Shown: one piece after another, positions 1 to 64,000 of the stretch
Layout: each line of letters starts with the position of its first letter
Numbering within the stretch: the stretch's first letter is position 1
DNA from: Loxodes magnus
Lineage: Eukaryota > Ciliophora > Karyorelictea > Loxodida > Loxodidae
NCBI GenBank assembly: GCA_946699065.1
Contig: CAMPDV010001467.1
Coordinates: forward strand, 45,190 to 109,189
DNA length: 64,000 bases
Direction of reading: 5' to 3'
Notes under the pieces: generated by a model
Seen by the model: only the letters and a program-made list of their open reading frames with translations
Database searches by the model: none
What the model was told of the DNA's origin: nothing
Program-made: the position numbers and the translations under genes

Positions 1-123
1 TGTGACCACTCATGGTCTTACAGGTACCTGTCTTGACGTCCCATAGTCTCACCGTCTAATCATAACTTCCCGATACGATGAACTCTGAATTACTGGATAT
101 AGCCACAGATCATACCTAATAAG
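1..123 (-). repeat. First complete unit, used as the exemplar
   Basis: On the minus strand the codon for G1 is at 5-7 and H2 at 2-4. In this unit the residue-25 codon is TAG (56-58, in the context GSYD-stop-TV) and the residue-5 codon is TAG (116-118). The residue-7 codon is TGA (110-112). Conserved blocks, from high to low coordinate, are [31 protein letters not shown]. Plus-strand frames are closed: TGA or TAG occurs within the first 50 bases in each, so only the minus strand makes sense as protein. The unit is 43% G+C. Confidence 0.9.
20..31. repeat. 12-bp perfect palindrome present once per unit
   Basis: ACAGGTACCTGT is its own reverse complement and contains a KpnI-type GGTACC core. It codes for residues 34-37 (TGTC) of the blade on the minus strand. 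It recurs every 123 bp in nearly every unit. Exceptions seen are a synonymous TGT to TGC change that breaks only the outer pair (near 11823, 19939, 50455, 51183 and 62135) and one core change at 31506. A function in recombination or protein binding is not shown; codon constraint alone may explain it. Confidence 0.85.
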
Positions 124-1230
124 TGTGACCACTCATGGTCTTACAGGTACCTGTCTTGACGTCCCATAGTCTCACCGTATTATCTCTACTTCCCGATACG
201 ATGAACTCTGAATTACTGGATATAGCCACAGATCATACCTAATTTATGTGACCACTCATGGTCTTACAGGTACCTGTCTTGACGTCCCATAGTCTCACCG
301 TCTAATCATAACTTCCCGATACGATGAACTCTGAATTACTGGATATAGCCACAGATCATACCTAATAAGTGTGACCACTCATGGTCTTACAGGTACCTGT
401 CTTGACGTCCCATAGTCTCACCGTCTAATCATAACTTCCCGATACGATGAACTCTGAATTACTGGATATAGCCACAGCATATACCTAATTAGTGTGACCA
501 CTCATGGTCTTACAGGTACCTGTCTTGACGTCCCATAGTCTCACCGTATTATCTCTACTTCCCGATACGATGAACTCTGAATCACTGGATATAGCCAAAG
601 ATCATACAGAACTAGTGTGACCACAGATGGTCTTACAGGTACCTGTCTTGACGTCCCATAGTCTCACCGTCTAATCATAACTTCCCGATACGATGAACTC
701 TGAATTACTGGATATAGCCACAGATCATACCTAATTAGTGTGACCACTCATGGTCTTACAGGTACCTGTCTTGACGTCCCATAGTCTCACCGTCTAATCA
801 TAACTTCCCGATACGATGAACTCTGAATTACTGGATATAGCCACAGATCATACCTAATTAGTGTGACCACTCATGGTCTTACAGGTACCTGTCTTGACGT
901 CCCATAGTCTCACCGTCTAATCTACACTTCCCGATACGATGAACTCTGAATTACTGGATATAGCCACAGCATATACCTAATTAGTGTGACCACTCATGGT
1001 CTTACAGGTACCTGTCTTGACGTTCCATAGTCTCACCGTCGAATCATAACTTCCCGATACGATGAACTCTGAATTACTGGATATAGCCACAGATCATACC
1101 TAATTAGTGTGACCACTCATGGTCTTACAGGTACCTGTCTTGACGTCCCATAGTCTCACCGTCTAATCATAACTTCCCGATACGATGAACTCTGAATTAC
1201 TGGATATAGCCACAGATCATACCTAATTAG
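124..1230. repeat. Copy A of a 20-unit-offset duplication (9 units)
   Basis: The order of unit variants here, including the unique Ile3 form (tttatgtgacc at about 243) and the acagatgg unit at 616, repeats at 2583-3812. The offset is 2459 bp at the left and 2582 bp further right, so one extra unit was inserted in the second copy. Confidence 0.65.
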
Positions 1231-2452
1231 TGTGACCACTCATGGTCTTACAGGTACCTGTCTTGACGTCCCATAGTCTCACCGTCTAATCTACACTTCC
1301 CGATACGATGAACTCTGAATTACTGGATATAGCCACAGATCATACATAATTAGTGTGACCACTCATGGTCTTACAGGTACCTGTCTTGACGTCCCATAGT
1401 CTCACCGTCTAATCTACACTTCCCGATACGATGAACTCTGAATTACTGGATATAGCCACAGATCATACCTAATAAGTGTGACCACTCATGGTCTTACAGG
1501 TACCTGTCTTGACGTCCCATAGTCTCACCGTCTAATCTACACTTCCCGATACGATGAACTCTGAATTACTGGATATAGCCACAGATCATACCTAATTAGT
1601 GTGACCACTCATGGTCTTACAGGTACCTGTCTTGACGTCCCATAGTCTCACCGTATTATCTCTACTTCCCGATACGATGAACTCTGAATTACTGGATATA
1701 GCCACAGATCATACCTAATTAGTGTGACCACTCATGGTCTTACAGGTACCTGTCTTGACGTCCCATAGTCTCACCGTCTAATCATAACTTCCCGATACGA
1801 TGAACTCTGAATTACTGGATATAGCCACAGCATATACCTAATTTGTGTGACCACTCATGGTCTTACAGGTACCTGTCTTGACGTCCCATAGTCTCACCGT
1901 ATTATCTCTACTTCCCGATACGATGAACTCTGAATTAATGGATATAGCCACAGATCATACCTAATTTGTGTGACCACTCATGGTCTTACAGGTACCTGTC
2001 TTGACGTCCCATAGTCTCACCGTCGAATCTACACTTCCCGATACGATGAACTCTGAATTACTGGATATAGCCACAGATCATACCTAATAAGTGTGACCAC
2101 TCATGGTCTTACAGGTACCTGTCTTGACGTCCCATAGTCTCACCGTATTATCTCTACTTCCCGATACGATGAACTCTGAATTACTGGATATAGCCACAGC
2201 ATATACCTAATTAGTGTGACCACTCATGGTCTTACAGGTACCTGTCTTGACGTCCCATAGTCTCACCGTCTAATCATAACTTCCCGATACGATGAACTCT
2301 GAATTACTGGATATAGCCACAGCATATACCTAATTAGTGTGACCACTCATGGTCTTACAGGTACCTGTCTTGACGTCCCATAGTCTCACCGTATTATCTC
2401 TACTTCCCGATACGATGAACTCTGAATTACTGGATATAGCCACAGCATATAC

Positions 2453-4742
2453 TAATTTGTGTGACCACTCATGGTCTTACAGGTACCTGTCTTGACGTCC
2501 CATAGTCTCACCGTCTAATCATAACTTCCCGATACGATGAACTCTGAATTACTGGATATAGCCACAGCATATACCTAATTAGTGTGACCACTCATGGTCT
2601 TACAGGTACCTGTCTTGACGTCCCATAGTCTCACCGTATTATCTCTACTTCCCGATACGATGAACTCTGAATTACTGGATATAGCCACAGATCATACCTA
2701 ATTTATGTGACCACTCATGGTCTTACAGGTACCTGTCTTGACGTCCCATAGTCTCACCGTCTAATCATAACTTCCCGATACGATGAACTCTGAATTACTG
2801 GATATAGCCACAGATCATACCTAATAAGTGTGACCACTCATGGTCTTACAGGTACCTGTCTTGACGTCCCATAGTCTCACCGTCTAATCATAACTTCCCG
2901 ATACGATGAACTCTGAATTACTGGATATAGCCACAGCATATACCTAATTAGTGTGACCACTCATGGTCTTACAGGTACCTGTCTTGACGTCCCATAGTCT
3001 CACCGTATTATCTCTACTTCCCGATACGATGAACTCTGAATTACTGGATATAGCCACAGCATATACCTAATTAGTGTGACCACTCATGGTCTTACAGGTA
3101 CCTGTCTTGACGTCCCATAGTCTCACCGTCTAATCTACACTTCCCGATACGATGAACTCTGAATCACTGGATATAGCCAAAGATCATACAGAACTAGTGT
3201 GACCACAGATGGTCTTACAGGTACCTGTCTTGACGTCCCATAGTCTCACCGTCTAATCATAACTTCCCGATACGATGAACTCTGAATTACTGGATATAGC
3301 CACAGATCATACCTAATTAGTGTGACCACTCATGGTCTTACAGGTACCTGTCTTGACGTCCCATAGTCTCACCGTCTAATCATAACTTCCCGATACGATG
3401 AACTCTGAATTACTGGATATAGCCACAGATCATACCTAATTAGTGTGACCACTCATGGTCTTACAGGTACCTGTCTTGACGTCCCATAGTCTCACCGTCT
3501 AATCTACACTTCCCGATACGATGAACTCTGAATTACTGGATATAGCCACAGCATATACCTAATTAGTGTGACCACTCATGGTCTTACAGGTACCTGTCTT
3601 GACGTTCCATAGTCTCACCGTCGAATCATAACTTCCCGATACGATGAACTCTGAATTACTGGATATAGCCACAGATCATACCTAATTAGTGTGACCACTC
3701 ATGGTCTTACAGGTACCTGTCTTGACGTCCCATAGTCTCACCGTCTAATCATAACTTCCCGATACGATGAACTCTGAATTACTGGATATAGCCACAGATC
3801 ATACCTAATAAGTGTGACCACTCATGGTCTTACAGGTACCTGTCTTGACGTTCCATAGTCTCACCGTCTAATCTACACTTCCCGATACGATGAACTCTGA
3901 ATTACTGGATATAGCCACAGATCATACCTAATAAGTGTGACCACTCATGGTCTTACAGGTACCTGTCTTGACGTCCCATAGTCTCACCGTATTATCTCTA
4001 CTTCCCGATACGATGAACTCTGAATTACTGGATATAGCCACAGATCATACCTAATTAGTGTGACCACTCATGGTCTTACAGGTACCTGTCTTGACGTCCC
4101 ATAGTCTCACCGTATTATCTCTACTTCCCGATACGATGAACTCTGAATTACTGGATATAGCCACAGATCATACATAATAAGTGTGACCACTCATGGTCTT
4201 ACAGGTACCTGTCTTGACGTCCCATAGTCTCACCGTCTAATCTACACTTCCCGATACGATGAACTCTGAATTACTGGATATAGCCACAGCATATACCTAA
4301 TTAGTGTGACCACTCATGGTCTTACAGGTACCTGTCTTGACGTCCCATAGTCTCACCGTATTATCTCTACTTCCCGATACGATGAACTCTGAATTACTGG
4401 ATATAGCCACAGCATATACCTAATTAGTGTGACCACTCATGGTCTTACAGGTACCTGTCTTGACGTCCCATAGTCTCACCGTCTAATCATAACTTCCCGA
4501 TACGATGAACTCTGAATTACTGGATATAGCCACAGCATATACCTAATTAGTGTGACCACTCATGGTCTTACAGGTACCTGTCTTGACGTCCCATAGTCTC
4601 ACCGTCTAATCATAACTTCCCGATACGATGAACTCTGAATTACTGGATATAGCCACAGATCATACCTAATTAGTGTGACCACTCATGGTCTTACAGGTAC
4701 CTGTCTTGACGTTCCATAGTCTCACCGTCTAATCATAACTTC
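2453..4742 (-). pseudogene. WD40 frame block 2, about 19 units
   Basis: Bounded by the 1-bp deletion at 2452 and by another at about 4742, where ccc became cc within the codons for S20-G21. The first ten units largely repeat those of block 1 (see the 20-unit duplication). Confidence 0.55.
2583..3812. repeat. Copy B of the 124-1230 segment (10 units)
   Basis: Matches copy A unit by unit, with one added Arg23/Asn25 unit near 2950-3080 and one unit changed from Arg/Asn to Val/TAG. Confidence 0.65.
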
Positions 4743-7700
4743 CGATACGATGAACTCTGAATTACTGGATATAGCCACAGCATATACCTAATTAGTGTGA
4801 CCACTCATGATTTTACAGGTACCTGTCTTGACGTCCCATAGTCTCACCGTCGAATCTACACTTCCCGATACGATGAACTCTGAATTACTGGATATAGCCA
4901 CAGCATATACCTAATTAGTGTGACCACTCATGGTCTTACAGGTACCTGTCTTGACGTCCCATAGTCTCACCGTATTATCTCTACTTCCCGATACGATGAA
5001 CTCTGAATTACTGGATATAGCCACAGCATATACCTAATTAGTGTGACCACTCATGGTCTTACAGGTACCTGTCTTGACGTCCCATAGTCTCACCGTATTA
5101 TCTCTACTTCCCGATACGATGAACTCTGAATTACTGGATATAGCCACAGCATATACCTAATTAGTGTGACCACTCATGGTCTTACAGGTACCTGTCTTGA
5201 CGTCCCATAGTCTCACCGTATTATCTCTACTTCCCGATACGATGAACTCTGAATTACTGGATATAGCCACAGATCATACCTAATTTGTGTGACCACTCAT
5301 GGTCTTACAGGTACCTGTCTTGACGTCCCATAGTCTCACCGTCTAATCATAACTTCCCGATACGATGAACTCTGAATTACTGGATATAGCCAAAGATCAT
5401 ACAGAACTAGTGTGACCACTCATGGTCTTACAGGTACCTGTCTTGACGTCCCATAGTCTCACCGTATTATCTCTACTTCCCGATACGATGAACTCTGAAT
5501 TACTGGATATAGCCACAGATCATACCTAATTTGTGTGACCACTCATGGTCTTACAGGTACCTGTCTTGACGTCCCATAGTCTCACCGTCTAATCATAACT
5601 TCCCGATACGATGAACTCTGAATTACTGGATATAGCCACAGATCATACCTAATTAGTGTGACCACTCATGGTCTTACAGGTACCTGTCTTGACGTCCCAT
5701 AGTCTCACCGTCTAATCATAACTTCCCGATACGATGAACTCTGAATTACTGGATATAGCCACAGATCATACCTAATTAGTGTGACCACTCATGGTCTTAC
5801 AGGTACCTGTCTTGACGTTCATTAGTCTCACCGTCTAATCATAACTTCCCGATACGATGAACTCTGAATTACTGGATATAGCCACAGATCATACCTAATT
5901 AGTGTGACCACTCATGGTCTTACAGGTACCTGTCTTGACGTCCCATAGTCTCACCGTCTAATCATAACTTCCCGATACGATGAACTCTGAATTACTGGAT
6001 ATAGCCACAGCATATACCTAATTAGTGTGACCACTCATGGTCTTACAGGTACCTGTCTTGACGTCCCATAGTCTCACCGTATTATCTCTACTTCCCGATA
6101 CGATGAACTCTGAATTACTGGATATAGCCACAGCATATACCTAATTAGTGTGACCACTCATGGTCTTACAGGTACCTGTCTTGACGTCCCATAGTCTCAC
6201 CGTCTAATCATAACTTCCCGATACGATGAACTCTGAATTACTGGATATAGCCACAGCATATACCTAATTAGTGTGACCACTCATGGTCTTACAGGTACCT
6301 GTCTTGACGTCCCATAGTCTCACCGTCTAATCATAACTTCCCGATACGATGAACTCTGAATTACTGGATATAGCCACAGATCATACATAATAAGTGTGAC
6401 CACTCATGGTCTTACAGGTACCTGTCTTGACGTCCCATAGTCTCACCGTCTAATCTACACTTCCCGATACGATGAACTCTGAATTACTGGATATAGCCAC
6501 AGATCATACCTAATTTGTGTGACCACTCATGGTCTTACAGGTACCTGTCTTGACGTCCCATAGTCTCACCGTCTAATCTACACTTCCCGATACGATGAAC
6601 TCTGAATTACTGGATATAGCCACAGCATATACCTAATTAGTGTGACCACTCATGGTCTTACAGGTACCTGTCTTGACGTCCCATAGTCTCACCGTCTAAT
6701 CATAACTTCCCGATACGATGAACTCTGAATTACTGGATATAGCCACAGCATATACCTAATTAGTGTGACCACTCATGGTCTTACAGGTACCTGTCTTGAC
6801 GTCCCATAGTCTCACCGTCTAATCATAACTTCCCGATACGATGAACTCTGAATTACTGGATATAGCCACAGATCATACCTAATTAGTGTGACCACTCATG
6901 GTCTTACAGGTACCTGTCTTGACGTCCCATAGTCTCACCGTCTAATCTACACTTCCCGATACGATGAACTCTGAATTACTGGATATAGCCACAGCACATA
7001 CATAACTAGTGTGACCACTCATGGTCTTACAGGTACCTGTCTTGACGTTCCATAGTCTCACCGTCTAATCTACACTTCCCGATACGATGAACTCTGAATT
7101 ACTGGATATAGCCACAGAACATACATAATTTGTGTGACCACTCATGGTCTTACAGGTACCTGTCTTGACGTCCCATAGTCTCACCGTCTAATCATAACTT
7201 CCCGATACGATGAACTCTGAATTACTGGATATAGCCACAGATCATACCTAATTAGTGTGACCACTCATGGTCTTACAGGTACCTGTCTTGACGTCCCATA
7301 GTCTCACCGTCTAATCTACACTTCCCGATACGATGAACTCTGAATTACTGGATATAGCCACAGCACATACATAACTAGTGTGACCACTCATGGTCTTACA
7401 GGTACCTGTCTTGACGTTCCATAGTCTCACCGTCTAATCTACACTTCCCGATACGATGAACTCTGAATTACTGGATATAGCCACAGAACATACATAATTT
7501 GTGTGACCACTCATGGTCTTACAGGTACCTGTCTTGACGTCCCATAGTCTCACCGTCTAATCTACACTTCCCGATACGATGAACTCTGAATTACTGGATA
7601 TAGCCACAGATCATACCTAATTTGTGTGACCACTCATGGTCTTACAGGTACCTGTCTTGACGTCCCATAGTCTCACCGTCTAATCATAACTTCCCGATAC

Positions 7701-7862
7701 GATGAACTCTGAATTACTGGATATAGCCACAGATCATACATAATTAGTGTGACCACTCATGGTCTTACAGGTACCTGTCTTGACGTCCCATAGTCTCACC
7801 GTATTATCTCTACTTCCCGATACGATGAACTCTGAATTACTGGATATAGCCACAGCATATAC
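4743..7862 (-). pseudogene. WD40 frame block 3, about 25 units
   Basis: The frame is maintained from 4743 to the linker deletion at 7862. It contains one W30M/D31N blade (about 5817-5824) and a local 3-unit duplication at 6.9-7.6 kb. Most units keep TAG at residue 25. Confidence 0.55.
6889..7626. repeat. 3-unit duplication (2 x 369 bp)
   Basis: The distinctive linker cacatacataactag appears at 6995 and 7364, 369 bp apart, each followed by a gttcc unit and an aacatacataat linker. Confidence 0.65.
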
Positions 7863-8353
7863 TAATTTGTGTGACCACTCATGGTCTTACAGGTACCTGT
7901 CTTGACGTCCCATAGTCTCACCGTCGAATCATAACTTCCCGATACGATGAACTCTGAATTACTGGATATAGCCACAGATCATACCTAATTTGTGTGACCA
8001 CTCATGGTCTTACAGGTACCTGTCTTGACGTCCCATAGTCTCACCGTCGAATCTACACTTCCCGATACGATGAACTCTGAATTACTGGATATAGCCACAG
8101 AACATACATAATTAGTGTGACCACTCATGGTCTTACAGGTACCTGTCTTGACGTCCCATAGTCTCACCGTATTATCTCTACTTCCCGATACGATGAACTC
8201 TGAATTACTGGATATAGCCAAAGATCATACAGAACTAGTGTGACCACAGATGGTCTTACAGGTACCTGTCTTGACGTCCCATAGTCTCACCGTCTAATCT
8301 ACACTTCCCGATACGATGAACTCTGAATTACTGGATATAGCCACAGCATATAC
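7863..8353 (-). pseudogene. WD40 frame block 4, 4 units
   Basis: A short block between two copies of the same linker deletion (7862 and 8353), 491 bp apart, i.e. four units less one base. It includes a two-blade stretch free of stops (7985-8221). Confidence 0.5.
7985..8221 (-). pseudogene. Stop-free two-blade WD40 segment
   Basis: 78 codons between TGA (residue 7) upstream and TAG (residue 5) at 7985-7987. Blade forms are Arg23/Asn25 then Val23/Ser25, with Tyr5 and Cys7 (TGT) between them. The first possible start is TTG, not ATG, so it is a gap between stops rather than a convincing gene. Confidence 0.45.
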
Positions 8354-8721
8354 TAATTTGTGTGACCACTCATGGTCTTACAGGTACCTGTCTTGACGTC
8401 CCATAGTCTCACCGTCGAATCATAACTTCCCGATACGATGAACTCTGAATTACTGGATATAGCCACAGATCATACCTAATTTGTGTGACCACTCATGGTC
8501 TTACAGGTACCTGTCTTGACGTCCCATAGTCTCACCGTCTAATCATAACTTCCCGATACGATGAACTCTGAATTACTGGATATAGCCACAGATCATACAT
8601 AATTAGTGTGACCACTCATGGTCTTACAGGTACCTGTCTTGACGTCCCATAGTCTCACCGTATTATCTCTACTTCCCGATACGATGAACTCTGAATTACT
8701 GGATATAGCCACAGCATATAC
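8354..8721 (-). pseudogene. WD40 frame block 5, 3 units
   Basis: 368 bp (three units less one base) between linker deletions at 8353 and 8721. The same pair of deletions reappears 8116 bp downstream at 16469 and 16837, marking the large duplication. Confidence 0.5.
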
Positions 8722-8843
8722 TAATTTGTGTGACCACTCATGGTCTTACAGGTACCTGTCTTGACGTCCCATAGTCTCACCGTCGAATCATAACTTCCCG
8801 ATACGATGAACTCTGAATTACTGGATATAGCCACAGATCATAC

Positions 8844-9080
8844 CTAATTTGTGTGACCACTCATGGTCTTACAGGTACCTGTCTTGACGTCCCATAGTCT
8901 CACCGTCGAATCTACACTTCCCGATACGATGAACTCTGAATTACTGGATATAGCCACAGAACATACATAATTAGTGTGACCACTCATGGTCTTACAGGTA
9001 CCTGTCTTGACGTCCCATAGTCTCACCGTATTATCTCTACTTCCCGATACGATGAACTCTGAATTACTGGATATAGCCAA
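8844..9080 (-). pseudogene. Stop-free two-blade segment, copy of 7985-8221
   Basis: Same 78-residue peptide as the segment 859 bp to its left (seven units less two bases), so it is a local duplicate. Confidence 0.45.
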
Positions 9081-9704
9081 AGATCATACAGAACTAGTGT
9101 GACCACAGATGGTCTTACAGGTACCTGTCTTGACGTCCCATAGTCTCACCGTCTAATCTACACTTCCCGATACGATGAACTCTGAATTACTGGATATAGC
9201 CACAGCATATACCTAATTAGTGTGACCACTCATGGTCTTACAGGTACCTGTCTTGACGTTCCATAGTCTCACCGTCTAATCATAACTTCCCGATACGATG
9301 AACTCTGAATTACTGGATATAGCCACAGATCATACCTAATTTGTGTGACCACTCATGGTCTTACAGGTACCTGTCTTGACGTCCCATAGTCTCACCGTCT
9401 AATCATAACTTCCCGATACGATGAACTCTGAATTACTGGATATAGCCACAGATCATACATAATTAGTGTGACCACTCATGGTCTTACAGGTACCTGTCTT
9501 GACGTCCCATAGTCTCACCGTATTATCTCTACTTCCCGATACGATGAACTCTGAATTACTGGATATAGCCACAGATCATACCTAATAAGTGTGACCACTC
9601 ATGGTCTTACAGGTACCTGTCTTGACGTCCCATAGTCTCACCGTCTAATCATAACTTCCCGATACGATGAACTCTGAATTACTGGATATAGCCACAGATC
9701 ATAC

Positions 9705-9887
9705 CTAATAAGTGTGACCACTCATGGTCTTACAGGTACCTGTCTTGACGTCCCATAGTCTCACCGTCGAATCTACACTTCCCGATACGATGAACTCTGA
9801 ATTACTGGATATAGCCACAGAACATACATAATTAGTGTGACCACTCATGGTCTTACAGGTACCTGTCTTGACGTCCCATAGTCTCAC
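9705..9887 (-). pseudogene. Stop-free WD40 segment, about 1.5 blades
   Basis: 60 codons from just after a TAG at residue 25 to TAG at residue 5. Ends GHTY because residue 4 is Tyr here. The middle linker has Tyr5-Val-Cys7. Confidence 0.4.
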
Positions 9888-10319
9888 CGTCTAATCTACA
9901 CTTCCCGATACGATGAACTCTGAATTACTGGATATAGCCACAGCATATACCTAATTAGTGTGACCACTCATGGTCTTACAGGTACCTGTCTTGACGTTCC
10001 ATAGTCTCACCGTCGAATCATAACTTCCCGATACGATGAACTCTGAATTACTGGATATAGCCACAGATCATACCTAATTTGTGTGACCACTCATAATCTT
10101 ACAGGTACCTGTCTTGACGTTCATTAGTCTCACCGTCTAATCATAACTTCCCGATACGATGAACTCTGAATTACTGGATATAGCCACAGAACATACATAA
10201 TTAGTGTGACCACTCATGGTCTTACAGGTACCTGTCTTGACGTCCCATAGTCTCACCGTATTATCTCTACTTCCCGATACGATGAACTCTGAATTACTGG
10301 ATATAGCCACAGATCATAC

Positions 10320-10556
10320 CTAATAAGTGTGACCACTCATGGTCTTACAGGTACCTGTCTTGACGTCCCATAGTCTCACCGTCGAATCTACACTTCCCGA
10401 TACGATGAACTCTGAATTACTGGATATAGCCACAGAACATACATAATTAGTGTGACCACTCATGGTCTTACAGGTACCTGTCTTGACGTCCCATAGTCTC
10501 ACCGTATTATCTCTACTTCCCGATACGATGAACTCTGAATTACTGGATATAGCCAA
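10320..10556 (-). pseudogene. Stop-free two-blade WD40 segment
   Basis: Same blade pair as 7985-8221 but ending GHTY; a variant with Tyr at residue 4 next to the TAG. Confidence 0.45.
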
Positions 10557-12839
10557 AGATCATACAGAACTAGTGTGACCACAGATGGTCTTACAGGTAC
10601 CTGTCTTGACGTCCCATAGTCTCACCGTCTAATCTACACTTCCCGATACGATGAACTCTGAATTACTGGATATAGCCACAGCATATACCTAATTAGTGTG
10701 ACCACTCATGGTCTTACAGGTACCTGTCTTGACGTTCCATAGTCTCACCGTCTAATCATAACTTCCCGATACGATGAACTCTAAATCACTGGATATAGCC
10801 ACAGCATATACCTAATTAGTGTGACCACTCATGGTCTTACAGGTACCTGTCTTGACGTTCCATAGTCTCACCGTCTAATCATAACTTCCCGATACGATGA
10901 ACTCTGAATTACTGGATATAGCCACAGATCATACCTAATTTGTGTGACCACTCATAATCTTACAGGTACCTGTCTTGACGTTCATTAGTCTCACCGTCTA
11001 ATCTACACTTCCCGATACGATGAACTCTGAATTACTGGATATAGCCACAGAACATACATAATTTGTGTGACCACTCATGGTCTTACAGGTACCTGTCTTG
11101 ACGTCCCATAGTCTCACCGTATTATCTCTACTTCCCGATACGATGAACTCTGAATCACTGGATATAGCCAAAGATCATACAGAACTAGTGTGACCACAGA
11201 TGGTCTTACAGGTACCTGTCTTGACGTCCCATAGTCTCACCGTCTAATCTACACTTCCCGATACGATGAACTCTGAATTACTGGATATAGCCACAGCATA
11301 TACCTAATTAGTGTGACCACTCATGGTCTTACAGGTACCTGTCTTGACGTCCCATAGTCTCACCGTCTAATCTACACTTCCCGATACGATGAACTCTGAA
11401 TTACTGGATATAGCCACAGATCATACCTAATTAGTGTGACCACTCATGGTCTTACAGGTACCTGTCTTGACGTCCCATAGTCTCACCGTCTAATCATAAC
11501 TTCCCGATACGATGAACTCTGAATTACTGGATATAGCCACAGCATATACCTAATTAGTGTGACCACTCATGATTTTACAGGTACCTGTCTTGACGTCCCA
11601 TAGTCTCACCGTCGAATCTACACTTCCCGATACGATGAACTCTGAATTACTGGATATAGCCACAGATCATACATAATTAGTGTGACCACTCATGGTCTTA
11701 CAGGTACCTGTCTTGACGTCCCATAGTCTCACCGTATTATCTCTACTTCCCGATACGATGAACTCTGAATTACTGGATATAGCCACAGATCATACCTAAT
11801 AAGTGTGACCACTCATGGTCTTGCAGGTACCTGTCTTGACGTCCCATAGTCTCACCGTCTAATCATAACTTCCCGATACGATGAACTCTGAATTAATGGA
11901 TATAGCCACAGATCATACCTAATTTGTGTGACCACTCATGGTCTTACAGGTACCTGTCTTGACGTCCCATAGTCTCACCGTCTAATCATAACTTCCCGAT
12001 ACGATGAACTCTGAATTACTGGATATAGCCACAGATCATACCTAATAAGTGTGACCACTCATGGTCTTACAGGTACCTGTCTTGACGTCCCATAGTCTCA
12101 CCGTCGAATCTACACTTCCCGATACGATGAACTCTGAATTACTGGATATAGCCACAGCATATACCTAATTAGTGTGACCACTCATGGTCTTACAGGTACC
12201 TGTCTTGACGTCCCATAGTCTCACCGTCTAATCTACACTTCCCGATACGATGAACTCTGAATTACTGGATATAGCCACAGATCATACCTAATTAGTGTGA
12301 CCACTCATGGTCTTACAGGTACCTGTCTTGACGTCCCATAGTCTCACCGTATTATCTCTACTTCCCGATACGATGAACTCTGAATTACTGGATATAGCCA
12401 CAGATCATACCTAATTAGTGTGACCACTCATGGTCTTACAGGTACCTGTCTTGACGTCCCATAGTCTCACCGTATTATCTCTACTTCCCGATACGATGAA
12501 CTCTGAATTACTGGATATAGCCACAGCATATACCTAATTAGTGTGACCACTCATGGTCTTACAGGTACCTGTCTTGACGTCCCATAGTCTCACCGTCGAA
12601 TCATAACTTCCCGATACGATGAACTCTGAATTACTGGATATAGCCACAGATCATACCTAATTTGTGTGACCACTCATGGTCTTACAGGTACCTGTCTTGA
12701 CGTCCCATAGTCTCACCGTCTAATCATAACTTCCCGATACGATGAACTCTGAATTACTGGATATAGCCACAGATCATACCTAATTTGTGTGACCACTCAT
12801 GGTCTTACAGGTACCTGTCTTGACGTCCCATAGTCTCAC

Positions 12840-14160
12840 CGTATTATCTCTACTTCCCGATACGATGAACTCTGAATTACTGGATATAGCCACAGCATAT
12901 ACCTAATTAGTGTGACCACTCATGGTCTTACAGGTACCTGTCTTGACGTCCCATAGTCTCACCGTCTAATCTACACTTCCCGATACGATGAACTCTGAAT
13001 TACTGGATATAGCCAAAGATCATACCTAATTAGTGTGACCACTCATGGTCTTACAGGTACCTGTCTTGACGTCCCATAGTCTCACCGTCTAATCATAACT
13101 TCCCGATACGATGAACTCTGAATTACTGGATATAGCCAAAGATCATACAGAACTAGTGTGACCACAGATGGTCTTACAGGTACCTGTCTTGACGTCCCAT
13201 AGTCTCACCGTCTAATCTACACTTCCCGATACGATGAACTCTGAATTACTGGATATAGCCACAGCATATACCTAATTAGTGTGACCACTCATGGTCTTAC
13301 AGGTACCTGTCTTGACGTCCCATAGTCTCACCGTATTATCTCTACTTCCCGATACGATGAACTCTGAATTACTGGATATAGCCACAGATCATACCTAATT
13401 TGTGTGACCACTCATGGTCTTACAGGTACCTGTCTTGACGTCCCATAGTCTCACCGTCTAATCTACACTTCCCGATACGATGAACTCTGAATTACTGGAT
13501 ATAGCCACAGATCATACCTAATTAGTGTGACCACTCATGGTCTTACAGGTACCTGTCTTGACGTCCCATAGTCTCACCGTCTAATCATAACTTCCCGATA
13601 CGATGAACTCTGAATTACTGGATATAGCCACAGATCATACCTAATTAGTGTGACCACTCATGGTCTTACAGGTACCTGTCTTGACGTCCCATAGTCTCAC
13701 CGTATTATCTCTACTTCCCGATACGATGAACTCTGAATTACTGGATATAGCCACAGCATATACCTAATTAGTGTGACCACTCATGGTCTTACAGGTACCT
13801 GTCTTGACGTCCCATAGTCTCACCGTCTAATCTACACTTCCCGATACGATGAACTCTGAATTACTGGATATAGCCAAAGATCATACCTAATTAGTGTGAC
13901 CACTCATGGTCTTACAGGTACCTGTCTTGACGTCCCATAGTCTCACCGTCTAATCATAACTTCCCGATACGATGAACTCTGAATTACTGGATATAGCCAA
14001 AGATCATACAGAACTAGTGTGACCACAGATGGTCTTACAGGTACCTGTCTTGACGTCCCATAGTCTCACCGTCTAATCTACACTTCCCGATACGATGAAC
14101 TCTGAATTACTGGATATAGCCACAGCATATACCTAATTAGTGTGACCACTCATGGTCTTA
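12840..14160. repeat. 7-unit higher-order repeat (861 bp offset)
   Basis: The four-unit run Arg/Asn, Val/TAG with aaagatcatacctaat, Tyr/TAG with the agaac linker, and acagatgg unit occurs twice, 861 bp apart (13021 and 13882). The pair is itself copied to about 20956-22276. Confidence 0.65.
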
Positions 14161-16469
14161 CAGGTACCTGTCTTGACGTCCCATAGTCTCACCGTCTAAT
14201 CTACACTTCCCGATACGATGAACTCTGAATTACTGGATATAGCCACAGATCATACCTAATTTGTGTGACCACTCATGGTCTTACAGGTACCTGTCTTGAC
14301 GTCCCATAGTCTCACCGTCTAATCATAACTTCCCGATACGATGAACTCTGAATTACTGGATATAGCCAAAGATCATACAGAACTAGTGTGACCACTCATG
14401 GTCTTACAGGTACCTGTCTTGACGTCCCATAGTCTCACCGTATTATCTCTACTTCCCGATACGATGAACTCTGAATTACTGGATATAGCCACAGATCATA
14501 CCTAATTTGTGTGACCACTCATGGTCTTACAGGTACCTGTCTTGACGTCCCATAGTCTCACCGTCTAATCATAACTTCCCGATACGATGAACTCTGAATT
14601 ACTGGATATAGCCACAGATCATACCTAATTAGTGTGACCACTCATGGTCTTACAGGTACCTGTCTTGACGTCCCATAGTCTCACCGTCTAATCATAACTT
14701 CCCGATACGATGAACTCTGAATTACTGGATATAGCCACAGATCATACCTAATTAGTGTGACCACTCATGGTCTTACAGGTACCTGTCTTGACGTTCATTA
14801 GTCTCACCGTCTAATCATAACTTCCCGATACGATGAACTCTGAATTACTGGATATAGCCACAGATCATACCTAATTAGTGTGACCACTCATGGTCTTACA
14901 GGTACCTGTCTTGACGTCCCATAGTCTCACCGTCTAATCATAACTTCCCGATACGATGAACTCTGAATTACTGGATATAGCCACAGCATATACCTAATTA
15001 GTGTGACCACTCATGGTCTTACAGGTACCTGTCTTGACGTCCCATAGTCTCACCGTATTATCTCTACTTCCCGATACGATGAACTCTGAATTACTGGATA
15101 TAGCCACAGCATATACCTAATTAGTGTGACCACTCATGGTCTTACAGGTACCTGTCTTGACGTCCCATAGTCTCACCGTCTAATCATAACTTCCCGATAC
15201 GATGAACTCTGAATTACTGGATATAGCCACAGCATATACCTAATTAGTGTGACCACTCATGGTCTTACAGGTACCTGTCTTGACGTCCCATAGTCTCACC
15301 GTCTAATCATAACTTCCCGATACGATGAACTCTGAATTACTGGATATAGCCACAGATCATACATAATAAGTGTGACCACTCATGGTCTTACAGGTACCTG
15401 TCTTGACGTCCCATAGTCTCACCGTCTAATCTACACTTCCCGATACGATGAACTCTGAATTACTGGATATAGCCACAGATCATACCTAATTAGTGTGACC
15501 ACTCATGGTCTTACAGGTACCTGTCTTGACGTCCCATAGTCTCACCGTCTAATCTACACTTCCCGATACGATGAACTCTGAATTACTGGATATAGCCACA
15601 GCATATACCTAATTAGTGTGACCACTCATGGTCTTACAGGTACCTGTCTTGACGTCCCATAGTCTCACCGTCTAATCATAACTTCCCGATACGATGAACT
15701 CTGAATTACTGGATATAGCCACAGCATATACCTAATTAGTGTGACCACTCATGGTCTTACAGGTACCTGTCTTGACGTCCCATAGTCTCACCGTCTAATC
15801 ATAACTTCCCGATACGATGAACTCTGAATTACTGGATATAGCCACAGATCATACCTAATTAGTGTGACCACTCATGGTCTTACAGGTACCTGTCTTGACG
15901 TCCCATAGTCTCACCGTCTAATCTACACTTCCCGATACGATGAACTCTGAATTACTGGATATAGCCACAGCACATACATAACTAGTGTGACCACTCATGG
16001 TCTTACAGGTACCTGTCTTGACGTTCCATAGTCTCACCGTCTAATCTACACTTCCCGATACGATGAACTCTGAATTACTGGATATAGCCACAGAACATAC
16101 ATAATTTGTGTGACCACTCATGGTCTTACAGGTACCTGTCTTGACGTCCCATAGTCTCACCGTCTAATCTACACTTCCCGATACGATGAACTCTGAATTA
16201 CTGGATATAGCCACAGATCATACCTAATTTGTGTGACCACTCATGGTCTTACAGGTACCTGTCTTGACGTCCCATAGTCTCACCGTCTAATCATAACTTC
16301 CCGATACGATGAACTCTGAATTACTGGATATAGCCAAAGATCATACAGAACTAGTGTGACCACAGATGGTCTTACAGGTACCTGTCTTGACGTCCCATAG
16401 TCTCACCGTCTAATCTACACTTCCCGATACGATGAACTCTGAATTACTGGATATAGCCACAGCATATAC

Positions 16470-16837
16470 TAATTTGTGTGACCACTCATGGTCTTACAGG
16501 TACCTGTCTTGACGTCCCATAGTCTCACCGTCGAATCATAACTTCCCGATACGATGAACTCTGAATTACTGGATATAGCCACAGATCATACCTAATTAGT
16601 GTGACCACTCATGGTCTTACAGGTACCTGTCTTGACGTCCCATAGTCTCACCGTATTATCTCTACTTCCCGATACGATGAACTCTGAATTACTGGATATA
16701 GCCACAGATCATACATAATTAGTGTGACCACTCATGGTCTTACAGGTACCTGTCTTGACGTCCCATAGTCTCACCGTATTATCTCTACTTCCCGATACGA
16801 TGAACTCTGAATTACTGGATATAGCCACAGCATATAC
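16470..16837 (-). pseudogene. WD40 frame block 7, 3 units
   Basis: Copy of block 5 at an offset of 8116 bp, bounded by the same two linker deletions. Confidence 0.5.
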
Positions 16838-16959
16838 TAATTTGTGTGACCACTCATGGTCTTACAGGTACCTGTCTTGACGTCCCATAGTCTCACCGTC
16901 GAATCATAACTTCCCGATACGATGAACTCTGAATTACTGGATATAGCCACAGATCATAC

Positions 16960-17196
16960 CTAATTTGTGTGACCACTCATGGTCTTACAGGTACCTGTCT
17001 TGACGTCCCATAGTCTCACCGTCGAATCTACACTTCCCGATACGATGAACTCTGAATTACTGGATATAGCCACAGAACATACATAATTAGTGTGACCACT
17101 CATGGTCTTACAGGTACCTGTCTTGACGTCCCATAGTCTCACCGTATTATCTCTACTTCCCGATACGATGAACTCTGAATTACTGGATATAGCCAA
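16960..17196 (-). pseudogene. Stop-free two-blade segment, copy of 8844-9080
   Basis: Identical peptide at an offset of 8116 bp, part of the large duplication. Confidence 0.45.
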
Positions 17197-17820
17197 AGAT
17201 CATACAGAACTAGTGTGACCACAGATGGTCTTACAGGTACCTGTCTTGACGTCCCATAGTCTCACCGTCTAATCTACACTTCCCGATACGATGAACTCTG
17301 AATTACTGGATATAGCCACAGCATATACCTAATTAGTGTGACCACTCATGGTCTTACAGGTACCTGTCTTGACGTTCCATAGTCTCACCGTCTAATCATA
17401 ACTTCCCGATACGATGAACTCTGAATTACTGGATATAGCCACAGATCATACCTAATTTGTGTGACCACTCATGGTCTTACAGGTACCTGTCTTGACGTCC
17501 CATAGTCTCACCGTCTAATCATAACTTCCCGATACGATGAACTCTGAATTACTGGATATAGCCACAGATCATACATAATTAGTGTGACCACTCATGGTCT
17601 TACAGGTACCTGTCTTGACGTCCCATAGTCTCACCGTATTATCTCTACTTCCCGATACGATGAACTCTGAATTACTGGATATAGCCACAGATCATACCTA
17701 ATAAGTGTGACCACTCATGGTCTTACAGGTACCTGTCTTGACGTCCCATAGTCTCACCGTCTAATCATAACTTCCCGATACGATGAACTCTGAATTACTG
17801 GATATAGCCACAGATCATAC

Positions 17821-18003
17821 CTAATAAGTGTGACCACTCATGGTCTTACAGGTACCTGTCTTGACGTCCCATAGTCTCACCGTCGAATCTACACTTCCCG
17901 ATACGATGAACTCTGAATTACTGGATATAGCCACAGAACATACATAATTAGTGTGACCACTCATGGTCTTACAGGTACCTGTCTTGACGTCCCATAGTCT
18001 CAC
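17821..18003 (-). pseudogene. Stop-free segment, copy of 9705-9887
   Basis: Same 60-residue peptide, again at an offset of 8116 bp. Confidence 0.4.
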
Positions 18004-21000
18004 CGTCTAATCTACACTTCCCGATACGATGAACTCTGAATTACTGGATATAGCCACAGCATATACCTAATTAGTGTGACCACTCATGGTCTTACAGGTA
18101 CCTGTCTTGACGTTCCATAGTCTCACCGTCGAATCATAACTTCCCGATACGATGAACTCTGAATTACTGGATATAGCCACAGATCATACCTAATTTGTGT
18201 GACCACTCATAATCTTACAGGTACCTGTCTTGACGTTCATTAGTCTCACCGTCTAATCATAACTTCCCGATACGATGAACTCTGAATTACTGGATATAGC
18301 CACAGAACATACATAATTAGTGTGACCACTCATGGTCTTACAGGTACCTGTCTTGACGTCCCATAGTCTCACCGTATTATCTCTACTTCCCGATACGATG
18401 AACTCTGAATTACTGGATATAGCCAAAGATCATACCTAATTAGTGTGACCACTCATGGTCTTACAGGTACCTGTCTTGACGTCCCATTGTCTCACCGTCT
18501 AATCTACACTTCCCGATACGATGAACTCTGAATTACTGGATATAGCCACAGAACATACATAATTTGTGTGACCACTCATGGTCTTACAGGTACCTGTCTT
18601 GACGTCCCATAGTCTCACCGTCTAATCATAACTTCCCGATACGATGAACTCTGAATTACTGGATATAGCCAAAGATCATACAGAACTAGTGTGACCACTC
18701 ATGGTCTTACAGGTACCTGTCTTGACGTCCCATAGTCTCACCGTATTATCTCTACTTCCCGATACGATGAACTCTGAATTACTGGATATAGCCAAAGATC
18801 ATACAGAACTAGTGTGACCACAGATGGTCTTACAGGTACCTGTCTTGACGTCCCATAGTCTCACCGTCTAATCTACACTTCCCGATACGATGAACTCTGA
18901 ATTACTGGATATAGCCACAGCATATACCTAATTAGTGTGACCACTCATGGTCTTACAGGTACCTGTCTTGACGTTCCATAGTCTCACCGTCTAATCATAA
19001 CTTCCCGATACGATGAACTCTAAATCACTGGATATAGCCACAGCATATACCTAATAAGTGTGACCACTCATGGTCTTACAGGTACCTGTCTTGACGTCCC
19101 ATAGTCTCACCGTCTAATCTACACTTCCCGATACGATGAACTCTGAATTACTGGATATAGCCACAGCATATACCTAATAAGTGTGACCACTCATGGTCTT
19201 ACAGGTACCTGTCTTGACGTCCCATAGTCTCACCGTATTATCTCTACTTCCCGATACGATGAACTCTGAATCACTGGATATAGCCAAAGATCATACAGAA
19301 CTAGTGTGACCACAGATGGTCTTACAGGTACCTGTCTTGACGTCCCATAGTCTCACCGTCTAATCTACACTTCCCGATACGATGAACTCTGAATTACTGG
19401 ATATAGCCACAGCATATACCTAATTAGTGTGACCACTCATGGTCTTACAGGTACCTGTCTTGACGTCCCATAGTCTCACCGTCTAATCTACACTTCCCGA
19501 TACGATGAACTCTGAATTACTGGATATAGCCACAGATCATACCTAATTAGTGTGACCACTCATGGTCTTACAGGTACCTGTCTTGACGTCCCATAGTCTC
19601 ACCGTCTAATCATAACTTCCCGATACGATGAACTCTGAATTACTGGATATAGCCACAGCATATACCTAATTAGTGTGACCACTCATGATTTTACAGGTAC
19701 CTGTCTTGACGTCCCATAGTCTCACCGTCGAATCTACACTTCCCGATACGATGAACTCTGAATTACTGGATATAGCCACAGATCATACATAATTAGTGTG
19801 ACCACTCATGGTCTTACAGGTACCTGTCTTGACGTCCCATAGTCTCACCGTCTAATCATAACTTCCCGATACGATGAACTCTGAATTACTGGATATAGCC
19901 ACAGATCATACATAATTTGTGTGACCACTCATGGTCTTGCAGGTACCTGTCTTGACGTCCCATAGTCTCACCGTCTAATCATAACTTCCCGATACGATGA
20001 ACTCTGAATTAATGGATATAGCCACAGATCATACCTAATTTGTGTGACCACTCATGGTCTTACAGGTACCTGTCTTGACGTCCCATAGTCTCACCGTCTA
20101 ATCATAACTTCCCGATACGATGAACTCTGAATTACTGGATATAGCCACAGATCATACCTAATAAGTGTGACCACTCATGGTCTTACAGGTACCTGTCTTG
20201 ACGTCCCATAGTCTCACCGTCGAATCTACACTTCCCGATACGATGAACTCTGAATTACTGGATATAGCCACAGCATATACCTAATTAGTGTGACCACTCA
20301 TGGTCTTACAGGTACCTGTCTTGACGTCCCATAGTCTCACCGTCTAATCTACACTTCCCGATACGATGAACTCTGAATTACTGGATATAGCCACAGATCA
20401 TACCTAATTAGTGTGACCACTCATGGTCTTACAGGTACCTGTCTTGACGTCCCATAGTCTCACCGTATTATCTCTACTTCCCGATACGATGAACTCTGAA
20501 TTACTGGATATAGCCACAGATCATACCTAATTAGTGTGACCACTCATGGTCTTACAGGTACCTGTCTTGACGTCCCATAGTCTCACCGTATTATCTCTAC
20601 TTCCCGATACGATGAACTCTGAATTACTGGATATAGCCACAGCATATACCTAATTAGTGTGACCACTCATGGTCTTACAGGTACCTGTCTTGACGTCCCA
20701 TAGTCTCACCGTCGAATCATAACTTCCCGATACGATGAACTCTGAATTACTGGATATAGCCACAGATCATACCTAATTTGTGTGACCACTCATGGTCTTA
20801 CAGGTACCTGTCTTGACGTCCCATAGTCTCACCGTCTAATCATAACTTCCCGATACGATGAACTCTGAATTACTGGATATAGCCACAGATCATACCTAAT
20901 TTGTGTGACCACTCATGGTCTTACAGGTACCTGTCTTGACGTCCCATAGTCTCACCGTATTATCTCTACTTCCCGATACGATGAACTCTGAATTACTGGA

Positions 21001-21769
21001 TATAGCCACAGCATATACCTAATTAGTGTGACCACTCATGGTCTTACAGGTACCTGTCTTGACGTCCCATAGTCTCACCGTCTAATCTACACTTCCCGAT
21101 ACGATGAACTCTGAATTACTGGATATAGCCAAAGATCATACCTAATTAGTGTGACCACTCATGGTCTTACAGGTACCTGTCTTGACGTCCCATAGTCTCA
21201 CCGTCTAATCATAACTTCCCGATACGATGAACTCTGAATTACTGGATATAGCCAAAGATCATACAGAACTAGTGTGACCACAGATGGTCTTACAGGTACC
21301 TGTCTTGACGTCCCATAGTCTCACCGTCTAATCTACACTTCCCGATACGATGAACTCTGAATTACTGGATATAGCCACAGCATATACCTAATTAGTGTGA
21401 CCACTCATGGTCTTACAGGTACCTGTCTTGACGTCCCATAGTCTCACCGTATTATCTCTACTTCCCGATACGATGAACTCTGAATTACTGGATATAGCCA
21501 CAGATCATACCTAATTTGTGTGACCACTCATGGTCTTACAGGTACCTGTCTTGACGTCCCATAGTCTCACCGTCTAATCTACACTTCCCGATACGATGAA
21601 CTCTGAATTACTGGATATAGCCACAGATCATACCTAATTAGTGTGACCACTCATGGTCTTACAGGTACCTGTCTTGACGTCCCATAGTCTCACCGTCTAA
21701 TCATAACTTCCCGATACGATGAACTCTGAATTACTGGATATAGCCACAGATCATACCTAATTTGTGTGA

Positions 21770-24700
21770 CCACTCATGGTCTTACAGGTACCTGTCTTGA
21801 CGTCCCATAGTCTCACCGTATTATCTCTACTTCCCGATACGATGAACTCTGAATTACTGGATATAGCCACAGCATATACCTAATTAGTGTGACCACTCAT
21901 GGTCTTACAGGTACCTGTCTTGACGTCCCATAGTCTCACCGTCTAATCTACACTTCCCGATACGATGAACTCTGAATTACTGGATATAGCCAAAGATCAT
22001 ACCTAATTAGTGTGACCACTCATGGTCTTACAGGTACCTGTCTTGACGTCCCATAGTCTCACCGTCTAATCATAACTTCCCGATACGATGAACTCTGAAT
22101 TACTGGATATAGCCAAAGATCATACAGAACTAGTGTGACCACAGATGGTCTTACAGGTACCTGTCTTGACGTCCCATAGTCTCACCGTCTAATCTACACT
22201 TCCCGATACGATGAACTCTGAATTACTGGATATAGCCACAGCATATACCTAATTAGTGTGACCACTCATGGTCTTACAGGTACCTGTCTTGACGTCCCAT
22301 AGTCTCACCGTATTATCTCTACTTCCCGATACGATGAACTCTGAATTACTGGATATAGCCACAGATCATACCTAATTTGTGTGACCACTCATGGTCTTAC
22401 AGGTACCTGTCTTGACGTCCCATAGTCTCACCGTCTAATCATAACTTCCCGATACGATGAACTCTGAATTACTGGATATAGCCACAGATCATACATAATT
22501 AGTGTGACCACTCATGGTCTTACAGGTACCTGTCTTGACGTCCCATAGTCTCACCGTATTATCTCTACTTCCCGATACGATGAACTCTGAATTACTGGAT
22601 ATAGCCACAGATCATACCTAATAAGTGTGACCACTCATGGTCTTACAGGTACCTGTCTTGACGTCCCATAGTCTCACCGTCTAATCATAACTTCCCGATA
22701 CGATGAACTCTGAATTACTGGATATAGCCACAGATCATACCTAATAAGTGTGACCACTCATGGTCTTACAGGTACCTGTCTTGACGTCCCATAGTCTCAC
22801 CGTCTAATCATAACTTCCCGATACGATGAACTCTGAATTACTGGATATAGCCACAGATCATACATAATTTGTGTGACCACTCATGGTCTTACAGGTACCT
22901 GTCTTGACGTCCCATAGTCTCACCGTCTAATCTACACTTCCCGATACGATGAACTCTGAATTACTGGATATAGCCACAGATCATACCTAATTTGTGTGAC
23001 CACTCATGGTCTTACAGGTACCTGTCTTGACGTCCCATTGTCTCACCGTCTAATCTACACTTCCCGATACGATGAACTCTGAATTACTGGATATAGCCAC
23101 AGAACATACATAATTTGTGTGACCACTCATGGTCTTACAGGTACCTGTCTTGACGTCCCATAGTCTCACCGTCTAATCTACACTTCCCGATACGATGAAC
23201 TCTGAATTACTGGATATAGCCACAGAACATACATAATTAGTGTGACCACTCATGGTCTTACAGGTACCTGTCTTGACGTCCCATAGTCTCACCGTCTAAT
23301 CATAACTTCCCGATACGATGAACTCTGAATTACTGGATATAGCCAAAGATCATACAGAACTAGTGTGACCACAGATGGTCTTACAGGTACCTGTCTTGAC
23401 GTCCCATAGTCTCACCGTCTAATCATAACTTCCCGATACGATGAACTCTGAATTACTGGATATAGCCACAGCATATACCTAATTAGTGTGACCACTCATG
23501 GTCTTACAGGTACCTGTCTTGACGTCCCATAGTCTCACCGTCTAATCTACACTTCCCGATACGATGAACTCTGAATTACTGGATATAGCCACAGAACATA
23601 CATAATTTGTGTGACCACTCATGGTCTTACAGGTACCTGTCTTGACGTCCCATAGTCTCACCGTCGAATCATAACTTCCCGATACGATGAACTCTGAATT
23701 ACTGGATATAGCCACAGCATATACCTAATTAGTGTGACCACTCATGGTCTTACAGGTACCTGTCTTGACGTCCCATAGTCTCACCGTCTAATCTACACTT
23801 CCCGATACGATGAACTCTGAATTACTGGATATAGCCACAGATCATACCTAATTAGTGTGACCACTCATGGTCTTACAGGTACCTGTCTTGACGTCCCATA
23901 GTCTCACCGTATTATCTCTACTTCCCGATACGATGAACTCTGAATTACTGGATATAGCCACAGATCATACCTAATTAGTGTGACCACTCATGGTCTTACA
24001 GGTACCTGTCTTGACGTCCCATAGTCTCACCGTATTATCTCTACTTCCCGATACGATGAACTCTGAATTACTGGATATAGCCACAGCATATACCTAATTA
24101 GTGTGACCACTCATGGTCTTACAGGTACCTGTCTTGACGTCCCATAGTCTCACCGTCTAATCTACACTTCCCGATACGATGAACTCTGAATTACTGGATA
24201 TAGCCACAGATCATACCTAATTTGTGTGACCACTCATGGTCTTACAGGTACCTGTCTTGACGTCCCATAGTCTCACCGTCTAATCTACACTTCCCGATAC
24301 GATGAACTCTGAATTACTGGATATAGCCACAGAACATACATAATTTGTGTGACCACTCATGGTCTTACAGGTACCTGTCTTGACGTCCCATAGTCTCACC
24401 GTCTAATCTACACTTCCCGATACGATGAACTCTGAATTACTGGATATAGCCACAGCATATACCTAATTAGTGTGACCACTCATGGTCTTACAGGTACCTG
24501 TCTTGACGTTCCATAGTCTCACCGTCGAATCATAACTTCCCGATACGATGAACTCTGAATTACTGGATATAGCCACAGATCATACCTAATTTGTGTGACC
24601 ACTCATGGTCTTACAGGTACCTGTCTTGACGTCCCATAGTCTCACCGTCTAATCTACACTTCCCGATACGATGAACTCTGAATTACTGGATATAGCCACA

Positions 24701-26594
24701 GATCATACCTAATTTGTGTGACCACTCATGGTCTTACAGGTACCTGTCTTGACGTCCCATAGTCTCACCGTCTAATCTACACTTCCCGATACGATGAACT
24801 CTGAATTACTGGATATAGCCACAGCATATACCTAATTAGTGTGACCACTCATGGTCTTACAGGTACCTGTCTTGACGTTCCATAGTCTCACCGTCGAATC
24901 ATAACTTCCCGATACGATGAACTCTGAATTACTGGATATAGCCACAGATCATACCTAATTTGTGTGACCACTCATGGTCTTACAGGTACCTGTCTTGACG
25001 TCCCATAGTCTCACCGTCTAATCTACACTTCCCGATACGATGAACTCTGAATTACTGGATATAGCCACAGATCATACCTAATTAGTGTGACCACTCATGG
25101 TCTTACAGGTACCTGTCTTGACGTCCCATAGTCTCACCGTATTATCTCTACTTCCCGATACGATGAACTCTGAATTACTGGATATAGCCACAGATCATAC
25201 CTAATTTGTGTGACCACTCATGGTCTTACAGGTACCTGTCTTGACGTCCCATAGTCTCACCGTATTATCTCTACTTCCCGATACGATGAACTCTGAATTA
25301 CTGGATATAGCCACAGCATATACCTAATTAGTGTGACCACTCATGGTCTTACAGGTACCTGTCTTGACGTCCCATAGTCTCACCGTCTAATCTACACTTC
25401 CCGATACGATGAACTCTGAATTACTGGATATAGCCAAAGATCATACCTAATTAGTGTGACCACTCATGGTCTTACAGGTACCTGTCTTGACGTCCCATAG
25501 TCTCACCGTCTAATCATAACTTCCCGATACGATGAACTCTGAATTACTGGATATAGCCAAAGATCATACAGAACTAGTGTGACCACAGATGGTCTTACAG
25601 GTACCTGTCTTGACGTCCCATAGTCTCACCGTCTAATCTACACTTCCCGATACGATGAACTCTGAATTACTGGATATAGCCACAGCATATACCTAATTAG
25701 TGTGACCACTCATGGTCTTACAGGTACCTGTCTTGACGTCCCATAGTCTCACCGTATTATCTCTACTTCCCGATACGATGAACTCTGAATTACTGGATAT
25801 AGCCACAGATCATACCTAATTTGTGTGACCACTCATGGTCTTACAGGTACCTGTCTTGACGTCCCATAGTCTCACCGTCTAATCATAACTTCCCGATACG
25901 ATGAACTCTGAATTACTGGATATAGCCACAGATCATACATAATTAGTGTGACCACTCATGGTCTTACAGGTACCTGTCTTGACGTCCCATAGTCTCACCG
26001 TATTATCTCTACTTCCCGATACGATGAACTCTGAATTACTGGATATAGCCACAGATCATACCTAATAAGTGTGACCACTCATGGTCTTACAGGTACCTGT
26101 CTTGACGTCCCATAGTCTCACCGTCTAATCATAACTTCCCGATACGATGAACTCTGAATTACTGGATATAGCCACAGATCATACATAATTTGTGTGACCA
26201 CTCATGGTCTTACAGGTACCTGTCTTGACGTCCCATAGTCTCACCGTCTAATCTACACTTCCCGATACGATGAACTCTGAATTACTGGATATAGCCACAG
26301 ATCATACCTAATTTGTGTGACCACTCATGGTCTTACAGGTACCTGTCTTGACGTCCCATAGTCTCACCGTATTATCTCTACTTCCCGATACGATGAACTC
26401 TGAATTACTGGATATAGCCAAAGATCATACCTAATTAGTGTGACCACTCATGGTCTTACAGGTACCTGTCTTGACGTCCCATTGTCTCACCGTCTAATCT
26501 ACACTTCCCGATACGATGAACTCTGAATTACTGGATATAGCCACAGAACATACATAATTTGTGTGACCACTCATGGTCTTACAGGTACCTGTCT
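21770..26594. repeat. 28-unit duplication (3444 bp offset)
   Basis: Segments of about 1.4 kb at 21770-23150 and 25214-26594 share unit order and the rare Leu29 to Gln marker (cccattgtc) at 23037 and 26481, exactly 28 x 123 bp apart. The same marker at 18486 lies 37 units before the first. Confidence 0.6.
24391..25128. repeat. 3-unit duplication (369 bp)
   Basis: The trio Val/TAG, Tyr23/Ser25 with Asn31 (gttcc), Val/TAG occurs twice; the gttcc markers at 24508 and 24877 are 369 bp apart. Confidence 0.6.
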
Positions 26595-28639
26595 TGACGT
26601 CCCATAGTCTCACCGTCTAATCTACACTTCCCGATACGATGAACTCTGAATTACTGGATATAGCCACAGCATATACCTAATTAGTGTGACCACTCATGGT
26701 CTTACAGGTACCTGTCTTGACGTCCCATAGTCTCACCGTCTAATCTACACTTCCCGATACGATGAACTCTGAATTACTGGATATAGCCACAGATCATACC
26801 TAATTTGTGTGACCACTCATGGTCTTACAGGTACCTGTCTTGACGTCCCATAGTCTCACCGTCTAATCATAACTTCCCGATACGATGAACTCTGAATTAC
26901 TGGATATAGCCACAGCATATACCTAATTAGTGTGACCACTCATGGTCTTACAGGTACCTGTCTTGACGTCCCATAGTCTCACCGTCTAATCTACACTTCC
27001 CGATACGATGAACTCTGAATTACTGGATATAGCCACAGAACATACATAATTTGTGTGACCACTCATGGTCTTACAGGTACCTGTCTTGACGTCCCATAGT
27101 CTCACCGTCTAATCTACACTTCCCGATACGATGAACTCTGAATTACTGGATATAGCCACAGCATATACCTAATTAGTGTGACCACTCATGGTCTTACAGG
27201 TACCTGTCTTGACGTTCCATAGTCTCACCGTCGAATCATAACTTCCCGATACGATGAACTCTGAATTACTGGATATAGCCACAGATCATACCTAATTTGT
27301 GTGACCACTCATGGTCTTACAGGTACCTGTCTTGACGTCCCATAGTCTCACCGTCTAATCTACACTTCCCGATACGATGAACTCTGAATTACTGGATATA
27401 GCCACAGATCATACCTAATTAGTGTGACCACTCATGGTCTTACAGGTACCTGTCTTGACGTCCCATAGTCTCACCGTATTATCTCTACTTCCCGATACGA
27501 TGAACTCTGAATCACTGGATATAGCCAAAGATCATACAGAACTAGTGTGACCACTCATGGTCTTACAGGTACCTGTCTTGACGTCCCATAGTCTCACCGT
27601 CTAATCTACACTTCCCGATACGATGAACTCTGAATTACTGGATATAGCCACAGATCATACCTAATTTGTGTGACCACTCATGGTCTTACAGGTACCTGTC
27701 TTGACGTCCCATAGTCTCACCGTATTATCTCTACTTCCCGATACGATGAACTCTGAATTACTGGATATAGCCACAGCATATACCTAATTAGTGTGACCAC
27801 TCATGGTCTTACAGGTACCTGTCTTGACGTCCCATAGTCTCACCGTCTAATCTACACTTCCCGATACGATGAACTCTGAATTACTGGATATAGCCAAAGA
27901 TCATACATAACTAGTGTGACCACAGATGGTCTTACAGGTACCTGTCTTGACGTCCCATAGTCTCACCGTCTAATCTACACTTCCCGATACGATGAACTCT
28001 GAATTACTGGATATAGCCACAGCATATACCTAATTAGTGTGACCACTCATGGTCTTACAGGTACCTGTCTTGACGTCCCATAGTCTCACCGTCTAATCTA
28101 CACTTCCCGATACGATGAACTCTGAATCACTGGATATAGCCAAAGATCATACAGAACTAGTGTGACCACAGATGGTCTTACAGGTACCTGTCTTGACGTC
28201 CCATAGTCTCACCGTCGAATCTACACTTCCCGATACGATGAACTCTGAATTACTGGATATAGCCACAGCATATACCTAATTAGTGTGACCACTCATGGTC
28301 TTACAGGTACCTGTCTTGACGTCCCATAGTCTCACCGTATTATCTCTACTTCCCGATACGATGAACTCTGAATTACTGGATATAGCCACAGCATATACCT
28401 AATTAGTGTGACCACTCATGGTCTTACAGGTACCTGTCTTGACGTCCCATAGTCTCACCGTCGAATCTACACTTCCCGATACGATGAACTCTGAATTAAT
28501 GGATATAGCCACAGATCATACCTAATTTGTGTGACCACTCATGGTCTTACAGGTACCTGTCTTGACGTCCCATAGTCTCACCGTCGAATCTCTACTTCCC
28601 GATACGATGAACTCTGAATTACTGGATATAGCCAAAGAT

Positions 28640-30490
28640 CATACAGAACTAGTGTGACCACAGATGGTCTTACAGGTACCTGTCTTGACGTCCCATAGTC
28701 TCACCGTCTAATCTACACTTCCCGATACGATGAACTCTGAATTACTGGATATAGCCACAGCATATACCTAATTAGTGTGACCACTCATGGTCTTACAGGT
28801 ACCTGTCTTGACGTCCCATAGTCTCACCGTCTAATCTACACTTCCCGATACGATGAACTCTGAATTACTGGATATAGCCACAGAACATACATAATTTGTG
28901 TGACCACTCATGGTCTTACAGGTACCTGTCTTGACGTCCCATAGTCTCACCGTCGAATCTACACTTCCCGATACGATGAACTCTGAATTACTGGATATAG
29001 CCACAGATCATACCTAATAAGTGTGACCACTCATGGTCTTACAGGTACCTGTCTTGACGTCCCATAGTCTCACCGTCTAATCTACACTTCCCGATACGAT
29101 GAACTCTGAATCACTGGATATAGCCAAAGATCATACAGAACTAGTGTGACCACAGATGGTCTTACAGGTACCTGTCTTGACGTCCCATAGTCTCACCGTC
29201 TAATCTACACTTCCCGATACGATGAACTCTGAATTACTGGATATAGCCACAGCATATACCTAATTAGTGTGACCACTCATGGTCTTACAGGTACCTGTCT
29301 TGACGTCCCATAGTCTCACCGTCTAATCTACACTTCCCGATACGATGAACTCTGAATTACTGGATATAGCCACAGCATATACCTAATTAGTGTGACCACT
29401 CATGGTCTTACAGGTACCTGTCTTGACGTCCCATAGTCTCACCGTCTAATCATAACTTCCCGATACGATGAACTCTGAATTACTGGATATAGCCACAGCA
29501 TATACCTAATTAGTGTGACCACTCATGGTCTTACAGGTACCTGTCTTGACGTCCCATAGTCTCACCGTATTATCTCTACTTCCCGATACGATGAACTCTG
29601 AATTACTGGATATAGCCAAAGATCATACAGAACTAGTGTGACCACAGATGGTCTTACAGGTACCTGTCTTGACGTCCCATAGTCTCACCGTCTAATCTAC
29701 ACTTCCCGATACGATGAACTCTGAATTACTGGATATAGCCACAGCATATACCTAATTAGTGTGACCACTCATGGTCTTACAGGTACCTGTCTTGACGTCC
29801 CATAGTCTCACCGTCTAATCTACACTTCCCGATACGATGAACTCTGAATTACTGGATATAGCCACAGAACATACATAATTTGTGTGACCACTCATGGTCT
29901 TACAGGTACCTGTCTTGACGTCCCATAGTCTCACCGTCGAATCTACACTTCCCGATACGATGAACTCTGAATTACTGGATATAGCCACAGATCATACCTA
30001 ATAAGTGTGACCACTCATGGTCTTACAGGTACCTGTCTTGACGTCCCATAGTCTCACCGTCTAATCTACACTTCCCGATACGATGAACTCTGAATCACTG
30101 GATATAGCCAAAGATCATACAGAACTAGTGTGACCACAGATGGTCTTACAGGTACCTGTCTTGACGTCCCATAGTCTCACCGTCTAATCTACACTTCCCG
30201 ATACGATGAACTCTGAATTACTGGATATAGCCACAGCATATACCTAATTAGTGTGACCACTCATGGTCTTACAGGTACCTGTCTTGACGTCCCATAGTCT
30301 CACCGTCTAATCTACACTTCCCGATACGATGAACTCTGAATTACTGGATATAGCCACAGCATATACCTAATTAGTGTGACCACTCATGGTCTTACAGGTA
30401 CCTGTCTTGACGTCCCATAGTCTCACCGTATTATCTCTACTTCCCGATACGATGAACTCTGAATTACTGGATATAGCCAAAGATCATACA
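28640..30490. repeat. 8-unit higher-order repeat (984 bp)
   Basis: The aacatacataat linker at 28884 and 29868 and the surrounding eight-unit order recur at 984 bp. The second copy lacks one Tyr/TAG unit. Confidence 0.65.
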
Positions 30491-32340
30491 GAACTAGTGT
30501 GACCACAGATGGTCTTACAGGTACCTGTCTTGACGTCCCATAGTCTCACCGTCTAATCTACACTTCCCGATACGATGAACTCTGAATTACTGGATATAGC
30601 CACAGCATATACCTAATTAGTGTGACCACTCATGGTCTTACAGGTACCTGTCTTGACGTCCCATAGTCTCACCGTCTAATCTACACTTCCCGATACGATG
30701 AACTCTGAATTACTGGATATAGCCAAAGATCATACAGAACTAGTGTGACCACAGATGGTCTTACAGGTACCTGTCTTGACGTCCCATAGTCTCACCGTCT
30801 AATCTACACTTCCCGATACGATGAACTCTGAATTACTGGATATAGCCACAGCATATACCTAATTAGTGTGACCACTCATGGTCTTACAGGTACCTGTCTT
30901 GACGTCCCATAGTCTCACCGTCTAATCTACACTTCCCGATACGATGAACTCTGAATTACTGGATATAGCCACAGAACATACATAATTTGTGTGACCACTC
31001 ATGGTCTTACAGGTACCTGTCTTGACGTCCCATAGTCTCACCGTCTAATCTACACTTCCCGATACGATGAACTCTGAATTACTGGATATAGCCACAGCAT
31101 ATACCTAATTAGTGTGACCACTCATGGTCTTACAGGTACCTGTCTTGACGTCCCATAGTCTCACCGTCTAATCTACACTTCCCGATACGATGAACTCTGA
31201 ATTACTGGATATAGCCAAAGATCATACAGAACTAGTGTGACCACAGATGGTCTTACAGGTACCTGTCTTGACGTCCCATAGTCTCACCGTCTAATCTACA
31301 CTTCCCGATACGATGAACTCTGAATTACTGGATATAGCCACAGCATATACCTAATTAGTGTGACCACTCATGGTCTTACAGGTACCTGTCTTGACGTCCC
31401 ATAGTCTCACCGTCTAATCTACACTTCCCGATACGATGAACTCTGAATTACTGGATATAGCCACAGCATATACCTAATTAGTGTGACCACTCATGGTCTT
31501 ACAGGAACCTGTCTTGACGTCCCATAGTCTCACCGTATTATCTCTACTTCCCGATACGATGAACTCTGAATTACTGGATATAGCCAAAGATCATACAGAA
31601 CTAGTGTGACCACAGATGGTCTTACAGGTACCTGTCTTGACGTCCCATAGTCTCACCGTCTAATCTACACTTCCCGATACGATGAACTCTGAATTACTGG
31701 ATATAGCCACAGCATATACCTAATTAGTGTGACCACTCATGGTCTTACAGGTACCTGTCTTGACGTCCCATAGTCTCACCGTCTAATCTACACTTCCCGA
31801 TACGATGAACTCTGAATTACTGGATATAGCCAAAGATCATACAGAACTAGTGTGACCACAGATGGTCTTACAGGTACCTGTCTTGACGTCCCATAGTCTC
31901 ACCGTCTAATCTACACTTCCCGATACGATGAACTCTGAATTACTGGATATAGCCACAGCATATACCTAATTAGTGTGACCACTCATGGTCTTACAGGTAC
32001 CTGTCTTGACGTCCCATAGTCTCACCGTCTAATCTACACTTCCCGATACGATGAACTCTGAATTACTGGATATAGCCACAGAACATACATAATTTGTGTG
32101 ACCACTCATGGTCTTACAGGTACCTGTCTTGACGTCCCATAGTCTCACCGTCTAATCTACACTTCCCGATACGATGAACTCTGAATTACTGGATATAGCC
32201 ACAGCATATACCTAATTAGTGTGACCACTCATGGTCTTACAGGTACCTGTCTTGACGTCCCATAGTCTCACCGTCTAATCTACACTTCCCGATACGATGA
32301 ACTCTGAATTACTGGATATAGCCAAAGATCATACATAACT
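30490..32340. repeat. 9-unit higher-order repeat (1107 bp)
   Basis: The aacatacataat linkers at 30975 and 32082 are 9 x 123 bp apart, within a matching order of acagatgg, Val/TAG and Arg/Asn units. A private core change in the palindrome (31506) marks one copy. Confidence 0.6.
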
Positions 32341-33930
32341 AGTGTGACCACAGATGGTCTTACAGGTACCTGTCTTGACGTCCCATAGTCTCACCGTCGA
32401 ATCTACACTTCCCGATACGATGAACTCTGAATTACTGGATATAGCCACAGCATATACCTAATTAGTGTGACCACTCATGGTCTTACAGGTACCTGTCTTG
32501 ACGTCCCATAGTCTCACCGTCGAATCTACACTTCCCGATACGATGAACTCTGAATTAATGGATATAGCCACAGATCATACCTAATTTGTGTGACCACTCA
32601 TGGTCTTACAGGTACCTGTCTTGACGTCCCATAGTCTCACCGTCGAATCTCTACTTCCCGATACGATGAACTCTGAATTACTGGATATAGCCAAAGATCA
32701 TACAGAACTAGTGTGACCACAGATGGTCTTACAGGTACCTGTCTTGACGTCCCATAGTCTCACCGTCTAATCTACACTTCCCGATACGATGAACTCTGAA
32801 TTACTGGATATAGCCACAGCATATACCTAATTAGTGTGACCACTCATGGTCTTACAGGTACCTGTCTTGACGTCCCATAGTCTCACCGTATTATCTCTAC
32901 TTCCCGATACGATGAACTCTGAATTACTGGATATAGCCACAGCATATACCTAATTAGTGTGACCACTCATGGTCTTACAGGTACCTGTCTTGACGTCCCA
33001 TAGTCTCACCGTCGAATCTACACTTCCCGATACGATGAACTCTGAATTAATGGATATAGCCACAGATCATACCTAATTTGTGTGACCACTCATGGTCTTA
33101 CAGGTACCTGTCTTGACGTCCCATAGTCTCACCGTCGAATCTCTACTTCCCGATACGATGAACTCTGAATTACTGGATATAGCCAAAGATCATACAGAAC
33201 TAGTGTGACCACAGATGGTCTTACAGGTACCTGTCTTGACGTCCCATAGTCTCACCGTCTAATCTACACTTCCCGATACGATGAACTCTGAATTACTGGA
33301 TATAGCCACAGCATATACCTAATTAGTGTGACCACTCATGGTCTTACAGGTACCTGTCTTGACGTCCCATAGTCTCACCGTATTATCTCTACTTCCCGAT
33401 ACGATGAACTCTGAATTACTGGATATAGCCACAGCATATACCTAATTAGTGTGACCACTCATGGTCTTACAGGTACCTGTCTTGACGTCCCATAGTCTCA
33501 CCGTCGAATCTACACTTCCCGATACGATGAACTCTGAATTAATGGATATAGCCACAGATCATACCTAATTTGTGTGACCACTCATGGTCTTACAGGTACC
33601 TGTCTTGACGTCCCATAGTCTCACCGTCGAATCTCTACTTCCCGATACGATGAACTCTGAATTACTGGATATAGCCAAAGATCATACAGAACTAGTGTGA
33701 CCACAGATGGTCTTACAGGTACCTGTCTTGACGTCCCATAGTCTCACCGTCTAATCTACACTTCCCGATACGATGAACTCTGAATTACTGGATATAGCCA
33801 CAGCATATACCTAATTAGTGTGACCACTCATGGTCTTACAGGTACCTGTCTTGACGTCCCATAGTCTCACCGTATTATCTCTACTTCCCGATACGATGAA
33901 CTCTGAATTACTGGATATAGCCACAGCATA
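32340..33930. repeat. 4-unit higher-order repeat (492 bp), about three copies
   Basis: The rare Arg23/Ser25 unit (cgaatctctac) occurs at 32640, 33132 and 33624, exactly 492 bp apart. Each is preceded by an acagatgg unit, an Arg/Asn unit (missing from the first copy) and a Ser13 to Ile unit (attaatgg). One isolated copy lies at about 28150-28640, 33 units upstream. Confidence 0.75.
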
Positions 33931-35160
33931 TACCTAATTAGTGTGACCACTCATGGTCTTACAGGTACCTGTCTTGACGTCCCATAGTCTCACCGTATTA
34001 TCTCTACTTCCCGATACGATGAACTCTGAATTACTGGATATAGCCACAGCATATACCTAATTAGTGTGACCACTCATGGTCTTACAGGTACCTGTCTTGA
34101 CGTCCCATAGTCTCACCGTCTAATCTACACTTCCCGATACGATGAACTCTGAATTACTGGATATAGCCACAGCATATACCTAATTAGTGTGACCACTCAT
34201 GGTCTTACAGGTACCTGTCTTGACGTCCCATAGTCTCACCGTCTAATCTACACTTCCCGATACGATGAACTCTGAATCACTGGATATAGCCAAAGATCAT
34301 ACAGAACTAGTGTGACCACAGATGGTCTTACAGGTACCTGTCTTGACGTCCCATAGTCTCACCGTCTAATCTACACTTCCCGATACGATGAACTCTGAAT
34401 TACTGGATATAGCCACAGCATATACCTAATTAGTGTGACCACTCATGGTCTTACAGGTACCTGTCTTGACGTCCCATAGTCTCACCGTCGAATCTACACT
34501 TCCCGATACGATGAACTCTGAATTAATGGATATAGCCAAAGATCATACATAATTAGTGTGACCACTCATGGTCTTACAGGTACCTGTCTTGACGTCCCAT
34601 AGTCTCACCGTCTAATCTACACTTCCCGATACGATGAACTCTGAATTACTGGATATAGCCACAGCATATACCTAATTAGTGTGACCACTCATGGTCTTAC
34701 AGGTACCTGTCTTGACGTCCCATAGTCTCACCGTCTAATCTACACTTCCCGATACGATGAACTCTGAATTACTGGATATAGCCACAGCATATACCTAATT
34801 AGTGTGACCACTCATGGTCTTACAGGTACCTGTCTTGACGTCCCATAGTCTCACCGTCTAATCATAACTTCCCGATACGATGAACTCTGAATTACTGGAT
34901 ATAGCCAAAGATCATACATAATTTGTGTGACCACTCATGGTCTTACAGGTACCTGTCTTGACGTCCCATAGTCTCACCGTCTAATCTACACTTCCCGATA
35001 CGATGAACTCTGAATTACTGGATATAGCCAAAGATCATACAGAACTAGTGTGACCACAGATGGTCTTACAGGTACCTGTCTTGACGTCCCATAGTCTCAC
35101 CGTCTAATCATAACTTCCCGATACGATGAACTCTGAATTACTGGATATAGCCACAGATCA

Positions 35161-35286
<126 letters not shown>

Positions 35287-36629
35287 CTAATTAGTGTGAC
35301 CACTCATGGTCTTACAGGTACCTGTCTTGACGTCCCATAGTCTCACCGTCTAATCTACACTTCCCGATACGATGAACTCTGAATTACTGGATATAGCCAC
35401 AGCATATACCTAATTAGTGTGACCACTCATGGTCTTACAGGTACCTGTCTTGACGTCCCATAGTCTCACCGTCTAATCATAACTTCCCGATACGATGAAC
35501 TCTGAATTACTGGATATAGCCACAGCATATACCTAATTAGTGTGACCACTCATGGTCTTACAGGTACCTGTCTTGACGTCCCATAGTCTCACCGTCTAAT
35601 CTACACTTCCCGATACGATGAACTCTGAATTACTGGATATAGCCACAGCATATACCTAATTAGTGTGACCACTCATGGTCTTACAGGTACCTGTCTTGAC
35701 GTCCCATAGTCTCACCGTCTAATCTACACTTCCCGATACGATGAACTCTGAATTACTGGATATAGCCACAGATCATACCTAATTTGTGTGACCACTCATG
35801 GTCTTACAGGTACCTGTCTTGACGTCCCATAGTCTCACCGTCTAATCATAACTTCCCGATACGATGAACTCTGAATTACTGGATATAGCCACAGATCATA
35901 CATAATTAGTGTGACCACTCATGGTCTTACAGGTACCTGTCTTGACGTCCCATAGTCTCACCGTATTATCTCTACTTCCCGATACGATGAACTCTGAATT
36001 ACTGGATATAGCCACAGCATATACCTAATTAGTGTGACCACTCATGGTCTTACAGGTACCTGTCTTGACGTCCCATAGTCTCACCGTCTAATCTACACTT
36101 CCCGATACGATGAACTCTGAATTACTGGATATAGCCACAGCATATACCTAATAAGTGTGACCACTCATGGTCTTACAGGTACCTGTCTTGACGTCCCATA
36201 GTCTCACCGTCTAATCTACACTTCCCGATACGATGAACTCTGAATCACTGGATATAGCCAAAGATCATACAGAACTAGTGTGACCACAGATGGTCTTACA
36301 GGTACCTGTCTTGACGTCCCATAGTCTCACCGTCTAATCTACACTTCCCGATACGATGAACTCTGAATTACTGGATATAGCCACAGCATATACCTAATTA
36401 GTGTGACCACTCATGGTCTTACAGGTACCTGTCTTGACGTCCCATAGTCTCACCGTCTAATCTACACTTCCCGATACGATGAACTCTGAATTACTGGATA
36501 TAGCCACAGCATATACCTAATTAGTGTGACCACTCATGGTCTTACAGGTACCTGTCTTGACGTCCCATAGTCTCACCGTCTAATCATAACTTCCCGATAC
36601 GATGAACTCTGAATTACTGGATATAGCCA

Positions 36630-39600
36630 CAGATCATACCTAATTAGTGTGACCACTCATGGTCTTACAGGTACCTGTCTTGACGTCCCATAGTCTCACC
36701 GTATTATCTCTACTTCCCGATACGATGAACTCTGAATTACTGGATATAGCCAAAGATCATACAGAACTAGTGTGACCACAGATGGTCTTACAGGTACCTG
36801 TCTTGACGTCCCATAGTCTCACCGTCTAATCTACACTTCCCGATACGATGAACTCTGAATTACTGGATATAGCCACAGCATATACCTAATTAGTGTGACC
36901 ACTCATGGTCTTACAGGTACCTGTCTTGACGTCCCATAGTCTCACCGTCTAATCTACACTTCCCGATACGATGAACTCTGAATTACTGGATATAGCCAAA
37001 GATCATACAGAACTAGTGTGACCACAGATGGTCTTACAGGTACCTGTCTTGACGTCCCATAGTCTCACCGTCTAATCTACACTTCCCGATACGATGAACT
37101 CTGAATTACTGGATATAGCCACAGCATATACCTAATTAGTGTGACCACTCATGGTCTTACAGGTACCTGTCTTGACGTCCCATAGTCTCACCGTCTAATC
37201 TACACTTCCCGATACGATGAACTCTGAATTACTGGATATAGCCACAGAACATACATAATTTGTGTGACTTCTCATGGTCTTACAGGTACCTGTCTTGACG
37301 TCCCATAGTCTCACCGTATTATCTCTACTTCCCGATACGATGAACTCTGAATTACTGGATATAGCCACAGCATATACCTAATTAGTGTGACCACTCATGG
37401 TCTTACAGGTACCTGTCTTGACGTCCCATAGTCTCACCGTCTAATCTACACTTCCCGATACGATGAACTCTGAATTACTGGATATAGCCACAGCATATAC
37501 CTAATAAGTGTGACCACTCATGGTCTTACAGGTACCTGTCTTGACGTCCCATAGTCTCACCGTCTAATCTACACTTCCCGATACGATGAACTCTGAATCA
37601 CTGGATATAGCCAAAGATCATACAGAACTAGTGTGACCACAGATGGTCTTACAGGTACCTGTCTTGACGTCCCATAGTCTCACCGTCTAATCTACACTTC
37701 CCGATACGATGAACTCTGAATTACTGGATATAGCCACAGCATATACCTAATTAGTGTGACCACTCATGGTCTTACAGGTACCTGTCTTGACGTCCCATAG
37801 TCTCACCGTCTAATCTACACTTCCCGATACGATGAACTCTGAATTACTGGATATAGCCACAGCATATACCTAATTAGTGTGACCACTCATGGTCTTACAG
37901 GTACCTGTCTTGACGTCCCATAGTCTCACCGTCTAATCTACACTTCCCGATACGATGAACTCTGAATTACTGGATATAGCCAAAGATCATACATAATTTG
38001 TGTGACCACTCATGGTCTTACAGGTACCTGTCTTGACGTCCCATAGTCTCACCGTCTAATCTACACTTCCCGATACGATGAACTCTGAATTACTGGATAT
38101 AGCCAAAGATCATACAGAACTAGTGTGACCACAGATGGTCTTACAGGTACCTGTCTTGACGTCCCATAGTCTCACCGTCTAATCATAACTTCCCGATACG
38201 ATGAACTCTGAATTACTGGATATAGCCACAGCATATACCTAATTAGTGTGACCACTCATGGTCTTACAGGTACCTGTCTTGACGTCCCATAGTCTCACCG
38301 TCTAATCATAACTTCCCGATACGATGAACTCTGAATTACTGGATATAGCCACAGATCATACCTAATTAGTGTGACCACTCATGGTCTTACAGGTACCTGT
38401 CTTGACGTCCCATAGTCTCACCGTATTATCTCTACTTCCCGATACGATGAACTCTGAATTACTGGATATAGCCAAAGATCATACAGAACTAGTGTGACCA
38501 CAGATGGTCTTACAGGTACCTGTCTTGACGTCCCATAGTCTCACCGTCTAATCTACACTTCCCGATACGATGAACTCTGAATTACTGGATATAGCCACAG
38601 CATATACCTAATTAGTGTGACCACTCATGGTCTTACAGGTACCTGTCTTGACGTCCCATAGTCTCACCGTCTAATCTACACTTCCCGATACGATGAACTC
38701 TGAATTACTGGATATAGCCAAAGATCATACAGAACTAGTGTGACCACAGATGGTCTTACAGGTACCTGTCTTGACGTCCCATAGTCTCACCGTCTAATCT
38801 ACACTTCCCGATACGATGAACTCTGAATTACTGGATATAGCCACAGCATATACCTAATTAGTGTGACCACTCATGGTCTTACAGGTACCTGTCTTGACGT
38901 CCCATAGTCTCACCGTCTAATCTACACTTCCCGATACGATGAACTCTGAATTACTGGATATAGCCACAGAACATACATAATTTGTGTGACTTCTCATGGT
39001 CTTACAGGTACCTGTCTTGACGTCCCATAGTCTCACCGTATTATCTCTACTTCCCGATACGATGAACTCTGAATTACTGGATATAGCCACAGCATATACC
39101 TAATTAGTGTGACCACTCATGGTCTTACAGGTACCTGTCTTGACGTCCCATAGTCTCACCGTCTAATCTACACTTCCCGATACGATGAACTCTGAATTAC
39201 TGGATATAGCCACAGCATATACCTAATAAGTGTGACCACTCATGGTCTTACAGGTACCTGTCTTGACGTCCCATAGTCTCACCGTCTAATCTACACTTCC
39301 CGATACGATGAACTCTGAATCACTGGATATAGCCAAAGATCATACAGAACTAGTGTGACCACAGATGGTCTTACAGGTACCTGTCTTGACGTCCCATAGT
39401 CTCACCGTCTAATCTACACTTCCCGATACGATGAACTCTGAATTACTGGATATAGCCACAGCATATACCTAATTAGTGTGACCACTCATGGTCTTACAGG
39501 TACCTGTCTTGACGTCCCATAGTCTCACCGTCTAATCTACACTTCCCGATACGATGAACTCTGAATTACTGGATATAGCCACAGCATATACCTAATTAGT

Positions 39601-42070
39601 GTGACCACTCATGGTCTTACAGGTACCTGTCTTGACGTCCCATAGTCTCACCGTCTAATCATAACTTCCCGATACGATGAACTCTGAATTACTGGATATA
39701 GCCAAAGATCATACATAATTTGTGTGACCACTCATGGTCTTACAGGTACCTGTCTTGACGTCCCATAGTCTCACCGTCTAATCTACACTTCCCGATACGA
39801 TGAACTCTGAATTACTGGATATAGCCAAAGATCATACAGAACTAGTGTGACCACAGATGGTCTTACAGGTACCTGTCTTGACGTCCCATAGTCTCACCGT
39901 CTAATCTACACTTCCCGATACGATGAACTCTGAATTACTGGATATAGCCACAGCATATACCTAATTAGTGTGACCACTCATGGTCTTACAGGTACCTGTC
40001 TTGACGTCCCATAGTCTCACCGTCTAATCATAACTTCCCGATACGATGAACTCTGAATTACTGGATATAGCCACAGATCATACCTAATTAGTGTGACCAC
40101 TCATGGTCTTACAGGTACCTGTCTTGACGTCCCATAGTCTCACCGTATTATCTCTACTTCCCGATACGATGAACTCTGAATTACTGGATATAGCCAAAGA
40201 TCATACAGAACTAGTGTGACCACAGATGGTCTTACAGGTACCTGTCTTGACGTCCCATAGTCTCACCGTCTAATCTACACTTCCCGATACGATGAACTCT
40301 GAATTACTGGATATAGCCACAGCATATACCTAATTAGTGTGACCACTCATGGTCTTACAGGTACCTGTCTTGACGTCCCATAGTCTCACCGTCTAATCTA
40401 CACTTCCCGATACGATGAACTCTGAATTACTGGATATAGCCAAAGATCATACAGAACTAGTGTGACCACAGATGGTCTTACAGGTACCTGTCTTGACGTC
40501 CCATAGTCTCACCGTCTAATCTACACTTCCCGATACGATGAACTCTGAATTACTGGATATAGCCACAGCATATACCTAATTAGTGTGACCACTCATGGTC
40601 TTACAGGTACCTGTCTTGACGTCCCATAGTCTCACCGTCTAATCTACACTTCCCGATACGATGAACTCTGAATTACTGGATATAGCCACAGAACATACAT
40701 AATTTGTGTGACTTCTCATGGTCTTACAGGTACCTGTCTTGACGTCCCATAGTCTCACCGTATTATCTCTACTTCCCGATACGATGAACTCTGAATTACT
40801 GGATATAGCCACAGCATATACCTAATTAGTGTGACCACTCATGGTCTTACAGGTACCTGTCTTGACGTCCCATAGTCTCACCGTCTAATCTACACTTCCC
40901 GATACGATGAACTCTGAATTACTGGATATAGCCACAGCATATACCTAATAAGTGTGACCACTCATGGTCTTACAGGTACCTGTCTTGACGTCCCATAGTC
41001 TCACCGTCTAATCTACACTTCCCGATACGATGAACTCTGAATCACTGGATATAGCCAAAGATCATACAGAACTAGTGTGACCACAGATGGTCTTACAGGT
41101 ACCTGTCTTGACGTCCCATAGTCTCACCGTCTAATCATAACTTCCCGATACGATGAACTCTGAATTACTGGATATAGCCACAGCATATACCTAATTAGTG
41201 TGACCACTCATGGTCTTACAGGTACCTGTCTTGACGTCCCATAGTCTCACCGTCTAATCTACACTTCCCGATACGATGAACTCTGAATTACTGGATATAG
41301 CCACAGCATATACCTAATTAGTGTGACCACTCATGGTCTTACAGGTACCTGTCTTGACGTCCCATAGTCTCACCGTCTAATCATAACTTCCCGATACGAT
41401 GAACTCTGAATTACTGGATATAGCCACAGATCATACCTAATTAGTGTGACCACTCATGGTCTTACAGGTACCTGTCTTGACGTCCCATAGTCTCACCGTA
41501 TTATCTCTACTTCCCGATACGATGAACTCTGAATTACTGGATATAGCCAAAGATCATACAGAACTAGTGTGACCACAGATGGTCTTACAGGTACCTGTCT
41601 TGACGTCCCATAGTCTCACCGTCTAATCTACACTTCCCGATACGATGAACTCTGAATTACTGGATATAGCCACAGCATATACCTAATTAGTGTGACCACT
41701 CATGGTCTTACAGGTACCTGTCTTGACGTCCCATAGTCTCACCGTCTAATCTACACTTCCCGATACGATGAACTCTGAATTACTGGATATAGCCAAAGAT
41801 CATACAGAACTAGTGTGACCACAGATGGTCTTACAGGTACCTGTCTTGACGTCCCATAGTCTCACCGTCTAATCTACACTTCCCGATACGATGAACTCTG
41901 AATTACTGGATATAGCCACAGCATATACCTAATTAGTGTGACCACTCATGGTCTTACAGGTACCTGTCTTGACGTCCCATAGTCTCACCGTCTAATCTAC
42001 ACTTCCCGATACGATGAACTCTGAATTACTGGATATAGCCACAGAACATACATAATTTGTGTGACTTCTC
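36630..42070. repeat. 14-unit higher-order repeat (1722 bp), three-plus copies
   Basis: The private marker gacttctc (G1S, S41R in the blade junction) occurs at 37269, 38991 and 40713, exactly 1722 bp apart, and again at 42066, 11 units later because three units are missing. The order of the other unit types repeats with it. Confidence 0.8.
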
Positions 42071-43401
42071 ATGGTCTTACAGGTACCTGTCTTGACGTCC
42101 CATAGTCTCACCGTCTAATCTACACTTCCCGATACGATGAACTCTGAATTACTGGATATAGCCACAGCATATACCTAATTAGTGTGACCACTCATGGTCT
42201 TACAGGTACCTGTCTTGACGTCCCATAGTCTCACCGTCTAATCATAACTTCCCGATACGATGAACTCTGAATTACTGGATATAGCCACAGCATATACCTA
42301 ATTAGTGTGACCACTCATGGTCTTACAGGTACCTGTCTTGACGTCCCATAGTCTCACCGTCTAATCTACACTTCCCGATACGATGAACTCTGAATTACTG
42401 GATATAGCCACAGCATATACCTAATTAGTGTGACCACTCATGGTCTTACAGGTACCTGTCTTGACGTCCCATAGTCTCACCGTATTATCTCTACTTCCCG
42501 ATACGATGAACTCTGAATTACTGGATATAGCCACAGCATATACCTAATTAGTGTGACCACTCATGGTCTTACAGGTACCTGTCTTGACGTCCCATAGTCT
42601 CACCGTCTAATCTACACTTCCCGATACGATGAACTCTGAATTACTGGATATAGCCAAAGATCATACCTAATTAGTGTGACCACTCATGGTCTTACAGGTA
42701 CCTGTCTTGACGTCCCATAGTCTCACCGTCTAATCATAACTTCCCGATACGATGAACTCTGAATTACTGGATATAGCCACAGCATATACCTAATTAGTGT
42801 GACCACTCATGGTCTTACAGGTACCTGTCTTGACGTCCCATAGTCTCACCGTCTAATCTACACTTCCCGATACGATGAACTCTGAATTACTGGATATAGC
42901 CACAGCATATACCTAATTAGTGTGACCACTCATGGTCTTACAGGTACCTGTCTTGACGTCCCATAGTCTCACCGTCGAATCTACACTTCCCGATACGATG
43001 AACTCTGAATTACTGGATATAGCCACAGATCATACCTAATTAGTGTGACCACTCATGGTCTTACAGGTACCTGTCTTGACGTCCCATAGTCTCACCGTCG
43101 AATCTACACTTCCCGATACGATGAACTCTGAATTACTGGATATAGCCACAGATCATACCTAATTTGTGTGACCACTCATGGTCTTACAGGTACCTGTCTT
43201 GACGTCCCATAGTCTCACCGTCTAATCTACACTTCCCGATACGATGAACTCTGAATTACTGGATATAGCCAAAGATCATACAGAACTAGTGTGACCACAG
43301 ATGGTCTTACAGGTACCTGTCTTGACGTCCCATAGTCTCACCGTCTAATCATAACTTCCCGATACGATGAACTCTGAATTACTGGATATAGCCACAGATC
43401 A

Positions 43402-43527
<126 letters not shown>

Positions 43528-45681
43528 CTAATTAGTGTGACCACTCATGGTCTTACAGGTACCTGTCTTGACGTCCCATAGTCTCACCGTCTAATCTACA
43601 CTTCCCGATACGATGAACTCTGAATTACTGGATATAGCCACAGCATATACCTAATTAGTGTGACCACTCATGGTCTTACAGGTACCTGTCTTGACGTCCC
43701 ATAGTCTCACCGTCTAATCATAACTTCCCGATACGATGAACTCTGAATTACTGGATATAGCCACAGCATATACCTAATTAGTGTGACCACTCATGGTCTT
43801 ACAGGTACCTGTCTTGACGTCCCATAGTCTCACCGTCTAATCTACACTTCCCGATACGATGAACTCTGAATTACTGGATATAGCCACAGCATATACCTAA
43901 TTAGTGTGACCACTCATGGTCTTACAGGTACCTGTCTTGACGTTCCATAGTCTCACCGTCGAATCATAACTTCCCGATACGATGAACTCTGAATTACTGG
44001 ATATAGCCACAGATCATACCTAATTTGTGTGACCACTCATGGTCTTACAGGTACCTGTCTTGACGTCCCATAGTCTCACCGTCTAATCTACACTTCCCGA
44101 TACGATGAACTCTGAATTACTGGATATAGCCACAGATCATACATAATTAGTGTGACCACTCATGGTCTTACAGGTACCTGTCTTGACGTCCCATAGTCTC
44201 ACCGTATTATCTCTACTTCCCGATACGATGAACTCTGAATTACTGGATATAGCCACAGCATATACCTAATTAGTGTGACCACTCATGGTCTTACAGGTAC
44301 CTGTCTTGACGTCCCATAGTCTCACCGTCTAATCTACACTTCCCGATACGATGAACTCTGAATTACTGGATATAGCCACAGCATATACCTAATTAGTGTG
44401 ACCACTCATGGTCTTACAGGTACCTGTCTTGACGTCCCATAGTCTCACCGTCTAATCATAACTTCCCGATACGATGAACTCTGAATTACTGGATATAGCC
44501 ACAGCATATACCTAATTAGTGTGACCACTCATGGTCTTACAGGTACCTGTCTTGACGTCCCATAGTCTCACCGTCTAATCTACACTTCCCGATACGATGA
44601 ACTCTGAATTACTGGATATAGCCACAGCATATACCTAATTAGTGTGACCACTCATGGTCTTACAGGTACCTGTCTTGACGTCCCATAGTCTCACCGTCGA
44701 ATCATAACTTCCCGATACGATGAACTCTGAATTACTGGATATAGCCACAGATCATACCTAATTAGTGTGACCACTCATGGTCTTACAGGTACCTGTCTTG
44801 ACGTCCCATAGTCTCACCGTCTAATCATAACTTCCCGATACGATGAACTCTGAATTACTGGATATAGCCACAGATCATACATAATTTGTGTGACCACTCA
44901 TGGTCTTACAGGTACCTGTCTTGACGTCCCATAGTCTCACCGTCTAATCTACACTTCCCGATACGATGAACTCTGAATTACTGGATATAGCCAAAGATCA
45001 TACAGAACTAGTGTGACCACAGATGGTCTTACAGGTACCTGTCTTGACGTCCCATAGTCTCACCGTCTAATCTACACTTCCCGATACGATGAACTCTGAA
45101 TTACTGGATATAGCCACAGCATATACCTAATTAGTGTGACCACTCATGGTCTTACAGGTACCTGTCTTGACGTCCCATAGTCTCACCGTCTAATCTACAC
45201 TTCCCGATACGATGAACTCTGAATTACTGGATATAGCCACAGATCATACCTAATTAGTGTGACCACTCATGGTCTTACAGGTACCTGTCTTGACGTCCCA
45301 TAGTCTCACCGTCTAATCTACACTTCCCGATACGATGAACTCTGAATCACTGGATATAGCCAAAGATCATACAGAACTAGTGTGACCACTCATGGTCTTA
45401 CAGGTACCTGTCTTGACGTTCCATAGTCTCACCGTATTATCTACACTTCCCGATACGATGAACTCTGAATTACTGGATAATGCCACAGATCATACCTAAT
45501 TAGTGTGACCACTCATGGTCTTACAGGTACCTGTCTTGACGTCCCATAGTCTCACCGTCTAATCTACACTTCCCGATACGATGAACTCTGAATTACTGGA
45601 TATAGCCACAGATCATACCTAATTAGTGTGACCACTCATGGTCTTACAGGTACCTGTCTTGACGTCCCATAGTCTCACCGT

Positions 45682-45924
45682 CTAATCTACACTTCCCGAT
45701 ACGATGAACTCTGAATTACTGGATATAGCCACAGCATATACATAATTAGTGTGACCACTCATGGTCTTACAGGTACCTGTCTTGACGTCCCATAGTCTCA
45801 CCGTCGAATCTACACTTCCCGATACGATGAACTCTGAATTACTGGATATAGCCACAGAACATACATAATTAGTGTGACCACTCATAATCTTACAGGTACC
45901 TGTCTTGACGTTCATTAGTCTCAC
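45682..45924 (-). pseudogene. Stop-free segment beginning with a WD-less blade
   Basis: 80 codons. The first blade reads RLMNV in place of RLWDV and KIM in place of KTM, so the WD dipeptide is lost. The second linker uses Tyr7-Ala8 (TAT GCT) rather than Cys7-Ser8. Confidence 0.4.
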
Positions 45925-46110
45925 CGTCTAATCATAATTTCCCGATACGATGAACTCTGAATTACTGGATATAGCCACAGATCATACCTAATTAGTGTGA
46001 CCACTCATGGTCTTACAGGTACCTGTCTTGACGTCCCATAGTCTCACCGTCTAATCTACACTTCCCGATACGATGAACTCTGAATTACTGGATATAGCCA
46101 CAGATCATAC

Positions 46111-46347
46111 CTAATTAGTGTGACCACTCATGGTCTTACAGGTACCTGTCTTGACGTTCCATAGTCTCACCGTATAATCATAACTTCCCGATACGATGAA
46201 CTCTGAATTACTGGATATAGCCACAGCATATACATAATTTGTGTGACCACTCATGGTCTTACAGGTACCTGTCTTGACGTCCCATAGTCTCACCGTCGAA
46301 TCTACACTTCCCGATACGATGAACTCTGAATTACTGGATATAGCCAC
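46111..46347 (-). pseudogene. Stop-free two-blade segment with Tyr23/Tyr25 blade
   Basis: 78 codons, Val23/Ser25 then Tyr23/Tyr25 with Asn31. TAT at residue 25 shows the Tyr alternative to TAG at this site. Confidence 0.42.
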
Positions 46348-47340
46348 AGCATATACCTAATTAGTGTGACCACTCATGGTCTTACAGGTACCTGTCTTGA
46401 CGTCCCATAGTCTCACCGTATTATCTCTACTTCCCGAAACGATGAACTCTGAATTACTGGATATAGCCACAGATCATACCTAATTTGTGTGACCACTCAT
46501 GGTCTTACAGGTACCTGTCTTGACGTCCCATAGTCTCACCGTCTAATTTACACTTCCCGATACGATGAACTCTGAATTACTGGATATAGCCACAGATCAT
46601 ACCTAATTAGTGTGACCACTCATGGTCTTACAGGTACCTGTCTTGACGTCCCATAGTCTCACCGTCTAATCATAACTTCCCGATACGATGAACTCTGAAT
46701 TACTGGATATAGCCACAGCATATACCTAATTAGTGTGACCACTCATGGTCTTACAGGTACCTGTCTTGACGTTCCATAGTCTCACCGTATTATCTACACT
46801 TCCCGATACGATGAACTCTGAATTACTGGATATAGCCACAGATCATACCTAATTAGTGTGACCACAGATGGTCTTACAGGTACCTGTCTTGACGTCCCAT
46901 AGTCTCACCGTCTAATCATAACTTCCCGATACGATGAACTCTGAATTACTGGATATAGCCACAGCATATACATAATTAGTGTGACCACTCATGGTCTTAC
47001 AGGTACCTGTCTTGACGTCCCATAGTCTCACCGTCTAATCTACACTTCCCGATACGATGAACTCTGAATTACTGGATATAGCCACAGAACATACATAATT
47101 AGTGTGACCACTCATAATCTTACAGGTACCTGTCTTGACGTTCATTAGTCTCACCGTCTAATCATAACTTCCCGATACGATGAACTCTGAATTACTGGAT
47201 ATAGCCACAGATCATACCTAATTAGTGTGACCACTCATGGTCTTACAGGTACCTGTCTTGACGTCCCATAGTCTCACCGTCTAATCATAACTTCCCGATA
47301 CGATGAACTCTGAATTACTGGATATAGCCACAGATCATAC

Positions 47341-47577
47341 CTAATTAGTGTGACCACTCATGGTCTTACAGGTACCTGTCTTGACGTTCCATAGTCTCAC
47401 CGTATAATCATAACTTCCCGATACGATGAACTCTGAATTACTGGATATAGCCACAGCATATACATAATTTGTGTGACCACTCATGGTCTTACAGGTACCT
47501 GTCTTGACGTCCCATAGTCTCACCGTATTATCTCTACTTCCCGATACGATGAACTCTGAATTACTGGATATAGCCAC
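47341..47577 (-). pseudogene. Stop-free two-blade segment, relative of 46111-46347
   Basis: Offset exactly 1230 bp (10 units). The second blade is the same Tyr23/Tyr25/Asn31 form; the first is Arg23/Asn25 instead of Val23/Ser25, an example of blade swapping between copies. Confidence 0.42.
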
Positions 47578-47949
47578 AGATCATACCTAATTTGTGTGAC
47601 CACTCATGGTCTTACAGGTACCTGTCTTGACGTCCCATAGTCTCACCGTCTAATCATAACTTCCCGATACGATGAACTCTGAATTACTGGATATAGCCAC
47701 AGCATATACCTAATTAGTGTGACCACTCATGGTCTTACAGGTACCTGTCTTGACGTCCCATAGTCTCACCGTCTAATCATAACTTCCCGATACGATGAAC
47801 TCTGAATTACTGGATATAGCCACAGCATATACCTAATTAGTGTGACCACTCATGGTCTTACAGGTACCTGTCTTGACGTCCCATAGTCTCACCGTCTAAT
47901 CATAACTTCCCGATACGATGAACTCTGAATTACTGGATATAGCCACAGA

Positions 47950-48138
47950 TCATACATAATTAGTGTGACCACTCATGGTCTTACAGGTACCTGTCTTGAC
48001 GTCCCATAGTCTCACCGTATTATCTCTACTTCCCGATACGATGAACTCTGAATCACTGGATATAGCCAAAGATAATAAAGAACTAGTGTGACCACTCATG
48101 GTCTTACAGGTACCTGTCTTGACGTCCCATAGTCTCAC
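47950..48138 (-). pseudogene. Stop-free segment with TTA in place of TGA
   Basis: 62 codons, ending at TGA (47950-47952). The first linker reads GHTSSLLSL: residues 6 and 7 are TTA TTA, whereas related units have GTA TGA. This unit is therefore a stop-free relative of the SSV-stop-SL haplotype. Confidence 0.4.
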
Positions 48139-48459
48139 CGTCTAATCTACACTTCCCGATACGATGAACTCTGAATTACTGGATATAGCCACAGCATATA
48201 CCTAATTAGTGTGACCACTCATGGTCTTACAGGTACCTGTCTTGACGTCCCATAGTCTCACCGTCTAATCATAACTTCCCGATACGATGAACTCTGAATT
48301 ACTGGATATAGCCACAGCATATACCTAATTAGTGTGACCACTCATGGTCTTACAGGTACCTGTCTTGACGTCCCATAGTCTCACCGTCTAATCTACACTT
48401 CCCGATACGATGAACTCTGAATTACTGGATATAGCCACAGATCATACATAATTAGTGTG

Positions 48460-49680
48460 ACCACTCATGGTCTTACAGGTACCTGTCTTGACGTCCCATA
48501 GTCTCACCGTCTAATCTACACTTCCCGATACGATGAACTCTGAATTACTGGATATAGCCACAGATCATACATAATTAGTGTGACCACTCATGGTCTTACA
48601 GGTACCTGTCTTGACGTTCCATAGTCTCACCGTCGAATCATAACTTCCCGATACGATGAACTCTGAATTACTGGATATAGCCACAGATCATACCTAATTA
48701 GTGTGACCACTCATGGTCTTACAGGTACCTGTCTTGACGTCCCATAGTCTCACCGTCTAATCTACACTTCCCGATACGATGAACTCTGAATTACTGGATA
48801 TAGCCACAGCATATACCAAATTAGTGTGACCACTCATGGTCTTACAGGTACCTGTCTTGACGTCCCATAGTCTCACCGTCTAATCATAACTTCCCGATAC
48901 GATGAACTCTGAATTACTGGATATAGCCACAGATCATACCTAATTAGTGTGACCACTCATGGTCTTACAGGTACCTGTCTTGACGTCCCATAGTCTCACC
49001 GTCGAATCTACACTTCCCGATACGATGAACTCTGAATTACTGGATATAGCCACAGCATATACCTAATTAGTGTGACCACTCATGGTCTTACAGGTACCTG
49101 TCTTGACGTCCCATAGTCTCACCGTCTAATCATAACTTCCCGATACGATGAACTCTGAATTACTGGATATAGCCACAGCATATACCTAATTAGTGTGACC
49201 ACTCATGGTCTTACAGGTACCTGTCTTGACGTCCCATAGTCTCACCGTCTAATCTACACTTCCCGATACGATGAACTCTGAATTACTGGATATAGCCACA
49301 GATCATACATAATTAGTGTGACCACTCATGGTCTTACAGGTACCTGTCTTGACGTTCCATAGTCTCACCGTCGAATCATAACTTCCCGATACGATGAACT
49401 CTGAATTACTGGATATAGCCACAGATCATACCTAATTAGTGTGACCACTCATGGTCTTACAGGTACCTGTCTTGACGTCCCATAGTCTCACCGTCTAATC
49501 TACACTTCCCGATACGATGAACTCTGAATTACTGGATATAGCCACAGCATATACCTAATTAGTGTGACCACTCATGGTCTTACAGGTACCTGTCTTGACG
49601 TCCCATAGTCTCACCGTCTAATCATAACTTCCCGATACGATGAACTCTGAATTACTGGATATAGCCACAGATCATACCTA
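48460..49680. repeat. 6-unit higher-order repeat (738 bp)
   Basis: The Tyr23/Ser25/Asn31 units at 48616 and 49354 are exactly 738 bp apart, with the same following order of units. Confidence 0.65.
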
Positions 49681-49917
49681 ATTAGTGTGACCACTCATGG
49701 TCTTACAGGTACCTGTCTTGACGTCCCATAGTCTCACCGTCTAATCTACACTTCCCGATACGATGAACTCTGAATTACTGGATATAGCCACAGATCATAC
49801 CTAATAAGTGTGACCACTCATGGTCTTACAGGTACCTGTCTTGACGTCCCATAGTCTCACCGTCGAATCATAACTTCCCGATACGATGAACTCTGAATCA
49901 CTGGATATAGCCAAAGA

Positions 49918-49920
49918 TTA
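49918..49920 (-). other. In-frame TAA at residue 7
   Basis: The unit has agattatac where relatives have agatcatac, turning TGA into TAA. This is the first TAA in the correct frame that I found in the window, reading from the left. Confidence 0.8.
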
Positions 49921-50786
49921 TACAGAACTAGTGTGACCACAGATGGTCTTACAGGTACCTGTCTTGACGTTCCATAGTCTCACCGTATAATCATAACTTC
50001 CCGATACGATGAACTCTGAATTACTGGATATAGCCACAGATCATACCTAATTAGTGTGACCACTCATGGTCTTACAGGTACCTGTCTTGACGTCCCATAG
50101 TCTCACCGTCTAATCATAACTTCCCGATACGATGAACTCTGAATTACTGGATATAGCCACAGATCATACCTAATTAGTGTGTGACCACTCATGGTCTTAC
50201 AGGTACCTGTCTTGACGTTCCATAGTCTCACCGTCTAATCTACACTTCCCGATACGATGAACTCTGAATTACTGGATATAGCCACAGAACATACATAATT
50301 TGTGTGACCACTCATGGTCTTACAGGTACCTGTCTTGACGTCCCATAGTCTCACCGTCTAATCTACACTTCCCGATACGATGAACTCTGAATTACTGGAT
50401 ATAGCCACAGATCATACCTAATTTGTGTGACCACTCATGGTCTTGCAGGTACCTGTCTTGACGTCCCATAGTCTCACCGTCGAATCTACACTTCCCGATA
50501 CGATGAACTCTGAATTACTGGATATAGCCACAGATCATACCTAATAAGTGTGACCACTCATGGTCTTACAGGTACCTGTCTTGACGTCCCATAGTCTCAC
50601 CGTATTATCTCTACTTCCCGATACGATCAACTCTGAATTACTGGATATAGCCACAGATCATACCTAATTAGTGTGACCACTCATGGTCTTACAGGTACCT
50701 GTCTTGACGTCCCATAGTCTCACCGTATTATCTCTACTTCCCGATACGATGAACTCTGAATTACTGGATATAGCCACAGATCATAC

Positions 50787-51092
50787 CTAATAAGTGTGAC
50801 CACTCATGGTCTTACAGGTACCTGTCTTGACGTCCCATAGTCTCACCGTCGAATCTCTACTTCCCGATACGATGAACTCTGAATTACTGGATATAGCCAC
50901 AGAACATACATAATTTGTGTGACCACTCATGGTCTTACAGGTACCTGTCTTGACGTCCCATAGTCTCACCGTCGAATCTACACTTCCCGATACGATGAAC
51001 TCTGAATTACTGGATATAGCCACAGAACATACATAATTTGTGTGACCACTCATGGTCTTACAGGTACCTGTCTTGACGTCCCATAGTCTCAC
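50787..51092 (-). pseudogene. Longest stop-free WD40 run, 101 codons
   Basis: About 2.5 blades. Two successive linkers both use Tyr5-Val-Cys7, and blades are Val23/Ser25 followed by the rare Arg23/Ser25. Bounded by TAG at residue 25 upstream and TAG at residue 5 downstream. Even this best stretch is too short for a propeller. Confidence 0.45.
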
Positions 51093-51770
51093 CGTCTAAT
51101 CTACACTTCCCGATACGATGAACTCTGAATTACTGGATATAGCCACAGATCATACCTAATTTGTGTGACCACTCATGGTCTTGCAGGTACCTGTCTTGAC
51201 GTCCCATAGTCTCACCGTCGAATCTACACTTCCCGATACGATGAACTCTGAATTACTGGATATAGCCACAGATCATACCTAATAAGTGTGACCACTCATG
51301 GTCTTACAGGTACCTGTCTTGACGTCCCATAGTCTCACCGTATTATCTCTACTTCCCGATACGATGAACTCTGAATTACTGGATATAGCCACAGATCATA
51401 CCTAATAAGTGTGACCACTCATGGTCTTACAGGTACCTGTCTTGACGTTCCATAGTCTCACCGTCTAATTTACACTTCCCGATACGATGAACTCTGAATT
51501 ACTGGATATAGCCACAGATCATACCTAATAAGTGTGACCACTCATGGTCTTACAGGTACCTGTCTTGACGTCCCATAGTCTCACCGTCTAATTTACACTT
51601 CCCGATACGATGAACTCTGAATTACTGGATATAGCCACAGAACATACATAATTAGTGTGACCACTCATGGTCTTACAGGTACCTGTCTTGACGTTCATTA
51701 GTCTCACCGTCTAATCTACACTTCCCGATACGATGAACTCTGAATTACTGGATATAGCCACAGATCATAC

Positions 51771-51953
51771 CTAATTAGTGTGACCACTCATGGTCTTACA
51801 GGTACCTGTCTTGACGTCCCATAGTCTCACCGTATAATCATAACTTCCCGATACGATGAACTCTGAATTACTGGATATAGCCACAGAACATACATAATTT
51901 GTGTGACCACTCATGGTCTTACAGGTACCTGTCTTGACGTCCCATAGTCTCAC
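51771..51953 (-). pseudogene. Stop-free WD40 segment with Tyr23/Tyr25 blade
   Basis: 60 codons from a TAG at residue 25 to TAG at residue 5, with Tyr5-Val-Cys7 between. Confidence 0.4.
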
Positions 51954-52340
51954 CGTCTAATCTACACTTCCCGATACGATGAACTCTGAATTACTGGATA
52001 TAGCCACAGATCATACCTAATTAGTGTGACCACTCATGGTCTTACAGGTACCTGTCTTGACGTCCCATAGTCTCACCGTATTATCTCTACTTCCCGATAC
52101 GATGAACTCTGAATTACTGGATATAGCCACAGATCATACCTAATAAGTGTGACCACTCATGGTCTTACAGGTACCTGTCTTGACGTCCCATAGTCTCACC
52201 GTCGAATCTACACTTCCCGATACGATGAACTCTGAATTACTGGATATAGCCACAGATCATACCTAATAAGTGTGACCACTCATGGTCTTACAGGTACCTG
52301 TCTTGACGTTCCATAGTCTCACCGTCTAATCATAACTTCC

Positions 52341-53692
52341 GATACGATGAACTCTGAATTACTGGATATAGCCACAGATCATACCTAATAAGTGTGACCA
52401 CTCATGGTCTTACAGGTACCTGTCTTGACGTTCCATAGTCTCACCGTCTAATCATAACTTCCCGATACGATGAACTCTGAATTACTGGATATAGCCACAG
52501 ATCATACCTAATATGTGTGACCACTCATGGTCTTACAGGTACCTGTCTTGACGTTCCATAGTCTCACCGTCTAATTTACACTTCCCGATACGATGAACTC
52601 TGAATTACTGGATATAGCCACAGAACATACATAATTTGTGTGACCACTCATGGTCTTACAGGTACCTGTCTTGACGTCCCATAGTCTCACCGTCTAATCT
52701 ACACTTCCCGATACGATGAACTCTGAATTACTGGATATAGCCACAGATCATACCTAATAAGTGTGACCACTCATGGTCTTACAGGTACCTGTCTTGACGT
52801 CCCATAGTCTCACCGTATTATCTCTACTTCCCGATACGATGAACTCTGAATCACTGGATATAGCCACAGATCATACCTAATTAGTGTGACCACTCATGGT
52901 CTTACAGGTACCTGTCTTGACGTCCCATAGTCTCACCGTCTAATCTACACTTCCCGATACGATGAACTCTGAATTACTGGATATAGCCACAGCATATACC
53001 TAATTAGTGTGACCACTCATGGTCTTACAGGTACCTGTCTTGACGTCCCATAGTCTCACCGTCTAATCTACACTTCCCGATACGATGAACTCTGAATTAC
53101 TGGATATAGCCACAGAACATACATAATTTGTGTGACCACTCATGGTCTTACAGGTACCTGTCTTGACGTCCCATAGTCTCACCGTCTAATCTACACTTCC
53201 CGATACGATGAACTCTGAATTACTGGATATAGCCACAGATCATACCTAATTAGTGTGACCACTCATGGTCTTACAGGTACCTGTCTTGACGTCCCATAGT
53301 CTCACCGTATTATCTCTACTTCCCGATACGATGAACTCTGAATTACTGGATATAGCCACAGATCATACCTAATAAGTGTGACCACTCATGGTCTTACAGG
53401 TACCTGTCTTGACGTCCCATAGTCTCACCGTCGAATCTACACTTCCCGATACGATGAACTCTGAATTACTGGATATAGCCACAGAACATACATAATTTGT
53501 GTGACCACTCATGGTCTTACAGGTACCTGTCTTGACGTCCCATAGTCTCACCGTATTATCTCTACTTCCCGATACGATGAACTCTGAATTACTGGATATA
53601 GCCACAGATCATACCTAATAAGTGTGACCACTCATGGTCTTACAGGTACCTGTCTTGACGTTCCATAGTCTCACCGTCTAATCATAACTTCC
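52341..53692 (-). pseudogene. WD40 frame block 10, 11 units
   Basis: 1352 bp (11 units less one base) between two copies of the same S20-G21 deletion. This implies that an 11-unit segment carrying the deletion was duplicated. Confidence 0.5.
53369..53605 (-). pseudogene. Stop-free two-blade WD40 segment
   Basis: Arg23/Asn25 then Val23/Ser25, ending GHTY. Same peptide as 10320-10556 although 43 kb away, but the T3 codon in the inner linker is ACA rather than ACT. Confidence 0.42.
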
Positions 53693-54360
53693 GATACGAT
53701 GAACTCTGAATTACTGGATATAGCCACAGATCATACCTAATTAGTGTGACCACTCATGATTTTACAGGTACCTGTCTTGACGTCCCATAGTCTCACCGTC
53801 TAATCTACACTTCCCGATACGATGAACTCTGAATTACTGGATATAGCCACAGATCATACCTAATTTGTGTGACCACTCATGGTCTTACAGGTACCTGTCT
53901 TGACGTACCATAGTCTCACCGTCTAATCTACACTTCCCGATACGATGAACTCTGAATTACTGGATATAGCCACAGAACATACATAATTTGTGTGACCACT
54001 CATGGTCTTACAGGTACCTGTCTTGACGTCCCATAGTCTCACCGTCTAATCTACACTTCCCGATACGATGAACTCTGAATTACTGGATATAGCCACAGAA
54101 CATACATAATTTGTGTGACCACTCATGGTCTTACAGGTACCTGTCTTGACGTCCCATAGTCTCACCGTCTAATCTACACTTCCCGATACGATGAACTCTG
54201 AATTACTGGATATAGCCAAAGATTATACAGAACTAGTGTGACCACAGATGGTCTTACAGGTACCTGTCTTGACGTTCCATAGTCTCACCGTATAATCATA
54301 ACTTCCCGATACGATGAACTCTGAATTACTGGATATAGCCACAGCATATACCTAATTAGT
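53693..54360 (-). pseudogene. WD40 frame block 11, about 5 units
   Basis: Lies between the deletion at about 53692 and the 2-bp insertion at about 54360. Contains an Asp31 to Tyr blade (near 53905) and a TAA at 54223-54225. Confidence 0.5.
54223..54225 (-). other. In-frame TAA at residue 7
   Basis: Same TGA to TAA change. It lies 138 bp to the left of a 2-bp insertion and travels with a Tyr23/Tyr25 unit. Confidence 0.8.
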
Positions 54361-57300
54361 GTGTGACCACTCATGGTCTTACAGGTACCTGTCTTGACGT
54401 CCCATAGTCTCACCGTCTAATCATAACTTCCCGATACGATGAACTCTGAATTACTGGATATAGCCACAGATCATACCTAATAAGTGTGACCACTCATGGT
54501 CTTACAGGTACCTGTCTTGACGTCCCATAGTCTCACCGTATTATCTCTACTTCCCGATACGATGAACTCTGAATTACTGGATATAGCCACAGATCATACC
54601 TAATAAGTGTGACCACTCATGGTCTTACAGGTACCTGTCTTGACGTTCCATAGTCTCACCGTCTAATTTACACTTCCCGATACGATGAACTCTGAATTAC
54701 TGGATATAGCCACAGAACATACATAATTAGTGTGACCACTCATGGTCTTACAGGTACCTGTCTTGACGTCCCATAGTCTCACCGTATTATCTCTACTTCC
54801 CGATACGATGAACTCTGAATTACTGGATATAGCCACAGATCATACCTAATAAGTGTGACCACTCATGGTCTTACAGGTACCTGTCTTGACGTTCCATAGT
54901 CTCACCGTCTAATTTACACTTCCCGATACGATGAACTCTGAATTACTGGATATAGCCACAGATCATACCTAATAAGTGTGACCACTCATGGTCTTACAGG
55001 TACCTGTCTTGACGTCCCATAGTCTCACCGTATTATCTCTACTTCCCGATACGATGAACTCTGAATTACTGGATATAGCCACAGATCATACCTAATAAGT
55101 GTGACCACTCATGGTCTTACAGGTACCTGTCTTGACGTTCCATAGTCTCACCGTCTAATTTACACTTCCCGATACGATGAACTCTGAATTACTGGATATA
55201 GCCACAGATCATACCTAATAAGTGTGACCACTCATGGTCTTACAGGTACCTGTCTTGACGTCCCATAGTCTCACCGTCTAATTTACACTTCCCGATACGA
55301 TGAACTCTGAATTACTGGATATAGCCACAGAACATACATAATTAGTGTGACCACTCATGGTCTTACAGGTACCTGTCTTGACGTCCCATAGTCTCACCGT
55401 CTAATCTACACTTCCCGATACGATGAACTCTGAATTACTGGATATAGCCACAGCATATACCTAATTAGTGTGACCACTCATGGTCTTACAGGTACCTGTC
55501 TTGACGTCCCATAGTCTCACCGTCTAATCTACACTTCCCGATACGATGAACTCTGAATTACTGGATATAGCCACAGAACATACATAATTTGTGTGACCAC
55601 TCATGGTCTTACAGGTACCTGTCTTGACGTCCCATAGTCTCACCGTCTAATCTACACTTCCCGATACGATGAACTCTGAATTACTGGATATAGCCACAGA
55701 TCATACCTAATTAGTGTGACCACTCATGGTCTTACAGGTACCTGTCTTGACGTCCCATAGTCTCACCGTATTATCTCTACTTCCCGATACGATGAACTCT
55801 GAATTACTGGATATAGCCACAGATCATACCTAATAAGTGTGACCACTCATGGTCTTACAGGTACCTGTCTTGACGTCCCATAGTCTCACCGTCTAATCTA
55901 CACTTCCCGATACGATGAACTCTGAATTACTGGATATAGCCACAGAACATACATAATTTGTGTGACCACTCATGGTCTTACAGGTACCTGTCTTGACGTC
56001 CCATAGTCTCACCGTCTAATCTACACTTCCCGATACGATGAACTCTGAATTACTGGATATAGCCACAGAACATACATAATTTGTGTGACCACTCATGGTC
56101 TTACAGGTACCTGTCTTGACGTCCCATAGTCTCACCGTCTAATCTACACTTCCCGATACGATGAACTCTGAATTACTGGATATAGCCACAGATCATGCCT
56201 AATTAGTGTGACCACTCATGGTCTTACAGGTACCTGTCTTGACGTCCCATAGTCTCACCGTCTAATCTACACTTCCCGATACGATGAACTCTGAATTACT
56301 GGATATAGCCACAGATCATACCTAATAAGTGTGACCACTCATGGTCTTACAGGTACCTGTCTTGACGTCCCATAGTCTCACCGTCGAATCTACACTTCCC
56401 GATACGATGAACTCTGAATTACTGGATATAGCCACAGATCATACCTAATTTGTGTGACCACTCATGGTCTTACAGGTACCTGTCTTGACGTACCATAGTC
56501 TCACCGTCTAATCTACACTTCCCGATACGATGAACTCTGAATTACTGGATATAGCCACAGAACATACATAATTTGTGTGACCACTCATGGTCTTACAGGT
56601 ACCTGTCTTGACGTCCCATAGTCTCACCGTCTAATCTACACTTCCCGATACGATGAACTCTGAATTACTGGATATAGCCAAAGATCATACATAATTTGTG
56701 TGACCACTCATGGTCTTACAGGTACCTGTCTTGACGTCCCATAGTCTCACCGTCTAATCTACACTTCCCGATACGATGAACTCTGAATTACTGGATATAG
56801 CCACAGATCATACCTAATAAGTGTGACCACTCATGGTCTTACAGGTACCTGTCTTGACGTCCCATAGTCTCACCGTATTATCTCTACTTCCCGATACGAT
56901 GAACTCTGAATTACTGGATATAGCCACAGATCATACCTAATAAGTGTGACCACTCATGGTCTTACAGGTACCTGTCTTGACGTTCCATAGTCTCACCGTC
57001 TAATTTACACTTCCCGATACGATGAACTCTGAATTACTGGATATAGCCACAGATCATACCTAATAAGTGTGACCACTCATGGTCTTACAGGTACCTGTCT
57101 TGACGTCCCATAGTCTCACCGTCTAATTTACACTTCCCGATACGATGAACTCTGAATTACTGGATATAGCCACAGAACATACATAATTAGTGTGACCACT
57201 CATGGTCTTACAGGTACCTGTCTTGACGTTCATTAGTCTCACCGTCTAATCTACACTTCCCGATACGATGAACTCTGAATTACTGGATATAGCCACAGAT

Positions 57301-57560
57301 CATACCTAATTAGTGTGACCACTCATGGTCTTACAGGTACCTGTCTTGACGTCCCATAGTCTCACCGTCTAATCTACACTTCCCGATACGATGAACTCTG
57401 AATTACTGGATATAGCCACAGATCATACAGAACTAGTGTGACCACAGATGGTCTTACAGGTACCTGTCTTGACGTTCCATAGTCTCACCGTATAATCATA
57501 ACTTCCCGATACGATGAACTCTGAATTACTGGATATAGCCACAGCATATACCTAATTAGT
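54361..57560 (-). pseudogene. WD40 frame block 12, 26 units
   Basis: 3200 bp between 2-bp insertions. Rich in the Val23-Asn24-TAG25 form (aatttacac on the plus strand), with Asp24 replaced by Asn, and in Asn at residue 31. Confidence 0.55.
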
Positions 57561-58615
57561 GTGTGACCACTCATGGTCTTACAGGTACCTGTCTTGACGT
57601 CCCATAGTCTCACCGTCTAATCATAACTTCCCGATACGATGAACTCTGAATTACTGGATATAGCCACAGATCATACCTAATAAGTGTGACCACTCATGGT
57701 CTTACAGGTACCTGTCTTGACGTCCCATAGTCTCACCGTCTAATTTACACTTCCCGATACGATGAACTCTGAATTACTGGATATAGCCACAGAACATACA
57801 TAATTAGTGTGACCACTCATGGTCTTACAGGTACCTGTCTTGACGTCCCATAGTCTCACCGTCTAATCTACACTTCCCGATACGATGAACTCTGAATTAC
57901 TGGATATAGCCACAGCATATACCTAATTAGTGTGACCACTCATGGTCTTACAGGTACCTGTCTTGACGTCCCATAGTCTCACCGTCTAATCTACACTTCC
58001 CGATACGATGAACTCTGAATTACTGGATATAGCCACAGAACATACATAATTTGTGTGACCACTCATGGTCTTACAGGTACCTGTCTTGACGTCCCATAGT
58101 CTCACCGTCTAATCTACACTTCCCGATACGATGAACTCTGAATTACTGGATATAGCCACAGATCATGCCTAATTAGTGTGACCACTCATGGTCTTACAGG
58201 TACCTGTCTTGACGTCCCATAGTCTCACCGTATTATCTCTACTTCCCGATACGATGAACTCTGAATTACTGGATATAGCCACAGATCATACCTAATAAGT
58301 GTGACCACTCATGGTCTTACAGGTACCTGTCTTGACGTCCCATAGTCTCACCGTCGAATCTACACTTCCCGATACGATGAACTCTGAATTACTGGATATA
58401 GCCACAGAACATACATAATTTGTGTGACCACTCATGGTCTTACAGGTACCTGTCTTGACGTCCCATAGTCTCACCGTATTATCTCTACTTCCCGATACGA
58501 TGAACTCTGAATTACTGGATATAGCCACAGATCATACCTAATAAGTGTGACCACTCATGGTCTTACAGGTACCTGTCTTGACGTTCCATAGTCTCACCGT
58601 CTAATCATAACTTCC
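57561..58615 (-). pseudogene. WD40 frame block 13, about 9 units
   Basis: Bounded by a 2-bp insertion at about 57560 and the S20-G21 deletion at about 58615. Includes a two-blade stop-free stretch (58292-58528). Confidence 0.5.
58292..58528 (-). pseudogene. Stop-free segment, copy of 53369-53605
   Basis: Identical peptide 4923 bp downstream (40 units plus 3 bases of net insertion). Confidence 0.42.
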
Positions 58616-60021
58616 GATACGATGAACTCTGAATTACTGGATATAGCCACAGATCATACCTAATTAGTGTGACCACTCATGATTTTACAGGTACCTGTCT
58701 TGACGTCCCATAGTCTCACCGTCTAATCTACACTTCCCGATACGATGAACTCTGAATTACTGGATATAGCCACAGATCATACCTAATAAGTGTGACCACT
58801 CATGGTCTTACAGGTACCTGTCTTGACGTCCCATAGTCTCACCGTCGAATCTACACTTCCCGATACGATGAACTCTGAATTACTGGATATAGCCACAGAT
58901 CATACCTAATTTGTGTGACCACTCATGGTCTTACAGGTACCTGTCTTGACGTACCATAGTCTCACCGTCTAATCTACACTTCCCGATACGATGAACTCTG
59001 AATTACTGGATATAGCCACAGAACATACATAATTTGTGTGACCACTCATGGTCTTACAGGTACCTGTCTTGACGTCCCATAGTCTCACCGTCTAATCTAC
59101 ACTTCCCGATACGATGAACTCTGAATTACTGGATATAGCCAAAGATCATACATAATTTGTGTGACCACTCATGGTCTTACAGGTACCTGTCTTGACGTCC
59201 CATAGTCTCACCGTCTAATCTACACTTCCCGATACGATGAACTCTGAATTACTGGATATAGCCACAGATCATACCTAATAAGTGTGACCACTCATGGTCT
59301 TACAGGTACCTGTCTTGACGTCCCATAGTCTCACCGTATTATCTCTACTTCCCGATACGATGAACTCTGAATTACTGGATATAGCCACAGATCATACCTA
59401 ATAAGTGTGACCACTCATGGTCTTACAGGTACCTGTCTTGACGTTCCATAGTCTCACCGTCTAATTTACACTTCCCGATACGATGAACTCTGAATTACTG
59501 GATATAGCCACAGATCATACCTAATAAGTGTGACCACTCATGGTCTTACAGGTACCTGTCTTGACGTCCCATAGTCTCACCGTCTAATTTACACTTCCCG
59601 ATACGATGAACTCTGAATTACTGGATATAGCCACAGAACATACATAATTAGTGTGACCACTCATGGTCTTACAGGTACCTGTCTTGACGTTCATTAGTCT
59701 CACCGTCTAATCTACACTTCCCGATACGATGAACTCTGAATTACTGGATATAGCCACAGATCATACCTAATTAGTGTGACCACTCATGGTCTTACAGGTA
59801 CCTGTCTTGACGTCCCATAGTCTCACCGTCTAATCTACACTTCCCGATACGATGAACTCTGAATTACTGGATATAGCCAAAGATTATACAGAACTAGTGT
59901 GACCACAGATGGTCTTACAGGTACCTGTCTTGACGTTCCATAGTCTCACCGTATAATCATAACTTCCCGATACGATGAACTCTGAATTACTGGATATAGC
60001 CACAGCATATACCTAATTAGT
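58616..60021 (-). pseudogene. WD40 frame block 14, about 11 units
   Basis: Repeats most of 56.4-57.6 kb at an offset of 2461 bp, and contains TAA at 59884-59886. Confidence 0.5.
59884..59886 (-). other. In-frame TAA at residue 7
   Basis: Third copy of the TAA haplotype, again 138 bp from a 2-bp insertion. Confidence 0.8.
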
Positions 60022-60335
60022 GTGTGACCACTCATGGTCTTACAGGTACCTGTCTTGACGTCCCATAGTCTCACCGTCTAATCATAACTTCCCGATACGA
60101 TGAACTCTGAATTACTGGATATAGCCACAGATCATACCTAATAAGTGTGACCACTCATGGTCTTACAGGTACCTGTCTTGACGTCCCATAGTCTCACCGT
60201 ATTATCTCTACTTCCCGATACGATGAACTCTGAATTACTGGATATAGCCACAGATCATACCTAATAAGTGTGACCACTCATGGTCTTACAGGTACCTGTC
60301 TTGACGTTCCATAGTCTCACCGTCTAATTTACACT

Positions 60336-60338
60336 TCA
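60336..60338 (-). other. TGA replacing conserved Gly21
   Basis: cttcacgat instead of cttcccgat converts GGA to TGA in the invariant SGS motif. It is the only stop that I found outside residues 5, 7 and 25 in the blade frame. Confidence 0.75.
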
Positions 60339-61730
60339 CGATACGATGAACTCTGAATTACTGGATATAGCCACAGAACATACATAATTTGTGTGACCAC
60401 TCATGGTCTTACAGGTACCTGTCTTGACGTCCCATAGTCTCACCGTATTATCTCTACTTCCCGATACGATGAACTCTGAATTACTGGATATAGCCACAGA
60501 TCATACCTAATAAGTGTGACCACTCATGGTCTTACAGGTACCTGTCTTGACGTTCATTAGTCTCACCGTCTAATCATAACTTCCCGATACGATGAACTCT
60601 GAATTACTGGATATAGCCACAGATCATACCTAATTAGTGTGACCACTCATGGTCTTACAGGTACCTGTCTTGACGTCCCATAGTCTCACCGTCTAATCTA
60701 CACTTCCCGATACGATGAACTCTGAATTACTGGATATAGCCAAAGATCATACATAATTTGTGTGACCACTCATGGTCTTACAGGTACCTGTCTTGACGTT
60801 CATTAGTCTCACCGTCTAATCTACACTTCCCGATACGATGAACTCTGAATTACTGGATATAGCCACAGATCATACCTAATAAGTGTGACCACTCATGGTC
60901 TTACAGGTACCTGTCTTGACGTCCCATAGTCTCACCGTATTATCTCTACTTCCCGATACGATGAACTCTGAATTACTGGATATAGCCACAGATCATACCT
61001 AATAAGTGTGACCACTCATGGTCTTACAGGTACCTGTCTTGACGTTCCATAGTCTCACCGTCTAATCTACACTTCCCGATACGATGAACTCTGAATTACT
61101 GGATATAGCCACAGATCATACCTAATAAGTGTGACCACTCATGGTCTTACAGGTACCTGTCTTGACGTCCCATAGTCTCACCGTATTATCTCTACTTCCC
61201 GATACGATGAACTCTGAATTACTGGATATAGCCACAGATCATACCTAATTAGTGTGACCACTCATGGTCTTACAGGTACCTGTCTTGACGTCCCATAGTC
61301 TCACCGTATTATCTCTACTTCCCGATACGATGAACTCTGAATCACTGGATATAGCCAAAGATCATACAGAACTAGTGTGACCACAGATGGTCTTACAGGT
61401 ACCTGTCTTGACGTCCCATAGTCTCACCGTCTAATCTACACTTCCCGATACGATGAACTCTGAATTACTGGATATAGCCACAGCATATACCTAATTAGTG
61501 TGACCACTCATGGTCTTACAGGTACCTGTCTTGACGTCCCATAGTCTCACCGTATTATCTCTACTTCCCGATACGATGAACTCTGAATTACTGGATATAG
61601 CCACAGATCATACATAATTAGTGTGACCACTCATGGTCTTACAGGTACCTGTCTTGACGTCCCATAGTCTCACCGTCGAATCATAACTTCCCGATACGAT
61701 GAACTCTGAATCACTGGATATAGCCAAAGA

Positions 61731-61733
61731 TTA
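61731..61733 (-). other. In-frame TAA at residue 7
   Basis: Fourth copy, 138 bp from the insertion at 61869. Confidence 0.8.
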
Positions 61734-61868
61734 TACAGAACTAGTGTGACCACAGATGGTCTTACAGGTACCTGTCTTGACGTCCCATAGTCTCACCGTA
61801 TAATCATAACTTCCCGATACGATGAACTCTGAATTACTGGATATAGCCACAGCATATACCTAATTAGT

Positions 61869-64000
61869 GTGTGACCACTCATGGTCTTACAGGTACCTGT
61901 CTTGACGTCCCATAGTCTCACCGTCTAATCATAACTTCCCGATACGATGAACTCTGAATTACTGGATATAGCCACAGATCATACCTAATAAGTGTGACCA
62001 CTCATGGTCTTACAGGTACCTGTCTTGACGTCCCATAGTCTCACCGTCGAATCTACACTTCCCGATACGATGAACTCTGAATTAATGGATATAGCCACAG
62101 ATCATACCTAATTTGTGTGACCACTCATGGTCTTGCAGGTACCTGTCTTGACGTCCCATAGTCTCACCGTCGAATCTACACTTCCCGATACGATGAACTC
62201 TGAATTACTGGATATAGCCACAGATCATACCTAATTTGTGTGACCACTCATGGTCTTACAGGTACCTGTCTTGACGTCCCATAGTCTCACCGTATTATCT
62301 ACACTTCCCGATACGATGAACTCTGAATTACTGGATATAGCCACAGCACATACCTAATTTGTGTGACCACTCATGGTCTTACAGGTACCTGTCTTGACGT
62401 CCCATAGTCTCACCGTATTATCTCTACTTCCCGATACGATGAACTCTGAATTACTGGATATAGCCACAGATCATACCTAATTTGTGTGACCACTCATGGT
62501 CTTACAGGTACCTGTCTTGACGTTCATTAGTCTCACCGTCTAATCATAACTTCCCGATACGATGAACTCTGAATTACTGGATATAGCCACAGATCATACC
62601 TAATTTGTGTGACCACTCATGGTCTTACAGGTACCTGTCTTGACGTACCATAGTCTCACCGTCTAATCTACACTTCCCGATACGATGAACTCTGAATTAC
62701 TGGATATAGCCACAGAACATACATAATTTGTGTGACCACTCATGGTCTTACAGGTACCTGTCTTGACGTCCCATAGTCTCACCGTCTAATCTACACTTCC
62801 CGATACGATGAACTCTGAATTACTGGATATAGCCAAAGATCATACATAATTTGTGTGACCACTCATGGTCTTACAGGTACCTGTCTTGACGTCCCATAGT
62901 CTCACCGTCTAATCTACACTTCCCGATACGATGAACTCTGAATTACTGGATATAGCCACAGATCATACCTAATAAGTGTGACCACTCATGGTCTTACAGG
63001 TACCTGTCTTGACGTCCCATAGTCTCACCGTATTATCTCTACTTCCCGATACGATGAACTCTGAATTACTGGATATAGCCACAGATCATACCTAATAAGT
63101 GTGACCACTCATGGTCTTACAGGTACCTGTCTTGACGTTCCATAGTCTCACCGTCGAATCTACACTTCCCGATACGATGAACTCTGAATCACTGGATATA
63201 GCCAAAGATCATACAGAACTAGTGTGACCACTCATGGTCTTACAGGTACCTGTCTTGACGTTCCATAGTCTCACCGTCTAATTTACACTTCCCGATACGA
63301 TGAACTCTGAATTACTGGATATAGCCACAGAACATACATAATTAGTGTGACCACTCATGGTCTTACAGGTACCTGTCTTGACGTCCCATAGTCTCACCGT
63401 CGAATCTACACTTCCCGATACGATGAACTCTGAATTACTGGATATAGCCACAGCATATACCTAATTAGTGTGACCACTCATGGTCTTACAGGTACCTGTC
63501 TTGACGTCCCATAGTCTCACCGTCTAATCTACACTTCCCGATACGATGAACTCTGAATTACTGGATATAGCCACAGATCATACCTAATTAGTGTGACCAC
63601 TCATGGTCTTACAGGTACCTGTCTTGACGTCCCATAGTCTCACCGTCTAATCTACACTTCCCGATACGATGAACTCTGAATTACTGGATATAGCCACAGA
63701 TCATACCTAATAAGTGTGACCACTCATGGTCTTACAGGTACCTGTCTTGACGTTCCATAGTCTCACCGTCTAATCATAACTTCCCGATACGATGAACTCT
63801 GAATTACTGGATATAGCCAAAGATCATACATAATTTGTGTGACCACTCATGGTCTTACAGGTACCTGTCTTGACGTCCCATAGTCTCACCGTATTATCTC
63901 TACTTCCCGATACGATGAACTCTGAATCACTGGATATAGCCAAAGATCATACAGAACTAGTGTGACCACAGATGGTCTTACAGGTACCTGTCTTGACGTC
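61869..64000 (-). pseudogene. WD40 frame block 16, about 17 units, open at the window end
   Basis: The frame continues to the right edge; the window stops 40 bp into unit 521. The N-terminal side of any gene (minus strand) therefore lies beyond 64000 and is not visible. Confidence 0.55.

Follow-up and report, generated by a model that had tools for sequence, protein, structure and literature searches.

A somatic satellite of Loxodes magnus very probably copied the allele pool of receptor-like WD40 genes, with stop triplets as sense alleles at putative top-face codons

Gene-derived tandem satellites form when a coding fragment is amplified head to tail and homogenised. The satellite of the ciliate Loxodes magnus described here is likewise an amplified, homogenised coding fragment, but unlike those satellites its allele pool is confined to putative surface codons, and elsewhere it has the same bases as blades of genes that exist today. 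It also resembles the NWD/HNWD genes of Podospora anserina (het-d, het-e), for which near-identical WD40 repeats, concerted evolution, repeat shuffling, variable N-terminal domains, and four diversified codons flanking a conserved Val and Asp are reported (PMC1805685, PMC12222747). The diversifying selection described in PMC1805685 acts on NWD codons 7, 9, 25, and 27, which stand on either side of the conserved residues 8 and 26 and which a homology model places on the top face. In contrast to the fungal system, the Loxodes unit also forms a satellite of ∼379,000 copies, and the host code is ambiguous. A further likeness is to the Podospora pseudogenes NWDp1 and NWDp2, whose WD40 repeats are nearly stop-free while the rest decays, which the authors attribute to exchange with active loci (PMC1805685); these are single pseudogenes with few repeats, whereas the Loxodes satellite is of megabase scale. 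The karyorelict nuclear code (NCBI table 27; Loxodes and Parduczia), in which TAR is Gln and TGA is Trp or stop, is shared and not new, but the concentration of these codons at the diversified positions of a satellite unit is. Loxodes and WD40 were not found together in the literature searched, and the term WD40 is absent from the main text of PMC11441545, which reports the L. magnus MAC assembly as 706 Mbp using table 27.

The window, the whole 64,000-nt stretch of DNA that was analysed, is a single tandem array with a period of 123 bp that codes for WD40 repeats on the minus strand (positions 1 to 64000) and extends to the contig end, the window covering positions 45190 to 109189 of a contig 109189 bp long. 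It contains 520 units, the number given in a preliminary description, with spacings of 123 (504 cases), 122 (10 cases), and 125 (5 cases). A two-blade composite of window codon alleles matches PF00400 (WD40 repeat) with 82 bits against a curated cut-off of 27, the longest frame in the standard code is 102 aa, and an Rfam search of the window gave no match. A prokaryotic or viral origin was rejected: viral contigs gave no relative, a 1-kb piece taken from the window has no match among phages, plasmid relatives stay below 60% identity, and nine relatives in genome contigs lie at 44 to 51%.

Codons were tabulated for the 505 in-phase units (108 DNA types), with the 15 units of odd length excluded. 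TAG is present at codon 5 in 345 of these units and at codon 25 in 336, and codon 7 is TGA in 287 and TAA in 4; together the three codons hold 972 of 973 stop triplets, and 490 units have at least one. The restriction of stops to these residues had been proposed earlier with one exception, and the exception is indeed the sole one, a TGA at codon 21 (Gly21; 60336 to 60338, minus strand). Seven successive units at 43051 to 43911 (minus strand) provide an example, with stop triplets at the hypervariable codons unless Asn, Ser, or Tyr alleles are there, and two of the 15 stop-free units are neighbours (50802 to 51047, minus strand). Tabulation over all 41 codons, as the preliminary description had suggested, shows that stops and other variants cluster rather than spread evenly: codons 5, 7, 23, and 25 hold 14 of the window's 46 alternative alleles at 12 of 123 sites (p=8e-5).

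A 29-mer drawn from across the unit boundary occurs in 379,041 exact copies genome-wide (control, 0), and, assuming one unit per boundary, 379,041 × 123 bp amounts to ∼47 Mb, or ∼6.6%, of the 705.73-Mb assembly (705,730,643 bp); the authors of the assembly reported 231 Mbp of tandem repeats (PMC11441545), and the satellite belongs to these. Near-perfect restriction of stops to a few codons is local to the window: a sample of 1,197 clean units, taken from the remainder of the window's contig and from 15 other contigs, has 64 of its 1,384 stops beyond codons 5, 7, 23, and 25, and 47 of these 64 are TAA at codon 15. These other arrays were picked for being most similar to the window, which biases the allele frequencies seen in them. 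Pattern counts over the genome for codon 5 give 22,267 units with TAG versus 195,815 with TAT, the TAG pattern being stricter at codon 4.

Conserved host genes carry the same triplets in frame. The best 31 of 68 HSP70 matches each contain 4 to 11 TAG and 11 to 20 TAA and no TGA, and lower-scoring matches contain up to 6 TGA, which may reflect decay. Every actin match among the 96 listed contains TAG or TAA, and TGA is found at conserved Trp columns in actins L046 (two of four internal TGA codons) and L047 (one of one); the other two in L046, which is divergent, lie outside Trp columns. In all five actins read, TGA directly follows the expected C-terminal KCF. Because HSP70 and actin genes carry in-frame TAG and TAA, and two actins have TGA at Trp columns, TAG and TAA are taken to be read as Gln, and TGA as Trp, in the host genome. 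TAA and TAG are sense codons in conserved genes and TGA serves both as Trp and as terminator, as in table 27, and these sense triplets bear out the recoding that was one of the options raised from the window alone. Karyorelict genes seldom use TGA for Trp (in Parduczia, 0.12% of codons, as given in PMC4967479), which sits uneasily with TGA being the most frequent codon-7 allele of the window.

The unit is also found in a family of WD40 genes, with a gene-type junction at at least 150 loci. L051 and L052 are seven-bladed (PF00400, 224.5 and 232.6 bits), and in L052 codon 7 reads TGA in blades 2 and 3, whereas blade 4 has TAG as its codon 25. Unlike the fungal genes, in which NACHT lies upstream of the WD40 repeats, the Loxodes blades have a pentapeptide stretch next to them and an N terminus of kinase or RING-like type rather than HET/NACHT: pentapeptide repeats and a weak RING match are upstream in L051, and a protein kinase domain in L054. 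The genome has 31 NACHT matches, and the array and gene loci read have none of them within 50 kb. Variable codons aside, the satellite unit equals three central gene blades base for base: for each of the blades at L051 aa 647, L052 aa 390, and L052 aa 431 there is a satellite unit identical to it once codons 3, 4, 5, 7, 8, 14, 23, and 25 are set aside. Other central blades differ from arrays outside variable codons by 2 bases (L052 aa 472) or 8 bases (L051 aa 606 and 688), and four edge blades differ by 30 to 38 bases. Some half-blade haplotypes are common to genes and arrays.

Between L051 and L052, 45 of 109 changed codons outside the four variable ones are synonymous (neutral expectation, 0.228; p=1.3e-5), and 15 of 17 at the four codons are nonsynonymous. 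Counts over three gene copies give amino acid differences at 18 to 25 of 29 to 30 codons for positions 4, 5, 7, 23, and 25, with one or two synonymous. The S fraction differs modestly between arrays and genes (p=0.03). The differences between gene copies point to purifying selection on the scaffold and amino acid diversification at codons 5, 7, 23, and 25; the diversification probably took place in translated genes, and the WD40 genes likely act as recognition receptors. The four codons correspond to NWD codons 7, 9, 25, and 27, and their predicted surface exposure derives from the homology model of PMC1805685. The map of diversifying positions in HET-E, HET-D, and HNWD proteins, on which the preliminary description relied, agrees with the positions given in that paper, and the three stop positions together with codon 23 match it.

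Among array alleles, 23 of 53 shared ones fall at the four codons versus 4 of 41 private ones (p=0.0004), the latter against 4.0 expected at a uniform rate for rare, one-contig alleles. All 23 shared alleles at these codons are amino acid changes (chance, 0.009). The 59 codon alleles at codons 4, 5, 7, 23, and 25 include none ending in C, and there is therefore no synonymous NNC sibling for the 30 NNT alleles, although NNA (12) and NNG (6) siblings occur; C is present at first and second positions of these codons but never as a synonymous third base. The suggestion that founder units already differed at these sites holds in the sense that old, shared alleles cluster at the four codons where new, private ones do not, and the stops do belong to a pool of alternative codons rather than to decay. 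One argument made for that pool, an equal ease of mutation to stops in the scaffold, carries little weight, since the scaffold is poor in all mutations and private alleles fall where expected (4/41).

Very probably, then, this somatic satellite copied the allele pool of receptor-like WD40 genes, its stops being sense alleles at top-face codons. The unit is one propeller blade and would stem from a gene family with a variable N terminus, pentapeptide repeats, and seven WD40 blades, the central ones of which, homogenised among themselves, would be its source; in this family the four top-face codons diversify while the remaining blade stays constant. TAG and TGA could arise at these codons as ordinary amino acid alleles because Loxodes reads TAA and TAG as glutamine and TGA as tryptophan, the last also as a stop close to the mRNA end. 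The satellite would have taken over the pool from the genes, the likely direction of descent, and would now evolve through unequal exchange, duplication of blocks, and neutral mutations, frameshifts among them.

Of the competing readings, an active silent reservoir, in which gene conversion moves satellite blades with new codons 5, 7, 23, and 25 into receptor genes, is possible but on the whole unlikely. It is favoured by the three gene blades identical to array units beside four divergent edge blades, by the haplotypes shared between genes and arrays, and by the scarcity of synonymous differences in the central scaffold (6 to 10 of 108 codons) versus the edges (24 to 56 of 179), but one-way descent from genes to satellite would also explain the identity of blades. 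That the array is one giant functional gene, with all three stops sense and thousands of blades in its protein, is very improbable. With TAR and TGA as sense there is no in-frame stop left, and odd spacings are missing from 33 kb of the window (16852 to 50061, minus strand) and from four of 16 other stretches, but the frame is shifted by 15 of the 520 window units. Seven of these cluster at 2345 to 16851 (minus strand; all 122 bp, six lacking a G in TTAGG and one in CGGG) and eight at 50062 to 61876 (minus strand; five of 125 bp with AC added after GGTCACAC, three of 122 bp lacking a G in CGGG). In 16 stretches, 87 of 88 odd spacings shift the frame (anchor-based count, spacings below 200 bp), the exception being −30, and a count from alignment ends gives 90 of 90, none a multiple of three. 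Outside the variable codons, the synonymous share is 35 of 127 among rare array alleles and 20 of 88 among common ones, in keeping with the neutral value of 0.23 to 0.26; by codon position, rare alleles number 40/42/45 and common ones, unevenly, 40/21/27. Array variants outside the hypervariable codons look neutral, and because they do and odd spacings shift the frame, the array is not maintained as one reading frame; the idea of a maintained frame falls with indels that, with one exception, are not multiples of three, and a giant open reading frame was rejected on this loss of frame.

Targeted hypermutation of the variable codons at the DNA level, RIP-like or templated by the reverse transcriptase (RT) of a diversity-generating retroelement, rather than selection, is likewise very improbable. 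In its favour are the sharp limits of the variation and a reverse transcriptase found ∼3.5 kb past the array end on the window's contig, where the flank is one that recurs at two other array ends. However, new mutations are not concentrated at the variable sites as such a retroelement would have it (private alleles, 4/41), the missing synonymous third-base C contrasts with C at the first two positions, and scaffold CA and TG sites are mostly intact, against the RIP target preference given in PMC1805685. The RT junction has only 15 exact copies genome-wide (the C739 end, one base different, is excluded), so the RT-flanked array end is one subtype, and the element was rejected as a general carrier of the satellite. 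Least probable, to the point of being negligible, is ordinary decay of a WD40 pseudogene satellite under the standard code with chance stops at variable sites: arrays do evolve without frame constraint, but TAG, TAA, and TGA are sense in host genes, contradicting that code, and identical triplets occupy identical codons in genes under purifying selection.

The host code explains the apparently broken repeats, and satellite DNA can carry diversified codons, stop-like ones included. The findings point to a hypervariable WD40 family in a ciliate whose diversified positions are the four known from fungal incompatibility receptors, apparently a parallel solution. Exchange between satellite and genes, if it occurs, would give satellite DNA a direct role in receptor diversification. 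A more speculative proposal, on balance unlikely, is that Loxodes has recognition receptors encoded by many genes, frequently situated towards contig ends, that would take interchangeable blades out of a shared pool; most of the pool would be stored as at least 379,000 silent satellite blades, and exchange would renew four surface codons per blade. The genes would have a kinase or RING-like N terminus, pentapeptide repeats, and a seven-bladed propeller. If this is true, Loxodes would have an equivalent of the allorecognition repertoires of fungi, archived on the scale of a chromosome.

One tandem array with a period of 123 bp fills the whole window, and each unit, read on the minus strand, codes for a 41-residue WD40 blade. 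Fifteen of the 520 units are of odd length (ten of 122 bp and five of 125 bp) and were excluded; the 505 in-phase units retained for tabulation comprise 108 DNA types and contain a total of 973 stop triplets on the minus strand. TAG is present at codon 5 in 345 units and at codon 25 in 336, codon 7 is TGA in 287 and TAA in 4, and the single exception is a TGA at codon 21 (60336-60338). The preliminary description had confined the stops almost wholly to codons 5, 7, and 25, with one exceptional stop at 60336, and because both the tabulated stops and the position of the exception agree, that observation is exact. Outside the window the chief exception is a TCA-to-TAA change at codon 15, which 47 units of other arrays carry. 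Identical runs of up to 14 consecutive units recur in the window at a 66-unit offset, with smaller repeated blocks at offsets of 73, 28, and 14 units, which suggests that segments have been duplicated within the array. TAT GCT versus TGA TCT at window codons 7 and 8 resembles either the replacement of several bases at once or a 2-base insertion paired with a 2-base deletion, and TGG to ATG at codon 30 has a similar look.

The host genome (705,730,643 bases in 7,843 contigs), which contains the window at C1467:45190-109189, corresponds in size to the Loxodes magnus macronuclear assembly, described as 706 Mbp, of which 231 Mbp are low-complexity tandem repeats, and the same source assigns the species to code table 27, with UGA as stop or Trp (PMC11441545). 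The best 31 of 68 HSP70 matches each have 4 to 11 TAG and 11 to 20 TAA triplets in frame and none of these 31 has an in-frame TGA; some lower-ranked matches contain TGA as well. Among the 96 actin matches listed, every one contains TAG or TAA; actin L047 has TGA at a conserved Trp, the more divergent actin L046 has it at two conserved Trp columns and two other columns, and in five of the five actins read TGA directly follows the expected C-terminal KCF. Both HSP70 (contigs C45, C86, and C854) and actin (C266 and C711) are present as many near-identical copies, often several per contig. Because these genes carry them in frame, TAG, TAA, and TGA are sense triplets in this genome, which leaves an "open frame" test without power here. 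The stop triplets of the array are Gln and Trp codons, and recoding, which had been proposed alongside a silent diversity reservoir and founder units that already differed, is right.

Codons 5, 7, 23, and 25 make up 12 of 123 sites but hold 14 of the window's 46 alternative alleles (p=8e-5), a concentration that had been suspected. Computed over 1,702 clean units (the window's 505 plus 1,197 from the remainder of contig C1467 and 15 other contigs), mean per-base entropy in these four codons is 0.96 bit, versus 0.09 in codons 6 and 24, which they flank, and 0.09 elsewhere. The likeness to diversified fungal positions, proposed in the preliminary description, is borne out by the account in PMC1805685 of Podospora repeat codons 7, 9, 25, and 27, which are under strong positive selection, are placed on the propeller's top face, and have conserved residues 8 and 26 between them; aligned on Val and Asp, they correspond to codons 5, 7, 23, and 25 of the present unit.

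Such a pattern could reflect a mutator acting on the four codons or selection. Private alleles (in one contig, at most 3 copies) fall there as often as a uniform spread would predict (4 of 41), whereas shared alleles (in three or more contigs) are concentrated there (23 of 53; p=0.0004); present-day mutation is therefore unremarkable and the pattern is inherited. All 23 of these shared alleles are amino acid changes (chance, 0.009). The 59 distinct codon alleles at codons 4, 5, 7, 23, and 25 end in T (30), A (21), or G (8) and none in C, so that no NNT allele has a synonymous NNC sibling, while 12 have an NNA and 6 an NNG sibling; of 16 scaffold codons with a final T or C, 8 do show this synonymous exchange. 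Judged from these alleles, selection rather than a mutator probably lies behind the four-codon pattern. A third-base change alone separates TAG from TAT and TGA from TGT, and since the third-base changes seen here are amino acid changes, the TAG and TGA alleles are best explained as having been read as Gln and Trp when they arose.

Short matches to the unit on long contigs led to WD40 genes. L051 (contig C3) codes for a RING-like start (below cut-off) and pentapeptide repeats (above cut-off), followed by seven WD40 blades; its paralogue L052 (contig C2) has an N-terminal part unreadable in one frame. L054, also on C2, retains the last part of a protein kinase domain (PF07714; 44.6 bits against a cut-off of 23.1), together with a stretch resembling pentapeptide repeats and a propeller in which one blade is shortened; two further loci (L053 and L055) are fragment-like. 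Between L051 and L052, 45 of 109 changed codons outside the four are synonymous (neutral, 0.228; p=1.3e-5), with 47, 23, and 74 changes at codon positions 1, 2, and 3, and 15 of 17 changes at the four codons alter the amino acid. In L052, codon 7 is TGA in blades 2 and 3, and codon 25 is TAG in blade 4. With codons 3, 4, 5, 7, 8, 14, 23, and 25 excluded, three gene blades are identical to some satellite unit, three other central blades are 2, 8, and 8 bases from the nearest, and four edge blades are 30 to 38 bases away. The three genes differ from one another by 6 to 10 synonymous differences in 108 central scaffold codons versus 24 to 56 in 179 edge codons (p=0.05, 1e-5, and 6e-7 for the three pairs), a comparison that points to concerted evolution in the mid-propeller blades.

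A 29-mer spanning the unit boundary is present in 379,041 copies genome-wide (control, 0), equivalent to ∼46.6 Mb or 6.6% of the assembly if there is one unit per boundary, although repeat assembly may distort this figure. Several arrays reach or approach contig ends, as in C4 (from 2225743), C278 (end), and C46 (start). All 150 scored candidates for the junction between pentapeptide and blade 1 match (from 89,379 first-look candidates), and there are therefore at least 150 gene-type loci, many of which may be pseudogenes. Of 59 junction hits on contigs C1 to C299, 25 sit no more than 50 kb from the start end, the end counted here, and every one of the 25 is oriented towards it. This may reflect either an ordered subtelomeric arrangement or the breaking of contigs at satellites. 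The three C-terminal-side array ends read (C1467:1-6290, C6, and C739) all stop at one and the same base, and the flanks beyond are 97 to 98% identical; in C1467 the flank codes on the same strand for a reverse transcriptase (RVT_1; E 1.5e-31), and the exact array-flank junction occurs in 15 copies genome-wide.

The array itself could be a giant gene or a satellite. Among the 1,410 anchored units of another 16 stretches (C1467:1-20000 and 15 other contigs), 88 spacings below 200 bp are odd. All but one of them, 87 in number, shift the frame, the remaining one (-30) keeps it, and 4 of the 16 stretches have no odd spacing; an alignment-based count gives 90, none a multiple of three. Over all loci 1,356 of 1,565 unit hits are indel-free, overlapping short loci having been removed after that count. 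With the variable codons (3, 4, 5, 7, 8, 23, and 25 in this comparison) set aside and an allele common to several arrays counted once per array, synonymous changes account for 35 of the 127 rare alleles and 20 of the 88 common ones (neutral, 0.23 to 0.26), and changes at codon positions 1, 2, and 3 number 40, 42, and 45 for rare and 40, 21, and 27 for common alleles. The array is probably not a gene, and in place of a functional giant gene it is probably a satellite built from diversified receptor blades.
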